From Denitratisoma sp. (GTDB taxonomy: Bacteria > Pseudomonadota > Gammaproteobacteria > Burkholderiales > Rhodocyclaceae), in NCBI GenBank assembly GCA_032027165.1, contig JAVSMO010000001.1, positions 867,548 to 931,547 on the forward strand: a stretch of DNA of 64,000 bases. Direction: 5' to 3'. The notes beneath the pieces were generated by a model that was given only the letters and a program-made list of their open reading frames with translations, had not been told where the DNA came from and made no database searches. The translations under genes were made by a program, and so were the position numbers. Below, piece by piece: positions 1-64,000 of the stretch (position 1 is the stretch's first letter; each line of letters starts with the position of its first letter).

Positions 1-68
1 CGATGATCTACACCCACGTGCTCAATAAAGGCGGCCGCGGCGTGACGAGCCCTCTCGACCGGGTTTGA
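1..68 (+). CDS. Integron-type tyrosine recombinase, C-terminal end only
   Basis: The last 21 residues of an open frame entering from the left edge read MIYTHVLNKGGRGVTSPLDR plus a final V before TGA. MIYTHV carrying the catalytic tyrosine, followed by L-N-x-G-G-R-G-V-x-S-P-L-D, is the characteristic C-terminus of integron integrases (IntI), which recombine attI and attC sites. Only the tail is visible, so activity and the rest of the protein cannot be judged. The toxin-antitoxin pair that follows lies in the same direction. In classical integrons cassettes are divergent from intI, so these genes need not be cassettes. Family assignment is fairly secure; that a working integron exists is not shown. 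Confidence 0.75.
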   Translation, partial: MIYTHVLNKGGRGVTSPLDRV

Positions 69-82
69 CGGGCCTCCCTGGC

Positions 83-106
83 AAAGTCAGCTTGCGCAAG
101 ACGGCG
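83..106 (+). repeat. Dispersed bipartite motif, copy 1 (AAAGTCAGC-N9-ACGGCG)
   Basis: One mismatch (final T to C) from AAAGTCAGT-N9-ACGGCG. This is the only copy between genes, lying just after the integrase. Its spacer makes a small palindrome (CTTGCGCAAG) and it overlaps the possible -35 of the toxin-antitoxin promoter. Confidence 0.7.
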
Positions 107-120
107 ATATGGGCTATTTT
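92..120 (+). promoter_or_regulatory. Possible sigma-70 promoter of the toxin-antitoxin pair
   Basis: TTGCGC at 92-97 and TATTTT at 115-120 are 17 bp apart, about 30 bases before the antitoxin start. The match is moderate. A palindrome CTAATTAG at 138-145 could belong to an autoregulatory operator, as such pairs usually repress themselves, but this is inference. Confidence 0.35.
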
Positions 121-150
121 ATGACCATTATTAAGACCTAATTAGAGCCC

Positions 151-396
151 ATGGAAAAAGTCTATGCGGACGCCTCGGTCAGCGTCACCGACCTAAAGAA
201 GAACCCGACCGCCGTCATCGAGCAGGCGGAGGGGTTTCCGGTTGCCATTCTCAACCACAACAAGCCGGCGGCCTACCTGGTGCCGGCGGCATCGTTCGAG
301 CTGTTGATGGACAAGCTTGAGGATGTCGAGTTGGCGGCGCTGGTGCGCAGCCGCCAGAAGGAGCGCAAGATTAAGGTCTCGCTCGATGACCTATAG
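151..396 (+). CDS. Phd/YefM (StbD)-type antitoxin
   Basis: An 81-residue protein beginning MEKVYADASVSVTDLKKNPT, the typical N-terminus of Phd/YefM antitoxins: a DNA-binding fold with V-S-V-x-x-x-K-x-N, then P-V-A-I-L-N-x-x-x-P-x-A-Y-L-V-P. The family neutralises a partner toxin through the C-terminal tail and represses its own operon by binding the promoter DNA. The charged tail (RSRQKERKIKVSLDDL) would be the toxin-binding part. It overlaps the following toxin gene by 11 bp, so the two are translated together. The start lacks a strong ribosome-binding site. Family is clear; activity is inferred. Confidence 0.88.
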   Translation: MEKVYADASVSVTDLKKNPTAVIEQAEGFPVAILNHNKPAAYLVPAASFELLMDKLEDVELAALVRSRQKERKIKVSLDDL

Positions 397-670
397 CCTC
401 GCCTTCCGCGAGTCGGCGCTGAAGGAGTGGAAGAAGCTCGATCCGCCGATCCGGGAACAGTTCAAGAAAAAGCTGGCCGAGCGCCTGGAGCGTCCGCGCG
501 TCGAGTCGGCCCGCCTGTCGGGCATGCCGGATTGCTACAAGATCAAGCTGAAGAGCGCCGGCTATCGCCTCGTCTACCAGGTCGAGGACAGGACGGTGAC
601 GGTCGTGGTGGTTGCAGTCGGCCGACGCGAGAGAAATTTCGTCTACAAGATTGCTGTCAAGCGGGTCTGA
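386..670 (+). CDS. RelE/StbE-type toxin
   Basis: A 94-residue basic protein starting MTYSLAFRESALKEWKKL. It has the RelE/ParE-fold layout: an N-terminal helix rich in Lys, a central L-S-G-M-P-D-C-Y-K-I-K-L, then G-Y-R-L-V-Y-Q-V and the C-terminal strand V-V-V-V-A-V-G-x-R-E-R-x-x-V-Y. RelE proteins are usually ribosome-dependent mRNA endonucleases that halt growth when the antitoxin is lost. The conserved R-L-V-Y and basic C-terminal residues fit RelE better than gyrase-poisoning ParE. I chose the ATG at 386 because it gives the standard family length; a longer upstream frame has no family support. It is encoded right after its antitoxin with an 11-bp overlap. Confidence 0.87.
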   Translation: MTYSLAFRESALKEWKKLDPPIREQFKKKLAERLERPRVESARLSGMPDCYKIKLKSAGYRLVYQVEDRTVTVVVVAVGRRERNFVYKIAVKRV

Positions 671-710
671 CCGTTCGGCCCGCGCAGAAACTCTATTGGC
701 GGGAGGAATC

Positions 711-1568
711 ATGCTAAAGATCGTATTTACGCTGGCCTGCCTGCTGGCGCTGCTTTCCGGTGCGGCCCATGCCCAGCAGCAGCTGGAGATCATCGACCTG
801 AAGAGCCGCACGGCGGACCAGGTGCTGCCGCAGCTGCGGCCCTTCGTCGAGCCGGGCGGCACGCTCTCGGGCATGAACAACAAGATATTCATCCGCGCTT
901 CCGAGGCCAATCGGCGCCAGATCAGGGAGCTGCTCGGCGCCATCGACCGGCCGCCGCGGCGGCTGGTGATCTCGGTGCGGCAGGACACGGACAGCACGGC
1001 CGTGGCGCGCGGCGGCGAGGTGTCGGGCCGGGTGGGTTCGGGCGATGTCCGCATCGAGAGCCGCCGCACCGTCATCGGCGGGTCGGGCGTGGAGGTGCGC
1101 CGAGGCGGCGACGCGGTGCGCGGCCAGGTCTACGATTCGCGCAGCGCGGGCGCCGAGCGCGTCGCGCAGCAGGTGCAGGTGGTGGAGGGCGGCAGGGCGT
1201 TCATCAACGTCGGCACCTCGGTACCGGTGCCGCTGCGCCAGGTGGTGCTGGGGCCGGGCGGGGCGGTGGTGTCGGAGTCGGTGGTGTACCGCGACCTCGG
1301 CACCGGCTTCAGCGCCGAGCCGCAGCTGGCCGGCGACAACGTCACGCTGACCATCAGCCCGACGCACGACACGCCGGGCGCCTACGGCCCGGGCAGCGCC
1401 AACGTGCAGCGCCTCACCACCACGGTGTCGGGGCGGCTGGGCGAGTGGATCGACCTCGGCGGCTCGGTCGAGGAGCGCGCGGGCGAATCCTCCGGCCTGA
1501 CGCGCTATTCCTCGCGCGGCAGCAGCACGGGGCGGCGCGTGCAGCTGAAGGTGGAGGAGCTGCCCTGA
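711..1568 (+). CDS. Small exported secretin-like protein (short N-domain, no clear pore)
   Basis: A 285-residue protein with a good signal peptide (MLKIVFTLACLLALLSGAAHA, cleaved about residue 21) and GGGAGG five bases before the start. Residues about 23-80 (LEIIDLKSRTADQVLPQLRPF, then I-F-I-R-A and I-x-x-L-L-G-A-I-D) match the NolW/secretin N-domain, which forms periplasmic rings in secretins of type II/III secretion and type IV pili. The later part (V-x-x-G-x-x-x-F-I-N-V-G, then L-G-x-W-I-D-L-G-G) looks like scattered pieces of the secretin C-domain. At 285 residues it is far shorter than true secretins (about 450-750) and no full pore module is visible. It stands alone, convergent with the next gene. 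Role unknown; periplasmic or outer-membrane location is inferred. Confidence 0.6.
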   Translation: MLKIVFTLACLLALLSGAAHAQQQLEIIDLKSRTADQVLPQLRPFVEPGGTLSGMNNKIFIRASEANRRQIRELLGAIDRPPRRLVISVRQDTDSTAVARGGEVSGRVGSGDVRIESRRTVIGGSGVEVRRGGDAVRGQVYDSRSAGAERVAQQVQVVEGGRAFINVGTSVPVPLRQVVLGPGGAVVSESVVYRDLGTGFSAEPQLAGDNVTLTISPTHDTPGAYGPGSANVQRLTTTVSGRLGEWIDLGGSVEERAGESSGLTRYSSRGSSTGRRVQLKVEELP

Positions 1569-1569
1569 G

Positions 1570-3966
1570 TCACTTGGGCAGCTCGTAGCCTTTCTCGCGG
1601 AACAGGCGCAGGCAGGCGGCGGCCACCTGCGGGTCGTAGAACCGGCCGCTGTTCTGCTCGATCTCTTCCAGCGCCTTGTCGATGCCGAGCGCCGGCCGGT
1701 AGGGCCGGTGCGAGGCCATCGACTCGACCACGTCGGCCACGGCGAGGATGCGCGCTTCGAGGATGATGGCTTCGCCCTTCAGGCGCTGCGGGTAGCCGCT
1801 GCCGTCGAGGCGCTCGTGGTGCTGCAGGATCACCTCGGGCAGCGGCCAGGGAAATTCCACGCCCTTCAGGATGTCGTAGCCGCTGCGGGCGTGGTTCTTG
1901 ATGATCTCGTATTCCAGGTCGGTCAGCCGCCCCGGCTTGCTGAGGATTTCCGCCGGCACGCTGATCTTGCCGATGTCGTGCACGTAGCCGGTCATGCGCA
2001 GGCCGATGACGGTTTCCGCGGGCAAGTCCAGCTCCTCGCCGAGGGCGGCGGCGAGTTCGCCGACGCGGCGCTCGTGGCCGGAGGTGTAGGGGTCGCGCAG
2101 TTCGACCATGGCGGAGACCGCCTCGACGGTGGCCATCATGGCGTGCTCCAGCTTGCGCGTGTAGCGCTCGATCTCCTCCTGCGCCTTCCTGCGCTCGCCG
2201 ATGTCCTGCGCCACGCCGAGGATCACCGGCTTGCTTTCGAGATGGGCGAGCGTGGCGCGCGCGCCGATGTCCACCGTGCCGCCGTCCTTGCGCAGGCCGG
2301 TGAGGTTGCGCTCGACCGATGCCACCTCGCCGGCGGCGACGGCGCGCAGCATCTCGGCGACGTTGGCCCGATCCGCCTCGGCGACCAGCGGCAGGATCTC
2401 CCTGCCGTCGAGCTCGCCCGGCGCATAGCCGAGAATCTCGCAGGCGCGCGGGTTGGCGAAGACGAAGCGCCCGCCGTCAAGCATGAAGATGGCGGCGATG
2501 TTCTGTTCGACGACGCTGCGGAACAGGATTTCCCGCTCCCGCACCGATTCCTCGGCCAGCCGCCGCAGCGCCTCCCGGTCGAAGTTCTCGAGGGCGAAGG
2601 AGACATCCTTGGCCATCTCCTCGAGCAGGGTACAGGTTTGCGCGTCGAAGACGCCCGCCTCGGCCGCATACAGGTTGAGCGCGCCGACGACGAAGTTGCG
2701 GCGCGTCAGCGGCAGCGCGGCCGAGGCGCGGATGCCGGCCTGCCGGGCCGCCTCGTGCCAGGGCGCGGTGGCCGGATCGGCGAGGAAGTCGTTGCAATAG
2801 TAGGGGCGTCCTTCGCGCAGGGCGATCGCCGAGGGGCCGCGGCCTTCCGGCAGGGCCGGATCGAGGCTGATGCCGATGCTGCTCAGATAATCGCCAAGGT
2901 TGCCGGCGCTTGCGTTGGGCGCCAGCCTGGCCGTGGCCTCGTCGATGAGGCCGATCCAGGCGCCGAGGTAGCCGCCGGTGTCCGCGCAGATATGGCAGAT
3001 CCGCTCGAACAGTTCGTCGCGGCTGCCAATGCGGACGATGGCCTCGTTGGTCTGGCTGAGCACGGCGTAGGCCGTATACAGGCGGCGGATCTGCGCCGCC
3101 GCCGCGTGCTGGTCCTCCAGCAGGCTGAGCAGGGCGGCGCGCGCGCGCGCGTTCTCCTCGATGCGCCGCTGCAGCTCGGCTTCCAGGGCCTTGCGCGCGG
3201 TGATGTCGCGGATGACGGCGGTGAACTGCGTGCGGCCGCCCACCCCGGCCGCCGACAGCGCGATCTCGATCGGGAAGGGGTTGCCGTCCTTCCGGCGCCC
3301 TTCGATCTCGACGACCCGGCCCATGATGCGGGATTCGTGCGTTTCCAGGTAGCGCCGCATGCCGGTGCGGTGGGCGTCATGGTGCTTTGGGGGGATCAGC
3401 AGGGTGACCGGTTGGCCGAGGGCCTCGGCGGCGGCGTAGCCGAAGACGGTTTCCGCGCCGCGGCTGAAGTAGCGGATGATCCCGTCGTCGTCGGCGGCGA
3501 CGATGGCGTCGGCCGCGGAGTCGGCCATGGCGCGGAAGCGTGCCTCGCTCTCGCGCAGGGCGGCTTCGGCCCTTTGCCGCTCGCGCCGCTCGCCGGCATC
3601 GGCGAGCTCGCGCACCACCGCCGGGGCGAGGCGCGACAGATTGCTCTTCATGATGAAGTCGTCGGCGCCCCGGCGCATCAGCTCGACGGCGGCCTCCTCC
3701 TTGATGGCGCCGGAGACGACGATGAAGGGAATGTCGCGCCCGCTCTCCTGCAGGAGGGACAGCGCGGCGCCGGCATCGAAATCGGGCAGGCGGTAGTCGG
3801 ACAGCACGACGTCCCAGTGCTGCCTTTCCAGCGCGGCGGCCATCGCCCCGGCCGTTTCGACGCGCTCATGCAGGACTTCGTGGCCGGCCTGTTGCAGATG
3901 CCGCACCAGCAGGCGGGCGTCGTCGGCGGAGTCTTCGACGATCAGGACGGAGAGGGGCGCGTTCAT
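1570..3966 (-). CDS. Response regulator REC-PAS-GAF-PAS-HD-GYP (c-di-GMP phosphodiesterase)
   Basis: A 798-residue soluble protein. Residues 1-120 are a receiver domain with acidic residues E11/D12 and likely phosphoacceptor D57 (VVLSDYRLPD). PAS follows at about 140-265, GAF at about 310-460, PAS at about 475-595, and HD-GYP at about 605-795. The HD-GYP motifs are intact: SGHERRV, VHDIGKISVPAEIL, HHERLDGSGYP and ARILAVADVVESM. The family hydrolyses cyclic di-GMP, so phosphorylation and PAS/GAF ligand signals probably set phosphodiesterase output. The start codon overlaps the stop of the upstream membrane sensor (ATGA), so the two are coupled. No kinase domain exists in either protein, so the phosphodonor must come from elsewhere. 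Confidence 0.9.
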   Translation of the reverse strand: MNAPLSVLIVEDSADDARLLVRHLQQAGHEVLHERVETAGAMAAALERQHWDVVLSDYRLPDFDAGAALSLLQESGRDIPFIVVSGAIKEEAAVELMRRGADDFIMKSNLSRLAPAVVRELADAGERRERQRAEAALRESEARFRAMADSAADAIVAADDDGIIRYFSRGAETVFGYAAAEALGQPVTLLIPPKHHDAHRTGMRRYLETHESRIMGRVVEIEGRRKDGNPFPIEIALSAAGVGGRTQFTAVIRDITARKALEAELQRRIEENARARAALLSLLEDQHAAAAQIRRLYTAYAVLSQTNEAIVRIGSRDELFERICHICADTGGYLGAWIGLIDEATARLAPNASAGNLGDYLSSIGISLDPALPEGRGPSAIALREGRPYYCNDFLADPATAPWHEAARQAGIRASAALPLTRRNFVVGALNLYAAEAGVFDAQTCTLLEEMAKDVSFALENFDREALRRLAEESVREREILFRSVVEQNIAAIFMLDGGRFVFANPRACEILGYAPGELDGREILPLVAEADRANVAEMLRAVAAGEVASVERNLTGLRKDGGTVDIGARATLAHLESKPVILGVAQDIGERRKAQEEIERYTRKLEHAMMATVEAVSAMVELRDPYTSGHERRVGELAAALGEELDLPAETVIGLRMTGYVHDIGKISVPAEILSKPGRLTDLEYEIIKNHARSGYDILKGVEFPWPLPEVILQHHERLDGSGYPQRLKGEAIILEARILAVADVVESMASHRPYRPALGIDKALEEIEQNSGRFYDPQVAAACLRLFREKGYELPK

Positions 3967-5744
3967 GTCGGAGCGGCCTTGGAGGGATGCGCCTCGCTGG
4001 GCGGCGCGGCGTCCTGCGGCTGTCCGTAGCGGGGCGGTTCGCCGAGCCGCTGCCGCAATGCGTTTACTTCGGCCTTGAGTTCGCCGATGCGGTCCTCGCG
4101 GTCGAGGGTGACCTCGTACCAGCGGCGCAGCTCGTCGAGCTGCCTGCGCACGGTTTCCTCGGCGCGCCGGCGCTCGCCGATGTCGCGGATGAAGCTCTGG
4201 CGGAAGCGCTGCCCGCCGATCTCGACGACGCGCGAGCTGATTTCCACCGGGAACGGGCTGCCGTCCTTGCGCCGGTGCACGGTCTCGAACTGGATGCCGC
4301 CCGGCCTGTCGGCGGCGTTGAACTGGCGGTCGAGGGAATCGAGCGAGTCCGGGTCGCGCAGGTCGCGGATTTGGAGCGTGCGGATTTCCTCTGCCGTGTA
4401 GCCGTAGGCGGCGAGCGCCGCCTCGTTCGCCTCGACGATCCGGCCCGCCGGGTCGGCGAGCAGGATGATGTCGCGCGCCTGCTGGAACAGCGCCTCGAAG
4501 CGGAGGGCCAGCGCCGTCCGCTCCGCCTGCGCCTGCCGCTCGCTGGCGGCATGGACGGCCTGGCGGTTGCGCCAGAGCAGGACGACGAACAGGGCGGAGA
4601 TGCCGATCGCGAGCAGGACCATGGCGAATATCTGGCCGGCCTGCCGGCGCAGCGGCCGCAGCACCTCCTCGGTGTCGGTCTTGGCCACGATGTGCCAGGG
4701 CGTGCCGGGCACGCTTTCGAAGGCGGCAATGACCTCGATGCCGCGGAAGTCCCGGCCCTCGAAGATGCCTTTTCCGTCCTTCCGGTCCCTGGGCGACGAC
4801 AAGGCCGTATCGGCGAGCGGAACGCGCTGCTCCGTCGGGCGCGCGCCCGAGCGGCGCGGCGGCGTGATGAAGACGACGTGGTCGCCTTCCACCCGTAGCA
4901 GCAATGCTTCCGAGGAATCGCTCGGAATCGGCCAGGACTGCGCCATCGAAAACAGCAGGGCGAGCGGATCGGCGCTGAGGACCAGCACGCCCGCGGCTTC
5001 CGGCAGCGGCAGCAGGAAGTCGATGCGGTAGGTCCGGCCGGCGGCATCGACGGGATGCACGTCGTGGAGGCGGAAGCCGCCGTCGGCGGCGGTGTGCGCG
5101 ATCGCCTGCCTGAGCGCGGTTTCGGGTTCGCGGGCCTCGCCGGCCTGCAGCAGGGGGCGGCCGTCCGCGGCGTAGAGGCCGATCGCCGTCCACTCGCCGG
5201 CTTCGAGCAGGGCATCGAAATGCAGGCGGACGTGGCGGTCTGCGTCCGGCGCGTTGTCGGTCGCGAGCCGCCGCGCGGCCTCGAGGAGGTCCGGGTCGCG
5301 CCGCAGGATTTCCGCCTGCTGGTGACCCCGGTCGACCCAGCGCCGGATCTGGACGGCCTTGAGCTCGGCGATGGCGGCTTGCTGGCTATGCTGCTGCTTC
5401 TTGAAGGCGGTGGCCTGGTGGCGATAGGCGAGGGTGCCGGTGCCGGCGATGAGCGCGACGAGCAGCAGGAAAGTCAGTCCCAGCAGCACGGCGCCGTGGG
5501 TGTCCGGCGCGGCCGCGGCGGCCGGTGCCGGCGTGCGCATGAGCACGTACATCACCAGCGCCGTCACGGTCACGAAGCCGAGCCCCTTCCAGGACTGGAC
5601 GAGGAAGTGCGTTTCGTGATCCTGGACGAGCGTGGCGGTCAGCGCGTCGGAAACCAATATCCACAGCACGGCTGTCGCCAGATAGCCCAGCGAGATCCTG
5701 GCTGGGCGGGAAAGCTGCCATTTTTTCTTTTTGTCCGGTTGCAT
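3963..5744 (-). CDS. Membrane sensor: periplasmic domain, PAS, coiled coil, no kinase
   Basis: About 593 residues from the ATG at 5744, which has a G-rich site upstream; an ATG at 5789 would add 15 residues. Hydrophobic segments near the N-terminus (SLGYLATAVLWILVSDALTA; a second around VTVTALVMYVLM; VLLGLTFLLLVALIAGTGTL) precede a periplasmic Cache-like region of about 220 residues. A further membrane segment (FAMVLLAIGISALFVVLLW) leads to a PAS domain (FEALFQQARDIILLADPAG to about FRQSFIRDIGERRRAE) and a short coiled coil. There is no histidine kinase, GGDEF or EAL domain. The stop overlaps the start of the REC-HD-GYP gene by 4 bp, so this is probably the sensory partner of that phosphodiesterase, acting by contact or through a third kinase. 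Ligand unknown. Confidence 0.82.
   Translation of the reverse strand: MQPDKKKKWQLSRPARISLGYLATAVLWILVSDALTATLVQDHETHFLVQSWKGLGFVTVTALVMYVLMRTPAPAAAAAPDTHGAVLLGLTFLLLVALIAGTGTLAYRHQATAFKKQQHSQQAAIAELKAVQIRRWVDRGHQQAEILRRDPDLLEAARRLATDNAPDADRHVRLHFDALLEAGEWTAIGLYAADGRPLLQAGEAREPETALRQAIAHTAADGGFRLHDVHPVDAAGRTYRIDFLLPLPEAAGVLVLSADPLALLFSMAQSWPIPSDSSEALLLRVEGDHVVFITPPRRSGARPTEQRVPLADTALSSPRDRKDGKGIFEGRDFRGIEVIAAFESVPGTPWHIVAKTDTEEVLRPLRRQAGQIFAMVLLAIGISALFVVLLWRNRQAVHAASERQAQAERTALALRFEALFQQARDIILLADPAGRIVEANEAALAAYGYTAEEIRTLQIRDLRDPDSLDSLDRQFNAADRPGGIQFETVHRRKDGSPFPVEISSRVVEIGGQRFRQSFIRDIGERRRAEETVRRQLDELRRWYEVTLDREDRIGELKAEVNALRQRLGEPPRYGQPQDAAPPSEAHPSKAAPT
5470..5493 (+). repeat. Dispersed bipartite motif, copy 2
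   Basis: Exact AAAGTCAGT-N9-ACGGCG, spacer CCCAGCAGC. It lies antisense in the membrane sensor gene, where the opposite strand codes for A-V-L-L-G-L-T-F. Confidence 0.85.
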
Positions 5745-5889
5745 GAGCGCATACCCCCGCGGAACTCGGTGTTCCAATGAATTTATCATAGCATCCAACC
5801 GGACCAAGCCCGCAGCCGGACACCTTCGATTCGCACCGGATGGCCCCATTGGCCGTGCTACCATTCTGCGCATCGTCCCTGCACCGTAA

Positions 5890-7842
5890 ATGCCCGAACT
5901 TTCCACCGTTTTTGCCGCCGACGGCGCGCTCGCCCGCGCCATTCCCGGCTTTCGCCTGCGCCCGCAGCAGGTCGAGATGGCGGAGCGCATCGCCGCCGCC
6001 ATCCAGTCGCACGGCGTGCTGGTGGCGGAAGCCGGCACCGGCACCGGCAAGACCTTCGCCTACCTGGTGCCGGCGCTGCTGGCCGGCGGCAAGGTGATCG
6101 TGTCGACCGGCACCAAGACCCTGCAGGACCAGCTCTTCCAGCGCGACCTGCCGACGGTGCGCGACGCGCTGAAGGCGCCGGCCACCCTCGCGCTGCTCAA
6201 GGGCCGCGCCAACTACGTCTGCCACTACCACCTCGAGCGTGCCCGCACGGAGGGGCGCTTCCTCTCGCGCGAGGAGGCCGGCCACATCCTCGCCATCGCC
6301 CGCTTCGCCAAGACCAGCACGACCGGCGACAAGGCCGAATGCGCCGCCGTGCCGGAGGATTCCGGCGCCTGGGCTCAGGCGACTTCGACGCGCGACAACT
6401 GCCTCGGCCAGGAATGCCCGAACGCCAAGGAGTGCTTCGTCATGGCGGCGCGGCGCGAGGCGCAGGCGGCCGACGTGGTGGTGGTGAACCATCATCTCTT
6501 CTTTGCCGACGTGATGCTGCGCGACACCGGCGTCGCCGAGCTGCTGCCGGCCTGCAACACCGTGATCTTCGACGAGGCGCACCAGCTGCCGGAGACGGCC
6601 AGCCTGTTCTTCGGCGAGAGCGTGTCGACGGCGCAGCTCGTCGAGCTGGCGCGCGACGCGCGCCTGGAGGGTCTCGCCGCGGCGAAGGATTTCCTCGACC
6701 TGCCGGAGGGCGCCCGCCTGCTGGAGAAGGCGGCGCGCGACCTGCGCCTGGCGGTGCCCGGCGAGAACGCGCGCTTCGCCGCGGCGCAGCTGCCGCCGGC
6801 CTTCCTCGAGGCGCTCGACAGGACGGCCACCGAACTGGCGCATTTCGGCGCGCTGCTGGAGACGCAGGCGGAACGCTCGGAGGGGCTGGAGCACTGTTGG
6901 CGCCGCGCACAGGAACTGCAAGTCGTGCTCAAGCGCTGGCGCGACGTCGAGGAGCCGGGCCTGGTCAGGTGGGCCGAGGTGTTCAGCCAGTCGCTGGCGC
7001 TCAACGCCACGCCGCTGGTCATCGCCGACGTCTTCAAAAAGCAGATGGAAGGCCACCCGCGCGCCTGGATATTCACCTCGGCGACACTGGCGGTGGAGAG
7101 CGACTTCTCGCACTACTGCAACGAACTCGGCCTGAATGGCGGAGAGAATCCCGCCGACACCGGCTGCTGGGGAAGCCCCTTCGACTACCCGAACCAGGCG
7201 CTGCTCTACGCGCCGCAGGCCATGCCCGACCCGAACAGCCGCGAGTACAACGAGGCGGTGGTCGACGCGGCCTGGCCGCTGATCCATGCCAGCCGCGGCC
7301 GCGCCTTCGTGCTGTGCACCAGCCTGCGCGCCATGCGGCGCATCCACGAGCTGCTGAAAGACCGTTTCGCGAACGAGGGCTTCGACCACCCGCTGCTGCT
7401 GCAGGGCGAGGGGAGCAAGAGCGATTTGCTGGCGCGCTTCCGCCGCCTCGGCAACGCCGTGCTGGTGGCGAGCCAGAGCTTCTGGGAGGGCGTGGACGTG
7501 CGCGGCGAGGCGCTGCAGCTCGTCGTCATCGACAAGCTGCCCTTCGCGCCGCCCGACGATCCGGTGCTGGCGGCGCGCATCGAGCACATGAAGCGGGAGG
7601 GCCGCAACGCCTTCATGGAATACCAGTTGCCGCGCGCCGTGATCAGCGTCAAGCAGGGCGCCGGCCGCCTGATCCGCGACGAGAGCGACCGCGGCGTGCT
7701 GATGATCTGCGACCCGCGGCTCATCACGAAGCCCTACGGCAAGCGCGTCTGGCGCTCCCTGCCGCCGATGCGGCGCACGCGAGAGGAGGACGAGGCGGTG
7801 GCGTTTTTCGACACGGCGGAGGCGGGCGATGCGCTGGCCTGA
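5890..7842 (+). CDS. yoaA: YoaA/DinG-family ATP-dependent DNA helicase
   Basis: A 650-residue superfamily 2 helicase of the iron-sulfur XPD/DinG group. Walker A (GTGTGKT) is at about 49-55, DEAH (IFDEAHQLPE) about 230, motif III S-A-T-L about 395, and motif VI as VKQGAGRLIRDESDRGVL near the C-terminus. Four cysteines (in NYVCHYHL, NCLGQECPNAKECF) are spaced as the [4Fe-4S] ligands of DinG/YoaA/XPD. Such enzymes unwind 5'-3' and act in repair of replication blocks and R-loops. Length fits YoaA (about 636) better than DinG (about 716). It heads a seven-gene operon and overlaps the next gene by 14 bp. Its link to the cofactor genes downstream is probably only transcriptional. Confidence 0.85.
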   Translation: MPELSTVFAADGALARAIPGFRLRPQQVEMAERIAAAIQSHGVLVAEAGTGTGKTFAYLVPALLAGGKVIVSTGTKTLQDQLFQRDLPTVRDALKAPATLALLKGRANYVCHYHLERARTEGRFLSREEAGHILAIARFAKTSTTGDKAECAAVPEDSGAWAQATSTRDNCLGQECPNAKECFVMAARREAQAADVVVVNHHLFFADVMLRDTGVAELLPACNTVIFDEAHQLPETASLFFGESVSTAQLVELARDARLEGLAAAKDFLDLPEGARLLEKAARDLRLAVPGENARFAAAQLPPAFLEALDRTATELAHFGALLETQAERSEGLEHCWRRAQELQVVLKRWRDVEEPGLVRWAEVFSQSLALNATPLVIADVFKKQMEGHPRAWIFTSATLAVESDFSHYCNELGLNGGENPADTGCWGSPFDYPNQALLYAPQAMPDPNSREYNEAVVDAAWPLIHASRGRAFVLCTSLRAMRRIHELLKDRFANEGFDHPLLLQGEGSKSDLLARFRRLGNAVLVASQSFWEGVDVRGEALQLVVIDKLPFAPPDDPVLAARIEHMKREGRNAFMEYQLPRAVISVKQGAGRLIRDESDRGVLMICDPRLITKPYGKRVWRSLPPMRRTREEDEAVAFFDTAEAGDALA

Positions 7843-9874
7843 CTTCCTCGGCTCGGTCCGCGCCAAGCTGGTGCTGATCGTCCTGCTGCCGCCCCTGGTG
7901 ATGGTGCCGGGGCTGGCCGGCCTGCTTTTCTACTGGGGCGATGCCGCCTACGACAAGCTGCTGGTGTCGCGCGTCAGCGCGGAGCTGATCACCGCCCACC
8001 AGTATCTCGACCGGGTGCTCGACACCAACCGGCGCGCCGTCGCCGGCTTCGCCGATTCGGCGCGGCTGGCGCGCGCCATGGAAAACGGCGGCCTGCGCGA
8101 GCTGCTGCAGCAGGCCGCCGCCAGCGAGCGCTTCGACTTCGTGCGCCTGCTCGACGCCGAGGGCCGCATCATTGCCGCCAGCGGCGACACGCCCGCCGGC
8201 CGCTGGCAGGACTGGCCGGTGGTGCGCGAAGCCCTCGACGGCCGCAAGAGCGTGGCCATCGACATCTTCAACGCCGCGCAGCTCGCCGAGATTTCGCCGG
8301 AACTGGCCCAGCGGGCCCGCGTGCCGCTGGTGCCGACGCCGAACGCCGCGCCCGACCCGCGCAGCGAGGAAACCCAGGGCATGCTGATCCATGCCGCCGC
8401 GCCGGTATGGAACGCCCAGGGCAGCCTCGCCGGCGTGGTGGTGGCCGGCGTCATGCTCAACCACAACCTCGACTTCGTCGACACCATCAACGACATCGTC
8501 TATCCGGAGGGCTCGCTGCCGCTCGGCAGCAAGGGCACCGCCACGCTGTTCCTCGGCGACGTGCGCATCGCCACCAACGTGCGCCTGTTCGGCGGCGACC
8601 GCGGAGAATCCGGAACGCGGGCGTTGGGCACCCGCGTCTCGCAAAGGGTGCGCGACGCCGTGCTGGGCGAGGGGCGCACCTGGCTCGACTCGGCCTTCGT
8701 GGTGAACGACTGGTACGTCTCCGGCTACGAGCCGGTGCTCGACGGCGCGGGCAGGCGCGTCGGCATGCTCTACGTCGGCTACCTCGAGACGCCCTTCGCC
8801 CGGGTCAAGCACACCATCTTCGCCACGCTGATCGGCCTCTTCGCCGCCGTCATGGCGGCCAGCAGCGCGCTGCTGCTGTGGCGGGCGCGTCGCGTCTTCA
8901 AGCCGCTGGAGACCATGGACGCGACGATGGCGGCGGTGGAGGCGGGCGACGTCACGGCGCGCGTCGGCGCCGTGCCCGGCCGCGACGAGATCGCGCGCCT
9001 GGCAGAGCACTTCGACCGGCTGCTCGACACCCTGCACGAGCGCAATGCCGAGCTGTCGCGCCTGAACACCGAACTCGACTTCAAGGTGATCGAGCGCACG
9101 CGCGAGCTGGCCCTCGCCCTGGAGGAGCTGCGCGCCGCGCAGAAGCAGCTGGTGCGCTCGGAGAAGCTCGCCGCCATCGGCCAGCTCACCGCCGGCGTGG
9201 CGCACGAGATCAACAACCCGATCGCCGTGATGCAGGGCAACCTCGACCTGCTGCGCGAGGAACTGGGCGAGGCCGCCGCGCCGGCGCGGAACGAGCTCAG
9301 GCTGCTCGACGAGCAGATCCACCGCGTCCGCGTCATCGTCACCAAGCTGCTGCAGTTCGCCCGCCCCGACGAATTCGCCGGCTACGTGGAGACGGTGGAC
9401 GTCAACGCCGTGGTGGCCGACTGCCTGGTGCTGGTGCGGCACGAACTGAAGAAGGGCGACATCGCGGTGGTGCAGGAACTGCGCGCCACGCAGCCGGTGC
9501 GCCTCAACCGCAACGAGCTGCAGCAGGTGCTGATCAACCTCGCCGTCAACGCCATCCACGCCATGGCGGCCGGCGGGCGCCTGGCCTTCGTCACGGAGAA
9601 CTGGGAGGGCAAGGGCGTGCGCATCGGCGTGCGCGATACCGGCGCGGGCATTCCGCCGGAGAACCTGGCGCGGGTGTTCGATCCCTTCTTCACGACCAAG
9701 AAGACCCAGGGCACCGGTCTCGGACTTTCCATCTCGCTGGCCTTGATCGAGCGCTACGGCGGCACCATATCGGTAGACAGCCGCCTGGGCGAGGGCACCG
9801 AATTCAGCGTCTTCCTGCTCGCCGAACCGGTGTTCCGCGAACAGGAAGGCCTAGATACGATTGTGAGTACCTGA
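7829..9874 (+). CDS. Sensor histidine kinase, Cache-HAMP-HisKA-HATPase
   Basis: A 681-residue membrane kinase. A transmembrane segment (about 14-35) is followed by a periplasmic Cache domain (about 40-325), a second membrane segment (about 330-350), HAMP (to about 405), a coiled coil, HisKA with phospho-acceptor H459 (GVAHEINNP), and an NtrB-type ATPase with N box (NLAVNAIHAM), G1 (DTGAGIP), F box (FDPFFTTKK) and G2 (GTGLGLSIS). No response regulator gene lies beside it. It overlaps yoaA by 14 bp and the next gene by one base (TGATG). The partner regulator and ligand are unknown. AHEINNP-type kinases often pair with NtrC-like regulators, but none is visible here. Confidence 0.9.
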   Translation: MRWPDFLGSVRAKLVLIVLLPPLVMVPGLAGLLFYWGDAAYDKLLVSRVSAELITAHQYLDRVLDTNRRAVAGFADSARLARAMENGGLRELLQQAAASERFDFVRLLDAEGRIIAASGDTPAGRWQDWPVVREALDGRKSVAIDIFNAAQLAEISPELAQRARVPLVPTPNAAPDPRSEETQGMLIHAAAPVWNAQGSLAGVVVAGVMLNHNLDFVDTINDIVYPEGSLPLGSKGTATLFLGDVRIATNVRLFGGDRGESGTRALGTRVSQRVRDAVLGEGRTWLDSAFVVNDWYVSGYEPVLDGAGRRVGMLYVGYLETPFARVKHTIFATLIGLFAAVMAASSALLLWRARRVFKPLETMDATMAAVEAGDVTARVGAVPGRDEIARLAEHFDRLLDTLHERNAELSRLNTELDFKVIERTRELALALEELRAAQKQLVRSEKLAAIGQLTAGVAHEINNPIAVMQGNLDLLREELGEAAAPARNELRLLDEQIHRVRVIVTKLLQFARPDEFAGYVETVDVNAVVADCLVLVRHELKKGDIAVVQELRATQPVRLNRNELQQVLINLAVNAIHAMAAGGRLAFVTENWEGKGVRIGVRDTGAGIPPENLARVFDPFFTTKKTQGTGLGLSISLALIERYGGTISVDSRLGEGTEFSVFLLAEPVFREQEGLDTIVST

Positions 9875-11166
9875 TGAGCTCGAAATGCATCCGCCTGGCG
9901 GAAACCCTCAACCGCGACTGCCAGTGCGTCAGCGTGGACCGCGACAGGCTGCGCCGCGCCCTGGCGCAGGGCGAGGCCGGCGCCGACATGATCCGCCTGA
10001 TCGAGGAGGAGCGGCCGCACCTCTTCGCCCAGACGACCGTTTTCCTCGGCCAGGCCAGCGTCGAGCGCATGGCCGAGGTCGTCGCGGCGGTGGAGCGCGT
10101 GGCGGCGCTGCCGGCCTGGGCCGAGCGCGTGCTGGCCTGGGCGCCGGAGACGGCGCGGCACGAGACCGCCGCAGCCGGCGTCTTCATGGGCTACGACTTC
10201 CATCTGGGGGAGGACGGCCCGCAGCTCATCGAGATCAACACCAATGCCGGCGGCGGCCTGCTGAATGCCGCCCTCTCGCAGGCGCAGTTCGCCTGCTGCG
10301 AGGAGGTGGCCGCCATGCTGCCCGGGGTGCATCCGGCGCCGACGCTGGAGCAGGACTACGTCGACATGTTCCGCGAGGAGTGGCGCGCCGAGCGGGGCGG
10401 GGCGCTGCTGCGCCGCATCGCCATCGTCGATGAGAAGCCGCAGGAGCAATATCTTTACCCGGAATTCCTGCTCTTCAGGAAGCTCTTCGAGCGCCATGGC
10501 ATCGCGGCGGTCGTCTGCGATCCGGCGGATCTGGCATTTGCGGACGGCGCGCTGCGGCTCGGCGGCGAGCGCATCGACCTGGTCTACAATCGGCTGACGG
10601 ATTTCGGCCTGGAGACGCCGGCCAGCGCCGCGCTGCGGCAGGCCTGGCTGGCGGGGGCGGTGGTGCTGACGCCGCATCCGCGCGCCCATGCCCTCTACGC
10701 CGACAAGCGCAACCTGACGCTGCTGACCGACGAGGCGGTGCTCGCCGAACTGGGCGTCGACGAGGCGACGCGCGCCGTGCTGCTGGGCGGCATCCCGCGC
10801 ACGCGCCGCGTGCGGCGCGAGGAGGCCGAGGACCTGTGGGCGCGCCGCAAGCAGCTGTTCTTCAAGCCGGCCGCCGGCTTCGGCGGGCGGGCGGCCTACC
10901 GCGGCGACAAGCTGACCAAGCGGGTGTTCGAGGAGATCCTCGAGGGCGATTATGTCGTGCAGGCGCTGGTGCCGCCCTCGGCGCGGCGCGTCGGCACGGA
11001 CGCCGAGCAGGTCGAACTGAAGATCGACCTGCGCAACTATACGTATCGGGGGCGGGTGCAGCTGGTGACGGCGCGCCTGTACCAGGGGCAGACGACGAAT
11101 TTCCGCACGCCGGGCGGCGGCTTCGCGCCGGTGCTGACGGTGCCGAGGATTGAAGGGGCTTCATGA
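9874..11166 (+). CDS. ATP-grasp-like protein of unknown substrate
   Basis: A 430-residue protein with features of ATP-grasp carboxylate-amine ligases, especially the circularly permuted, glutathionylspermidine-synthase-like kind. These include LIEINTNAGGGLLNAAL (about 118-134), a Lys-rich FFKPAAGFGGRAAY (about 330) resembling the nucleotide lid, and ELKIDLRNYTYRGRVQLVTARLYQGQ with N-F-R-T-P-G-G-G-F near the end (Mg/ATP ligands). ATP-grasp enzymes join a carboxylate to an amine or thiol through an acyl phosphate; the substrate here is not evident. It begins one base inside the kinase stop and overlaps mobB by 4 bp, so translation is coupled. Family is likely; exact role unknown. Confidence 0.65.
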   Translation: MSSKCIRLAETLNRDCQCVSVDRDRLRRALAQGEAGADMIRLIEEERPHLFAQTTVFLGQASVERMAEVVAAVERVAALPAWAERVLAWAPETARHETAAAGVFMGYDFHLGEDGPQLIEINTNAGGGLLNAALSQAQFACCEEVAAMLPGVHPAPTLEQDYVDMFREEWRAERGGALLRRIAIVDEKPQEQYLYPEFLLFRKLFERHGIAAVVCDPADLAFADGALRLGGERIDLVYNRLTDFGLETPASAALRQAWLAGAVVLTPHPRAHALYADKRNLTLLTDEAVLAELGVDEATRAVLLGGIPRTRRVRREEAEDLWARRKQLFFKPAAGFGGRAAYRGDKLTKRVFEEILEGDYVVQALVPPSARRVGTDAEQVELKIDLRNYTYRGRVQLVTARLYQGQTTNFRTPGGGFAPVLTVPRIEGAS

Positions 11167-11660
11167 AGGTTTTTGGGTTCGCCGGCTATTCCGGCTCGGG
11201 CAAGACGACGCTGATCGAGCAGCTCATCCCGCGCTTCGTCGCGCGCGGGTTGAAGGTCTCGCTCATCAAGCATGCCCACCACGGCTTCGACATCGACCAG
11301 CCGGGCAAGGATTCGTACCGCCACCGCGAGGCCGGCTGCTCGGAGGTGCTGCTCACCTCGAACCAGCGCTGGGTGCTGATGCACGAGCTTCGCGGCGAGC
11401 GGGAACCGACGCTGGAAGAGCAGATCAAACTGCTGTCGCCCTGCGACCTGGCCCTGGTGGAAGGCTACAAGACCAACGACCTGATTCCGAAACTGGAGGT
11501 GTACCGGCCCTCGGTCGGCAAGCCGCCGATCCATACCGAGCACCCGAACATCGTCGCCGTGGCGAGCGATGCGAAAATCGATACGACGCTGCCGGTGCTG
11601 GACATCAACGACCCGGACGCCATCGCGCAGTTCATCGTGCAATTGCTGGAGTTGAAATGA
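11163..11660 (+). CDS. mobB: MobB, molybdopterin-guanine dinucleotide biosynthesis adapter
   Basis: A 165-residue P-loop protein: FGFAGYSGSGKTTL at 4-17, then LIKHAHHGFDIDQPGKDSYRHREAG, the MobB hallmark, and LVEGYKTNDL for the second nucleotide motif. MobB binds GTP and assists MobA in attaching GMP to molybdopterin, giving the MGD cofactor of DMSO-reductase-family enzymes such as the oxidoreductase at 28967-31690. mobA is not in the window. It overlaps moeA by 4 bp (ATGA), forming a continuous cofactor operon. Confidence 0.93.
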   Translation: MKVFGFAGYSGSGKTTLIEQLIPRFVARGLKVSLIKHAHHGFDIDQPGKDSYRHREAGCSEVLLTSNQRWVLMHELRGEREPTLEEQIKLLSPCDLALVEGYKTNDLIPKLEVYRPSVGKPPIHTEHPNIVAVASDAKIDTTLPVLDINDPDAIAQFIVQLLELK

Positions 11661-12865
11661 GCCTCCTGTCCTTCGACGAAGCCCTGGATAAGCTCCTCGC
11701 CGCCGCCCGCCCGGTGACGGAGATCGAGGCGGTGGATACCGTCGCCGCCGCCGGCCGCACGCTGGCGCGTGCGCAGGCGAGCGGCATCGTCGTGCCGCCG
11801 CTCGACAACTCGGCGATGGACGGCTATGCCGTGCGTCTTGCCGACATCGCCGCTTCGGGCGTTCGATTGCCGGTGGCGCAGCGCATCCCCGCCGGCAGCG
11901 TCGGCACGCCGCTCCAGCCCGGCACGGCGGCGCGCATCTTCACCGGCGCGCCGGTGCCGGAGGGCGCCGATGCGGTGGTGATGCAGGAGTTGTGCGAGCA
12001 TGCCGGCGAGGGCGTCGTGCAGGTGAACCATGTGCCGCGCCCCGGCGAGAACATCCGCCGCGCCGGCGAGGACATTCAAAACGGCGCCGAAATCCTCGCC
12101 GCCGGCACGCGGCTGGCGCCGCAGGACATCGGCCTGGCCGCCTCGGTGGGGCTGGCGACGCTGCCGGTGTTCCGGCGGCTGCGCGTGGCGGTGTTCTTCA
12201 CCGGCGACGAGCTGTCGATGCCGGGCGAGACGCTCAAGCCGGGCGGCATCTACAACTCGAACCGCTACACCCTGCGCGGGCTGCTTGCCGCGCTCGGCTG
12301 CGAGGTGCGCGACCTCGGCATCGTGCGCGATACGCTGGAGGCGACGCGCGCCGCGCTGCGCGAGGCGGCGGCGGAGAGCGATGTCATCATCACCAGCGGC
12401 GGCGTCTCCGTCGGCGAGGAAGACCACGTCAAGGCGGCGGTGCAGGCGGAAGGCGCCCTCGACCTGTGGAAGATCGCGATAAAACCCGGGAAACCGCTCG
12501 CATTCGGCAAAGTCAGTCGCCGCGACACGGCGTTCATCGGCCTGCCGGGCAATCCGGTGTCCACCTTCGTCACCTTTTTGATGCTGGTGCGGCCCTTCCT
12601 GCTCGCCTGCCAGGGCGCGCGCGTCACGGCGCCGCACGGCCTGATGATGCGCGCCGACTTCGACTGGCCGAAGCCGGACCGGCGGCGCGAGTTCCTGCGC
12701 GTGCGCATCAACAATGATGGCGGACTCGACCTGTTCCCCAACCAGAGCTCGGGCGTGCTGACCTCCTGCGCCTGGGCCGACGGCGTGGTGGACAATCCGC
12801 CGGCGCAGGCCGTGCAACGCGGCGAGCTGGTGCGCTTTCTGCCGTTTTCCGAGTTGTTATACTGA
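11657..12865 (+). CDS. moeA: MoeA, molybdopterin molybdenumtransferase
   Basis: A 402-residue protein of full family length. Visible signatures are PPLDNSAMDGYAV (about 49-61), FTGDELSMPGE and GGIYNSNRYTLRGLL, TSGGVSVGEEDHVK, and PGKPLAFGKV with FIGLPGNPVSTFV. MoeA inserts molybdate into adenylylated molybdopterin to give active Moco. I start at the ATG at 11657 overlapping mobB; the open frame runs further upstream but lacks MoeA similarity. One copy of the dispersed 24-bp motif lies inside it and codes for G-K-V-S-R-R-D-T-A in the PGKPLAFGKV region. Confidence 0.95.
   Translation: MSLLSFDEALDKLLAAARPVTEIEAVDTVAAAGRTLARAQASGIVVPPLDNSAMDGYAVRLADIAASGVRLPVAQRIPAGSVGTPLQPGTAARIFTGAPVPEGADAVVMQELCEHAGEGVVQVNHVPRPGENIRRAGEDIQNGAEILAAGTRLAPQDIGLAASVGLATLPVFRRLRVAVFFTGDELSMPGETLKPGGIYNSNRYTLRGLLAALGCEVRDLGIVRDTLEATRAALREAAAESDVIITSGGVSVGEEDHVKAAVQAEGALDLWKIAIKPGKPLAFGKVSRRDTAFIGLPGNPVSTFVTFLMLVRPFLLACQGARVTAPHGLMMRADFDWPKPDRRREFLRVRINNDGGLDLFPNQSSGVLTSCAWADGVVDNPPAQAVQRGELVRFLPFSELLY
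12509..12532 (+). repeat. Dispersed bipartite motif, copy 3
   Basis: Exact AAAGTCAGT-N9-ACGGCG, spacer CGCCGCGAC, sense strand inside moeA, read as K-V-S-R-R-D-T-A. Confidence 0.85.
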
Positions 12866-12868
12866 ATC

Positions 12869-13120
12869 ATGCTTAAAGTTCTCTATTTCGCCGGGCTGCG
12901 CGAGGCGCTCGGCCAGTCCTCCGAGCAATTGGCCTTGCCGGCCGGGGTCGGCAATGTCGGCCAGCTGCATGCCCATCTCGTTGCGCGCGGCGGCGCCTGG
13001 GAGGCGCTGGGGAAGACGAAAAACCTGCGCATCGCGGTGAACCAGCGGATGGCGGCGATGGATGCATCGATCCGCGATGGCGACGAGGTGGCCTTTTTCC
13101 CGCCGGTGACGGGTGGCTAG
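12869..13120 (+). CDS. moaD: MoaD, molybdopterin synthase small subunit
   Basis: An 83-residue ubiquitin-fold protein starting MLKVLYFAGLREALG and ending F-F-P-P-V-T-G-G. The C-terminal Gly-Gly is adenylylated by MoeB and carries the thiocarboxylate sulfur delivered to cyclic pyranopterin. It follows moeA by three bases and overlaps moaE by 8 bp; the two subunits form the MPT synthase heterotetramer. Confidence 0.95.
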   Translation: MLKVLYFAGLREALGQSSEQLALPAGVGNVGQLHAHLVARGGAWEALGKTKNLRIAVNQRMAAMDASIRDGDEVAFFPPVTGG

Positions 13121-13574
13121 CGTGAAGATCAGCGTGCAGACCGAAGACTTCGATTTCGGCGCCGAGTGTGCCGCGATGACGCGCGGCCGCACGGACATCG
13201 GCGCCGTGGCGAGCTTCGTCGGCCTGGTGCGCGATTCGAACGACGGCGCCGGCATCTCGCGGATGACACTGGAGCACTATCCCGGCATGACCGAGAAGTC
13301 GCTGGAGGAGATCGTCGAACAGGCGCGCGGCCGCTGGGATGTCATGGACGCCACGGTGATCCACCGCGTGGGGGAACTGAAGCCGGGCGACAATATCGTG
13401 CTGGTGGTCGTCGCCAGCGCGCACCGCGGCGACGCCTTCGCCGCCTGCGAGTTCATCATGGACTACCTGAAGACCCGCGCGCCGTTCTGGAAGAAGGAGG
13501 AAACCCCGGAGGGCGGGCGCTGGGTCGACGCGCGCGAGTCGGACGACGTCGCGGCGGAGAAGTGGGAAACGTGA
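13113..13574 (+). CDS. moaE: MoaE, molybdopterin synthase large subunit
   Basis: About 153 residues from GTG at 13113 (MASVKISVQTEDFDFGAE); a GTG at 13122 is possible. The family motifs are GAVASFVGLVRDSNDG, LEHYPGMTEKSLEEI, VIHRVGELKPGDNIVLVVVASAHRGDAF and the active-site region KTRAPFWKKEE. MoaE binds cyclic pyranopterin monophosphate and receives sulfur from MoaD to give molybdopterin. It closes the seven-gene operon; its stop lies inside a 12-bp inverted repeat. Confidence 0.95.
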   Translation: MASVKISVQTEDFDFGAECAAMTRGRTDIGAVASFVGLVRDSNDGAGISRMTLEHYPGMTEKSLEEIVEQARGRWDVMDATVIHRVGELKPGDNIVLVVVASAHRGDAFAACEFIMDYLKTRAPFWKKEETPEGGRWVDARESDDVAAEKWET

Positions 13575-13597
13575 GGGACGGAACGTCCGTCCCTCAC
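13571..13597. terminator. Hairpin between convergent moaE and phasin genes
   Basis: Perfect 12-bp arms, GTGAGGGACGGA and TCCGTCCCTCAC, with a 3-base loop. It includes the moaE stop and ends 11 bases before the phasin stop. Placement suggests a terminator serving both strands, though there is no T-tract. Confidence 0.6.
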
Positions 13598-13607
13598 GGT
13601 TGAAGCA

Positions 13608-14120
13608 TCACTGGACTTTTACGCTCTTGCCCTTGCCCGTGCCGGGCATGGTGAAGGCGGCGGCCGAGGCCTTGGCGATCTGGTCGAAGGCGTCCTTGGC
13701 GGTGCCGAAGGCCTTCTGCATGGTGGCGAAGGCGTCCTCGCCGCCGCCGGGCAGGCCGCTCACCGACATCATCTTCTTGAAGTTGTCCATCATTTCCTGG
13801 CTGGTGCCGGCCATCTGCTGGCCCAGCATGCGGTTGAACGCACTCTGCGCCTCGGAGGTGATGTCGGCCATTTCGCGCATGGCCTCCATCATCTTCTGCG
13901 AGGTTTCCTGGGCGAAGCGGGTGCGCAGGGCCAGCGCATCCTGCGGATCCTTCGCCTCGGTCAGCGCCCGGGCGTTTTTCACGCTCTCTTCGAAGAGTGC
14001 GCGCGCCGTCTCAACCTGAAGCTCCATGATGCGCCTGGAGTTCTCCAGCGACATCTGCGTCAGCTTCATGGCGGCATCGAGGTTTTTCCGGTGCATTTCC
14101 GCGAACTGTTCGTTGCTCAT
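13608..14120 (-). CDS. Phasin family protein (PHA granule coat)
   Basis: A 170-residue helical, amphipathic protein starting MSNEQFAEMHRKNLDAAMKL, with long runs of helix formers (SRRIMELQVETARALFEESVKNARALTEAKDPQDAL) typical of Phasin_2 proteins and a basic tail (G-K-G-K-S-V-K-V). Phasins coat polyhydroxyalkanoate granules and control their number and size. AGGAGGG stands 7 bases upstream, a near-perfect ribosome-binding site fitting an abundant protein. No phaC or phaB is nearby. Confidence 0.85.
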   Translation of the reverse strand: MSNEQFAEMHRKNLDAAMKLTQMSLENSRRIMELQVETARALFEESVKNARALTEAKDPQDALALRTRFAQETSQKMMEAMREMADITSEAQSAFNRMLGQQMAGTSQEMMDNFKKMMSVSGLPGGGEDAFATMQKAFGTAKDAFDQIAKASAAAFTMPGTGKGKSVKVQ

Positions 14121-14197
14121 GTGTTTCCCTCCTGGATGGATGTCGAAACCCGCCGGGATATGATGCGCCGATTATGCGGGCTTGAAAAGCCGGGACC

Positions 14198-16966
14198 TTA
14201 GCCGAGGGTGAAGAGGAAGGCGGCGCCCTGGCCCGGCGCGCTCTCGGCGCGGATGCTGCCGCCATGGCGGCGGATGACGCGGTGGACGATGGCCAGGCCG
14301 ATGCCGGTGCCCTCGAAATCCTTGGGGTCGTGCAGGCGCTGGAAGGGCTGGAACAGCTTGTCGGCGTAGGCCATGTCGATGCCGGCGCCATTGTCGCGGA
14401 TGAAGTATTCCCCGGTGGCCTCCCGGCGGCCGAATTCGATCTGTGGGTCGGCAGTGTGCGCAGTGAATTTCCAGGCGTTACGCAGGAGGTTGTTCAGCGC
14501 CACCTTGAGCAGGACGGGGTCGCCCGCGACGCTCAGCCCCGGCTGGATGGCCCAGGCCACCTGGCGCGACGGATGCGCCTCGGCCAGTTCCTGCGCCAGT
14601 TCGGCGACGACCTGGCTGAGGTCCACCCGGTGGGGCCGCAGTTCCTGCCGGCTGACCTGGGCCAGGTCGAGCAGGTTGTCGATGAGCGTGCCCATCTTCT
14701 GGGTCGCCCGGCGGATGCGCTGGAGGTGGTCGCGGCCGGCCTCGCCGATGGCCTCGCCGTAGTCCTCGGCGATGACGTGGCTGAAACCGTCGATGGCGCG
14801 CAGCGGCGCGCGCAGGTCGTGGGAGACGGAGTAGCTGAAGGATTCCAGTTCGCGGTTGGAGTTTTCCAGCTCCGCCGTGCGCTCGCGCACGCGCCGCTCG
14901 AGGTCGGCATTCAGCTGTCGGATCTCGTCCTCGGCGCGCTTGCGCTCCGAGATGTCGGTGAACACGCCGATGTAGTGCGTCGGCCTGCCCTGGCTGTCCG
15001 TCACCACCGAGATGCTGAGGATTTCGGCATAGATCTCGCCGTTCTTGCGCTTGTTCCAGATCTCGCCGCTCCAGTAGCCCCTGTAGTCGATCGAATCCCA
15101 CATCGTCTTGTAGAAGGCCGCGTCCTGGCGGCCGGACTGGAGCAGGCGCGGGTTTTTGCCGATCACCTCCTCCTGCGCGTAGCCGGTGATCGCGGTGAAG
15201 GCCGGATTGACCGAGATGATGTTGCGGTGCAGGTCGGTGATGGTGACGCCTTCGCGCGAACTTTCGAAGACGGTGGCGGCCAGGCGCATTTGCAGTTCGG
15301 CCTGCTTCTTCTCGGTGATGTCGTGGGCCGTGCCGACGGCGGCGAGGGCCTTGCCGTCCTTGTCGAACTCCAGTTCGGCCAGTTCGCGGACCCAGCGCGT
15401 TTCGCCATGGGCGACGATGCGGTGCTCGAAGTCGTAAGGGGCGCCGCCAAGAGCGGCCATCCAGGCCCGGTTTACCGCCTCGCGGTCGTCGGGGTGCACG
15501 CGCGAGAGGAACAGCTCGTAGGTGAGCGGAGTGCCGGGCACGACGTCGAAGATGCGATAGGCCTCGTCGGACCAGGCCAGCCGGTTGTCGTGCAGGTCCA
15601 GCGACCAACTGCCGATATGGGTGATCTCCTGCGCCTTGCGCAGCTGCGCTTCGCTTTCGCGCAGGACGGCTTCCAGCCGCCGCCGCTCGGTGAGATCCAC
15701 GAAGACGACGACGGCGCGGTCGTCGAAGCGCGTCAGGTAGCAGTCGAAGGTGCGTTCCTCCCCGTTCTTGCAGCGGATGGCGGCCTCGAACGGCGGCATC
15801 GTCCCGCCGCAGTCCTTCGCCCGCTCGTAGTGCGCCTGCCAGTCCCGGCGGACGCTGCGGCGGTATTCGGTATCCGGGTAGGCGAGACGGTACCAGTGGC
15901 CGACGTCGGGCAGGTCGGCGCTCTCGTAGCCGGTGAGCTCGCTGAAGCGCCGGTTGAGGAAAATGACGTTATGGCCTGCGCCCTGGGCGATCATCATCGG
16001 CAGGGGGGATTCGACGATCAGCCTTTGCAGGTCGGCCTTGGCCGAGGCCAGCTGATCCTGGCGGCGGCGGCCGAGCCAGCCCAGATAGAAAATTGCCGCT
16101 GCTGCTGCAGCGAACATCAGGATACGGTTGAGCAGGTTGCCTCGCCATGCCGCCAGAACCTCGTCGTAGTCGCGCGAAACGAAGACGATCAGGCCGGGAT
16201 TGACATCGAGGCGGCGCAGGACCGAGGCGCGTTCGATGCCCGTGAACTTGACGGGGTTGAGGTGGCGGGTCGTGCGTGATCCCGCTGCGAGGTGCGCCTC
16301 GAAGGCGAGGCCTCCCTTGAGATTCTTACCGGTCAGTTCGGGCTGCGGCACGTCGTAGAGGATATCCCCGTCGGTGTTCACCAGCAGGGCATGGCCGCTG
16401 CCCTCGGGGCGGACGGTTTCCAGCACCGCCTTGAAGAATTCGGGGTCGATCGATGCGCCGACGATGCCGGCGAAGCCCCCTTCCGCATCGAATAGCGCGC
16501 GCGAGATGGCGACCACGTATTGGTTCTGGGCCGAAAGATAGGGTCGGGAGACGAATAGCCCGCCCGGCTTCGGGGCGTCGCGGTGATGGGCGAAGTATTC
16601 GCGGCCGGAGGCGTCGAATCCGGCGTACTTCGGGTCCGAAATCGCCACGATCCGGCCATTCCGGTCGCTGACGAAGACGACGCGCATTTCGGGAAAACGG
16701 CTGGCCCGGTCGGCCAGGATGCCGTTCAGCGCGGCGGTGTTCTTCGAGGATGGGGGATGCAGGAGGTTGGCGATTTCCTGGAGGCTCAGGTCTACCGCGC
16801 GCAGCGCGCCGGAGAGCTGCGCGTCGGCGATGCGGGCATGGGAATCGAGGTAACGGTACTCCTGCTCGAGGTTGCGACGATAGCTTTGCCAGGCGTCCCA
16901 TGAAAGCGTGGCGGCAAGCACCGCCACCGCAAGGATCGGCAGCGCCCAGCCGCGCAGCGTTGCCAT
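14198..16966 (-). CDS. Multi-PAS sensor histidine kinase
   Basis: A 922-residue membrane kinase from the ATG at 16966, chosen for the GGGGGAGGG six bases upstream; the open frame reaches 17026. There is a membrane segment (about 6-25), a periplasmic Cache domain (about 35-270, with YFAHHRDAP and V-S-R-P-Y-L), a second segment (MFAAAAAAIFYLGWLG, about 285), and three PAS domains (about 315-680). HisKA carries S-Y-S-V-S-H-D-L-R-A-P-L-R and the ATPase has LLRNAWKFT, RDNGAGIDM and GTGIGLAIVHRV. The kinase core is closely related to those at 32456, 35772 and 38143. No adjacent regulator gene. Divergent from clpB. Confidence 0.9.
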   Translation of the reverse strand: MATLRGWALPILAVAVLAATLSWDAWQSYRRNLEQEYRYLDSHARIADAQLSGALRAVDLSLQEIANLLHPPSSKNTAALNGILADRASRFPEMRVVFVSDRNGRIVAISDPKYAGFDASGREYFAHHRDAPKPGGLFVSRPYLSAQNQYVVAISRALFDAEGGFAGIVGASIDPEFFKAVLETVRPEGSGHALLVNTDGDILYDVPQPELTGKNLKGGLAFEAHLAAGSRTTRHLNPVKFTGIERASVLRRLDVNPGLIVFVSRDYDEVLAAWRGNLLNRILMFAAAAAAIFYLGWLGRRRQDQLASAKADLQRLIVESPLPMMIAQGAGHNVIFLNRRFSELTGYESADLPDVGHWYRLAYPDTEYRRSVRRDWQAHYERAKDCGGTMPPFEAAIRCKNGEERTFDCYLTRFDDRAVVVFVDLTERRRLEAVLRESEAQLRKAQEITHIGSWSLDLHDNRLAWSDEAYRIFDVVPGTPLTYELFLSRVHPDDREAVNRAWMAALGGAPYDFEHRIVAHGETRWVRELAELEFDKDGKALAAVGTAHDITEKKQAELQMRLAATVFESSREGVTITDLHRNIISVNPAFTAITGYAQEEVIGKNPRLLQSGRQDAAFYKTMWDSIDYRGYWSGEIWNKRKNGEIYAEILSISVVTDSQGRPTHYIGVFTDISERKRAEDEIRQLNADLERRVRERTAELENSNRELESFSYSVSHDLRAPLRAIDGFSHVIAEDYGEAIGEAGRDHLQRIRRATQKMGTLIDNLLDLAQVSRQELRPHRVDLSQVVAELAQELAEAHPSRQVAWAIQPGLSVAGDPVLLKVALNNLLRNAWKFTAHTADPQIEFGRREATGEYFIRDNGAGIDMAYADKLFQPFQRLHDPKDFEGTGIGLAIVHRVIRRHGGSIRAESAPGQGAAFLFTLG

Positions 16967-17071
16967 GAAGCCCTCCCCCGACCGAGCCGAATCGGGAGCA
17001 TCCGTTTGTGGGAGTGGAACGATCAAGTATTACTTTCGATATAGGAAATCAGAATACAGGGAGCACCCCGG

Positions 17072-17099
17072 CTTGAAAACCCCCGTGCCAGCCCCATCT
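17072..17099 (+). promoter_or_regulatory. Sigma-32 heat-shock promoter of clpB
   Basis: CTTGAAA at 17072-17078 and CCCCATCT at 17092-17099 with a 13-bp spacer match the sigma-32 consensus (CTTGAA, 13-15 bp, CCCCATnT). It lies 32 bases before the clpB start, as expected for a heat-shock gene. Confidence 0.85.
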
Positions 17100-17130
17100 A
17101 CCCGCCAGACACCCTTTTCGGAAGAAAAAC

Positions 17131-19713
<2,583 letters not shown>

Positions 19714-19764
19714 GGCGGTCCGGCGCTGTAGAATCGGGCCTCCCGTTTCTGCAGCGGCCGAGCA

Positions 19765-21633
19765 ATGAAGAAGTCCGAAGCGTCACCCGTTCTCGATGCG
19801 CTGATCGCAGAGGTCGGCGGACTGCGCGCCGCACTGGTCGAACTGGCCGACAAGGCCGTCGGCTCGGCCGAGGCGATCCATCCGCACTACCGCGACAGCG
19901 CGCGCAACCTGGTCCATTACCTCGCCATGCGGCAGCACGACCTGCGCCCGCTGCAGGCGCGCCTGGCCGAACTCGGCCTGTCTTCCCTCGGCCGTTCCGA
20001 ACCGCATGTGCTGGCCAGCGTCGACGCCGTGCTGGGCGTGCTGCACCGGCTCGCCGGCCGCGAGGCGCCGGCGACCGCCGGGCCGGCACCGTTCGGCTTC
20101 GAGGCCGGCACCCAGCTTTTGAACGGTCATACCGAAGCCCTGCTCGGCGAGACGCCGGTCGGCCGCAACGTGCGCATCATGGTGACCATGCCGAGCGAAG
20201 CGGCTTTCGACTACCAGCTGGTGCACGACCTCCTCGCCGGCGGCATGAACTGCATGCGCATCAACTGCGCCCACGACGAGCCGGGCGCCTGGCTGCGCAT
20301 GATCGAGCACCTGCGCCGCGCCGAGCAGGCGCTCAAGCGGCGCTGCAAGGTGCTGATGGATCTCGCCGGGCCGAAGCTGCGCACCGGGCCGGTCGCCCCG
20401 GGCCCGAAGGTGAAGAAGGTGCGCCCGCAGCGCGACGCCTTCGGCCGCGTCACCGCGCCGGCGCGCCTCTGGCTGCATGCGTCCGCAGCGGCCGAGCCGC
20501 CGAGCGAGGCGGATGCCAGCCTGCCGGTCGCCGAGGACTGGCTGCGGCATCTGGCCGAGGGGGACCGCGCCGTCTTCGAGGATGCCGGCGGCCGCACGCG
20601 CCAGCTGGAAATCGTCGAGATCGGACCCGGCCATGCCTGGGGGCTGTGCGCCAACACCGCCTATCTGGCGCCGGGCACCGTGCTGCGACGGGAAGGCGGG
20701 CACGGCAAGCACCGCGAGACGCGGATCGGCGACCTGCCGCCGCAGGAGGGGGCGCTCCTGCTCAACCTGGGCGACCTGCTGCTGCTGACGCCCGACGACG
20801 AGCCCGGCGAAGCGGCCACGCACGACCGCGCCGGCCGCCTGCTGACGCCGGCGCACATCGGGTGCACGCTGCCGCAGGTGTTTGCCGACGTGCGGCCGGG
20901 CGACGCCATCTGGCTCGACGACGGGCGCATCGGCGGCACGGTTGAGAAGGTCAACCGCGCCGGCCTGCATGTGCGCATCGCGCGTGCCCGCCAGCGCGGC
21001 GAGAAGCTGCGCGCCGACAAGGGCATCAACCTGCCGGACAGCCCGCTGCAGCTGCCGGCGCTGACCGAGCAGGACCGCGACGACCTGCGCTTCATCGTCG
21101 AGCATGCCGACATGGTGGCGATGTCCTTCGCCAACAGCGTGGAAGACGTCGAGGCGCTCACTGCGGAGATCGCCCGGCTCGGCCGCGGCACGCCGGCCAT
21201 CGTGCTGAAGATCGAGACGCGGCGAGGCTTCGACCACCTGCCCAGCATGCTGCTGGCGGCGATGCGTTCGGCGGCCTGCGGCGTCATGATCGCGCGCGGC
21301 GACCTCGCCGTGGAATGCGGCTACGAGCGGCTGGCCGAGGTGCAGGAGGAGATGCTCTGGATCTGCGAGGCGGCGCACGTGCCGGTGATCTGGGCCACCC
21401 AGGTGCTGGAGACGCTGGCCAAGGAAGGCATTCCCTCGCGCGCCGAGATCACCGACGCGGCGATGGGCCACCGCGCCGAATGCGTCATGCTGAACAAGGG
21501 GCCGCACATCCTGCGCGCGGTGCAGACGCTCGACGACATCCTGCACCGCATGCGCCGGCACCAGGACAAGAAGCGGCCGATGCTGCGCCAGCTGCACCTG
21601 GCGAGCGCCTTCACGGCGGCCGCGCCGCCATGA
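19765..21633 (+). CDS. Atypical pyruvate kinase-like protein
   Basis: A 622-residue protein. About 130 residues with no clear family match precede a pyruvate kinase barrel: RIMVTMPSEAAFDYQLVHDLLAGGMNCMRINCAHD (active-site Arg), VLMDLAGPKLRTGP, a long B-domain-like insert (about 220-400), then KGINLPDSPLQLPALTEQD, VLKIETRRGFDHLP (catalytic Lys), MIARGDLAVECGYERL (metal-binding Asp) and WATQVLETLAKEGIPSRAEITDAAMG. It stops soon after, so the C-terminal allosteric domain is missing. Core residues for phosphoenolpyruvate/ADP chemistry seem present, but the different end and N-extension leave the true substrate open. Its stop overlaps the start of an MFS transporter (ATGA), implying a shared pathway. 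Confidence 0.75.
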   Translation: MKKSEASPVLDALIAEVGGLRAALVELADKAVGSAEAIHPHYRDSARNLVHYLAMRQHDLRPLQARLAELGLSSLGRSEPHVLASVDAVLGVLHRLAGREAPATAGPAPFGFEAGTQLLNGHTEALLGETPVGRNVRIMVTMPSEAAFDYQLVHDLLAGGMNCMRINCAHDEPGAWLRMIEHLRRAEQALKRRCKVLMDLAGPKLRTGPVAPGPKVKKVRPQRDAFGRVTAPARLWLHASAAAEPPSEADASLPVAEDWLRHLAEGDRAVFEDAGGRTRQLEIVEIGPGHAWGLCANTAYLAPGTVLRREGGHGKHRETRIGDLPPQEGALLLNLGDLLLLTPDDEPGEAATHDRAGRLLTPAHIGCTLPQVFADVRPGDAIWLDDGRIGGTVEKVNRAGLHVRIARARQRGEKLRADKGINLPDSPLQLPALTEQDRDDLRFIVEHADMVAMSFANSVEDVEALTAEIARLGRGTPAIVLKIETRRGFDHLPSMLLAAMRSAACGVMIARGDLAVECGYERLAEVQEEMLWICEAAHVPVIWATQVLETLAKEGIPSRAEITDAAMGHRAECVMLNKGPHILRAVQTLDDILHRMRRHQDKKRPMLRQLHLASAFTAAAPP

Positions 21634-22838
21634 CCGCCGCCTCCGCCGCCATCCGCGGCGACGTCCGCGTCATCGGCCTGGTCGGCTTCGCCCACGGCAC
21701 CTCGCACTTCTTCCACCTGCTGCTGCCGCCGCTGTTTCCCTGGCTGATGCCGGAGTTCGGCCTCAGCTTCACCCAGGCCGGCGCCATGATGACGGTCTTC
21801 TTCGTCGTGTCGGCGCTCGGGCAGGCCGCGTCCGGCTTCGTGGTGGACCGCATCGGGCCGCGCCGCGTGCTGCTGGCCGGCATCGCCTGCTTCGTCCTTG
21901 CCGGCCTCCTGCTCGCCGCAGCGAACGGCTACGCGGCGCTGCTCGCCGTCGGCGCCCTGGCCGGCCTCGGCAACAGCGTCTTCCATCCGGCCGACTTCAC
22001 GGTGCTGAACCGCAAGGTGAGTCCGGCGCGGCTCGGCCACGCCTTCTCGGTGCACGGCCTGTCGGGCAACCTCGGCTGGGCGATCGCCCCGGTCTACCTC
22101 ACCGGCATCGCCGCGGCGGCGGGCTGGCGTGCGGCGGCGCTCGGCGCGGCGGCGCTCGGCGCCCTGGCCTGGGCGGTGGTGTGGCTGCGGCGAGACGCCA
22201 CCGAGCTACCCGGGGACGGCGCAAAAGTCAGTCACGGCGGCACGGCGAGCACCTTCGGCTTCCTCGGCGCCGGCGCCGTGTGGATGTGCTTCGCCTTCTT
22301 CCTGCTGATCACCACGGCCTTCGGCGCCCTGCAGAACTTCGCCACCCCGGTGATGCAGAACGTGTACGGACTGTCGGTGGCCGCTGCGGCGGCCACGCTG
22401 ACGGCCTTCCTGCTCGGCGGCGCCGCTGGCATCGTCGCCGGCGGCGTGCTGGCGGGCCGCAGCGGCGCGCACGACCGGCTGATCGCCGCGGCGCTCGGCG
22501 CGGCGGCGCTGATGGCGGTCGTCATCGCCGGCGGCGTGCTCCCGGCCTGGAGCGTCTCGCTGGCGATGGGCGCCATGGGCTTCTGCGCCGGCATCGCGGG
22601 GCCGTCGCGCGACCTGCTGGTGCGCCATGCCGCGACGGCGCGCTTCGGCCAGCAGGCCTTCGGCCGCGTGTATGGCTTCGTCTATTCGGGGCTGGACCTC
22701 GGCCTGGCGGTGTCGCCGCTGGTGTTCGGCCCGCTCATGGATGCCGGCCGCTTTGGCGCGGTGCTGGTCGGGGTGGCGCTGCTGCAGGGCGCGGCGATCC
22801 TGACCGCGCTGGGCGTCGGGCGCCTGCCGGGGCGCTAG
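21630..22838 (+). CDS. MFS transporter (fosmidomycin-resistance-like)
   Basis: A 402-residue protein with twelve predicted membrane segments and the MFS loop 2-3 motif as D-R-I-G-P-R-R-V-L-L. The opening VIGLVGFAHGTSHFFHLLLPPLFPWL and FHPADFTVLNRKV resemble the Fsr/fosmidomycin-resistance branch. MFS carriers use the proton gradient to export or import small molecules; the cargo here is not evident. Translationally coupled to the pyruvate-kinase-like gene. Its last 4 bases overlap the tail of the opposite-strand diguanylate cyclase. Confidence 0.85.
   Translation: MTAASAAIRGDVRVIGLVGFAHGTSHFFHLLLPPLFPWLMPEFGLSFTQAGAMMTVFFVVSALGQAASGFVVDRIGPRRVLLAGIACFVLAGLLLAAANGYAALLAVGALAGLGNSVFHPADFTVLNRKVSPARLGHAFSVHGLSGNLGWAIAPVYLTGIAAAAGWRAAALGAAALGALAWAVVWLRRDATELPGDGAKVSHGGTASTFGFLGAGAVWMCFAFFLLITTAFGALQNFATPVMQNVYGLSVAAAAATLTAFLLGGAAGIVAGGVLAGRSGAHDRLIAAALGAAALMAVVIAGGVLPAWSVSLAMGAMGFCAGIAGPSRDLLVRHAATARFGQQAFGRVYGFVYSGLDLGLAVSPLVFGPLMDAGRFGAVLVGVALLQGAAILTALGVGRLPGR
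22224..22247 (+). repeat. Dispersed bipartite motif, copy 5
   Basis: Exact AAAGTCAGT-N9-ACGGCG, spacer CACGGCGGC. It falls in the cytoplasmic linker between the two halves of the MFS transporter, coding K-V-S-H-G-G-T-A. Confidence 0.85.
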
Positions 22839-23860
22839 GGCAGCTTCAGGCAGGGACGCTCGTCGATCTGCTCGGCGTGCAGGGCGCGGTTGCGGCCGGC
22901 GCGCTTGGCGGCGTAGAGCGCGCGGTCGGCGGCGTCGATCAGGCAGTCCAGTTCGAGCGTGCGATCCGGCACGACCGTCGCCACCCCCAGGCTGACCGAC
23001 ACCCGGCCGACGCCGTCGTTGCCCGGGTGGGGCATTTCCAGGGCGGCGATGTCGGCGCGGATGCGCTCGGCCAGCGTCAGCGCGCCGGCGACGGTAGTAC
23101 CGGGCAGGATGGCGGCGAACTCCTCGCCGCCGTAGCGGGCGATGAGATCGGCCGAGCGGTGGCAGGAGATCCCCAGCGCGGAGGCGATCGTCTTCAGGCA
23201 GGCGTCGCCGCCGAGGTGTCCGAAGGTGTCGTTGTAGCGCTTGAAGTGGTCGACGTCGAGGAGGATCAGCGACAGCGGCTTGACGTCGCGCGTGCAGCGC
23301 AGCCACTCCGATGCCAGGGTCTCGTCGAAGCAGCGCCGGTTGGCGACGCCGGTGAGGCCGTCGCGCGTCGCCAGGCGCTTCAGCTCGTCCTGCGCCACTT
23401 TCTGCGCGGTGATGTCGCGCAGCGTTTCCACCACGGCGATGAGCCGGCCGGATTCGTCGTAGATCGGGCCGGCGTCGATGGCGAGGTAGAGGCGGGTGCC
23501 CATCTGCGGCATGACGCACCAGTTCTCGGCGCGGCGGCCGTGGGCCGGTACGGCGTCGCAGCCGGCATGGTCCCAGTCTGTGTAGAGCTTGTCGATTTCC
23601 TCGGTGCGGCCCTGGGCGATCAGGTCGGCCAGGCAGGGGCGCGGCTCGCCGTAGAAGGCGCGCCAGTGTTCGCGGGTGCCGATGAGTTCTGCGGCGGGGA
23701 TGCCGGTCAGGCGCTCGCAGGCGCGGTTCCAGATGATGACCCGGCTTTCGGCATCGAGGACGAAGGTCGGCACGACCAGATGCTCCATCAGCCTGACGGA
23801 GAAATCCAGCGAGCCAACTCTTTGATTTTCATTGAAGACGGCTTGCGCCATGATCGCCAT
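22835..23860 (-). CDS. PAS-GGDEF diguanylate cyclase
   Basis: A 341-residue soluble protein. A PAS domain (about 20-155, MEHLVVPTFVLDAESRVIIWNRACERLTG) is joined by a short helix to GGDEF (about 165-335) with TRDGLTGVANRRCFDE, LLDVDHFKRYNDTFGHLGGD and the active motif YGGEEF. R-S-A-D five residues ahead of GGEEF is an RxxD inhibitory site, so product feedback is expected. It makes cyclic di-GMP, opposing the HD-GYP protein at 1570. Its stop overlaps that of the convergent MFS gene by 4 bp. Confidence 0.92.
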   Translation of the reverse strand: MAIMAQAVFNENQRVGSLDFSVRLMEHLVVPTFVLDAESRVIIWNRACERLTGIPAAELIGTREHWRAFYGEPRPCLADLIAQGRTEEIDKLYTDWDHAGCDAVPAHGRRAENWCVMPQMGTRLYLAIDAGPIYDESGRLIAVVETLRDITAQKVAQDELKRLATRDGLTGVANRRCFDETLASEWLRCTRDVKPLSLILLDVDHFKRYNDTFGHLGGDACLKTIASALGISCHRSADLIARYGGEEFAAILPGTTVAGALTLAERIRADIAALEMPHPGNDGVGRVSVSLGVATVVPDRTLELDCLIDAADRALYAAKRAGRNRALHAEQIDERPCLKLP

Positions 23861-23930
23861 CCGTTCCCTGTTTTCTCATCCCTATCAGTGCTCTACGGCA
23901 CTGCAGGAGATAACTTAAGTGATAGGACGG

Positions 23931-24134
23931 CTAGAACGGCATGCGCCGCTTGGGTGCTTTGGCAGGCGTGGCGGGCGGGGCGGCCTTGACCGGCTTGCGC
24001 GGCTGGTTCTTGGCTTCGCTGGCGAAACGCACTTTGCCGTGCAGTACGCAGCCGCGCATGCCGGGATCGCAGGCGGCGCCCTGCACCAGTTGGCAAATGC
24101 CGTTCAGATCGTGGGGACAGGACCAGGCGCTCAT
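23931..24134 (-). CDS. Small Cys-containing conserved-looking protein
   Basis: A 67-residue protein starting MSAWSCPHDLNGICQLVQGAAC, with four cysteines (about 6, 14, 22, 29) spaced as a possible metal or Fe-S site, and a basic Pro/Ala/Lys tail (K-A-P-K-R-R-M-P-F). It lies 44 bases downstream of hcrB on the same strand and may be the last gene of that operon. I do not recognise a named family; the function is unknown. Confidence 0.55.
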   Translation of the reverse strand: MSAWSCPHDLNGICQLVQGAACDPGMRGCVLHGKVRFASEAKNQPRKPVKAAPPATPAKAPKRRMPF

Positions 24135-24178
24135 GGCGACATTCTAGGCCGCCATGAGCATGCCGGAGATGATCTGGA

Positions 24179-25150
24179 TCAGGCGGCGGCGGATTCGAAC
24201 AGCCGCTTGACCAGACGCCGCGCCAGGCCGGCGGCGACGCGCCTGCGGTAGCCGGCGGCCACCAGGGTCGAGGCCATCGGCTGGATTTCCTTGCGCACCG
24301 CCTTGTCGAGCGCGGTGTAGAAGGCGTCGTCCGGTTTCTGGCCGGCGAGGGCGTCGAGGCCCGGCACCAGGCCGGGGTAGGAATTCACCCCGGTGCAGGC
24401 GACGCGCAGCGCGGCGACGCGGTCGCCGTCGCGCTTGAGCGCCACGGCGATGCCGGCGAGCGGGAAGTCGACGGCGCCGCGGATGCGCACCTTCTCGTAG
24501 CCGGCCGTCCAGCCGGCCTGGGCCGGCACGTCGACCGAGACGAGCAGGTCGCCGGGGGCGAGCTTGAGGTGGCGCATGCCGTCGTCGGCGAAAAGGGCGG
24601 CGACCGGTTCGCGGCGGTTGCCCGTCGGGCCGGCGATGTCGACCTCGGCGCCGAGCGCCAGCAGGGCCGGCGCGACGTCGCCGCTGTAGCAGGCGTAGCA
24701 GCGGTCCGACTTGGGCGCGACGCGGCAGGTGTCACCCTCGCACTTCATGCAGAACTCGTTGGCGGTGCGCCACCAGTCGCCCTGGTTGTAGAAATAGCAG
24801 CGCGTGTCCTGCATCAGGTTGCCGCCGAGCGTGGCCGCGACGCGGTGCGTCGGTCCGGCCACCTGCGCGGCGGCCTCGGCCAGCAGCGGCGCGTGGGCGC
24901 GCACGGCGTCCGAGGCGCACAGCGCTTCCAGCGTGACGCCGGCGCCGATGCGCAGCGACTGACTTTCGGCGCGGATCTCGCGCAGTTCGGCCAGTCCCGA
25001 AAGATCGATGAGCGTCTGCGCCTTCTGGATGTTGCGGCGCAGGTTGGGCACGAGGTCGGTGCCGCCGGCGAGGTAGCGGGATTCGCCGGGGCGGTGCAAG
25101 GCGATGGCCTGGGCGACCGATTCGGGCTTGAGGATGGCGAGGGCTTGCAT
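24179..25150 (-). CDS. hcrB: 4-hydroxybenzoyl-CoA reductase beta subunit (FAD, [4Fe-4S])
   Basis: A 323-residue xanthine-oxidase-family flavoprotein: R-Y-L-A-G-G-T-D-L-V-P (about 25-35) and ATLGGNLMQDTRC (about 106-118) bind FAD. A loop at about 118-155 contains C118, C134, C142 and C151, spaced 16, 8 and 9. As I recall, this is the spacing of the extra [4Fe-4S] ligands in the Thauera HcrB subunit, which separate 4-HBCR from ordinary xanthine dehydrogenases. The enzyme removes the para-hydroxyl of 4-hydroxybenzoyl-CoA to give benzoyl-CoA using ferredoxin electrons. Its start shares one base with the hcrA stop. One dispersed motif copy lies within it. Confidence 0.9.
   Translation of the reverse strand: MQALAILKPESVAQAIALHRPGESRYLAGGTDLVPNLRRNIQKAQTLIDLSGLAELREIRAESQSLRIGAGVTLEALCASDAVRAHAPLLAEAAAQVAGPTHRVAATLGGNLMQDTRCYFYNQGDWWRTANEFCMKCEGDTCRVAPKSDRCYACYSGDVAPALLALGAEVDIAGPTGNRREPVAALFADDGMRHLKLAPGDLLVSVDVPAQAGWTAGYEKVRIRGAVDFPLAGIAVALKRDGDRVAALRVACTGVNSYPGLVPGLDALAGQKPDDAFYTALDKAVRKEIQPMASTLVAAGYRRRVAAGLARRLVKRLFESAAA
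24943..24966 (-). repeat. Dispersed bipartite motif, copy 6 (one mismatch)
   Basis: AAAGTCAGT-N9-TCGGCG on the minus strand, spacer CGCTGCGCA, sense to hcrB, read in the frame giving S-Q-S-L-R-I-G. Confidence 0.7.
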
Positions 25151-27492
25151 CAGGCGGCTCCTTCGGTGGCGGGTTGCTTCGCGGCCTTGCGGGCGGCGGC
25201 GCGTTCCTCCCGCTCGCGTGTTTCCATGGCGTCGACGATGCGTTCCGGCGTCAGCGGCAGCTCGCGGAAGGCGAGCCCGGTGGCGTTGCGCACCGCCTCG
25301 GCCATCGCCGCCGGCAGGCTGGAGAGCGGTCCCTCGCTGGCCTCCTTGGCGCCGAACGGCCCGTTCGGGTCGAGGCTCTCGATGATGCCGACCTCGATCG
25401 GCGGCGACTCGGCGATGGTCGGCACGCGGTAGTCGAGGAAGTTGGCGGCCGTGTGCAGCCCGTTCTCGTAGCGCGTCTCCTCGCAGATCGCCTGGCCGAG
25501 GCCCATCCACACCGCGCCCTGGATCTGGCCCTCGACGGAGAGGGGGTTGATGGCGTAGCCGCAATCGAGGGCGCACCAGGCGCGCTCAACCTTGACCAGG
25601 CCGGTGACCTCGTCGACGCTGACCTCCACCACCGTGGCGGCATACGAGAAGCCCATGGTCGAGCCGACGGCGCCGCCGCGGTGCTTGCCGCCCTGGAAGT
25701 CCTCGGGGCAGGTGAAGGTGCCCTTGACGGTGAGCGTGCCGGTGCCGACCAGCGCCTCGACGGTGGTCTCGTTGAAGCTGAGCGTCTTGTCGCTGCCGAT
25801 GGCGCGATAGGCCTCGCCGAGGCACTCGATGTCGTCCGGCGTGGTGCCGAGCTTGCGCGCGGCCGCCTCGACCAGCAGCTTCTTCAGGTTCTCCGCCGCG
25901 TCGATGGTGGCGTTGCCGACCATGTAGGTGACGCGCGAGGAGTAGGAGCCGTTATCCTTCGGCGTCACCAGGCTGTCGGAGGCGACGACGCGGATGCGCT
26001 CCCAGTCGACGCCGAGCACTTCGGCGACGCATTGTGCCATGACGGTGGACGAGCCCTGGCCGATTTCCGAGGCGCCGGTGAGGATGACGATGCCGCCGTC
26101 CCAGTCGAGCTTGAGGATCACCGTGGCGTGCGGCTCGCCGCTCCAGTGCACCGGCTTGGCCGAGCCGGAGACGAAGTGCGAGCAGGCCATACCGAGGCCG
26201 CGTCCCTTGGGCAGCTTGCCGTAGCGTTCGCGCCAGCCGGAGGCGCGCTCGACCCAGTCGAGCGCCTCGGGCAGGCCGTAGGAGGTGACGCGCAGGCCGT
26301 TGATGGTCTCGGTCGGCGCCTTGAGCAGGTTGCGGCGGCGCACCTCGATCGGGTCGAGGCCGAGTTCCGTCGCCATCTCGCCCATCAGGGCGTCGAAGGC
26401 GTAGCGGGCGTTGACCGTGCCGTGGCCGCGCATGGCGCCGCAGGGCGGCGTGTTGGTGTAGACGCGGTAGCCGTCGTACTTCACCGCCGGCAGGTCGTAG
26501 AGGCCGTTGAGCAGGGCCCCGGCGTAGAGGATGGTGACGATGCCGTAGCCGCCGTAGGCGCCGCCGCGCATCACCATCTCCATCTCGCAGGCGGTGAGGC
26601 GGCCTTCGCGCGTCATGCCGATCCGGATGCGGATGTCGCTCTCCGGCCGGCCGCGGTGGGTGAGGAAGGTCTCCTCGCGCGTCAGGTCGAGGCGCACCGT
26701 GCCGCGCGCGGCACGGGCGAGCATCCCGCAGATGATCTCGAAGTTGAGCGTCTCGGTGCGCGCGCCGAAGCCGCCGCCGATGAAGGGCTTGACGACGCGG
26801 ATGCGCGACGGGTCCATGTCGAGGCAGCGCGCCAGCGAGAGGTGCACGTAGTAGGGCACCTGGGTGACCGAGTGCAGCGTCAGGTGGCCGCGCTCCGGCT
26901 CGTAGCTGGCGAGCGCCGCGTGCGGCTCCATGTGGGCATGGGTCACCTCGGCGCAATGGAAGGTCTGTTCGCGCACCAGGTCGGCGCGGGCGAAGCCCGC
27001 GGCGACGTCGCCGAACTCGTTGTGCACCTCGCGCTCGAGGTTGCCGCGCTTGTTGTCGTGCAGCAGCACGGCGTCTTCCCTGCGCGCGTCGGCGGCGGCG
27101 AAGTAGGCCGGCCGCTCGGCCACCTTGAGGCGGATCAGCTTGAGGGCGCGCTCGGCGGTCTCGGCGTCGACGGCGGCCACCGCCGCCACCGGCTCGCCGC
27201 GGTAGCGGATGCGCTCGCGCGCCAGCGGGAACTCGTTCTGCGAGATCGGCAGGATGCCGTAGGGCTTGTCGCAGTCCTGGCCGGTGACGATGGCGACGAC
27301 GCCGGGCAGGGCGGCCGCCTCGGCGGTGTCGACGGCGAGGATGTCGGCGTGGGCGTAGGGGCTGCGGAAGATGCGCCCGACGAGGGCATTCGGCGCCGGC
27401 AGGTCGGCGGTGTACTGCGCCATGCCGGTGACCTTGTCGACGCCGTCGATGAGCGGGCGCCGCGCGCCCGCGCCGCTGCGGTTCGCTTTCAT
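25150..27492 (-). CDS. hcrA: 4-hydroxybenzoyl-CoA reductase alpha (molybdenum) subunit
   Basis: A 780-residue molybdenum-binding subunit of the xanthine oxidase family. It shows R-R-P-L-I-D-G-x-D-K-V-T-G at the start, [12 protein letters not shown] (about 245), [21 protein letters not shown] (about 500), and [11 protein letters not shown] with the conserved active-site glutamate at about E717. In 4-HBCR this subunit carries the molybdopterin cytosine dinucleotide centre where the hydroxyl is lost. The order gamma-alpha-beta matches Rhodopseudomonas hbaBCD rather than Thauera hcrABC. It overlaps hcrC by 4 bp and touches hcrB by one base. Confidence 0.9.
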
Positions 27493-27962
27493 GCCGCTTC
27501 CTCCGCGCCGCAGGCCGCCTGGACGGACTCGACGATCTTGACGTAGCCGGTGCAGCGGCACAGGTTGCCGCCGAGCGCCTCGCGGATCGCCGCCTCGTCA
27601 GGCTGCGGGTTGCGCCGCAGCAGGCCCTCGGCTGCCATGATCATGCCCGGCGTGCAGAAGCCGCACTGGGCGCCAAGCCTCTCATGGAAGGCCTGCTGCA
27701 GGGGCGACAGGCGGCCGTTCTGCGACTGCGACTCGATGGTCTCGACGTGGCAGCCCTCGACCGAGGCGGCAAAGGTGCAGCAGGCCAGGCGCGGCTTGCC
27801 GTCGACCAGCACCGTGCAGGCGCCGCACTCGCCGCCGTCGCAGCCCTGCTTGGTGCCGGTCAGCTGCAGCGGGCCGCGCAGGTAGTCGATCAGCAGGGTG
27901 TTGTCCGCCACGGCGTCTTCGCGCCAGCGGCCGTTTACCTGGATGCGCCGGATGCGTTTCAT
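27489..27962 (-). CDS. hcrC: 4-hydroxybenzoyl-CoA reductase gamma (2x[2Fe-2S]) subunit
   Basis: A 157-residue two-cluster ferredoxin subunit. The plant-type cluster site is [15 protein letters not shown] with a further C about 12 residues on; the second cluster is C-G-F-C-T-P-G-M plus C-R-C-T-G-Y. It passes electrons between the FAD/[4Fe-4S] beta subunit and the molybdenum centre. AAGGACG sits before the start. It is 71 bases downstream of fdhD, with a possible own promoter in that gap. Confidence 0.9.
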
Positions 27963-28004
27963 GGTCCCGTCCTTCCATCATTGCCAAGATTGATCCCGGC
28001 CGAG

Positions 28005-28033
28005 ATGATAGATTGGAACACAACAATTTGCAA
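28005..28033 (-). promoter_or_regulatory. Possible sigma-70 promoter of hcrCAB
   Basis: On the minus strand TTGCAA (28033-28028) and TATCAT (28010-28005) are separated by 17 bp, upstream of hcrC. It lies beside the fdhD stop. Moderate match only; no clear FNR/AadR box seen. Confidence 0.4.
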
Positions 28034-28954
28034 TCAAGCAATATGCAAGGGTTTGCACAGCTGGCCGCAGCCCGCCGCATCCTCCGCGGCCTGGATGCGG
28101 TGGCCATGGGTGAAGGCGGTGGCGCGTCCGTTGCGGACGAAGCCGCACAGCGTGATGCCGAAACGCCCGGTCACCTCGATCGCCAGGGACGAGGCGGCGG
28201 AGACGGCGGCGACGAGTTCCAGCCCGGCGCGGGCGGCCTTGCTGGCCATTTCCAGGGTGACGCGGCTGGTGAGCGCCGTGCCGCAGCCGGCCAGCGGCCG
28301 GCCGGCGAGCAGGCACTGGCCGATGGCCTTGTCCAGGGCGTTGTGACGGCCGAGATCCTCGGCCAGGACCAGCAGGCGGCCATCGGCGTCGAAGATCGCC
28401 GCGGCGTGGGTGCCGCCGGTGGCGAGCCAGACGGCCTGGCGCTGTCGCATGGCGGACATGATAGCGTCGAGGCGGCCGGGATCCAGCCGCAGGCTATCGC
28501 CGACTGGCGGGATGCCGCGCACGACGTCCTCCACCCGCTCGCGGCCGCCGCAGATGCCGCAGGAGGAGCCGACCACCACGTTGCGGCGGCGCACCTGTGC
28601 CTGCTGCGGGTCGGCCAGGGCCAGCCGCACCACGCCGGGATTGTCCGGGCAGACGGCCAGCGAGCGAATGTCGGCGATCCGGTCGAAGAGTCCTTCGGTG
28701 AAGGCGAAGCCGGCAGCCAAGGCGAGGATTTCCGGCACGCCACCCTCGGACAGCACGCCGTCTTCGGGCGTGAAGCCACACGGCGCGGCGACCGGCTCGG
28801 TCGGCGTCCACATCAAAGTGTAGGCGCCGATGTCCTCGACGTCGACGGTCAGGGTTTCCTCCTCGACCACCCAGCAGGCGTCGTCGCTGCGGGAGGCCTC
28901 GTCGAAGCGCTGGGCGCTGACGGCGCGGATGCCGTGCTGATGGATGTAAGACAT
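28034..28954 (-). CDS. fdhD: FdhD, sulfurtransferase for molybdoenzyme activation
   Basis: A 306-residue protein with the FdhD hallmark C-G-I-C-G (about 135-139, loop cysteines that carry sulfur), EDLGRHNALDKAIG and L-T-S-R-V-T-L-E-M-A-x-K-A. FdhD moves sulfur from the IscS desulfurase to the Mo-bisMGD cofactor, best known for formate dehydrogenases. Here it follows a DMSO-reductase-family oxidoreductase by 12 bases, so that enzyme is its likely client. No formate dehydrogenase subunit gene is nearby. Confidence 0.92.
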   Translation of the reverse strand: MSYIHQHGIRAVSAQRFDEASRSDDACWVVEEETLTVDVEDIGAYTLMWTPTEPVAAPCGFTPEDGVLSEGGVPEILALAAGFAFTEGLFDRIADIRSLAVCPDNPGVVRLALADPQQAQVRRRNVVVGSSCGICGGRERVEDVVRGIPPVGDSLRLDPGRLDAIMSAMRQRQAVWLATGGTHAAAIFDADGRLLVLAEDLGRHNALDKAIGQCLLAGRPLAGCGTALTSRVTLEMASKAARAGLELVAAVSAASSLAIEVTGRFGITLCGFVRNGRATAFTHGHRIQAAEDAAGCGQLCKPLHIA

Positions 28955-28966
28955 GGCCGGCTCCTT

Positions 28967-31690
28967 TCAGGCGACCTTGCGCAGGGCGACGCGCACCACG
29001 TCCGAACCGGAGCCGGTGGCGTCGGTGAGTTCCAGCGACATCGGCGCGACGGTGTTCAGGCTCGGTGCCTTGATGTCCTTGGCGTAGGGCGTCGCCCAGT
29101 GGTCGAACTGGCCGACGATGAGCAGGGTGTCGGGGCGGATGCCCTGGTTGAGGATGGCCGGCCCGCGCGTGGTGCGCACGGTCGACACGATGTCCACCAG
29201 GTCGCCTTCCTCGATGCCGAGCTGCTCCGCCGTGCGCGTGTTCATCACCACGCCGCGGTGGCCGCGCACGTTCTGCGACAGCTCGTCCATGAGCTGGATG
29301 GAGGCGTTGCCGCTGGCGTGGAACTGCATGCTCTTGGTGGTGAGCAGCCAGAAGGGAAAATCTTCGGGCCGTGCGCCCTGGTTCACCAGCGCCTTCTCCC
29401 ACAGGCCGGGCATGTCGTGCCAGGCCGGCAGGAACTGGTACTCGGTGAGCTGGTTGTCCCACCAGTGGATGCCCTGCTCATGCAGGCGGCGTTCCAGCTC
29501 GCGGCCCGAACGGGTCAGCCGCTCCTGGTAGGGCAGTTCGTAGCGCAGGCCCAGTTCGACGAGCTTGGGCGTGAGGTACCAGCCGCGGCGCGACCAGGGC
29601 TTGCTGTAGAAGCCGTTCTCGCGGAACCAGGCCAGGTCGCGCACCTCGGCGCCGCCGGTGAGTTCGGCGGTGGCGGCCTTGCAGGCGGCATCCCAGATCT
29701 CATCGACCTCGTGCGGCACCGCCGGGTCGAGCGTGTAGTCGAAGCCCTCGCCCTTGAGCGGCACGCTGCCGGCGCCGCGGTTGATGGCCGAGTTGTACTC
29801 CCCAAGGATGCCGACGCGGCGGGCGAGCTCCGTCGAGATCCAGGTGAAGTCGCGCGTGTCGCCCTGCGGATCGACCACCGGCTGGCGCAGGATGAAGCCC
29901 TGGTGGTCCCAGTACTGCTCGATGTACTTGGTGCGGCCGAGGCGGATCAGCTGCAGGCTCTCCAGGTCGGTGGCTTCCGGCAGCAGGATGTCGGCCATCC
30001 AGTTGGTCTCGTCGATGGTGTAGGCGAAGGAGACCATGAAGGGGAAGCGCGCCATGGTTTCCGACAGGCCGCGCGTGTCCCAGAAGGAGATCGCCGGGTT
30101 GGTGCGGAAGGTGATCCACAGTTCCGGGAAGGCCGGGTCCATGAGGTTCTCCGGCGCCTCCTTCTGCCACATCCAGGCGAGGTGCGTCGGGCCGAGCGCC
30201 TGGCTCCAGGGACCGTTGCCGGCCAGCGGCACCAGGGTGCGGTGGGCGTTGCGGCCGGTCGGTTTGCGCATCCAGCGCTTCGGGTCGGTCGGGTTGAGGC
30301 CGTGCACCATGAAACCGTCCTCGCCGGGCTTGACGCTCTGCAGCCGGTCCTCGTGCGGGCGGTTGATGCGGATGGTGGTGCCGAGCGTGCCGCCCGGCAC
30401 TTCCAGCGCGCCGACCAGCACGGCCATGACCGTGCGCGACCAGCAGCAGTCGAAGGCACCCCAGCCGTTGTTGACGGTCTTGCCGAGCGTCACCGAGACC
30501 GGACGGAAGGGCAGCACCTCGCCGTCGATATCGATGGTCTCGCCGACATGGGCGTGGTCGACGAACTCGTTGGCGACGCGGCGGATGCGCTCGGCCGGCA
30601 CCTCGCAGACCTTTTCCGCCCACTCCGGCGAATACGGCTGCACGTGGGCCACCAGCTTGGCGAAGGACGGCTCGCACTCGACGTCGCGGTGCGTCCAGCG
30701 ATCCTCGTCGGGCCCCTGTTCATACGCCGACGGCACGGTGAAGCGGCCCTCGAGGGCGGGCAGGGTGCCCGGCGTGTCGAAGGGCACGGCGGCGTTGCTG
30801 CGGGTGTCCCACAGCAGCGGCTTGCCGCTGGCCGGCTCGCGCAGGTAGTAGCCGTTCGGGCCGACCAGGTAGGGCGAGGCGGTGCGGTCGCGCAGGAAGG
30901 GCAGGTCGAGGTCCTCGCGCCGCCGCTCGTGCAGCATGACGTGGATGAGGGCGAACATGAAAGCGCCGTCGGTCTTCGGCTTGATGGGGATCCACTCGGC
31001 GGAGGCGGCGGCGGTGACGCCCAGGTGCGGCTCGACATAGACGCGCTTCATGCCGCGCACGCGTGCCTTGGCGTGGCGGGCGGCGGCGCAGACGCCGCCG
31101 GTGACCTCGACGTTGGCGCCGAAGGCGATGTTGTATTCCGTGTAGGGCGTGTCGGCGGCGACGGTGAAGGCGCGGTGCCAGTATTCGCCGTAGAGGTGCT
31201 CGGAGTGCACGCACTTGACGCCCTGGCCGGAGCCGAAGCTGAAGTCCATCGGCCCCCAGGCGGAGAGGAAGGCCGGGAAGGTGCCCATGTAGTTGGAGGG
31301 TGTGCCGCCGTGGCCGAAGCTGGCTGCCACGCGCGGCAGGCCGGCCTCGTCGATGATGCCCTTGGCGCGAATGTCGCGCATCTTCGCGGCGACGATGTCG
31401 AGCGCCTCGTCCCAGGAGATCGGTTCGAAGCCGGGATCCTCTCCGATCCCCTTCTTCGGGTTGGTGCGCCGCATCGGCGACAGAACCCGGTGCGGCGAAT
31501 AGGTTTTCTGTATCAGGCCGTAGGCCTTGACGCAGGGCTTGCCGTCGCCGGGGTGGATGCCTCGGCCGTTGAAGTTCGGCGCCACCTCGGTGGCGACGCC
31601 GTTCTCCACCTTCACCGCCAGCAGGTCGGGGCCCGCCACGCAGTTGAAGCAGTAGGTCGGCACCCATTTCGCTTCTGTGTTCGATCCCAT
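28967..31690 (-). CDS. Molybdopterin oxidoreductase, possibly PadB-like (phenylacetyl-CoA oxidoreductase)
   Basis: A 907-residue DMSO-reductase-family protein from the ATG at 31690 (GGGAGG six bases upstream). The N-terminus YCFNCVAGPDLLAVKVENG has two cysteines, but the third Fe-S cysteine is replaced by P/D; a fourth follows in GKPCVKAYG. YSPHRVLSPMRR, ISWDEALDIVAAKM, NPAISFWDTRG and a C-terminal molydopterin domain (TAEQLGIEEGDLVDIVS) complete the fold. The start recalls PadB of anaerobic phenylacetate degradation, which oxidises phenylacetyl-CoA to phenylglyoxylate. However the partner FeS and membrane subunits (PadC, PadD) are absent. No Tat signal is evident, so it is probably cytoplasmic. 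Substrate assignment is tentative; family membership is firm. Confidence 0.8.
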   Translation of the reverse strand: MGSNTEAKWVPTYCFNCVAGPDLLAVKVENGVATEVAPNFNGRGIHPGDGKPCVKAYGLIQKTYSPHRVLSPMRRTNPKKGIGEDPGFEPISWDEALDIVAAKMRDIRAKGIIDEAGLPRVAASFGHGGTPSNYMGTFPAFLSAWGPMDFSFGSGQGVKCVHSEHLYGEYWHRAFTVAADTPYTEYNIAFGANVEVTGGVCAAARHAKARVRGMKRVYVEPHLGVTAAASAEWIPIKPKTDGAFMFALIHVMLHERRREDLDLPFLRDRTASPYLVGPNGYYLREPASGKPLLWDTRSNAAVPFDTPGTLPALEGRFTVPSAYEQGPDEDRWTHRDVECEPSFAKLVAHVQPYSPEWAEKVCEVPAERIRRVANEFVDHAHVGETIDIDGEVLPFRPVSVTLGKTVNNGWGAFDCCWSRTVMAVLVGALEVPGGTLGTTIRINRPHEDRLQSVKPGEDGFMVHGLNPTDPKRWMRKPTGRNAHRTLVPLAGNGPWSQALGPTHLAWMWQKEAPENLMDPAFPELWITFRTNPAISFWDTRGLSETMARFPFMVSFAYTIDETNWMADILLPEATDLESLQLIRLGRTKYIEQYWDHQGFILRQPVVDPQGDTRDFTWISTELARRVGILGEYNSAINRGAGSVPLKGEGFDYTLDPAVPHEVDEIWDAACKAATAELTGGAEVRDLAWFRENGFYSKPWSRRGWYLTPKLVELGLRYELPYQERLTRSGRELERRLHEQGIHWWDNQLTEYQFLPAWHDMPGLWEKALVNQGARPEDFPFWLLTTKSMQFHASGNASIQLMDELSQNVRGHRGVVMNTRTAEQLGIEEGDLVDIVSTVRTTRGPAILNQGIRPDTLLIVGQFDHWATPYAKDIKAPSLNTVAPMSLELTDATGSGSDVVRVALRKVA

Positions 31691-31874
31691 CTGGCCTCCC
31701 GCCTTCAAACGATACAAAAAATAACTTAGAAAAAGATAAATATGTATCGAGTGTAGACGGCTTGGCGTGCCATTGAAATATGCAATAAAAAGCACAAGCC
31801 GGAGTTATGAATATGCTGATGCTTGCAGCAGGAGCCCGGCGCGACAGCCGGTTGTGATGCGCCGACTCTGCTTG
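31691..31874 (-). promoter_or_regulatory. AT-rich upstream region of the molybdoenzyme-fdhD-hcr run
   Basis: These 184 bases are clearly more AT-rich than their surroundings, with A-runs near 31715-31745 and GATAC/GTATC arms at 31711-31715 and 31744-31748. It must hold the promoter of the minus-strand catabolic run. I could not fix a convincing -35/-10 pair, FNR box or sigma-54 site. Confidence 0.4.
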
Positions 31875-32459
31875 TCAGCGTCCTTTTCGTGCCAGTTCGG
31901 CGTGGCGGAAGCAGCCGACGAGGTGGTCGTTCACCATGCCGGTGGCCTGCATGTGGGCGTAGCAGATGGTGGAGCCGACGAACTTGAAGCCGCGTGCCTT
32001 GAGGTCGCGGCTGAGCGCATCGGATTCCTTGGTGCTGGCGGGCACCTGCTTCAGCGTCCTGCGGCGGTTCACGATCGGCTTGCCGTCGACGAAGCGCCAG
32101 ACGTAGTCATCGAAGCTGCCGAACGCCTCCTGCACTTCGAGGAAGCGCTGCGCATTGTTGATGGCGGCCTCGATCTTAAGGCGGTTGCGCACGATGCCAG
32201 CGTCGGCAAGCAGGCGTTCGACCTGGCGTGGGCCGAAGCGGGCGACCTTGGCCGCCTCGAAGCCGGCGAAGGCGCGGCGATAGGCTTCGCGCTTCTTCAG
32301 GATGGTGATCCAGGACAGGCCGGCCTGCGCGCCCTCGAGGATGAGGAACTCGAAGAGCAGCCGGTCGTCGTGCACCGGCACGCCCCATTCCGTGTCGTGG
32401 TAGGCGACGTAGAGCGGATCGCTGCCGCACCAGCCGCAGCGCGTGAGTGTGCCCGTCAT
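31875..32459 (-). CDS. tag: Tag, DNA-3-methyladenine glycosylase I
   Basis: A 194-residue protein of normal length: RCGWCGSDPLYVAYHDTEWGVP (zinc-binding Cys and active-site region), LFEFLILEGAQAGLSW, and a C-terminal KFVGSTICYAHMQATGMVNDH with remaining zinc ligands. Tag removes 3-methyladenine from alkylated DNA. Its start overlaps the stop of the large histidine kinase upstream by 4 bp (ATGA), so it is translated after that kinase, an odd pairing. Confidence 0.95.
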   Translation of the reverse strand: MTGTLTRCGWCGSDPLYVAYHDTEWGVPVHDDRLLFEFLILEGAQAGLSWITILKKREAYRRAFAGFEAAKVARFGPRQVERLLADAGIVRNRLKIEAAINNAQRFLEVQEAFGSFDDYVWRFVDGKPIVNRRRTLKQVPASTKESDALSRDLKARGFKFVGSTICYAHMQATGMVNDHLVGCFRHAELARKGR

Positions 32460-35400
32460 GGCAGGCTGAAGTAGATGACGGCGCCGGCGCCGGGACTGCC
32501 CTCGGCGCGGACGCGGCCGCCGTGGCGCTGGATGATGCGCTGGACGGTGGCCAGCCCGATGCCGGTGCCGGAGAATTCGTCGGGCCGGTGCAGGCGCTGG
32601 AAGGGCTGGAACAGCTTGCCGGCATAGGCCGGGTCGAAGCCGACGCCGTTGTCGCGGACGAAGTAGGCGCGCTCGCCGTCGATTTCCCGGGTGCCGAATT
32701 CGATGCGCGCGGTTTCGTTCCGCGAAGTGAACTTCCAGGCATTGTCGAGCAGGTTCTCGAGGACGATGCGCAACAGCGTCGGATCGGCCTGCGCCGTTAA
32801 GGCTTCGGCAATGACGATCTCGGGACGATGACGCGAATGCTGCGCAAGCTCCAGCAGGACGGTCCGTGCCATGGAGGAGAGATCGACTTCGCGGCGGTGC
32901 AGCGACATGCGCGTGATGCGCGCCAGTTCGATCATGTCGTCGATGGTCTGGGAGAGGCGCTGGCTGGCTTTGCGGATGCGCTCCAGGTGTTCTCGGCCGG
33001 CGTCGTCGAGACGGGTGCCGTAATCCTCGGCGAGGATGTGGGCGAAGCCGTCGATCCCGCGCAGGGGCGCGCGCAGATCGTGCGAGACCGAGTAGGAGAA
33101 GGCTTCCAGTTCGCGGTTGGAAGCTTCCAGGGCGGCGGTTCGCTCGCGCACGCGCTGCTCCAGGCCCTCGTTGAGCTGGCGGATCTCCTGCTGGGCGGCT
33201 TCCAGCGAGTCGATGTCCTGGTTGACGATGACGGCGCCGCGGATGGCGCCTTGGGCATCGAACAGGGGAATCGCCGAATTGAGGATGGTCTTGCGGCTGC
33301 CGTCGAAGCACTGGATGACGATCTTCTCGTTGATCGAGGTTTCCCCCTTGGAGAAAGCCCGTGCGGCGGCCCATTCCCCGGGCTGGATTTCGCGGCCGTT
33401 GTCGGCCCACCAGCCCCTGTATTCGCCGAGTTGCTCGACGCCGACATAGCGGGCGCCGGCCCAGATGCGGGTGGCGGCGGGGTTGCTGCGGCTGATGCGG
33501 CCCTGGCCGTCCATCAGCCAGATGCCCACGGGCAGGGAATCCATCACCGCCTCGAGCAACTGGCGCTCGCGCTGCACGGCTTCCTCCGCACGATGGCGCT
33601 CGGTAATGTCCGTGAACACGCCGATGTAACGCAAAGGTTTCCCCGCCTCGTCGCGCACGACGGTGATGCTGAGCAGTTCCGGGTACACCTCGCCGTTCTT
33701 GCGGCGGTTCCAGATTTCGCCGCTCCAGTAGCCGTCGCGCACGATCGCCTGCCACATCGCTGCGTAGAAGGCGCGGTCCTGGCGGCCGGACTGCAGCAGG
33801 CTGGGGTTGCGGCCCAGCACTTCCGCTTCCGTGTAGCCGGTGATCTCGGTGAAGGCGCGATTGACCGAGATGATGTTCTGCTCGGCGTCGGTGACGGTGA
33901 CGCCTTCCCGGCTGTTCTCGAAGACGGTGGCGGCGAGGCGCAGCTGGATTTCGGCGCGCTTGCGCTCTGCGATGTCGCGGGCGACGCTCATGACGGCGGG
34001 GCGGCCGTGCAGGGTGATGCGCACCGCCGCCGTCTCGACGTTCACGATGTCGCCATCCAGCGTCAGGTAGCGCCGCTCCATCAGGGGCAGCATGGCTTCC
34101 GTCCCGCTTTCCATGAGTTCCAGGCGCGCCTCCTTGTGCGGCCAGTCCTCGGGCGTGACCAGGTCGCGCAGCGGGCGGCCGAGGAGGGCCTGCGGCGAAG
34201 CCGCCCGGTGCAGGGCCAGGGCCGCCTTGTTGGCGAGCACGACGACCCGGTCCTGCAGCACCATGATGGCGTCCGGCGACAGCTCGAACAGGAGCCGGTA
34301 GCGCTCCTCGCTCTCGCGCAGGGCCATTTCCGAGGCCTTCCGTTCGGTGATGTCCTTGCCGGTGCCGCGGTAGCCGGCAAAGCGTCCGTCCGGACTGAAA
34401 ATTGGCCGCCCGCTGACGACGAACCAGCGCAGGCTTCCGTCCGGCGAGCGCATGCGGTAGGTGAAGTCGTGGAACGGCTCGTGCCCCTCCAGCAGCGCCC
34501 GGTGCCTGGCCCAGTCCGCCTCGCCGACCCCCTCGATCGGCAGTTCCCAGCGCAACTTGCCGATGGTGGAGGACGCGTCTACGCCGCTCTTGCTGGAGAC
34601 GCCGACGGACATCTGGGTAAAACGGAAGCGTTCGTCCTGTTCCCAGTACCAGTCGGAGGACAGTTCGGCGAGGTCGCGGAAGCGCGCTTCGCTTTCCCGG
34701 AGGTCGCGCGTGACTTCCTTGGCGTGGCGTTCCGCAAGGCGGCGCGAGCGTACCAGCGCGTGCGCCAGCGCTGCCAGCAGCAAAGTCAGTGTCAGCAGGA
34801 CGGCGGGCACGTAGATGGCGAGGTGGCGCTGGGGAAACAGGATCAGTTCCGGGCCGGCCTCGAGGGTCAGATGCCATTGCGTGCCCTGTACGTCGACATT
34901 GCGCTGCGCGGTGTAGCGCACGCCGCCGGCAGGGGCGGTTTCGCTGCCGGACAGGATGGGCACGTTGGCTTCGGGCGCGCCACCCGGCGGCAGGGCGGCG
35001 ACGCGCAGCCGTACCTGCTGGTCGCGCAACTGCGCGACCAGCGGCGCGAGCATCCTGTCGAGATTGACCGTGATGGCAACCACGCCCGTCAGCCCTCTGC
35101 CTGTCAGGGCGAAGCGCGGCGGCTGCGAGTCCGTGTGGTACACGGGCGCGAGGAAGGCCAGCACGGGCGTGCCGGCGTTCGTCCGGTCGTGCGCAAAGGG
35201 CAGTGTCGCCGCCAGTGCGCCTTCCGCTTCCAGCCGCCCGAGCACCGCGGTCACGGATGGATTGTCGGTAAGTCTCAGGCCGGGCAGCCATTCGTTCCCG
35301 GCGGCGGGCTCGGCGTGGCGGATGAACAGGTTGCCGCCCCGGCGCTCCGCGAAGAAATAGGCCTGAATGGGGTGGGTGCCCGCATGCAGGCGCAGGATGT

Positions 35401-35668
35401 CGACGAACCCGCGGAATTGTCCGGCGGGCATCCCGGGCAGGTCCAGGAACGAGGCCTGCAGGGCCCGTGTCAGGCCGGCGAAGTGGGCGACATGCTCGGC
35501 GAGATTGCCGGCGGTCAGGTCGGCCAGCGCGTTCAGGCGATCGTCGGCCTTTTCCCGGACATGGCGGTCGGCCAGCACGCCGCCGATGATGCTCAACGCG
35601 AGGCCGAGCAACAGCACCGCCGGGACGGTCCATCGCGCAACACGGGTATCAGGAAGCGAGCCGGTCAT
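32456..35668 (-). CDS. Large multi-PAS sensor histidine kinase
   Basis: About 1070 residues from the ATG at 35668; a TTG 15 bases upstream is possible. There is a membrane segment (about 15-35) and a periplasmic CHASE-like sensor (about 40-285, with A-D-R-H-V-R-E-K and PIQAYFFAERR). A second segment (IYVPAVLLTLTLLLAALAHAL, about 290) leads to four PAS/PAC units (about 330-830), each ending in D-I-x-E-R-style linkers. HisKA (S-Y-S-V-S-H-D-L-R-A-P-L-R-G) and ATPase (LLDNAWKFT, RDNGVGFDPAYAGKLF, GTGIGLATVQRI) follow. Ends by coupling to tag. No regulator adjacent; signal unknown. One dispersed motif copy overlaps the second membrane segment region. Confidence 0.9.
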   Translation of the reverse strand: MTGSLPDTRVARWTVPAVLLLGLALSIIGGVLADRHVREKADDRLNALADLTAGNLAEHVAHFAGLTRALQASFLDLPGMPAGQFRGFVDILRLHAGTHPIQAYFFAERRGGNLFIRHAEPAAGNEWLPGLRLTDNPSVTAVLGRLEAEGALAATLPFAHDRTNAGTPVLAFLAPVYHTDSQPPRFALTGRGLTGVVAITVNLDRMLAPLVAQLRDQQVRLRVAALPPGGAPEANVPILSGSETAPAGGVRYTAQRNVDVQGTQWHLTLEAGPELILFPQRHLAIYVPAVLLTLTLLLAALAHALVRSRRLAERHAKEVTRDLRESEARFRDLAELSSDWYWEQDERFRFTQMSVGVSSKSGVDASSTIGKLRWELPIEGVGEADWARHRALLEGHEPFHDFTYRMRSPDGSLRWFVVSGRPIFSPDGRFAGYRGTGKDITERKASEMALRESEERYRLLFELSPDAIMVLQDRVVVLANKAALALHRAASPQALLGRPLRDLVTPEDWPHKEARLELMESGTEAMLPLMERRYLTLDGDIVNVETAAVRITLHGRPAVMSVARDIAERKRAEIQLRLAATVFENSREGVTVTDAEQNIISVNRAFTEITGYTEAEVLGRNPSLLQSGRQDRAFYAAMWQAIVRDGYWSGEIWNRRKNGEVYPELLSITVVRDEAGKPLRYIGVFTDITERHRAEEAVQRERQLLEAVMDSLPVGIWLMDGQGRISRSNPAATRIWAGARYVGVEQLGEYRGWWADNGREIQPGEWAAARAFSKGETSINEKIVIQCFDGSRKTILNSAIPLFDAQGAIRGAVIVNQDIDSLEAAQQEIRQLNEGLEQRVRERTAALEASNRELEAFSYSVSHDLRAPLRGIDGFAHILAEDYGTRLDDAGREHLERIRKASQRLSQTIDDMIELARITRMSLHRREVDLSSMARTVLLELAQHSRHRPEIVIAEALTAQADPTLLRIVLENLLDNAWKFTSRNETARIEFGTREIDGERAYFVRDNGVGFDPAYAGKLFQPFQRLHRPDEFSGTGIGLATVQRIIQRHGGRVRAEGSPGAGAVIYFSLP
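34782..34805 (+). repeat. Dispersed bipartite motif, copy 7
   Basis: Exact AAAGTCAGT-N9-ACGGCG, spacer GTCAGCAGG, antisense to the kinase gene; the coding strand reads A-V-L-L-T-L-T-L within a membrane segment. Confidence 0.85.
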
Positions 35669-35771
35669 TTGTCGAGGCTGCAATGGTTTTGGCAGCCATG
35701 CAGGCTTTATGCCTTAATCAGCCATAACGGCGCAAGCGCGAAATACTAAACCGTGTGAGCAGCAGGGGAAT

Positions 35772-37238
35772 TCAGGGCAGGGTGAAGTAGAAGGCGGCGC
35801 CCTGGTCCGGCGCGCCTTCCGCCCAGACGCGCCCGCCGTGGCGGCGCAGGATGCGATAGACGATGGCCAGGCCGATGCCTGTGCCCTCGAAGCGCTTGGC
35901 ATCGTGCAGGCGCTGGAAGGGCTTGAACAGCTTGTCGGCATAGGCCATCTCGAAGCCGGCCCCGTTGTCCCTGACGCAGAAGACCTTGCCGCCGTCCGTC
36001 GTGCAGAGGGTTATTTCGATGCGGGCATCGGGGCGCTCGGCGGTGAATTTCCAGGCATTGCGCAGCAGGTTGTCGAGCAGGGTCTTCAGCAGGACGGGAT
36101 CGCCCCGGGCGGTGAGGTTATCGGCGATGTGCCAGTCGACCTTGCGTTCCGGCGCCTGCTCCTCCAGGGCGCTGCGGATCTCGCCGGCCTGGGCGCTGAG
36201 GTCTACGGGCACGCATTTCAGTTCCTGCCGGCCGACGCGGGCCAGGTTGAGCAGGTCGTCTATGAGGAGACCCATCTTCTGGCTGGAGGCGCGGATGCGC
36301 TCCAGGAATTGGCGGCCCTGCGGGCTGACCTGCGAATCCGGGTCTTCGGCGAGCAGGTGGCTGAAGCCGTCGAGCGCCCGCAGCGGTGCGCGCAAGTCGT
36401 GGGAAACCGAGTAGCTGAAGGCCTCCAGTTCTTGGTTCGCGGCTTCCAGTTCATGGTTGGCCGCCTCCAGGGCTGCCGTACGCTCGCGCACCCGCTGCTC
36501 CAGCGTCTCGTTCATGCTGCGGATTGTGGCATTGCCGGCCTGCAGTTCGCCGAGCAGTTTCTCGATGTTGTCCGCCATGCGGTTGAAGGCCCGCGACGTC
36601 TGGGCAATTTCAAGCACATTGGATTCCGGTGCGCGCCTTGTAAGGTCGCCGTCGCCGAACTTCCGGGCGCTGGCGGCAAGTTCCCGCAGCGGCTTCAGGC
36701 CGCTGCGCAGCGTCAGGATGAAGAGGGGCAGGGCAATGGACAGGATGGCCAGCGAGAACAGGAAGGTCAGCCCGAGTTGTCTCCACAGATCGGCGGCCAG
36801 GATGTCCGCCGAGGGCTCGGCGAGGAGTTCTCCGTAGCGGACGCCGCCGGCGTCGATGGGCATGCGAACGGGTTCGGCGCGCAGGCCCAGGAGGGCCGAG
36901 AACCATCCGGGGGCGCCGTCTTCATGTTCGGGACGCTCGGGAAGACGGCCTTCGACGAGCGTCATCCCGCCGGCGGCATCGCGCAGTTCCAGTCGCTGGA
37001 AGTGGCCGTGGCGGAGGACGCTGTCCAGGGTTTGCTGGGCGGTGGCGAGGTCGCCGACGACGAGTGCGTTTCTCAGCGTGGGCACCAGCGCGGCGCCGAT
37101 GCTGCGGGATTGCTCCGCCATGCGCTGCTGCGCGTTGCGCACCTGGATGATGGCCTCGGTGGCGAAGTCGACCGTGAAGATCGTGACGATGGCGGCCGCA
37201 GCAAGCAAGAGGATGCGCGCCTGCAATCCGATTCTCAC
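35772..37238 (-). CDS. HAMP sensor histidine kinase paired with a PhnD-like protein
   Basis: A 488-residue kinase starting with GTG. There is a membrane segment (about 8-28), a small periplasmic part (about 30-160), a second segment (FLFSLAILSIALPLFILTL), and HAMP (about 180-235). A coiled coil, HisKA (S-Y-S-V-S-H-D-L-R-A-P-L-R-A) and ATPase (LLRNAWKFT, RDNGAGFEMAYADKLF, GTGIGLAIVYRI) follow. No PAS domain, unlike its relatives. The start overlaps the stop of the PhnD-like gene (GTGA), suggesting that the binding protein presents a ligand to this kinase. No response regulator nearby. Confidence 0.9.
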   Translation of the reverse strand: MRIGLQARILLLAAAAIVTIFTVDFATEAIIQVRNAQQRMAEQSRSIGAALVPTLRNALVVGDLATAQQTLDSVLRHGHFQRLELRDAAGGMTLVEGRLPERPEHEDGAPGWFSALLGLRAEPVRMPIDAGGVRYGELLAEPSADILAADLWRQLGLTFLFSLAILSIALPLFILTLRSGLKPLRELAASARKFGDGDLTRRAPESNVLEIAQTSRAFNRMADNIEKLLGELQAGNATIRSMNETLEQRVRERTAALEAANHELEAANQELEAFSYSVSHDLRAPLRALDGFSHLLAEDPDSQVSPQGRQFLERIRASSQKMGLLIDDLLNLARVGRQELKCVPVDLSAQAGEIRSALEEQAPERKVDWHIADNLTARGDPVLLKTLLDNLLRNAWKFTAERPDARIEITLCTTDGGKVFCVRDNGAGFEMAYADKLFKPFQRLHDAKRFEGTGIGLAIVYRILRRHGGRVWAEGAPDQGAAFYFTLP

Positions 37239-38050
37239 TGGCCGATCATCCGGTAGATGCGGCGGACGTTGTCGTAGTCGCGCTCGCCGGCCGGCTCGAA
37301 GCCGGGCGACTTGATCTTCTGCAGCAGGGGAACGGCCCCGGGATCGTGCTGCATGCCGATCAGGGCGCGCCGGATGGCTTCCGCCTTGTCCCGGGGGACG
37401 CGCGGATGGACGATGACCGGAAGCTCTGCAAATTCCTCGGAGACGAACAGCAGGCGATAGAGGAGCCCCTCCCGTTCGGCATACTGGGCCAGGAAGCGGG
37501 AATTGACCGCGGCGGCGTCCACCTGCCTGGCCTTGAGCTGGGCCAGCGCACCCTCCTGGTTGCCGGCAAACACGGCTACCGCGCGAATGCCGGCGGAATC
37601 GAGGGCCACCCTGGGAACGGCATACGCGACGAAGGCCTCCTCGGACGGGTAGGCGATTCGCCTGCCCTCCAGGTCCTTCAGCGATTGCAGGGGGCTGTCG
37701 GCAGGGACGGCAATGACGCCGCGGATGGGATCGCCGCCCCAGCGGGCGATCACCCTGTAGAGGCCGTCGAATTCCTTCTGGAAATTATGGTTGGTATAGG
37801 CGAAGTCGAATTCGCCGCGGCCCATCATGGCGTCGGTTTCCTGCACCGTGCGTCCCATTTTCATCTGCAGGGGGATGCCGGTGACTTCGGTCAGGTATTG
37901 CAGGAGGGGATTCCACCTTTCGGCGGTGAGGAGCGGGCTCTGCTGGTTGAGCACGCCGAAAACCAGCGCTCTGGACTCCGTGGCGGATGCCGGCCCGGCG
38001 AGGAGGAAGGCGAAGCACAGCGCCAGCAATTTCAGAACCCGCTTCGGCAT
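37235..38050 (-). CDS. PhnD-like periplasmic substrate-binding protein
   Basis: A 271-residue protein with a signal peptide (MPKRVLKLLALCFAFLLAGPASA). The mature part, LVFGVLNQQSPLLTAERWNPLLQYLTE, then GEFDFAYTNHNF and LKDLEGRRIAYPSEEAFVAYAVPR, is typical of phosphonate/phosphate-type (PhnD/SsuA) binding proteins. No ABC permease or ATPase gene accompanies it; instead it is coupled to a histidine kinase, so a sensory rather than transport role is likely. The ligand cannot be read from sequence. Confidence 0.85.
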   Translation of the reverse strand: MPKRVLKLLALCFAFLLAGPASATESRALVFGVLNQQSPLLTAERWNPLLQYLTEVTGIPLQMKMGRTVQETDAMMGRGEFDFAYTNHNFQKEFDGLYRVIARWGGDPIRGVIAVPADSPLQSLKDLEGRRIAYPSEEAFVAYAVPRVALDSAGIRAVAVFAGNQEGALAQLKARQVDAAAVNSRFLAQYAEREGLLYRLLFVSEEFAELPVIVHPRVPRDKAEAIRRALIGMQHDPGAVPLLQKIKSPGFEPAGERDYDNVRRIYRMIGQ

Positions 38051-38142
38051 ACGCGAAATGAATACCGTACAAGATTGGAAAATAGCATCCAACCGCCGGG
38101 GATACAAGGAACGGTGGCGACAGTCTGCTTGGCGGATTGTCA

Positions 38143-41100
38143 TCAGGACAGGGTGAAGAAGAAGGCCGCACCCTGGCCGGGGCTGCTCTCGGCCCAGATG
38201 CGTCCGCCATGGCGGAGCAGGACGCGATGGGCAATGGCCAGGCCGATGCCGGTGCCCTCGAAGCGCTTCGGGTCGTGCAGGCGCTGGAAGGGCTTGAACA
38301 GCTTGTCGGCGTAGGCCATCTCGAAGCCCGCGCCGTTGTCCCGCACGCAATAGACCTTGCCGCGCCCACTGAGGTCGGCGGACAGTTCGATGCGGGCATC
38401 CTTCCGCTCCGCGGTGAATTTCCAGGCATTGCTCAGCAGGTTGTCGAGCAGGGCCTTCATCAGCACGGGGTCGGCGTTCACATGCAGGTCGGGCGCGATC
38501 TGCCAGTCGACCTTGCGCTGCGGGAACTGGTCCTCCAGGGATTCGCGGATCTCGTCCGCCAGGACGCTGAGGTCGACCGGAACCCGCCTCAGCTCCTGCC
38601 GGCTGACGCGGGCAAGGTCGAGCAGGTTGTCGATCAGTTCGCCCATGCGTTTGCTGGCGGCCCGGATGCGGGCAAGGTAGTTGAGGCCGTTCTCGTCGAA
38701 CTTCTGAGCGTACTCCTCCTCGAGCAGGTGGCTGAATCCGTTCAGCGCACGCAGGGGGGCACGCAGGTCGTGGGAGACCGAATAGCTGAACGACTCGAGT
38801 TCCTGGTTGGAGGCCTCCAGTTCGGCGGTGCGCTCGTGAACGCGTCGCTCGAGAGTTTCGTTGAGCAGGAGTATCTCGGCTTCGGCGCGCTTGCGCGCGG
38901 TGATGTCGTCGAACATCACGAAGACCTTCTCCGCCACGGGGACACCGAAGATGGACATGGTCTTGACACTGCCGTCCTTGCAGGTGACCCGATATTCCCT
39001 GGCCTCGATTTCCTGGTTGAGCGCGATGGCCTTTTCGACGAGGCCCATCCACTGCGCGACGACTTCGCTGCGGTAGGTCTCGTCGGGGTAGGCCTTGACC
39101 CACCAGGCGCCCATGTCGGGGATGTCCTCGAGCTGGTAGCCGAAGGTGTCGATCGCCTTGCGGTTGATGAATTCGATCGTGCCGTCCATGCTGACGATCG
39201 CCATCGAAATGGGGCTCTGTTCGACGATGTGCCGGAAGCGGGCCTCGCTCCCGCGCAGCGCGGCTTCGGCCTGTCTGCGCGCTGAGATGTCCCGGATGAC
39301 CGAGAGGATGGCGGGCCCATCCTCCAGCTCGATCGCCGTTGCGGAGCCTTCCACCGGAATCGTCGTGCCGTCGCTACGCCGGTATTCCTGTTCGGCCCAG
39401 GGCAGACGAAACGGCGCCGGTTCGGCCTCGACCCTGGCTATGCGCTGCCTGACCAGTTCGCGCGATTCGTCATGGATGAAGTCGAGCAGGTTGCGGTCGA
39501 TGGCCTGATCGGCCGAATCCAGGCCCCACAGCCGCGCCGCCGCCGGATTGGCGAAAAGAATGATGTGGTTTCTGTGCACATAAACCGCGTCAGGCGAGAG
39601 TTCAATCAGCTGGCGGTAGCGCTGCTCCGAGCGTTTGAGCGCCGTCTGTGCGAGTTCCTGCTCGGTGACGTCGGTGTAGGTGGTGACGAAACCGCCGCCG
39701 GGCATGGGGTTGCCGCGCACCTCGATGACGCGACCATTGGGACGGGTGCGGCGGAAGCAGTGCGGCTGGAAGTTGCGGGCGCGCTCGACCATCTCCTGCA
39801 CCTTCGTCTCGATATCGCAGGGTCCGTATTCTCCGCGCCGTGCGTTGAAGCGGGCGAAGTCGGCAAAGCTGGCGCCGCCGCCGGCCAGCGATTCGGGAAG
39901 GTCGAGCAACTCGCAGAATCGCTTGTTGAGCGCCGACATGTTGAGGTCGGCGTCGACGACGCTGATGCCCTGGTCCATCGCCTCCAGTGTGGCCTGCAGG
40001 ATGGCCGTCTGGCGGGCCAGCGCGGCTTCCGCCTGCTTGCGTTCCGAGATATCGAGGCCTACCCCGATCAGGCCCGGACGGCCGTCCTCCAGTTCGATGC
40101 GCTCGCCGGTGAAGAAGAAGGGCCGCGCAGTGCCGTCCTTCGACTTGAAGCGGGCCTCGGCGGTAGTGGAGCCGTCGGCGAACACTTTGCCGATGCGCGA
40201 CGCGATCAGTTCCCTGTCGCTGCCCTCGAAAAAATCGAGAGGATGCGCGGCGGACATGTCCTCGCTCGAGTAGCCGGCAATGGTCTCGAAGTTCCGGTTC
40301 CAGAGCAGGAAACGTCCATCCTGGCTGATCAGGTAGAAAATGCCGGGCACGGATTCGATCAGGCGCTGGCGGAAGTCCCGCTCGCGGCGGATTTCGGCGG
40401 CGATGCGTTCCTGCTCGGTGATGTCGGCGTAGGTGGTGACGAAGCCGCCGTCCGGGAGGGGGGTGCCGATGATTTCCAGCACCTTGCCGTCGGGTCGCGT
40501 GCGCTTGAGCCGGTGCGGCACGAAATGCCGGGCACGCTCGACGCGCTCGCGCACCTGCGCTTCGACGTCGCCGGGGCCGTATTCGCCGCGCTCGGCGTTG
40601 AAGCGGAAGACATCCTCGAGCGTCGTGCCCTCGTGGATGAGGGACGGCGGAAAGTCCAGCAGTTCGAGGAGGCGCCGGTTGTGTCCGATCAGCCTCAGGT
40701 CCGCGTCGACGACACTGATTCCCTGTGACATGGTCTCCAGAGTGGTACGCAGCACCTGGGTCATGTCCCTCGCCAGCCGGTGGGCGCGTTCGCGCGAGCG
40801 GGCCTGCACCAGGTAAAGCGCAGCCAGCAGGTGGCTGATGATCAATCCGCCGATCAGGACCAGGGCGGGCATGCCGCGGCCGGGCTGGCCGCGCAGCCAC
40901 GCGGCATGGGCGTCGTAACTTACTTCCCAATTCCTGCCGCCGAACTCGATGGCGGTTTTCCGCGAGTACAGCGGCAGCCCTTCCACCGAGGTGCCGCCCT
41001 CGAAGACCGTCATGCGCGAGCCGGCGCTGCCGGGCTGGGACAGTCCGGCGTCCTCGACGTGGATGCGCACGCCGTCGACGTCGAGCCGGTGGAAGAAATC

Positions 41101-41853
41101 GCCGAATGCGGCATGGCTGTCGACCGTCAGTACGACGAAGCCTTCCAGGGCGGCACGGCGCTGCTCGACGCTGCCGACGGGCGCGCCATGGCGGTAGGCG
41201 GGGGCACGCAGGACCAGGCGAGGTGCGCCGTCGGGGCTTTGCACGACCTTGAACGGCGCCGAAATCTGGAAGCGACCGCTGTCCCGTGCCAGCCGGATGG
41301 CATCGACATTGCCGGCCTGAGTGCCTGCGTCATAGCCAAACGCCGCCAGATTGGCGGCCATGGGCTCGATGAACTCGATCACGACATAGTCCGGCCGGTT
41401 GCCTTCAGGCCGGATGCTGAAGGCGGGGTACCCCTTCGGGTCCAGGCTGCGGTCCTTGCGTACGCGTTCGGTGAAGGCGGCCTTGTCGCGGTGGCGGACA
41501 TGACGCTGGAAGGACAGGGCCTGCAGGCCGGGAAGGCGCTGATTGAGCTGCAGGTTCTCGCTGTAGCGATGGAATTCTCGGCGATCGACCCTCTCTGAGG
41601 CGATGAACAGGCCTTGCAGGCCGAGAATCAGGTTGCGGAAGTCGTCCAGCCGCTTCTCAAGCTGGGCGAAGGCGGTTTCGGCGCTGGACTCGAAGCGTGC
41701 CCGGGCCTCGCGCGCCAGATGGTCCGAGAGCGCCCATGCTGCCAGACAGGAAATCAGCACCCCGGCCGCCAGCACGAGGCCTGCCGTCATGCGAGGAGAC
41801 AAGCCGCCGCGGGGCGGATCTTGGTCTCGGATCTTGGCGGACAGTCCCTGCAT
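38143..41853 (-). CDS. Very large CHASE/multi-PAS histidine kinase
   Basis: A 1236-residue kinase. A membrane segment (LVLAAGVLISCLAAWALSD, about 26-44) and a periplasmic CHASE domain (about 60-285, with PGLQALSFQRHV and YVVIEFIEP) are followed by a second segment (ALVLIGGLIISHLLAALYLV). About five PAS units come next, two of them a duplicated type (TMSQGISVVDADLRLIGHNR and AMDQGISVVDADLNMSALNK). HisKA (S-Y-S-V-S-H-D-L-R-A-P-L-R-A) and ATPase (LLSNAWKFT, RDNGAGFEMAYADKLF, GTGIGLAIAHRV) close the protein. The end is nearly the same as in the 35772 kinase. Monocistronic by appearance; ligand and regulator unknown. Confidence 0.9.
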   Translation of the reverse strand: MQGLSAKIRDQDPPRGGLSPRMTAGLVLAAGVLISCLAAWALSDHLAREARARFESSAETAFAQLEKRLDDFRNLILGLQGLFIASERVDRREFHRYSENLQLNQRLPGLQALSFQRHVRHRDKAAFTERVRKDRSLDPKGYPAFSIRPEGNRPDYVVIEFIEPMAANLAAFGYDAGTQAGNVDAIRLARDSGRFQISAPFKVVQSPDGAPRLVLRAPAYRHGAPVGSVEQRRAALEGFVVLTVDSHAAFGDFFHRLDVDGVRIHVEDAGLSQPGSAGSRMTVFEGGTSVEGLPLYSRKTAIEFGGRNWEVSYDAHAAWLRGQPGRGMPALVLIGGLIISHLLAALYLVQARSRERAHRLARDMTQVLRTTLETMSQGISVVDADLRLIGHNRRLLELLDFPPSLIHEGTTLEDVFRFNAERGEYGPGDVEAQVRERVERARHFVPHRLKRTRPDGKVLEIIGTPLPDGGFVTTYADITEQERIAAEIRRERDFRQRLIESVPGIFYLISQDGRFLLWNRNFETIAGYSSEDMSAAHPLDFFEGSDRELIASRIGKVFADGSTTAEARFKSKDGTARPFFFTGERIELEDGRPGLIGVGLDISERKQAEAALARQTAILQATLEAMDQGISVVDADLNMSALNKRFCELLDLPESLAGGGASFADFARFNARRGEYGPCDIETKVQEMVERARNFQPHCFRRTRPNGRVIEVRGNPMPGGGFVTTYTDVTEQELAQTALKRSEQRYRQLIELSPDAVYVHRNHIILFANPAAARLWGLDSADQAIDRNLLDFIHDESRELVRQRIARVEAEPAPFRLPWAEQEYRRSDGTTIPVEGSATAIELEDGPAILSVIRDISARRQAEAALRGSEARFRHIVEQSPISMAIVSMDGTIEFINRKAIDTFGYQLEDIPDMGAWWVKAYPDETYRSEVVAQWMGLVEKAIALNQEIEAREYRVTCKDGSVKTMSIFGVPVAEKVFVMFDDITARKRAEAEILLLNETLERRVHERTAELEASNQELESFSYSVSHDLRAPLRALNGFSHLLEEEYAQKFDENGLNYLARIRAASKRMGELIDNLLDLARVSRQELRRVPVDLSVLADEIRESLEDQFPQRKVDWQIAPDLHVNADPVLMKALLDNLLSNAWKFTAERKDARIELSADLSGRGKVYCVRDNGAGFEMAYADKLFKPFQRLHDPKRFEGTGIGLAIAHRVLLRHGGRIWAESSPGQGAAFFFTLS

Positions 41854-41906
41854 GATCGCAGCTTATAATTTGCATTCGCCCCTGGCAACAGACGTTAACG
41901 TACTGA

Positions 41907-42476
41907 ATGCGCGAGAACTTGAGCCACACGCATGCGGATGCCCCCTCCGACTGGGTGAGGCGTTGCGCCGTTCTGCTGCCCCGGGCGGCTGCGGTGCTGG
42001 ATGTGGCCTGCGGCCGCGGCCGCCATGTGCGACTTCTGTCCGGCATGGGACATGCGGTCGAGGCCGTCGATCGGGATGCGGAGGCATTGGCCGGCCTGTC
42101 GGCCATTCCAGGCGTGACGATCCGCATGGCGGACCTGGAGAATGGTCCCTGGCCCTATGCGGGTCGGCGATTCGACGGCATCGTCGTGTCCAACTACCTG
42201 CACCGGCCGCTGTTCCCGCATCTCGTGGCGGCGCTGGCGGATGGCGGCGTACTCATCTATGAGACATTCATGCTGGGCAACGAGCGCTTCGGACGGCCGT
42301 CGAATCCGGACTTCCTGTTGCGCCCGAGCGAACTGATCGAGGTGTTCGGTACCACGCTCCAGATTGTCGCCTTCGAGCAGGGCGAGGTGGCCCGGCCCAA
42401 GCCTGCATGCGTGCAGCGCTTGTGCGCCGTCAGGGCTGAAGATCCGGCAAGGCTGCGTTTGCCAGAATCCGTCTAG
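41907..42476 (+). CDS. Class I SAM-dependent methyltransferase
   Basis: A 189-residue protein with motif I V-L-D-V-A-C-G-R-G-R-H (about 30-40), acidic motif II (V-D-R-D, about 56), and DGIVVSNYLHRPLFPHL as the post-motif region, like the TehB group of small methyltransferases. The acceptor is unknown. Its last 47 bases overlap the 3' end of mnmH on the other strand. Confidence 0.82.
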   Translation: MRENLSHTHADAPSDWVRRCAVLLPRAAAVLDVACGRGRHVRLLSGMGHAVEAVDRDAEALAGLSAIPGVTIRMADLENGPWPYAGRRFDGIVVSNYLHRPLFPHLVAALADGGVLIYETFMLGNERFGRPSNPDFLLRPSELIEVFGTTLQIVAFEQGEVARPKPACVQRLCAVRAEDPARLRLPESV

Positions 42477-43500
42477 CCAGGCTGTCCAGCCCTGCCGGCG
42501 AAAGGTCGTCGGTGGCATAGCGCGGCGCGTCGGCGAAAAATGCGTAGTTCCTGCCCTGCGAACGCTTGTAGAGCGGGTCGTAGTGCTTCTCCAGCAGTTC
42601 CCCCACCAGCGCCGGCCAGTCGCGCGCGTCGATGAGCGCATTCCACTGCGCCAGCGTTTCGCCGCTCTGCAGCTCGCGCAGGCAGGCGAGTTTTTCCTTG
42701 AGCGAGGCCGGGTCGGCGAGGAAGTAGTCGTAGTCGCCGATGAGGAAGGCGACGCGCGCCGGCAAAGTCGCCTCGAGGCGCAGGCAGGGGCCGGCGCGCA
42801 TGGTCTCCAGCAGGGCGTCGGGCACCTGCAGCCGGCCGATCTTGCGGCTCTCCGCCTCGACATAGACGGGTTTGGAAAAAGTCAGTCCCTGCAGCACGGC
42901 GAGCAGGCGGCTCTCGAACATCTTCTGCGAGGGCTGCGGCTCATCCGGCAGGCCGCCCAGCACCGAGCCCTTGTGCGCGGCCAGCGCCTCCAGGTCGAGC
43001 ACCTGTGCGCCCTGGGCGGCGAGCGTCTCGAGCAGGCGGCTCTTGCCGCTGCCGGTGGCGCCGGTGACGACGCGGAAGGCGAAGCGCCGCGGCAGATCGG
43101 CGAGCTGCTCGACAACGTGGCGGCGCCAGGACTTGTAGCCGCCGTCGAGAGCGCAGGCGTGCCAGCCGATCTGGCGCAGGACATGGGTCATGGCACCGCT
43201 GCGCTTGCCGCCGCGCCAGCAGTAGACCAGCGGCTTCCATTCGCGCGGCTTGTCGAGGAAGCGCGTCTCGATGTGCTCGGCGATGTGGCGGGCGACGAGG
43301 GCGGCGCCGATCTTCTTGGCGGCGAAGGGCGACTCCTGCTTGTAGACCGTGCCGACGCGGGCGCGCTCCTCGTTGGAGAGCACCGGGCAATTGACCGCGC
43401 CCGGCATATGGTCTTCGGCGTACTCGGCCGGCGAGCGCACGTCGATGATCTCGTCAAATTCGCCGGCCTGTGTTACGTTCGCGACACCCTGTATCTTCAT
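42430..43500 (-). CDS. mnmH: tRNA 2-selenouridine synthase
   Basis: About 356 residues; the start may be 43500 or 43509. An N-terminal rhodanese domain has I-I-D-V-R-S-P-A-E-Y-A-E-D-H and the active Cys in PLVYCWRGGKRSG. A P-loop domain (VTGATGSGKSRLLETLA, about 140-156) follows, as in MnmH/SelU (YbbB). The enzyme swaps sulfur for selenium at U34 of certain tRNAs through a geranylated intermediate, using selenophosphate. Its donor gene selD lies head to head just 7 bp away. One dispersed motif copy lies inside, coding A-V-L-Q-G-L-T-F on the gene strand. Confidence 0.94.
   Translation of the reverse strand: MKIQGVANVTQAGEFDEIIDVRSPAEYAEDHMPGAVNCPVLSNEERARVGTVYKQESPFAAKKIGAALVARHIAEHIETRFLDKPREWKPLVYCWRGGKRSGAMTHVLRQIGWHACALDGGYKSWRRHVVEQLADLPRRFAFRVVTGATGSGKSRLLETLAAQGAQVLDLEALAAHKGSVLGGLPDEPQPSQKMFESRLLAVLQGLTFSKPVYVEAESRKIGRLQVPDALLETMRAGPCLRLEATLPARVAFLIGDYDYFLADPASLKEKLACLRELQSGETLAQWNALIDARDWPALVGELLEKHYDPLYKRSQGRNYAFFADAPRYATDDLSPAGLDSLARRILANAALPDLQP
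42878..42901 (+). repeat. Dispersed bipartite motif, copy 8
   Basis: Exact AAAGTCAGT-N9-ACGGCG, spacer CCCTGCAGC, antisense to mnmH. Confidence 0.85.
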
Positions 43501-43507
43501 CGTTTTC

Positions 43508-44545
43508 ATGGACATCAAACTCACCCAATTCTCGCATGGCGGCGGTTGCGGCTGCAAAATCGCCCCGGCCGTGCTGACCGAACTGCTCGCCGACACGCCC
43601 TTGCGCGTCATGCCGAAGGAACTCATCGTCGGCACCGAGACCAGCGACGACGCAGCGGTGTACAAGCTCAACGAGGAGCAGGCCATCGTTGCCACGACGG
43701 ACTTCTTCACGCCGATCGTCGACGATCCCTACGACTTCGGCCGCATCGCCGCGACCAACGCGATATCCGACATCTACGCCATGGGCGGCCGGCCGATCAT
43801 GGCGCTGGCGGTGGTCGGCATGCCGCTCGACAAGCTGCCGACGGAGGTGATCCGCAAGATCCTCGCCGGCGGCGAGTCGGTCTGCGCAGAGGCCGGCATT
43901 CCCATCGCCGGCGGCCATTCCATCGACGTTCTGGAACCGATCTACGGCCTGGTGGCGCTGGGGCTGGTCCATCCGCAGCACGTCAAGCGCAACAGCGGCG
44001 CCAAGGCCGGCGATGTGCTCATCCTGGGCAAGCCGCTCGGCGTCGGCATCCTCTCCGCAGCGCTGAAGAAGGGCCTGCTGACGCCGGAGGGATACGCCAC
44101 GATGATCCGCCACACGACGAAGCTCAACACGCCCGGCGCGCGGCTGGCCGGGCTGGACGGCGTGCATGCGCTGACCGACGTTACCGGCTTCGGCCTGGCC
44201 GGCCACCTGCTCGAGATCTGCCGCGGCTCGTCGTTGTCCGCCACGGTGCGCTTCGCCGACCTGCCGTTCATTCCCGAGGCGCTCGGCTTCGTCCAGGAAG
44301 GCATTTCCACCGGCGCGTCGACGCGCAACTGGAACGGCTACGGTTCGGACGTGGCGTTGCCGGCAGATGCGCCGGAGTGGCAGCAGAAGCTGCTCACCGA
44401 CCCGCAGACCAGCGGCGGGCTGCTCGTCGCCTGCGCACCGGAAGCGGAACGGGCCGTGCTGGCCGAGCTGCAGGGCGCCGGCTTCGCCGAAGCGGCCGCC
44501 ATCGGCCGCCTGGAAACCGGGCCCGCCCGCCTGCAGGTCATTTGA
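43508..44545 (+). CDS. selD: SelD, selenide water dikinase
   Basis: A 345-residue enzyme of standard length starting MDIKLTQFSHGGGCGCKIAP. C14 (Cys form, not selenocysteine) and K17 are the expected catalytic residues. V-G-T-E-T-S-D-D-A-A-V-Y, T-D-F-F-T-P-I-V-D-D and GGHSIDVLEPIYGLVALG are the AIR-synthase-like ATP/Mg motifs. SelD turns selenide and ATP into selenophosphate, here most likely for MnmH encoded opposite. No selA, selB or tRNA-Sec is in the window. Its stop overlaps that of tesA by 8 bp. Confidence 0.96.
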   Translation: MDIKLTQFSHGGGCGCKIAPAVLTELLADTPLRVMPKELIVGTETSDDAAVYKLNEEQAIVATTDFFTPIVDDPYDFGRIAATNAISDIYAMGGRPIMALAVVGMPLDKLPTEVIRKILAGGESVCAEAGIPIAGGHSIDVLEPIYGLVALGLVHPQHVKRNSGAKAGDVLILGKPLGVGILSAALKKGLLTPEGYATMIRHTTKLNTPGARLAGLDGVHALTDVTGFGLAGHLLEICRGSSLSATVRFADLPFIPEALGFVQEGISTGASTRNWNGYGSDVALPADAPEWQQKLLTDPQTSGGLLVACAPEAERAVLAELQGAGFAEAAAIGRLETGPARLQVI

Positions 44546-45143
44546 GTTGCGGCTTGAGGACCTTCCAGACGTTGTCGAGGATGATCGGTTGCGCTTCGGC
44601 AATGGGGTGAATGCCGTCAGGCTGGAAGAACTCCCGCTTCTCGGCCACACCCTCCAGCAGGAAGGGTACCAGGGACGACTTGTGGCGTTTGGCCAGTTCA
44701 GCATAGCTGCGCTCGAAGGCCCGCGTGTAGTCGATGCCGTAGTTCGGCGGCAGTTTCATTCCCACCAGCACGACGCGCGCCTTGCGCGCGCGGGCGGCGC
44801 CGATCATGGCATCCAGGTTTTCGCGCATGGCGGCGACAGGCAGGCCGCGCAGGCCGTCGTTGCCGCCCAGTGCGATGATCACCACCGCCGGGCGCGCCTG
44901 GTCGAGCGCGGCGCCGATGCGGCTGCGGCCGCCCGCGGTGGTGTCGCCGCTGATGCTGGCATTGACGACGCTATAATCCAGCCGCTGTTCGCGCAGGCGC
45001 TTCTCGAGCAGCGACGGCCAGGACTGTCCCTGGGCGAGGCCGTAACCGGCCGAGATGCTGTCGCCGACTACGAGGATATTGCCTGCCGCCTGCGCAGCGA
45101 ACGAAAACAGAACAAAGATTCCGACAGAGATGAACTTCAGCAT
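44538..45143 (-). CDS. tesA: TesA-type GDSL esterase/thioesterase
   Basis: A 201-residue protein with a signal peptide (MLKFISVGIFVLFSFAAQAA). SGNH blocks are present: G-D-S-I-S-A-G-Y-G (Ser), I-S-G-D-T-T-A-G-G (Gly), L-G-G-N-D-G (Asn), D-G-I-H-P (Asp/His). TesA is a periplasmic acyl-CoA thioesterase I/lysophospholipase. As in E. coli, it is divergent from ybbA; here the two starts overlap or nearly touch. Confidence 0.92.
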   Translation of the reverse strand: MLKFISVGIFVLFSFAAQAAGNILVVGDSISAGYGLAQGQSWPSLLEKRLREQRLDYSVVNASISGDTTAGGRSRIGAALDQARPAVVIIALGGNDGLRGLPVAAMRENLDAMIGAARARKARVVLVGMKLPPNYGIDYTRAFERSYAELAKRHKSSLVPFLLEGVAEKREFFQPDGIHPIAEAQPIILDNVWKVLKPQLK

Positions 45144-45819
45144 TGAACCCTCGGTACCCATGGTCGAAGCCGCCGCACTCGGCAAGGAAGTGCCGAGCGG
45201 CGACGATCGGCTGGTGATTCTGCACGAGATTTCCTTCCGGGTCATGGCCGGCGAGGCGGTGGCCATCGTCGGCGCTTCCGGTTCCGGGAAATCGACGCTG
45301 CTTGGACTGCTGGCCGGCCTGGATGTTCCGACGCAGGGGCGCGTGCTGCTCGGTGGCCGCGACCTCAATGCGCTGGACGAGGATGCGCGGGCGGAATTGC
45401 GCGGCGGCATGCTGGGCTTTGTCTTCCAGTCGTTCCAGTTGCTGCCGGCGCTGACCGCACTGGAGAATGTCATGCTGCCGCTGGAACTGGCCGGGCGCAG
45501 CGGCGCACGCGCCGACGCGGAGCAGATGCTGGGGCGGGTCGGCCTGGCACAGCGCCTCGGCCATTACCCGAAGCACCTCTCCGGCGGCGAACAGCAGCGC
45601 GTCGCCATCGCGCGGGCCTTCGCCGCGAAGCCGGGCCTGCTCCTGGCCGACGAGCCGACCGGCAACCTCGACGCCGCCACCGGCGCCGACATCATCGACC
45701 TGATGTTCGCCATGAACGCCGAGCTGGGCACGACGCTGGTGCTGGTGACGCACGACGAGGCCATCGCCCGCCGCTGCGGCCGCGTGCTCAAGCTGGGCAG
45801 CGGCCGGCTCGTGAGCTGA
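45130..45819 (+). CDS. ybbA: YbbA-type ABC transporter ATPase
   Basis: About 229 residues from the ATG at 45130; a start at 45160 (MVEAAALGK) would give 219. Walker A G-A-S-G-S-G-K-S-T, Q-loop F-V-F-Q-S-F-Q-L-L, signature LSGGEQQRVAIARA, Walker B LLLADEPTGNLD and the H-loop His are intact. It belongs to the MacB/LolD-like group and resembles E. coli YbbA, beside tesA. The usual partner permease ybbP does not follow; instead hpnE converges with a 32-bp overlap. Confidence 0.88.
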   Translation: MNFSIEPSVPMVEAAALGKEVPSGDDRLVILHEISFRVMAGEAVAIVGASGSGKSTLLGLLAGLDVPTQGRVLLGGRDLNALDEDARAELRGGMLGFVFQSFQLLPALTALENVMLPLELAGRSGARADAEQMLGRVGLAQRLGHYPKHLSGGEQQRVAIARAFAAKPGLLLADEPTGNLDAATGADIIDLMFAMNAELGTTLVLVTHDEAIARRCGRVLKLGSGRLVS

Positions 45820-47071
45820 CGAGGCGCGCGCAGGCGACGCCGCTGCGCACGGCCGCCTCCAGCGTCGCCGGGTAGTCCGAGGCGACGTAGTCCCCGCAAA
45901 GGTAGAAATCCGCCAGCGGCGTTTCGCCGGACGGTCGCCGCACGCCGGGTCGGCAGGCGAAAGTGGCGCGCTTCTCGACGATCACCTGCGTCCAGGCGGG
46001 CGCGGGCGCCTCGCCGACGACGCCGCACACTTCGGCGTGGATGCGCGCGGCGAGCGCCTCGTGCGACAGCTCGAGGTGCGGCCCGCGGGCGCTGGTGACG
46101 GCGGCGAGCACGTCGTCGGCATGCTGGAACAGGAAGTGCGCCGTGCCGCCGATGCCGACCATGCGGTCGGGCAGGCGCACCGGGCGGGGATAGCCGAGAT
46201 AGGCGGTAAGGATCGGCTCGTAGTCGAATCGCGCGACGTCCTCCAGCACCGGCTGCAGCTGCGGCAGCGCCTCGGCGAGGCGCTGCAGGTGATAGGGCGC
46301 CACCGCGGCGACGACGCGGGAATAGCTGCGCCCGGAGGGGTCTCCTTCGAGGCGGAAGCCGTCGGCGTGCCGCGTGACGGCACGGACCGCCGTTCCGCGC
46401 AGCACCTCGCCGCCGCGTTCCTGCACGAAGCGCTCGGCCGGTTCCGGGAACAGGGCGGAGAAGTCCGTGCGCGGCAGCAGCAGGTCGCTGGCTTCGCGCG
46501 CCGCCGCCAGGCTGTCGCGCAGGACGTTGAGGAAGACCTGGGCGGAGGCTTCATGCGGCGGGGTGTTCAGCGCCGAGACGCAGAGCGGCTGCCACAGATA
46601 GCGAACCGTCGAAGCGTGCTGGCCATGCCGCGCCATCAACTCGGCGAAGGGGATGTCGAGACCGAGCCGGAAGCCGGCCTTCTTCATGGACTGCATGAAG
46701 CGCACGGCGGCGAGCCGGGCGCCGAAGGACAGGCCGCTCGCCGTGAGGAGGGCAGCCGCGAGGTGCAGGGGCGCCGGCAGGCGCGGTGCGCTGAGCCGCA
46801 TGCGGCCCGGAAAGACCAGGTTGAGCGGCCGCCGCTCGAGCAGTTCGTCCGGATCGGCGCCGACGAGGCGCATCAGGCGAAGCAGCTCGGCATAGGCGCC
46901 GACCAGGATGTGCTGGCCGTTGTCGAGCCGATGGCCATGCGATTCGACGCGCCGTGCGCGGCCGCCCAGCGTGCGCGAGGCTTCGAACACCGTGACGGGA
47001 ATGTCGCGCGAAGCCAGCTCGCTGGCTGCCGCCATGCCCGCATAGCCCGCGCCGATGATGGCGACCCTCAT
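45788..47071 (-). CDS. hpnE: HpnE, hydroxysqualene dehydroxylase
   Basis: A 427-residue FAD amine-oxidase-family protein. Rossmann site VAIIGAGYAGMAAASELASR (3-22), E-A-S-x-x-L-G-G-R-A-R-R (about 35-45), RLDNGQHILVGAY and C-terminal YLCGDYVASDYPATLEAAVRSG are present. HpnE reduces hydroxysqualene to squalene in bacteria that lack classical squalene synthase. It is the last gene of hpnC-hpnD-hpnE, the three-step route from farnesyl diphosphate. Confidence 0.93.
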   Translation of the reverse strand: MRVAIIGAGYAGMAAASELASRDIPVTVFEASRTLGGRARRVESHGHRLDNGQHILVGAYAELLRLMRLVGADPDELLERRPLNLVFPGRMRLSAPRLPAPLHLAAALLTASGLSFGARLAAVRFMQSMKKAGFRLGLDIPFAELMARHGQHASTVRYLWQPLCVSALNTPPHEASAQVFLNVLRDSLAAAREASDLLLPRTDFSALFPEPAERFVQERGGEVLRGTAVRAVTRHADGFRLEGDPSGRSYSRVVAAVAPYHLQRLAEALPQLQPVLEDVARFDYEPILTAYLGYPRPVRLPDRMVGIGGTAHFLFQHADDVLAAVTSARGPHLELSHEALAARIHAEVCGVVGEAPAPAWTQVIVEKRATFACRPGVRRPSGETPLADFYLCGDYVASDYPATLEAAVRSGVACARLVSSRAGRCPA

Positions 47072-47074
47072 GAC

Positions 47075-47908
47075 CTACTCTCTGACCCAGGTGCGCCAGG
47101 CGATCCACAGCTTGCGGATCGGCGTCAGTGCCATACGGCGGTCGAGGACGCGGCAGCCGTCGCGGCGGATTTCCCGCAACAGGGTGCGGTAGATCGCCGC
47201 CATGACCAGCCCCGGCCGCTGCGCGCGCCGGTCCTGCGCCGGCAGCTGGGCGAAGGCCTGCTCGTATTGCTGTTCGGCGCGCTCGATCTGGAATTCCATG
47301 AGGCGCCGGAAGGCGTCCGAGTAGCGCGCGTGGAGGATGTCCTCGGCCGGGACGCCGAAGCGCTCGAGTTCGTCGAGGGGCAGGTAGATGCGGCCGCGGC
47401 GGGCGTCCTCCCCGACGTCGCGGATGATGTTGGTGAGCTGGAAAGCGAGGCCGAGATCGTGGGCGTACTTGAGGGTGCGGCGGTCCTCATAGCCGAAGAT
47501 TTCCGCGGCCAGCAGGCCGACCACGCTGGCGACGCGGTAGCAGTAGAGGTGCAGCGCCTTGAAGTCGGCATAACGGGCCTGCGACAGGTCCATCTCCATG
47601 CCGTCGATGATCTCGACGAGCAATTCCTGGGGCAGGCTGAAACTGCGCAGGGCGTCTGCCAGCGACCGCGTCACGGGATGGCTCGGCCGGCCGGCGTAGG
47701 TGCCGGCCAGTTCGGCACGCCACCAGGCCAGCTTGGTGCGGGCCAGTTGCGGGTCGGGGCATTCGTCGACGACATCGTCCACCTCTCGGCAGAAGGCGTA
47801 GAGGGCGGTGATGGCGCGGCGGCGCTCCGGCGGCAGAAAGAGGAAACTGTAGTAGAAGCTGGAGCCGCTCCCGGCGGCCTTGCGTCGGCAGTATTCGTCC
47901 GGGGCCAT
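47075..47908 (-). CDS. hpnD: HpnD, presqualene diphosphate synthase
   Basis: A 277-residue prenyl-condensing enzyme. I chose ATG 47908 with GGGGTG seven bases upstream over 47929. Motifs: FYYSFLFLPPERR, first Asp-rich region F-C-R-E-V-D-D-V-V-D-E, YCYRVASVVGLL, and second Asp region NIIRDVGEDARRGRIYLP. It joins two farnesyl diphosphates into presqualene diphosphate. Four bases separate it from hpnC and three from hpnE. Confidence 0.93.
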   Translation of the reverse strand: MAPDEYCRRKAAGSGSSFYYSFLFLPPERRRAITALYAFCREVDDVVDECPDPQLARTKLAWWRAELAGTYAGRPSHPVTRSLADALRSFSLPQELLVEIIDGMEMDLSQARYADFKALHLYCYRVASVVGLLAAEIFGYEDRRTLKYAHDLGLAFQLTNIIRDVGEDARRGRIYLPLDELERFGVPAEDILHARYSDAFRRLMEFQIERAEQQYEQAFAQLPAQDRRAQRPGLVMAAIYRTLLREIRRDGCRVLDRRMALTPIRKLWIAWRTWVRE

Positions 47909-47912
47909 GCAT

Positions 47913-48722
47913 TCACCCCGCTGCAGCATGAAGCAGGATGGCCGGCCAATCCCGTTTCGTGATGACCGGCCGCCGGCGAAAGACGTCGCCGCGCACGCGC
48001 TGAAGCTTGTCCAGTACGCGAAAGCCGCTGGCGATGATGAGCCGCAGCTCGAGGCCGATGCGGCCGGGCAGCACGTGCACGAGGGGACTGGCGGCCTCCA
48101 TCATGCTGCGGGCGCGGTCGGTCTGGAAATCCATCATGGCTGCCCAGGCAGCGTCCCAGCGGCCCTCGGCGATCTGGGACTCTTTGATGCCGAAGCGCGC
48201 CAGTTCGTCCTGCGGCAGGTAGACGCGTCCCTTCTGCCAGTCGATCGCGATGTCCTGCCAGTGGTTGATGAGCTGCAGGCTGCTGCAGACGCCGTCCGAC
48301 AGGGACTGACTTTTGGCGTCGTCGATCCCGTAGAGATGCAGCAGCAGCCGGCCGATCGGATCGGCGGAACGACGGCAGTAATCCATCAATTCTCCGAAAC
48401 TGGCGTAGCGTTTCTTCACTACGTCCTGACTGAAGGCGTCGAGCAGGTCGCGGAACAGAGACATAGGCAGGTGGTGCTCCGCGACGGCCGGTCGCAGGCG
48501 CAGGAAAACCGGATCCTGCGTCGGCCGGCCGGCTTCAATGGCATCCAGTTCAGCCCGGTAGCGATCCAGCCCGGCCAGGCGCTCCCGGTCGGTGAGGGTA
48601 CCTTCGTCGGCAATGTCGTCGGCGCTGCGGGCAAAGACATAGATGGCCTTGACCGGCTCGCGCAGGCGCGCAGGCAGCAGGAGCGATGCGACGGGGAAGT
48701 TCTCGTAATGGTCGGCCGACAT
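47913..48722 (-). CDS. hpnC: HpnC, hydroxysqualene synthase
   Basis: A 269-residue squalene/phytoene-synthase-family protein starting MSADHYENFPVASLLLP, with F-A-R-S-A-D-D-I-A-D-E, YCRRSADPIGRLLL and DIAIDWQKGRVYLPQDEL. HpnC converts presqualene diphosphate to hydroxysqualene. First gene of hpnCDE. The squalene presumably feeds hopanoids through a cyclase not in this window. One dispersed motif copy lies inside it. Confidence 0.92.
   Translation of the reverse strand: MSADHYENFPVASLLLPARLREPVKAIYVFARSADDIADEGTLTDRERLAGLDRYRAELDAIEAGRPTQDPVFLRLRPAVAEHHLPMSLFRDLLDAFSQDVVKKRYASFGELMDYCRRSADPIGRLLLHLYGIDDAKSQSLSDGVCSSLQLINHWQDIAIDWQKGRVYLPQDELARFGIKESQIAEGRWDAAWAAMMDFQTDRARSMMEAASPLVHVLPGRIGLELRLIIASGFRVLDKLQRVRGDVFRRRPVITKRDWPAILLHAAAG
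48290..48313 (-). repeat. Dispersed bipartite motif, copy 9
   Basis: Exact AAAGTCAGT-N9-ACGGCG on the minus strand, spacer CCCTGTCGG, sense to hpnC and read as K-S-Q-S-L-S-D-G. Confidence 0.85.
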
Positions 48723-48803
48723 TGGAAAATCCCGATTTGGCGGGTACTTGCGCCTCTTTTCGGGGTCGCCAGTATAGGGGGTAATGGGTTAGAATGACAG
48801 CAC

Positions 48804-48888
48804 GCGAAGGTGGCGGAATTGGCAGACGCACTGGATTTAGGTTCCAGCGCCGCGAGGCGTGCGGGTTCAAATCCCGCCCTTCGCACCA
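48804..48888 (+). tRNA. tRNA-Leu (anticodon TAG)
   Basis: An 85-base gene with acceptor GCGAAGG pairing CCTTCGC, encoded CCA, anticodon loop T-T-T-A-G-G-T, a long class II variable arm (CGCCGCGAGGCG) and T arm GCGGG-TTCAAAT-CCCGC. It is 49 bases before tig. Confidence 0.97.
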
Positions 48889-48937
48889 GGCCGGCTGACT
48901 GCCCAGCACAACCAATTGATTCAACCTAGGATTTTTC

Positions 48938-50238
48938 ATGCAGACCAACCCTCAACCCGCAAGCCCCCTGGAGCGCCGCATCGATATGACGGTGCCGATG
49001 GCGGATATTGAAAAAGACGTCGCCCAGCGCCTGAAGAAAATGGCGCGCACCGTGAAGATGCCGGGTTTCCGCCCGGGCAAGGTGCCCTTCAAGATGGTGG
49101 AGCAGCACTATGGCGCCCAGGCGCGCAATGAAGCCATTGGCGAAGCGGTCGAAAGAGCCTTCGGCAATGCCGTGCGCGAGCAGAACCTGCGCGTCGCCGG
49201 CTATCCTCGCATCGAGCCGAAGAGCGGTGAAGACGCCTCCAAGCTGGAGTTTTCCGCGGTGTTCGAGGTTTACCCCGAAGTGAAGCTGAACGGCATCGGC
49301 GACAAGAGCATCGAGCGACCCCAGCTCGAAGTGGGCGATGCTGAAGTCGACAAGACCGTGGAAGTGCTGCGCAAGCAGCGTACGACGTTTGCCCCGGCCG
49401 AGCGTGCGGCGGCCAAGGGTGACCGCGTCACCATCGACTTCACCGGCAAGCTGAACGGCGAGGTGTTCCAGGGTGGCCAGGCCACCGATTACCCGGTAGT
49501 TCTGGGCGAGGGGCGCATGCTGCCGGATTTCGAGAACGGCATTGCGGGCCTCAAGGCGGGCGAGAGCCGCACCTTCGACCTGACCTTTCCGGCCGACTAC
49601 CAAGCGGGCGACCTCGCCGGCAAGACGGTCAGCTTCGACGTCACTGTGAAGGGCGTCGAGGCGCCGCAGCTGCCGGAAGTCGATGCGGAATTCGCCAAGT
49701 CCCTTGGCATCGAGGATGGCGACGTGGCGAAGATGCGCGCCGAAATTCGTTCGAACTTGGAAGGCGAAGTGAAAAAGCGCATCAAGGCACGCATCAAGGA
49801 TCAGGCCATGCAGGCCCTGCTGGAGGCCAACCCGATGGAAGTGCCCAAGGCCTTGATCGAGCAGGAATCCGAATCGATGGCCGAGGCCGCCCGTCAAGAT
49901 TTGGCGAATCGGGGCGTAGACATCAAGAACATGCCGGTCGACGCGACCTGGTTCACCGCCCAAGCCGAGCGCAGGGTCAAGCTGGGACTGATCATTGCCG
50001 AAGCGGTGAAGGAAAATGCCCTGCACGCGAAGCCCGAGCAGGTGCGCGCGCTGATCGACGAGCAGGCGCAGTCCTACGAGCAGCCGGAGGAGGTGGTGCG
50101 CTGGTACTACTCGCAACCGCAACGCCTGGCGCAGGTCGAGGCGCTGGCGATCGAGGAAAACGTGGTGAATTGGGTGGTGGCCAATGCCCGGAGCACGGAC
50201 AAGGCGGCCTCTTTTGACGAACTGATGGGAAATGCGGC

Positions 50239-50242
<4 letters not shown>
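48938..50242 (+). CDS. tig: Trigger factor
   Basis: A 434-residue ribosome-associated chaperone. The N-domain has the ribosome-binding signature G-F-R-P-G-K-V-P (about 45-52); the FKBP-type PPIase domain (about 155-240) includes [21 protein letters not shown]; a helical C-domain follows. It meets nascent chains at the ribosome exit. It overlaps clpP by 4 bp (ATGA), the classic tig-clpPX order. Confidence 0.97.
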
Positions 50243-50901
<659 letters not shown>

Positions 50902-50935
50902 TAAAAGCGCGCGGCGTAAGAATACGGAGACAGAG

Positions 50936-52201
50936 ATGACGGAAAAGAAGACCCCGGGCGAAAAGCTCCTCTACTGTTCCTTCTGCGGCAAGAGCCAGCA
51001 TGAGGTGCGCAAGCTCATCGCCGGGCCCTCCGTCTTCATCTGCGACGAATGCATCGAGCTGTGCAACGACATCATCCGGGACGAGATTGCCGCCGACCAC
51101 GGCGGCAAGGGCGCCAAGGGCGAACTGCCGACGCCGAAGGAGATCTGCACCATCCTCGACCAGTACGTCATCGGCCAGGACCCGGCCAAGCGCATCCTGT
51201 CGGTCGCCGTCTATAACCATTACAAGCGCCTCAAGCATCTGTCGAAGAGCGATGAGGTGGAGCTGGCGAAGAGCAATATCCTGTTGATCGGCCCGACCGG
51301 CTCGGGCAAGACGCTGCTGGCGCAGACCCTGGCGCGCCTGCTCAACGTGCCTTTCGTCATGGCCGATGCGACGACGCTGACCGAGGCCGGCTACGTCGGC
51401 GAAGACGTGGAGAACATCATCCAGAAGCTGCTGCAGAAGTGCGACTACGAGGTCGAGAAGGCGCAGCAAGGCATCGTTTACATCGACGAGATCGACAAGA
51501 TTTCGCGCAAGAGCGACAACCCGTCGATTACCCGCGACGTCTCGGGCGAAGGCGTGCAGCAGGCGCTGCTGAAGCTGATCGAAGGCACCATCGCCTCGGT
51601 GCCGCCGCAGGGCGGCCGCAAGCACCCGAACCAGGACTTCGTCCAGGTCGACACCACCAACATCCTGTTTGTCTGCGGCGGCGCCTTCGACGGCCTGGAC
51701 AAGGTTATCCGCAACCGCACCGAGCAGGCCGGCATCGGCTTCGGCGCGGAGGTGAAGAGTCGCGACAGCAAGGACGTCACTGAAACCCTGCGCATGGTCG
51801 AACCGGAAGACCTCATCAAGTTCGGCCTGATCCCCGAGTTCGTCGGCCGTCTGCCGGTGGTGGCGACGCTGCACGAGTTGGACGAGGCGGCGCTGATGGA
51901 GATCCTCGTCGAGCCGAAGAATGCCCTCATCAAGCAGTACCAGAAGCTTTTCGCGATGGAGGGCGCCGAGCTAGAGGTCCGCCCCCAGGCGCTGCAGGCC
52001 ATCGCTCGCCGGGCGCTCAAACGCAAGACCGGGGCGCGCGGTCTGCGCTCCATTCTCGAATCGGTTCTCCTCGATACCATGTATGAACTTCCCAACATGG
52101 AGAATGTCTCTAAGGTGGTGGTCGACGAGGGCATGATCGAGGGCACCTCGAAGCCGATCCTGATCTACGCCGACCAGCCCAAGGTGGCCGGCTCCAACTG
52201 A
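50936..52201 (+). CDS. clpX: ClpX unfoldase
   Basis: A 421-residue AAA+ protein. An N-terminal C4 zinc finger (C-S-F-C-G-K and C-D-E-C-I-E-L-C) is followed by Walker A GPTGSGKT (about 119), Walker [10 protein letters not shown], and the C-terminal sensor region [15 protein letters not shown]. It selects and unfolds proteins for ClpP. Confidence 0.97.
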
Positions 52202-52247
52202 TTGTTTCTGATGGCCTAACCGGTTTTCCTGGGCCCCCACTGAACTT

Positions 52248-52276
52248 CTTGAATTTCCTGCCGTTGATCCCCACAT
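52248..52276 (+). promoter_or_regulatory. Sigma-32-like promoter of lon
   Basis: CTTGAAT at 52248-52254 and CCCCACAT at 52269-52276, spacer 14 bp, close to the sigma-32 consensus, 34 bases before lon. Lon is a heat-shock gene in other Proteobacteria. Confidence 0.75.
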
Positions 52277-52288
52277 AGGTTCAACGGC
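52260..52288. promoter_or_regulatory. Inverted repeat over the lon promoter -10
   Basis: Perfect 8-bp arms GCCGTTGA and TCAACGGC with 13 bases between, enclosing the -10 of the sigma-32-like promoter. It could be an operator, or a hairpin at the mRNA 5' end. It does not match CIRCE (TTAGCACTC arms). Confidence 0.5.
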
Positions 52289-52310
52289 TGTCTCTATAAA
52301 GGAAAACATC

Positions 52311-54722
52311 ATGTCAAGCGCGCTTGACCTCCCCGCAGAACAAATTGAACTGCCGCTGCTTCCCCTCAGGGACGTGGTGGTTTTCCCCCACATGGTGATT
52401 CCGCTGTTCGTCGGGCGGCCGAAATCGATCAAGGCGCTGGAAACCGCCATGGAGGCGGGCAAGCACATCCTGCTCGTTGCGCAGAAATCGGCGGCCAAGG
52501 ACGAGCCCGGCGTCGAGGACATGTACGAGATCGGCTGCGTCGCCAACATTCTGCAGATGCTCAAGCTGCCCGATGGCACAGTGAAGGTGCTGGTCGAAGG
52601 CGGCCAGCGCGCCCGCATCGAACGTGTTGTGGATCAGCGCAGCATGTTCTCCGCGACGGTCATGCCCTTGCCGGCCGACGAACGGACGACGCACGAGGTC
52701 GAAGCCATGCGCCGGGCCATCATTGCCCAGTTCGACCAGTACGTGAAACTCAACAAGAAGATCCCCCCGGAAATCCTCACCTCCCTGGCCGGCATAGAGG
52801 AGGCCGGACGCCTGGCCGACACCATTGCCGCCCATCTGCCGCTCAAGCTCGAGCAGAAGCAGGAAATCCTCGAGATCTTCGACGTCGGCGGCCGGCTGGA
52901 GAAGCTGCTCTCGCAGCTCGAGACCGAGCTCGACATCCTGCAGGTCGAAAAGCGCATCCGCGGCCGCGTCAAGCGCCAGATGGAGAAGAGCCAGCGCGAG
53001 TACTACCTGAACGAACAGGTCAAGGCCATCCAGAAGGAACTTGGCGAGGGCGAGGAAGGTGCCGACCTCGACGAGATGGAGAAAAAGATCAAGACGGCCG
53101 GCATGAGCAAGGAGGCGCAGAACAAGGCGCTCGCCGAGCTGAAGAAGCTGCGCCTGATGTCGCCCATGTCCGCCGAGGCGACAGTGGTGCGCAACTTCAT
53201 CGAGACGCTGACCAACCTGCCCTGGAAGAAGAAGAGCCGCATCAGCAAGGATCTAACCGTCGCCGAGAAGGTTCTGGAGAAGGATCACTACGGCCTGGAG
53301 AAGGTCAAGGAGCGCATTCTCGAGTATCTGGCGGTGCAGCAGCGCGTAGACAAGCTGAAAGCGCCGATCCTCTGCCTGGTTGGCCCTCCGGGCGTCGGCA
53401 AGACCTCGCTCGGCCAGTCGATTGCCCGCGCAACCAACCGCAAGTTCGTGCGCATGTCCGTGGGCGGCGTGCGCGACGAGGCGGAGATCCGTGGCCATCG
53501 CCGCACCTACATCGGCTCCATGCCGGGCAAGATACTGCAGAACATGACCAAGGTTGCCGTGAAGAACCCGCTCTTCCTGCTCGACGAGGTCGACAAGATG
53601 GGCCAGGACTTCCGCGGCGATCCGAGTTCGGCCCTGCTGGAAGTGCTCGATCCGGAACAGAATTCCACCTTCGTTGACCATTATGTCGAGGTCGAATACG
53701 ACCTGTCAGACGTAATGTTCGTCGCCACTGCCAACACCCTGAACATTCCGGCGCCGTTGCTGGACCGCATGGAGGTGATCCGCCTCTCGGGCTACACCGA
53801 GGACGAGAAGGTGAACATCTCGCAGCGCTACCTGTTGCCCAAGCAGCTGAAGAACAACGGCGTGAAGAAGGAAGAATTGTCCGTCACCGAGGATGCGCTG
53901 CGCGACATCGTGCGCTATTACACGCGCGAGGCCGGTGTGCGCAGCATGGAACGTGAAATCTCCAAGATCTGCCGCAAGGTGGTGAAATCCCTGGTGCTGA
54001 AGAAGCGCCACAGCAAGGTCGTGGTGAACGCCCGCAATCTCGACAAGTATCTCGGCGTACGCAAATACACCTTCGGCATGGCCGAGAAGGAGAATCAGGT
54101 CGGCCAGGTCACCGGCCTGGCCTGGACCGAGGTCGGCGGCGAACTGCTCACCATCGAGGCGGTGGTGCTGCCCGGCAAGGGCAAGACCATGACGACCGGC
54201 AAGCTCGGCGAGGTGATGCAGGAGTCGATACAGGCGGCGCTGTCGGTGGTGCGCAAGCGTTCCAGGGCGCTCGGCATCTCGGAGGACTTTTACCAGAAGA
54301 GCGATATCCACATCCATCTGCCGGAAGGAGCGACGCCGAAGGACGGCCCGAGCGCCGGCATTGCGATCTCGACGGCGCTTGTCTCGATCCTGACCGGCAT
54401 TCCCGTGCGTGCCGATGTTGCCATGACCGGCGAAATCACGTTGCGCGGGGAAGTGCTGCCGATCGGAGGGCTGAAGGAGAAGCTTCTCGCTGCAGTGCGT
54501 GGTGGCATTCGCACTGCGCTGATTCCTGAGGAAAACGTCAAGGACCTGGTCGACATTCCGGAGAACATCAAGAATGCGATCGAGATTGTTCCGGTGAAGT
54601 GGATCGATCAGGTGCTGGAACTGGCGCTCGAACGCAAGCCCGAGCCGTTGCCAGAGTCGGCCGATGTGGCTGCCGTAGCGTCGGGCGAGGCAGCGGCCGC
54701 TTCGAATCTGATTACGCACTGA
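52311..54722 (+). CDS. lon: Lon ATP-dependent protease
   Basis: An 803-residue protease of LonA type. The Lon N-domain (about 10-205, [26 protein letters not shown]) is followed by AAA+ with Walker A GPPGVGKT (about 358) and [12 protein letters not shown]. The Ser-Lys peptidase has S681 in D-G-P-S-A-G-I and K724 in G-G-L-K-E-K-L. It degrades misfolded and regulatory proteins. It stands alone behind a heat-shock-like promoter, followed by a hairpin. Confidence 0.97.
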
Positions 54723-54737
54723 ATCCATTCGACTACA

Positions 54738-54771
54738 CGCATGCATTGCCGCAGCCGCGGCAATGCATGCG
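54738..54771 (+). terminator. Hairpin after lon
   Basis: Perfect 15-bp stem from CGCATGCATTGCCGC and its complement with a 4-base loop, 15 bases after the lon stop. No clear T-run follows, so termination strength is uncertain. Confidence 0.6.
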
Positions 54772-54813
54772 CACGTTTGCGTCTTCACATCTGCGCCCCC
54801 ATCCGAAAGTCGC

Positions 54814-54843
54814 TTGACACGAGGTTTTTCGGCTTGCTATAAA
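54814..54843 (+). promoter_or_regulatory. Strong sigma-70 promoter of hupB
   Basis: TTGACA (54814-54819) and TATAAA (54838-54843) with an 18-bp spacer, 57 bases before the hupB start. Near-consensus, fitting an abundant nucleoid protein. Confidence 0.8.
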
Positions 54844-54899
54844 GCGCCTTCGCCTTTCATTGTTTGTCATTCATCAATCCAGAGTCAGAGGGGGCCTTT

Positions 54900-55172
54900 G
54901 TGAACAAGTCAGAACTCATCGATCAGATCGCCAAGTCGGCCGATATTTCCAAAGCGGCTGCCGGCCGGGCGCTGGACGCCACCGTGGGCGCGATCAGGAC
55001 CTCCCTGAAGAAGGGAGGCATGGTGACGCTGGTCGGTTTTGGAACGTTTTACGTGGGCAAGCGTGCGGCGCGCAGCGGCCGCAATCCGCGCACCGGCGCG
55101 ATGATCAAGATCAAGGCTGCACGCGTGCCGAAGTTTCGTGCTGGAAAAGCGCTGAAAGATGCGGTAAACTAG
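54900..55172 (+). CDS. hupB: HU-beta nucleoid protein
   Basis: A 90-residue DNA-bending protein from GTG at 54900, chosen for GAGGGGG upstream and because it gives the standard HU N-terminus ([20 protein letters not shown]). Conserved [25 protein letters not shown] forms the DNA-grasping arm with its Arg/Pro tip. It follows lon, the usual order. Confidence 0.95.
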
Positions 55173-55214
55173 CGCGCTTTTGCTGGGTCGCGTGGCGCGG
55201 ACGGCGAAGCATGC

Positions 55215-55290
55215 GGGTGCTTAGCTCAGCTGGTAGAGCGTCGCCCTTACAAGGCGAATGTCGGCGGTTCGATCCCGTCAGCACCCACCA
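55215..55290 (+). tRNA. tRNA-Val (anticodon TAC)
   Basis: A 76-base gene: acceptor GGGTGCT with AGCACCC, D arm, anticodon loop C-T-T-A-C-A-A in a TCGCC/GGCGA stem, TTCGATC T loop and encoded CCA. Confidence 0.97.
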
Positions 55291-55332
55291 GTCAGGATGA
55301 GTGACGGTTCTGGCTTGCAGCAACAGGATTCA

Positions 55333-55409
55333 GGAGTGGTAGTTCAGTTGGTTAGAATACCGGCCTGTCACGCCGGGGGTCGCGGGTTCGAGTCCCGTCC
55401 ACTCCGCCA
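55333..55409 (+). tRNA. tRNA-Asp (anticodon GTC)
   Basis: A 77-base gene: acceptor GGAGTGG with CCACTCC, anticodon loop C-T-G-T-C-A-C, TTCGAGT T loop and encoded CCA. A rho-independent terminator follows at once. Confidence 0.97.
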
Positions 55410-55416
55410 AAATCGG

Positions 55417-55447
55417 AAAAAAGGCGAACGCGAGTTCGCCTTTTTTT
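55417..55447 (+). terminator. Rho-independent terminator after tRNA-Asp
   Basis: GGCGAAC / GTTCGCC stem with a GCGA loop, A-run before and seven T after. It ends the hupB-tRNA transcript ahead of ppiD. Confidence 0.9.
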
Positions 55448-55481
55448 CTATCTTCCCCACGTTTGAATACGGTGGCCGAGC

Positions 55482-57395
55482 ATGTTCGACGCGGTACGCA
55501 ACAACAAACGGATCGTCCAGGGCTTTCTGGTCCTGATCACGCTGCCCTTCGCTTTCTGGGGCGTGGATTCCTATTTCCGCAGCGGTGGCGGCTCAAGTGA
55601 AATGGCCACTGTCGGCGGGAGTCCAATTTCGCGCCAGGAATTCGCCCAGGCCGTGCGGGACCAGCAGGAACGGCTGCGCGCCCAAATGGGAGGCGATTTC
55701 AATCCCGCCATGCTGGAGACGCCGGAAGCGCGCCAGGCCATGCTCGACTCGCTGATCACCCAGCGCCTGCTGCTACTGCATGCGACCAAATCGGGCCTGA
55801 CGGCCAGTGATGCGCAGCTGATCGAAGTCATCAGCTCGATTCCGGCGCTGCAGGAAGACGGCAAGTTCTCAAGGCGGCGTTATGAGCAAGCGCTTCGCGC
55901 CCAGGGTTTGACGCAAGCCGGTTTCGAAGCCAAGCTGCGCCAGGATCTGACGCTGCAGCAGCTGGTGCAGGCGGTTTCCGACACCGCCGTCATTTCAAAT
56001 GCCGCGGCTGAACGGGTGATCGCGATCCAACTCGAGGAACGCCAGGTGAGCGAGGCGGCGATCCGGCCGGAACAGTATGCCGCACAGGTCAAATTGTCTG
56101 CCGAAGCTGTCAAGGATTACTACGAAAAGAACCGCAAGCTTTTCGAGATACCGCAACAGATCCGCGCGGAGTTCGTCGTGCTGAGTCGTGAAGCCCTGAT
56201 GGAGCAGACCGCGGTCAGCGCGGAGGAGATCAAGGCCGCCTATGAGAAAAACGCCAAGAATTTCGTGACGCAGGAGGAGCGCCGCGCCAGCCACATCCTC
56301 ATCCAGGCCCCGGCGGATGCGCCCGAGGCGGAATTGAAGGCCGCCCGCGCGAAGACCGACGCGATTCTCCAGCAGGTGAATAGAAATCCGGCAGACTTTG
56401 CCAAGCTGGCCAAGGAACACTCGCAGGATCCGGGATCGGGCCCGAAGGGCGGCGACCTCGGCTTTTTTCCGCGCGGCGCGATGGTCAAGCCGTTCGAGGA
56501 TGCCGTATTTTCGTTGAAAGAGAATCAGGTCAGCGGTGTGGTGCGCAGCGAGTTCGGCTTCCACATCATCCGGCTGACCGGCATCAAGCCCGGCAAGGTG
56601 CGCAGCCTCGAGGAGGCACGCGATTCAATCGCTGCTGAACTCAAGCTCCAGGCGGCAGGCCGGAAGTTCGCAGAGGCTGCGGAGACCTTCTCGAATATGG
56701 TGTATGAACAATCGGACAGCCTGCAACCGGCCGCTGAGAAATTCAAGTTGTCGATTCGGCAGACCGGCTTCTTCGATCAGGGTAATCGCGCTGCGGCGGG
56801 GCCGTTGGCTGGCAACGATAAGCTGTTCGCAGCCCTGTTTTCCGACGATGCCTTGAAGAACAGGCGCAACACGGATGCCGTCGAGGTGGCGCCGAATACC
56901 CTGGTTGCTGCGCGTGTGATGGAGGTGCGCCCGGCCGAACTGCGGTCGTTCGAATCGGTCAAGGGCGACATAGAAAGAAAGTTGATTGCGGAGGAGACGG
57001 CCCGCCTGGCGCAGAAGGACGGCGAAGAGAAGCTCGCCCGGCTGCAGCGGGGCGAGGCAGTTGTGCTCGCCTGGGGACAGCCGCAGTCGGTCATGCGGTC
57101 GCCGATGCGCGGCCTGTCGCCGGAGGCGCAGCGAGTGATTTTCGCCGCTCCTGCCGGCAAGCTGCCCGCTTACGCTGGAATCGGACTGCCCAACGGCGCT
57201 TATGTCGTGTATCGCATTTCGCAGGTCCGTTCCGGTGCTGGGAAAGGCGGGGATGACCAGCGGGCGCAAATGCAGCGGGCGCAACTCGCACAACTGTCGG
57301 GCGCCGAGGACTTCAATGCCTATCTGGCAGCGTTGCAGCAACGTTACGGGGTCAAGATCAACAAGGCGGCGCTGGCGAAAGGCGACGGAGAATAG
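55482..57395 (+). CDS. ppiD: PpiD-type periplasmic folding factor
   Basis: A 637-residue protein with one membrane anchor (IVQGFLVLITLPFAFWGVDSYF, about 11-32), a SurA-like N-domain (about 35-240), and a parvulin domain about 265-360 (RRASHILIQAPADAPEAE to GFHIIRLTGIKPG). A long C-terminal domain follows. PpiD sits at the Sec translocon and helps outer-membrane proteins emerge. The order hupB-ppiD is the standard one. Confidence 0.93.
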   Translation: MFDAVRNNKRIVQGFLVLITLPFAFWGVDSYFRSGGGSSEMATVGGSPISRQEFAQAVRDQQERLRAQMGGDFNPAMLETPEARQAMLDSLITQRLLLLHATKSGLTASDAQLIEVISSIPALQEDGKFSRRRYEQALRAQGLTQAGFEAKLRQDLTLQQLVQAVSDTAVISNAAAERVIAIQLEERQVSEAAIRPEQYAAQVKLSAEAVKDYYEKNRKLFEIPQQIRAEFVVLSREALMEQTAVSAEEIKAAYEKNAKNFVTQEERRASHILIQAPADAPEAELKAARAKTDAILQQVNRNPADFAKLAKEHSQDPGSGPKGGDLGFFPRGAMVKPFEDAVFSLKENQVSGVVRSEFGFHIIRLTGIKPGKVRSLEEARDSIAAELKLQAAGRKFAEAAETFSNMVYEQSDSLQPAAEKFKLSIRQTGFFDQGNRAAAGPLAGNDKLFAALFSDDALKNRRNTDAVEVAPNTLVAARVMEVRPAELRSFESVKGDIERKLIAEETARLAQKDGEEKLARLQRGEAVVLAWGQPQSVMRSPMRGLSPEAQRVIFAAPAGKLPAYAGIGLPNGAYVVYRISQVRSGAGKGGDDQRAQMQRAQLAQLSGAEDFNAYLAALQQRYGVKINKAALAKGDGE

Positions 57396-57432
57396 GGTCC
57401 GGCGACGGACTTGCCGTGTGCCTGAGTGGCAC

Positions 57433-57472
57433 GGAACGAAAACGGGCTGCCGCGGCAGCCCGTTTTCGTTCC
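57433..57472. terminator. Bidirectional terminator, 40-base perfect palindrome
   Basis: Two 19-base perfect arms (starting GGAACGAAAACGGG) around a central GC, between the convergent ppiD and fabI genes. T-runs within the arms serve either strand. Confidence 0.85.
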
Positions 57473-57484
57473 GGCGAAGCGTTG

Positions 57485-58285
57485 CTACTGCGGCAGGGGA
57501 TCGGGATTGCCCAAGGCTGTGGTGTTGAGGCCGCCGTCGACGTAGAGAATCTCGCCGGTGATGCCGCTGGCGAGGTCGGAGAGCAAGAATGCGGCCGCAT
57601 TGCCGACTTCCTCGATGGTGACGTTCCGTCGTAACGGCGCGTGGTGCGCATTGTAGGCGAGCAGCTTGCCGAAGTTGCCGATGCCTGAGGCGGCGAGCGT
57701 CTTGATCGGTCCGGCCGAAATGGCGTTGGCACGGATGCCCTGCGGACCCAGGCAGAAGGCCAGGTAGCGCGTGCCTGCCTCGAGGCTGGCCTTGGCCAGG
57801 CCCATGGTGTTGTAGTTGGGTAGGGTGCGTTCGGCACCGAGGTAGGACAGGCACAGCAACGAGGGATGACGGCCCTTCAGCAGCATCGGCCGGGCCGCCT
57901 TGGCCAGAGCTGGGAAGCTATAGGAGGAGACGTCATGGGCGATGCGGAAAGCGTCGCGAGTAATGCCTTCGAGGAAATCGCCCTCGATGGCCTCACTCGG
58001 TGCAAAAGCGATGGAGTGAACCAGCCCCTCCAGCCCGTCCCAGTGCTTGCCGAGTTCGGCGAAGAGCGCATCGATCTGCATGTCTTCCGCCACATCGCAG
58101 GGGAAGATCAGCTTGCTGCCGAATTCATCGGCGAATTTGGCAATGCGTTCCTTGAATCGGTCGTTCTGGTAGGTGAAGGCCAGTTCGGCGCCCTCGCGAT
58201 GGCAGGCCTTGGCAATGCCATAGGCGATCGAGCGGTTGGATAGCAGGCCGGTGATGAGGATGCGTTTTCCTGCGAGGAAGCCCAT
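57485..58285 (-). CDS. fabI: FabI, enoyl-ACP reductase
   Basis: A 266-residue short-chain dehydrogenase-like enzyme. The NADH site [17 protein letters not shown] (about 10-26), V-H-S-I-A-F-A-P and the catalytic Y-x6-K in [15 protein letters not shown] are present, with [12 protein letters not shown] as the substrate loop. It does the last reduction of each fatty-acid elongation cycle. A TATAAT promoter and a pair of direct repeats precede it. Confidence 0.96.
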
Positions 58286-58299
58286 CGTCGAATCCCGTA

Positions 58300-58331
58300 A
58301 AAATGACCGCGTGTTTATGAAAATGACCGCG
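58300..58331 (-). repeat. Tandem 12-bp direct repeat in the fabI leader
   Basis: AAAATGACCGCG at 58300-58311 and 58320-58331, exactly 20 bases apart (about two helical turns), just downstream of the predicted fabI transcription start. Could be an operator for a dimer on one DNA face, or a leader feature. Confidence 0.7.
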
Positions 58332-58333
58332 CA

Positions 58334-58363
58334 ATTATAGCGGAGCCCGGCAGATGACGCCAA
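58334..58363 (-). promoter_or_regulatory. Sigma-70 promoter of fabI
   Basis: On the minus strand TTGGCG (58363-58358) and perfect TATAAT (58339-58334), spacer 18 bp, about 50 bases before the fabI ATG. Confidence 0.65.
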
Positions 58364-58391
58364 TTCGCCCATCCGCTACACTCCACGCACG

Positions 58392-60578
58392 ATGCGCGAA
58401 TTTCCGACGCCTGTCTGCTGGATGCTAGCCATTGCCGCACTCCTCTCCGGTTGCGGCGAGGTGTGGAACAATCCCTACCCGACTCAGGACAGCGGCAAAA
58501 ACATCCTCTACAGCGCCTTCACCGAACGCCCCAAGCACCTCGATCCGGTGCAGTCCTACAGCGAGGATGAGGCCGAGTTCAATGCGCAAGTCTACGAGCC
58601 GCCGCTGCAGTACCACTACCTGAAGCGACCTTATATGCTGATTCCGCTGACGGCAGAGACGGTGCCACGGCCGCGTACCGTGGATGCCGCCGACCGCGAC
58701 GTGCCGGCAGATTCCCCCCGCGTGGCCCACACGCTTTACGAGATCCGCATCCGGCCGGGGATTTTCTACCAGCCGCATCCGGCCTTTGCCCGCGGCTCCG
58801 ACGGAAACCTGCTCTATCACGGGCTCACGCAGAACGACCTGAAGGACATCTATACCCTGCGCGATTTCCCGCACAGCGGCACGCGCGAACTGACGGCCGA
58901 GGACTACATTTACCAGATAAAACGACTGGCTCACCCGCGCCTGCATTCGCCGGTCTTCGGACTGATGAGCGAGTACGTCGTCGGCCTGAAGGAATTCGCA
59001 GAGGCGCTGAAGGCGGAGGACAGGTCGCTGGCGGCCTCGGGGAGAAAACATGCCTGGCTCGATCTGTCGAAGATTCCGCTCGCCGGCGTCGAGCTGACGG
59101 GGAAGTACAGCTATCGCATCCGCATCAAGGGCCGCTATCCGCAGTTCGCCTACTGGTTGGCGATGAACTTCTTCGCGCCGGTGCCGATCGAGGCCGACCG
59201 CTTTTACGCCCAGCCCGGCATGGCCGACAAAAACCTGATTCTCGACTGGTACCCAGTCGGCACCGGCCCCTACATGCTGACCGAGAACAATCCCAATGCA
59301 CGAATGATCCTCGAACGCAATCCGAACTACCGAGGCGAGGACTATCCGGGCGAGGGCGAGGAGAGGGACGCTGCCGCCGGCCTGCTCGCCGATGCCGGCA
59401 AGCGCATGCCCTTCATCGACAAGGTCGTGTTCTCGCGCGAGCGTGAGGGCATCCCGTACTGGAACAAGTTCCTTCAGGGATACTACGATCTTTCCGGCAT
59501 CAGCTCCGACAGCTTCGACCAGGCCGTGCGCATTTCCGTCGAGGGTGAAGCCGGCGTTTCGCCGGAGATGACGGCAAAGGGCATCAAGCTGGTGACGTCG
59601 GTCGGCACCGCCACGCGCTATTTTGCCTTCAACTGGCTCGACCCGGTGGTCGGCGGCAACCAGGCCGACGCAACGGCACGCGAGCGGGCGAGGAAGCTGC
59701 GTCAGGCGATCTCCATTGCGCTCGACTGGGAGGAGTTCATTTCCATCTTTGCCAACGGTCGTGGCATTCCGGCGCAAGGGCCGATACCCCCCGGCATCTT
59801 CGGCTTCAGGGCGGGCGATGTCGGCATCAACCCAGTGGTGTACGACTGGGTGGACGGCACGCCGCGGCGCAAGTCTCTCGAAGCGGCAAAGAAGCTGCTC
59901 GCCGATGCCGGCTATCCGGGCGGGCGCGACGCGAAGAGCGGCCAGCCCCTGGTGCTCTATCTCGACACCACCGACCGCGGCCCCGGCGACAAGCCACGCC
60001 TGGACTGGTATCGCAAGCAGTTCGCCAAGCTGTCGATCCAGCTGGAAGTCCGCGGCACCGATTACAACCGCTTCCAGGAGAAGGTGCGCAAGGGCGCGGC
60101 GCAGATCTTCGTATGGGGTTGGAACGCAGACTATCCCGATCCGGAGAATTTCCTTTTCCTCTTTCACGGCCCGCAGAGCCGCGCCAAGTTCCAGGGCGAG
60201 AATGCCGCCAATTACGCCAACCCGGAATACGACCGGCTCTTCGAGCAGGTAAAACACATGGAGAACAGCCCGGCGCGGCAGGCACTGATCGACCGCATGA
60301 TGGCCATCCTGCGCGAGGATGCGCCCTGGTCGTTCGGCTTCCACCCGAAGGACTACAGCTTGCACCACGGCTGGGTGGCGAACCTCAAGCCGAACCACAT
60401 GGCGAGGAACGGCCTCAAGTATCAAAAGATCGATGCGGTGCAACGCGAGCGGCTGCGTGCAGCCTGGAACCGTCCGGTGCTCTGGCCGCTCGGCCTGATG
60501 GCTGCCATCCTTGCCGCCAGCGCGGCGCCGGCGGTCATCGGCTGGCGCCGCCGGGAACGATCGCAGGGGAGGGCGTAA
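58392..60578 (+). CDS. Peptide-type ABC substrate-binding lipoprotein with C-terminal membrane segment
   Basis: A 728-residue SBP_bac_5 (cluster C) binding protein. A lipobox A-L-L-S-G-C (Cys about 21) implies lipid anchoring. The body contains NILYSAFTERPKHLDPVQSYS, LTGKYSYRIRIKG, Y-P-V-G-T-G-P-Y-M-L-T-E-N-N-P and WGWNADYPDPENFLFLF, the usual peptide/opine-binding layout. It is longer than typical DppA/OppA (about 540). The end has a hydrophobic segment (WPLGLMAAILAASAAPAVIGW) followed by basic residues, unusual for a lipoprotein. Its stop overlaps the first permease start by one base (TAATG). Ligand probably a peptide-like molecule. Confidence 0.87.
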   Translation: MREFPTPVCWMLAIAALLSGCGEVWNNPYPTQDSGKNILYSAFTERPKHLDPVQSYSEDEAEFNAQVYEPPLQYHYLKRPYMLIPLTAETVPRPRTVDAADRDVPADSPRVAHTLYEIRIRPGIFYQPHPAFARGSDGNLLYHGLTQNDLKDIYTLRDFPHSGTRELTAEDYIYQIKRLAHPRLHSPVFGLMSEYVVGLKEFAEALKAEDRSLAASGRKHAWLDLSKIPLAGVELTGKYSYRIRIKGRYPQFAYWLAMNFFAPVPIEADRFYAQPGMADKNLILDWYPVGTGPYMLTENNPNARMILERNPNYRGEDYPGEGEERDAAAGLLADAGKRMPFIDKVVFSREREGIPYWNKFLQGYYDLSGISSDSFDQAVRISVEGEAGVSPEMTAKGIKLVTSVGTATRYFAFNWLDPVVGGNQADATARERARKLRQAISIALDWEEFISIFANGRGIPAQGPIPPGIFGFRAGDVGINPVVYDWVDGTPRRKSLEAAKKLLADAGYPGGRDAKSGQPLVLYLDTTDRGPGDKPRLDWYRKQFAKLSIQLEVRGTDYNRFQEKVRKGAAQIFVWGWNADYPDPENFLFLFHGPQSRAKFQGENAANYANPEYDRLFEQVKHMENSPARQALIDRMMAILREDAPWSFGFHPKDYSLHHGWVANLKPNHMARNGLKYQKIDAVQRERLRAAWNRPVLWPLGLMAAILAASAAPAVIGWRRRERSQGRA

Positions 60579-61555
60579 TGCTGGCCTACATCATCCGCCG
60601 CCTGCTCTACGCCATTCCGATCCTGATCGGCGTCAATCTTTTGACCTTCACGCTGTTCTTCGTGGTGAACACGCCCGACGACATGGCGCGCATGCAGCTC
60701 GGCATCAAGCGCGTCACACCGGAGGCCATCCAGAAGTGGAAGGCGGAGCGGGGCTATGACAAGCCGCTGCTCTACAACGGGACGGCAGAGGGCGCGGGAA
60801 AAATCACGCGCACCATCTTCTTCGAAAAGTCGGTGAAGCTCTTCGTCTTCGATTTCGGACGCGCCGACGACGGCCGCGACATCGGCCACGAAATCAGGAT
60901 GCGCATGGCGCCGAGCCTGGCTATCGCCGTGCCGGCCTTCATCCTCGGGCTCTTCGTAACGATCTCCTTTGCCCTCCTGCTGGCCTTCTTTCGCGCCACC
61001 TATCTCGATTTCTGGGGCGTGGTCATGTGCGTGGCCATGATGTCCATCTCCAGCCTGTTCTACATCATCGGCGGGCAATACCTGGTGAGCAAGGTCTGGC
61101 ATTTGGTGCCAATCTCGGGCTATGCCGGTGGCCTGGATGCCGGGCGCTTCCTGCTGCTGCCGGTAATCATCAGCGTGGTTGCCGGCATCGGCAGCAGCAC
61201 GCGCTGGTATCGCACCATTTTCCTCGAGGAGATCGGCAAGGACTACGTCCGCACGGCGCGTGCTAAGGGCCTGTCAGAATTGGCGGTGTTGTTTCGTCAT
61301 GTACTGAAGAACGCCATGATTCCGATCCTCACCGGTGTCGTCGTGGTGATCCCGCTGCTCTTCATGGGCTCGCTGCTCACCGAATCCTTCTTCGGCATTC
61401 CGGGGCTCGGTTCCTACACCATCGACGCCATCAATGCGCAGGACTTCGCCGTGGTGCGCTCGATGGTCTTCATCGGCTCGGTGCTGTACATCGCCGGCTT
61501 GCTGCTGACAGACCTGTCCTACACCCTGGTCGATCCGCGCGTGAGGCTGCAGTGA
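60578..61555 (+). CDS. ABC permease, DppB/YejB type
   Basis: A 325-residue inner-membrane protein beginning MLAYIIRRLLYAIPILIGVNLLTF, the standard start of DppB/OppB permeases. Six membrane segments, and the EAA loop as YVRTARAKGLSELAVLFRHVLKNAMIPIL (about 226-254) that contacts the ATPase. It has a longer periplasmic part after segment 1 (about 35-105), as in YejB. Coupled at both ends by one-base overlaps. Confidence 0.92.
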   Translation: MLAYIIRRLLYAIPILIGVNLLTFTLFFVVNTPDDMARMQLGIKRVTPEAIQKWKAERGYDKPLLYNGTAEGAGKITRTIFFEKSVKLFVFDFGRADDGRDIGHEIRMRMAPSLAIAVPAFILGLFVTISFALLLAFFRATYLDFWGVVMCVAMMSISSLFYIIGGQYLVSKVWHLVPISGYAGGLDAGRFLLLPVIISVVAGIGSSTRWYRTIFLEEIGKDYVRTARAKGLSELAVLFRHVLKNAMIPILTGVVVVIPLLFMGSLLTESFFGIPGLGSYTIDAINAQDFAVVRSMVFIGSVLYIAGLLLTDLSYTLVDPRVRLQ

Positions 61556-62991
61556 TGCCGATCGTCTTGTGGACCGATGCCCTGATTTTCCTCCTCATTG
61601 CCTCCGCGATCGGTGCCGGCTTCTACGTCATCCGCCGCGAATACCTGCTGGCGTCGTGGCGCCGCGTCGGCGAGAGCCGCGCCGGCATGGCGTCGCTGAC
61701 GGTGTTGGCGGCTTTCATCGCCATCGGTCTGTTGGATTCGCTGCACTATCGGCCGCGTCTCGACGACGTCTCGGGCAGGACGGCCAGCGGCTACAGCAGT
61801 GAGGTGCGCAGCGCCCTGGATGCGCTGCTGCTGCCCTTGCGGGCTGGTACCGAGAAGACCTATTCCGCACCGCTGGCCACACACCTTTATGCCAGGGAGA
61901 CGGTTGAACTGCCGGACGGCAGCCAGACGCGGGTGTTCCCGCGATTACAGCATGGCGGCGCGCACCTTGAGAACCCCGAGCAGGACTGGGGAAAGGACGT
62001 GGCCGCCCGGACCGTCCGCGGGTTGGCGTTCGCCGTGCTGGCGGGACTGACTTTTTCTGCGATCGTCGTGCAAGCGGCGGCACTGCGCTGGGGGCTTGGC
62101 TGGCAGGTAACCTGGCGCCGCATCTGGAAGGGCGACACGCAGTTTGCCTGGAATGCAGTCCTGACCGCCTTGGCGGTCCTCATGCTGCTGGCCGGGCCGG
62201 TCATTTCGCTGGCCGGCGGCTACCACGTCTTCGGCACCGACAAGGTTGGACAGGATGTGCTGTATCTCACGCTGAAGAGCATCCGCACCGGACTGGTCAT
62301 CGGTACCATCACCACGCTGTCGATGCTGCCCTTCGCGGTGGCGCTGGGCATTGTCGCCGGATATCGCGGCGGTTGGATCGACGACTTCATCCAGTATCTC
62401 TACACGACTCTGAATTCGATCCCCAGCGTGCTGCTCATTGCCGCCTCGGTGCTGATGGTTCAGGTGGCGATCGACACGCATCCGGACTGGTTTGCCACCG
62501 CAGCCCAGCGTGCCGATGCGCGCCTGCTGGCACTGTGCCTGATCCTAGGCGTGACGAGCTGGACGGGATTGTGCCGGCTGCTGCGCGCCGAGACTCTCAA
62601 GCTGCGTGAGCTGGAGTACGTTCAGGCGGCGCAGGCCTTCGGCGCCTCGCCCTCGCGCATCATGGGGCGCCACATCCTGCCCAACGTCATGCACATCGTG
62701 CTGATCGCTGTGGTGATGGACTTTTCCGGCCTGGTGCTGGCCGAGGCGGTTCTCTCCTATATCGGCATCGGCGTCGATCCCAGCACCATCAGCTTCGGCA
62801 CCATGATCAACACGGCGCGCCTCGAGCTGGCGCGCGAGCCGGTGGTCTGGTGGTCGCTGATCGCCGCCTTTGCCTTCATGTTCGTGCTGGTCCTGGCGGC
62901 CAACCTGTTTTCCGACGCGGTACGGGATGCTTTCGATCCGCGCGTTGCCAGCCGCCGTGTCGCGGCCCCGGCGCAGGAGAAGGCGGCATGA
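61555..62991 (+). CDS. ABC permease, DppC/YejE type, with long N-terminal extension
   Basis: A 478-residue permease, larger than DppC (about 300). Two N-terminal segments (ALIFLLIASAIGAGFYV; ASLTVLAAFIAIGLLDSL) flank the start of an extension reaching about residue 215, with roughly 85 residues probably outside. The core has GTDKVGQDVLYLTLKSIRTGL and EAA loop LEYVQAAQAFGASPSRIMGRHILPNVMHIV. I start at ATG 61555 rather than GTG 61552. A copy of the dispersed motif lies on its opposite strand. Confidence 0.9.
   Translation: MPIVLWTDALIFLLIASAIGAGFYVIRREYLLASWRRVGESRAGMASLTVLAAFIAIGLLDSLHYRPRLDDVSGRTASGYSSEVRSALDALLLPLRAGTEKTYSAPLATHLYARETVELPDGSQTRVFPRLQHGGAHLENPEQDWGKDVAARTVRGLAFAVLAGLTFSAIVVQAAALRWGLGWQVTWRRIWKGDTQFAWNAVLTALAVLMLLAGPVISLAGGYHVFGTDKVGQDVLYLTLKSIRTGLVIGTITTLSMLPFAVALGIVAGYRGGWIDDFIQYLYTTLNSIPSVLLIAASVLMVQVAIDTHPDWFATAAQRADARLLALCLILGVTSWTGLCRLLRAETLKLRELEYVQAAQAFGASPSRIMGRHILPNVMHIVLIAVVMDFSGLVLAEAVLSYIGIGVDPSTISFGTMINTARLELAREPVVWWSLIAAFAFMFVLVLAANLFSDAVRDAFDPRVASRRVAAPAQEKAA
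62031..62054 (-). repeat. Dispersed bipartite motif, copy 10
   Basis: Exact AAAGTCAGT-N9-ACGGCG on the minus strand, spacer CCCGCCAGC, antisense to the permease; the gene strand reads A-V-L-A-G-L-T-F. Confidence 0.85.
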
Positions 62992-64000
62992 GCCTGTTGC
63001 GCGTCGACTCCCTGCAAACTTCGCTCGCGAGTGCGGCGGGTGTCGTGCGCGCAGTCGACGATGTTTCGTTCGAGCTCGCCGCGGGAGAAACCTTTGCCCT
63101 GCTGGGCGAGTCTGGCTGCGGCAAGTCGATGACGGCGCTCTCGCTCATGCGGCTGCTGCCCGATGCCGGATCGATTGTCGGCGGGCGGGTCTTGCTGGGC
63201 GGGCGCGACCTGCTGGCCCTGTCCGAGTCGGAGATGCGCGAGGTGCGCGGCAGCGAGTTGGCGATGATCTTCCAGGAGCCTGCCACCAGCCTGAATCCGG
63301 TTCTGACCGTCGGCGAGCAGATCGTCGAAGTGCTGGAACGGCATGCATCGATGAGAGGGGCGGCCGCGCGCCGACACGCCCTGGAACTCGTTGCCGCTGT
63401 CGGCATTCCCGACCCCGGGCGTCGCCTCGGCGAGTACCCCTTCCAGCTTTCGGGCGGCATGAAGCAACGGGTCATGATCGCCATGGCGCTGGCCGGCGAT
63501 CCCGCCTTGCTGATTGCCGACGAGCCGACGACCGCGCTCGATGTGACGATCCAGGCCCAGGTGCTCGACCTGCTCGGACAGCTGCAGCGCAGCCGCGGCA
63601 TGGGGATGCTGCTTATCACACACGATCTGGGCATAGTCTCGCAGCTGGCGCAGCGGGTCGGCGTCATGTATGCAGGCGAACTGGTGGAAGTCGCCGAACG
63701 CACGGCGTTCTTCGCCTCGCCGAAACATCCTTATTCGAACAAGCTGTTTGCCGCGCTGCCGCGCCCTGAGCGGCGGGGCGCGGCGCTGGAAACGATTCCG
63801 GGCAGCGTGCCGCCGCTGTCGACGAGGTTTACCGGCTGCCGCTTCGCCGAGCGCTGCCCAAGTGTCCGGGAGCGCTGCCGGGAGGAGGTGCCATCCTGGC
63901 ATGCGGCAGAGGCGGGGCATGTCGTGCGTTGCCACCTTTACGATGCGAAGACACCGGCCGTTGAGGGAAGCGCCCGCGTCGCGGAAACGTCGTCGTTGCA
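62988..64000 (+). CDS. ABC ATPase, DppD/YejF type (runs off the window)
   Basis: At least 337 residues, open at the right edge. Walker A GESGCGKS (about 39), Q-loop M-I-F-Q-E-P, signature LSGGMKQRVMIAMALAGDP, Walker B LLIADEPTTALDVT. The peptide-transporter C-terminal motif HPYSNKLFAALP then C-R-F-A-E-R-C-P-S-V-R-E-R-C, with Cys as in DppD/OppD iron-sulfur-binding tails. The ATG overlaps the permease stop (ATGA). Because YejF is a fused double ATPase, the gene may continue with a second domain. Confidence 0.92.
   Translation, partial: MSLLRVDSLQTSLASAAGVVRAVDDVSFELAAGETFALLGESGCGKSMTALSLMRLLPDAGSIVGGRVLLGGRDLLALSESEMREVRGSELAMIFQEPATSLNPVLTVGEQIVEVLERHASMRGAAARRHALELVAAVGIPDPGRRLGEYPFQLSGGMKQRVMIAMALAGDPALLIADEPTTALDVTIQAQVLDLLGQLQRSRGMGMLLITHDLGIVSQLAQRVGVMYAGELVEVAERTAFFASPKHPYSNKLFAALPRPERRGAALETIPGSVPPLSTRFTGCRFAERCPSVRERCREEVPSWHAAEAGHVVRCHLYDAKTPAVEGSARVAETSSL

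What the first reader, a model, noticed from the sequence alone, without database searches (positions are those of the whole stretch)
83..62054. A 24-bp bipartite DNA motif dispersed about every 7 kb through unrelated genes
AAAGTCAGT-N9-ACGGCG occurs at 83, 5470, 12509, 18682, 22224, 24943(-), 34782, 42878, 48290(-) and 62031(-). Eight copies are exact and two have one mismatch. Every AAAGTCAG(T/C) I found by eye in the window has the second half at exactly 9 bases. The spacer is also biased (about CnCnGCRRC). With 15 fixed bases over both strands, about 0.0001 exact copies are expected by chance. The copies sit in genes of unrelated function. They are read in different frames and on both strands (K-V-S-x-x-x-T-A three times, S-Q-S twice, antisense A-V-L-x-x-L-T three or four times), so the constraint is on DNA, not protein. 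The pattern resembles uptake signal sequences of Pasteurellaceae or Neisseria, or sites read by a chromosome-organising or recombination protein. I know of no such element described with this sequence.
Basis: partly seen in the sequence, partly recalled or inferred. Interest (0 to 1): 0.93.

Follow-up and report, generated by a model that had tools for sequence, protein, structure and literature searches.

The report
Third self-DNA password in bacteria
A two-part, 24-letter DNA word is scattered tens to hundreds of times, in differing dialects, through genomes of nine genera of one bacterial family, and it likely works as a password by which cells would recognise DNA of their own kind before taking it up, something so far reported from only two other families.

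Summary
AAAGTCAGT-N9-ACGGCG occurs exactly 327 times in the 3.4-Mb chromosome (167/160 by strand; reversed pattern 0; 0.002-0.03 expected). In a one-quarter sample, 53 coding copies stand against a mean of 0.33 in synonymous-codon shuffles, and the gap is 9 in 86 of 89 pairs. A blind search for gapped word pairs ranks the motif first in five of six motif-bearing genomes. The genus is that of Candidatus Desulfobacillus denitrificans (Betaproteobacteria; Rhodocyclaceae by record titles). Of 395 family genomes, 71 in 9 of 68 genera carry 20 or more copies of a relaxed form, as dialects on one geometry. In five congeners the core is 97% identical at aligned sites, spacer and flanks 84-85%; one congener lacks the signal. 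Sites show no replication-strand polarity, form no hairpin pairs and are about five times denser outside genes. This is the profile of DNA uptake sequences, which a 2025 paper says are known only in Neisseriaceae and Pasteurellaceae. Uptake and receptor are not shown: a ComP_DUS-family minor pilin is present but lacks ComP's cysteine pattern and does not track the motif.

The parts
83..106 (+). motif copy, 1 mismatch (AAAGTCAGC...); outside predicted genes, upstream of the first predicted gene (151-396)
   Evidence: gene prediction; the same variant in congener G010, and in G001 with one extra A in the alignment
5470..5493 (+). motif copy, exact; inside a PAS-domain sensor gene (3963-5744, minus)
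   Evidence: no aligned congener stretch among those fetched
12509..12532 (+). motif copy, exact; inside moeA-like gene (11657-12865, plus)
   Evidence: core intact in G001, G003, G009, G010, 5 mismatches in G008
18682..18705 (+). motif copy, exact; inside clpB-like gene (17131-19713, plus)
   Evidence: core intact in G001, G003, G009; indel near the end in the G010 alignment; 5 mismatches in G008
22224..22247 (+). motif copy, exact; inside a major-facilitator transporter gene (21630-22838, plus)
   Evidence: intact in G001, 1 mismatch in G003 and G009, 7 in G010, 3 in G008
24943..24966 (-). motif copy, 1 mismatch (ATCGGCG); inside a CO-dehydrogenase-type FAD subunit gene (24179-25150, minus)
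   Evidence: the same variant in G001, G003, G004; 7 mismatches in G008
34782..34805 (+). motif copy, exact; inside a PAS histidine-kinase gene (32456-35617, minus)
   Evidence: no aligned congener stretch among those fetched
42878..42901 (+). motif copy, exact; inside a rhodanese-domain gene (42430-43515, minus)
   Evidence: intact in G001, G009, G010, 1 mismatch in G003
48290..48313 (-). motif copy, exact; inside a squalene/phytoene synthase-family gene (47913-48722, minus)
   Evidence: identical in G001 and G010
62031..62054 (-). motif copy, exact; inside an ABC-transporter permease gene (61555-62991, plus)
   Evidence: intact in G001 and G010

Best explanation
The motif is a genome-wide, dialect-forming 24-bp bipartite DNA signal of Rhodocyclaceae that likely serves as a DNA uptake sequence: a self-recognition word by which a surface receptor, probably a type IV minor pilin, would bind free DNA and favour uptake of DNA from the same or closely related species. 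Shown: hundreds of copies with fixed 9-bp spacing, placement on both strands without replication polarity, higher density outside genes, core conservation at orthologous sites, genome-wide dialect differences among genera and within one genus, and absence from one congener. Inferred: that a receptor reads both half-sites and the bases between them at once; that copies accumulate because DNA carrying them is taken up and recombined preferentially (uptake-driven molecular drive); that G008 lost the signal rather than never had it; and that the machinery is a type IV pilus plus ComEC. Not identified: the receptor.
For: 327 exact copies against 0.002-0.03 expected; codon-shuffle control 53 vs 0.33; gap 9 in 86 of 89 pairs with gaps 0-24; blind gapped 6+6 search ranks the motif first in 5 of 6 motif-bearing sets (G000, G001, G009, G037, G023; in G033 its ACGGCA dialect comes fourth, behind an inverted repeat). 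Density 0.548/kb outside genes or at their ends against 0.113/kb inside. Orientation follows neither local GC skew (p 0.86) nor gene strand fraction (p 0.38), nor the two halves defined by cumulative skew (57 with, 64 against, p 0.59). Inside genes the reverse-complement orientation is commoner (53 vs 34, p 0.053), the direction reported for Pasteurellaceae and Neisseria uptake sequences (PMC2346458, part 1 of 3 seen). Dialects: at least 20 copies of AAAGTCRGY-N9-ACGGCG in 66 of 395 family genomes, and of AAAGTCNG-N10-ACGGC in 71 of 395, in 9 of 68 genera (both counted by hand from the listings); within genus g19 some species have ACGGCA instead (G033 3 to 144 copies, G350 15 to 447). Core 320 of 330 bases identical at aligned window sites in five congeners against 2113 of 2508 flanking (sums over). 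Pilus and competence parts: minor pilin operon with a ComP_DUS-family pilin over the Pfam cut-off, a T2SSE/PilT-type ATPase and PilJ in one 20-kb stretch, ComEC. A 20-kb low-GC stretch whose scanned genes are mainly for surface polysaccharide holds no site, and density rises with GC (Spearman 0.40, p 0.012).
Against: No transformation of any of these species was tested here or found in print. The ComP_DUS-family pilin is present in 78 of 90 relatives, most of which lack the motif; that of G000 is 77.6% identical to the one of motif-poor G019 but only 41-56% to those at the 11 congener loci compared, two of them partial, and the cysteines of its homologues (72, 83, 125, 134) do not match ComP's DD-region pairs (C76-C125, C118-C139; PMC4906244 passages). 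G008 keeps ComEC, DprA and the minor-pilin operon yet lacks the motif. DprA was not found in G000; the interval where it lies in G001 has nearly equal length but did not align, so absence is not established; G016 has only a match below the cut-off. Another site-free stretch is ordinary core genes. Copy density is several-fold lower than in Neisseria, and 24 bp is longer than the 9-12 nt of known signals. Orientation is weakly uneven between stretches (permutation p 0.04) and between quarters of the chromosome (22/14, 8/18, 14/13, 20/12; p 0.06).
Confidence: 0.73

Rival explanations
1. Chromosome-organising or segregation signal: an intracellular protein (FtsK-, Noc-, MatP- or SMC-loader-like) binds the motif to position or compact the chromosome.
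For: Genome-wide placement, slightly more even than Poisson (index of dispersion 0.74 over 38 stretches); conserved at orthologous positions; weak unevenness of orientation between stretches and quarters (p 0.04 and 0.06).
Against: No polarity relative to GC skew (37/32 against 27/25) or to the skew-defined halves (57 with, 64 against) and no empty quarter of the chromosome (36, 26, 27 and 32 sampled sites), whereas such signals are recalled to be polar or confined. Dialects differ even between species of one genus, and the signal is absent from G008 and G314 while relatives hold hundreds of copies, odd for an essential function.
Confidence: 0.13
2. Recombination or repair hotspot (Chi-like) read by a helicase-nuclease.
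For: The dialect spacer GCTGGCGG differs from E. coli Chi GCTGGTGG (quoted in a reference title seen) at one of eight bases.
Against: The G000 dialect has no Chi-like spacer; nearly all pairs keep the exact spacing; no strand bias. Chi sites are short, undivided and strand-biased (recalled).
Confidence: 0.06
3. Self-marker for a restriction or other defence system, for example a methylation target that is kept because it protects.
For: Bipartite half-sites with a fixed gap recall type I restriction-modification sites (recalled).
Against: Fifteen fixed plus several biased bases are far more than such sites have (recalled), and restriction targets are usually avoided, not enriched (recalled); dialects differ by single bases genome-wide.
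Confidence: 0.04
4. Remnants of a mobile repeat, terminators or a regulator's binding sites.
For: Denser outside genes and close to stop codons (73% of 30 stop distances of intergenic sites within 60 bp against 27% of control slots).
Against: No similarity extends beyond about 25 bp; most copies lie inside genes (87 of 131); the closest pair of sites is 72 bp apart in the same orientation, so no hairpins from inverted pairs; unrelated gene functions at the window sites.
Confidence: 0.02

Closest known systems
DNA uptake sequence (DUS) of Neisseriaceae, read by minor pilin ComP
   Same: Hundreds to thousands of copies, dialects that differ by a few bases with a constant inner part, some family members without any obvious signal (PMC3630211, section 6 and passages).
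   Different: Undivided 10-12 bp; here two half-sites with 9 bp between. Denser in Neisseriaceae (943 to 5,918 copies in the genomes named) than here (at most 676). Read as the reverse complement, CGCCGT-N9-ACTGACTTT holds pieces alike to the halves of GCCGTCTGAA set 10 bp apart; a lead only. Receptor here unknown.
Uptake signal sequence (USS) of Pasteurellaceae (Hin-type AAAGTGCGGT; extended 17-mer AAAGTGCGGTCAATTTT)
   Same: A core followed by further conserved bases downstream; no general orientation bias; reverse complement commoner in genes of most species (PMC2346458 part 1 of 3; PMC12616744 passages). The g9 dialect AAAGTCGGT differs from AAAGTGCGGT by one missing base.
   Different: Downstream part here is a sharp ACGGCG instead of A/T-rich bases; different class of bacteria; convergence cannot be told from descent.
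Chi, KOPS, matS, Noc and SlmA sites (recalled)
   Same: Short, genome-wide and taxon-specific.
   Different: Polar or confined along the chromosome and shorter (recalled); here no polarity and no confinement.

Membership tests
DNA uptake sequence class (DUS/USS) | Hundreds or more copies, far above chance and codon expectation | tested here: met
DNA uptake sequence class (DUS/USS) | Both orientations, no replication-strand polarity | tested here: met
   167/160; skew tests; weak unevenness between stretches remains (p 0.04)
DNA uptake sequence class (DUS/USS) | Taxon-specific dialects around a constant inner part | tested here: met
DNA uptake sequence class (DUS/USS) | Under-represented in foreign islands | tested here: inconclusive
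   Site-free low-GC polysaccharide stretch and Spearman 0.40 with GC, but another site-free stretch (L105) is ordinary core genes; 0 strict matches in viral contigs, where hosts are not known
DNA uptake sequence class (DUS/USS) | Raises binding, uptake and transformation of DNA that bears it | not testable with these tools
   needs a competent culture
DNA uptake sequence class (DUS/USS) | Bearer has a competence machinery (type IV pilus, ComEC, DprA) | tested here: inconclusive
   Pilins, T2SSE/PilT-type ATPase and ComEC present; DprA not found in G000, interval unresolved; ComEA, PilQ and others not searched
Neisseriaceae DUS/ComP system | 10-12 bp undivided word with inner CTG | tested here: not met
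   Bipartite 24 bp; dialects with CGG instead of CAG lack CTG on either strand at that place
Neisseriaceae DUS/ComP system | ComP receptor with DD region, disulfides C76-C125 and C118-C139 | tested here: not met
   Pfam PF16732 over cut-off, but cysteine order differs in the homologue alignment (by sequence only); ComP entry 5HZ7 fourth in the fold search with the homologue P0001, E 5.4e-3, TM 0.51
Pasteurellaceae USS | Core AAGTGCGGT or ACAAGCGGT with A/T-rich downstream segments | tested here: not met
Chi/KOPS-type polar signals | Orientation follows replication direction | tested here: not met
   replication halves inferred from cumulative GC skew of 40 stretches

The most novel reading that the evidence does not exclude
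A third, independently evolved language of self-DNA recognition: a bipartite 24-25-bp uptake address, longer than any known DUS or USS, shared as dialects by at least nine genera of Rhodocyclaceae, rewritten genome-wide when the unknown receptor changes specificity (as inside genus g19) and erased when it is lost (G008, G314).
Probability: 0.61. Interest if true: 0.92.

Novelty: new variant of a known kind. Interest (0 to 1): 0.84.

Why it matters
Sequence-specific uptake of own DNA is described in two families only (PMC12616744 passage), and why it evolved is disputed. A third case in environmental Betaproteobacteria, with closely related species that use different dialects or lack the signal, would let molecular drive, mate recognition and receptor co-evolution be tested on an independent data set. 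It would also mark DNA that moved between genera, and could give a handle for transforming bacteria of anammox reactors, where Candidatus D. denitrificans lives.

Tried and rejected
Rejected: chance and codon usage; protein-level constraint (35 intergenic copies share the spacer bias; several reading frames); mobile repeat (no flank similarity); terminator hairpins (no close inverted pairs); polar replication signal.

Led nowhere or against me: ComP_DUS-family presence does not separate motif-bearing from motif-poor genomes (78 of 90); the G000 pilin resembles that of motif-poor G019 most. ComEC (82 of 90) and DprA (87 of 90) are near-universal and do not explain G008. The FimT-type gene beside the pilin shows no GRxR near its end by eye (translation; motif from PMC8897410 passages). 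No new dialect was seen in about 100 kb of G008, where inverted repeats rank first. The fold search gave a general pilin fold. The strict motif has no match in viral contigs, which says little since hosts are unknown. The Candidatus D. denitrificans paper gave no occurrence of 'pili', 'competence' or 'transformation' (term search of the main text).

Dropped before counts: window sites without an aligned congener stretch (3 to 9 of 10, by congener); genes holding N; the mostly masked part of one stretch.

Odds were lowered by 0.01 for the weak orientation unevenness.
Full report
What was checked. The ten sites exist as listed: eight exact, two with one mismatch, no others within three mismatches. 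The window is bases 867,548-931,547 of a 3,405,959-bp single-contig genome, G000, which holds 167 + 160 exact copies; the reversed pattern has none. Base and Markov models expect 0.002-0.03 exact copies. In 811 predicted genes of a sample of about a quarter of the genome, 53 exact copies stand against a mean of 0.33 (maximum 2) in 30 synonymous-codon shuffles. Of 89 AAAGTCAGT...ACGGCG pairs with gaps from 0 to 24, 86 have gap 9. Without being told the motif, a count of all 6+6 word pairs with gaps 0-21 ranks it first in five of six motif-bearing sets (G000, G001, G009, G037, G023); in the sixth, G033, its ACGGCA dialect is fourth behind an inverted repeat. In G008 and in 30 kb pooled from four motif-poor genera it does not appear.

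Whose genome. G001, of the same genus, has a contig of 3,145,360 bp, the length of AP021857.1, the complete genome of Candidatus Desulfobacillus denitrificans, which also carries the 24-mer used as probe. NCBI places that genus in Betaproteobacteria incertae sedis; record titles of other hits, and the genome paper's comparison with a Rhodocyclaceae draft (passage), point to Rhodocyclaceae. I use that name for the tool's family f1; the assignment rests on those titles.

Anatomy. In 161 sites with up to two mismatches the consensus is AAAGTCAGT-CcCnGCRRc-ACGGCG. Positions 6-8 and 21 are invariant, and the common deviations are at positions 9 (T to C), 19 (A to G), 22 and 1-2. The spacer bias is also strong in the 35 intergenic copies (C 97% at its first base, G 83% and C 83% in the middle, then mostly purine-purine), so it belongs to the DNA signal.

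Placement. Of 131 sites with at most one mismatch in 41 stretches (about 852 kb unmasked), 87 lie in predicted genes, 9 overlap gene ends and 35 are intergenic: 0.113 per kb inside and 0.548 per kb outside or at ends. Intergenic sites favour the neighbourhood of stop codons (73% of 30 stop distances within 60 bp, control 27%). In genes the reverse orientation is commoner (53 to 34, p 0.053), 46 of these 53 in one frame. Genes come from my own codon-usage caller, not from an annotation. Orientation follows neither local GC skew (37/32 against 27/25) nor gene strand, nor the two halves set by the turning points of cumulative skew (57 sites with, 64 against). Some unevenness remains: between stretches p 0.04, between quarters 22/14, 8/18, 14/13, 20/12, p 0.06. 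Counts per stretch are a little more even than Poisson (0.74).

Conservation. At window sites that could be aligned with flanks to five motif-bearing congeners (7, 6, 4, 4 and 1 of 10 sites), the core bases agree in 320 of 330 cases, the spacer in 168 of 198 and the flanks in 2113 of 2508. In G008, the congener without the motif, 4 sites align: core 41 of 60, flanks 376 of 456, and none is kept (sums over; site by site, losses included). Choosing sites by the motif in the reference biases the G008 figure downward, so only the contrast with the other congeners is meaningful.

Dialects. With two mismatches allowed, four further genera among 90 genomes stand far above background (287, 746, 164 and 526 copies; genomes of other genera mostly under 20). 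Their consensus words keep the geometry: g9 AAAAGTCGGT-GCTGGCGRG-ACGGCG; g38 AAAAGTCGGC-GCTGGCGR.-ACGGCGa; g2 AAAGTCGGC-GCTGGCG..-ACGGCGa; g23 AAAGTCAGC-..CGGC...-ACGGCGr; g19, g46 and g64 AAAGTCGGC-GCTGGCG..-ACGGCG, each from one genome and 11 to 39 sites. Over 395 family genomes, drawn evenly from a larger group, AAAGTCRGY-N9-ACGGCG reaches 20 or more copies in 66, and the looser AAAGTCNG-N10-ACGGC in 71, in nine genera: g1 15 of 16, g2 21 of 22, g9 1 of 1, g19 17 of 19, g23 1 of 2, g38 1 of 1, g46 4 of 4, g64 9 of 9, g66 2 of 6; all other genomes have at most 17 (counted by hand). The difference exposes a dialect with ACGGCA inside g19: G033 rises from 3 to 144, G152 from 4 to 248, G229 from 9 to 318 and G350 from 15 to 447; the four near-matches in 80 kb of G033 end in A. 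The published DUS dialects differ in a like manner (PMC3630211, section 6).

Machinery. G000 has eleven prepilin-type genes. One cluster, beside ileS, lspA, fkpB and ispH (named by eye from the translations), encodes a 139-aa pilin, a GspH/FimT-type pilin, PilV, PilW, a PilX-like protein (named by position) and PilY1. The first matches Pfam PF16732, ComP_DUS, at 39.5 bits (cut-off 27.3). A T2SSE/PilT-type ATPase and PilJ are encoded in another stretch, as is ComEC elsewhere. These fit a DNA-uptake pilus but do not single it out: ComP_DUS is found in 78 of 90 relatives, ComEC in 82, DprA in 87. The four cysteines conserved among the pilin's homologues are placed unlike ComP's; the predicted fold of the homologue P0001 (mean pLDDT 88) matches several pilins, with ComP fourth; and the G000 pilin's closest relative among the loci compared is from a motif-poor genus. 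I therefore do not name it as the receptor. DprA was not detected in G000, but the corresponding interval is of the expected length and unaligned, so absence is not established.

Interpretation. A signal that is present in hundreds of copies, differs in wording across whole genomes between species while keeping its geometry, is tolerated in genes but denser between them, has no replication polarity and is missing from single lineages is what uptake-driven accumulation predicts, and what DUS and USS show. The two-part form suggests a receptor, or a pair of subunits, that touches two places about one and a half helical turns apart; this is inference. Chromosome-organising and Chi-like readings fit worse but need experiments to exclude.

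Known or new. [quoted passage not shown] Library searches for uptake sequences with Rhodocyclaceae, Betaproteobacteria or named genera, and for the motif letters, showed no description in what was listed (in only 15 of 112 and 10 of 404 papers were listed); the library lacks most subscription journals and bioRxiv. I file it as a new variant of a known kind: it works like an uptake sequence, is neither a DUS nor a USS by their defining letters, and still lacks the functional test.

Noticed in passing
G069:C50:1692-12961; G155:C1:1461266-1502243; G200:C1:1813200-2005930; G070:C104:14060-19610: Tight clusters of the AAAGTCGGCGCTGGCG dialect in otherwise motif-poor genomes (for example 4 of 7 copies of G069 within 12 kb): probably DNA received from a motif-bearing genus, like the alien-DUS islands described in Neisseriaceae (passages).
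   Followed up: no
L009 (JAJVIC010000036.1): A contig labelled Bacteroidia MAG carries the exact 24-mer; the other 31 hits are Betaproteobacteria by title, so it is probably mis-binned.
   Followed up: no
G108 (family f20), places: Repeated AAAGTCAGTCCCCGCAAAACTGCG, alike in most listed copies including the spacer: a repeat family, perhaps a mobile-element end, unrelated to this signal.
   Followed up: no
G008 and G033 stretches: Other abundant inverted repeats: CTGGGAT-N13-ATCCCAG in G008 and CTGTGC-N3-GCACAG in G033, ranked first in the blind search there.
   Followed up: no
L165:7133-13796: The minor-pilin operon proteins of G000 are 65-79% identical to those of another genus (G019), while the first pilin is only 41-56% identical to those at the 11 congener loci compared: likely exchanged by horizontal transfer.
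   Followed up: partly
G000:C1:535776-544563: Four motif copies with nearly the same unusual spacer (ACGGGG[A/G]GG) within 9 kb, perhaps in a repeated gene family.
   Followed up: no
dialects of g2, g9, g19, g38, g46, g64: The spacer GCTGGCGG differs from E. coli Chi GCTGGTGG at one base, and some copies have GCTGGTGG exactly.
   Followed up: no
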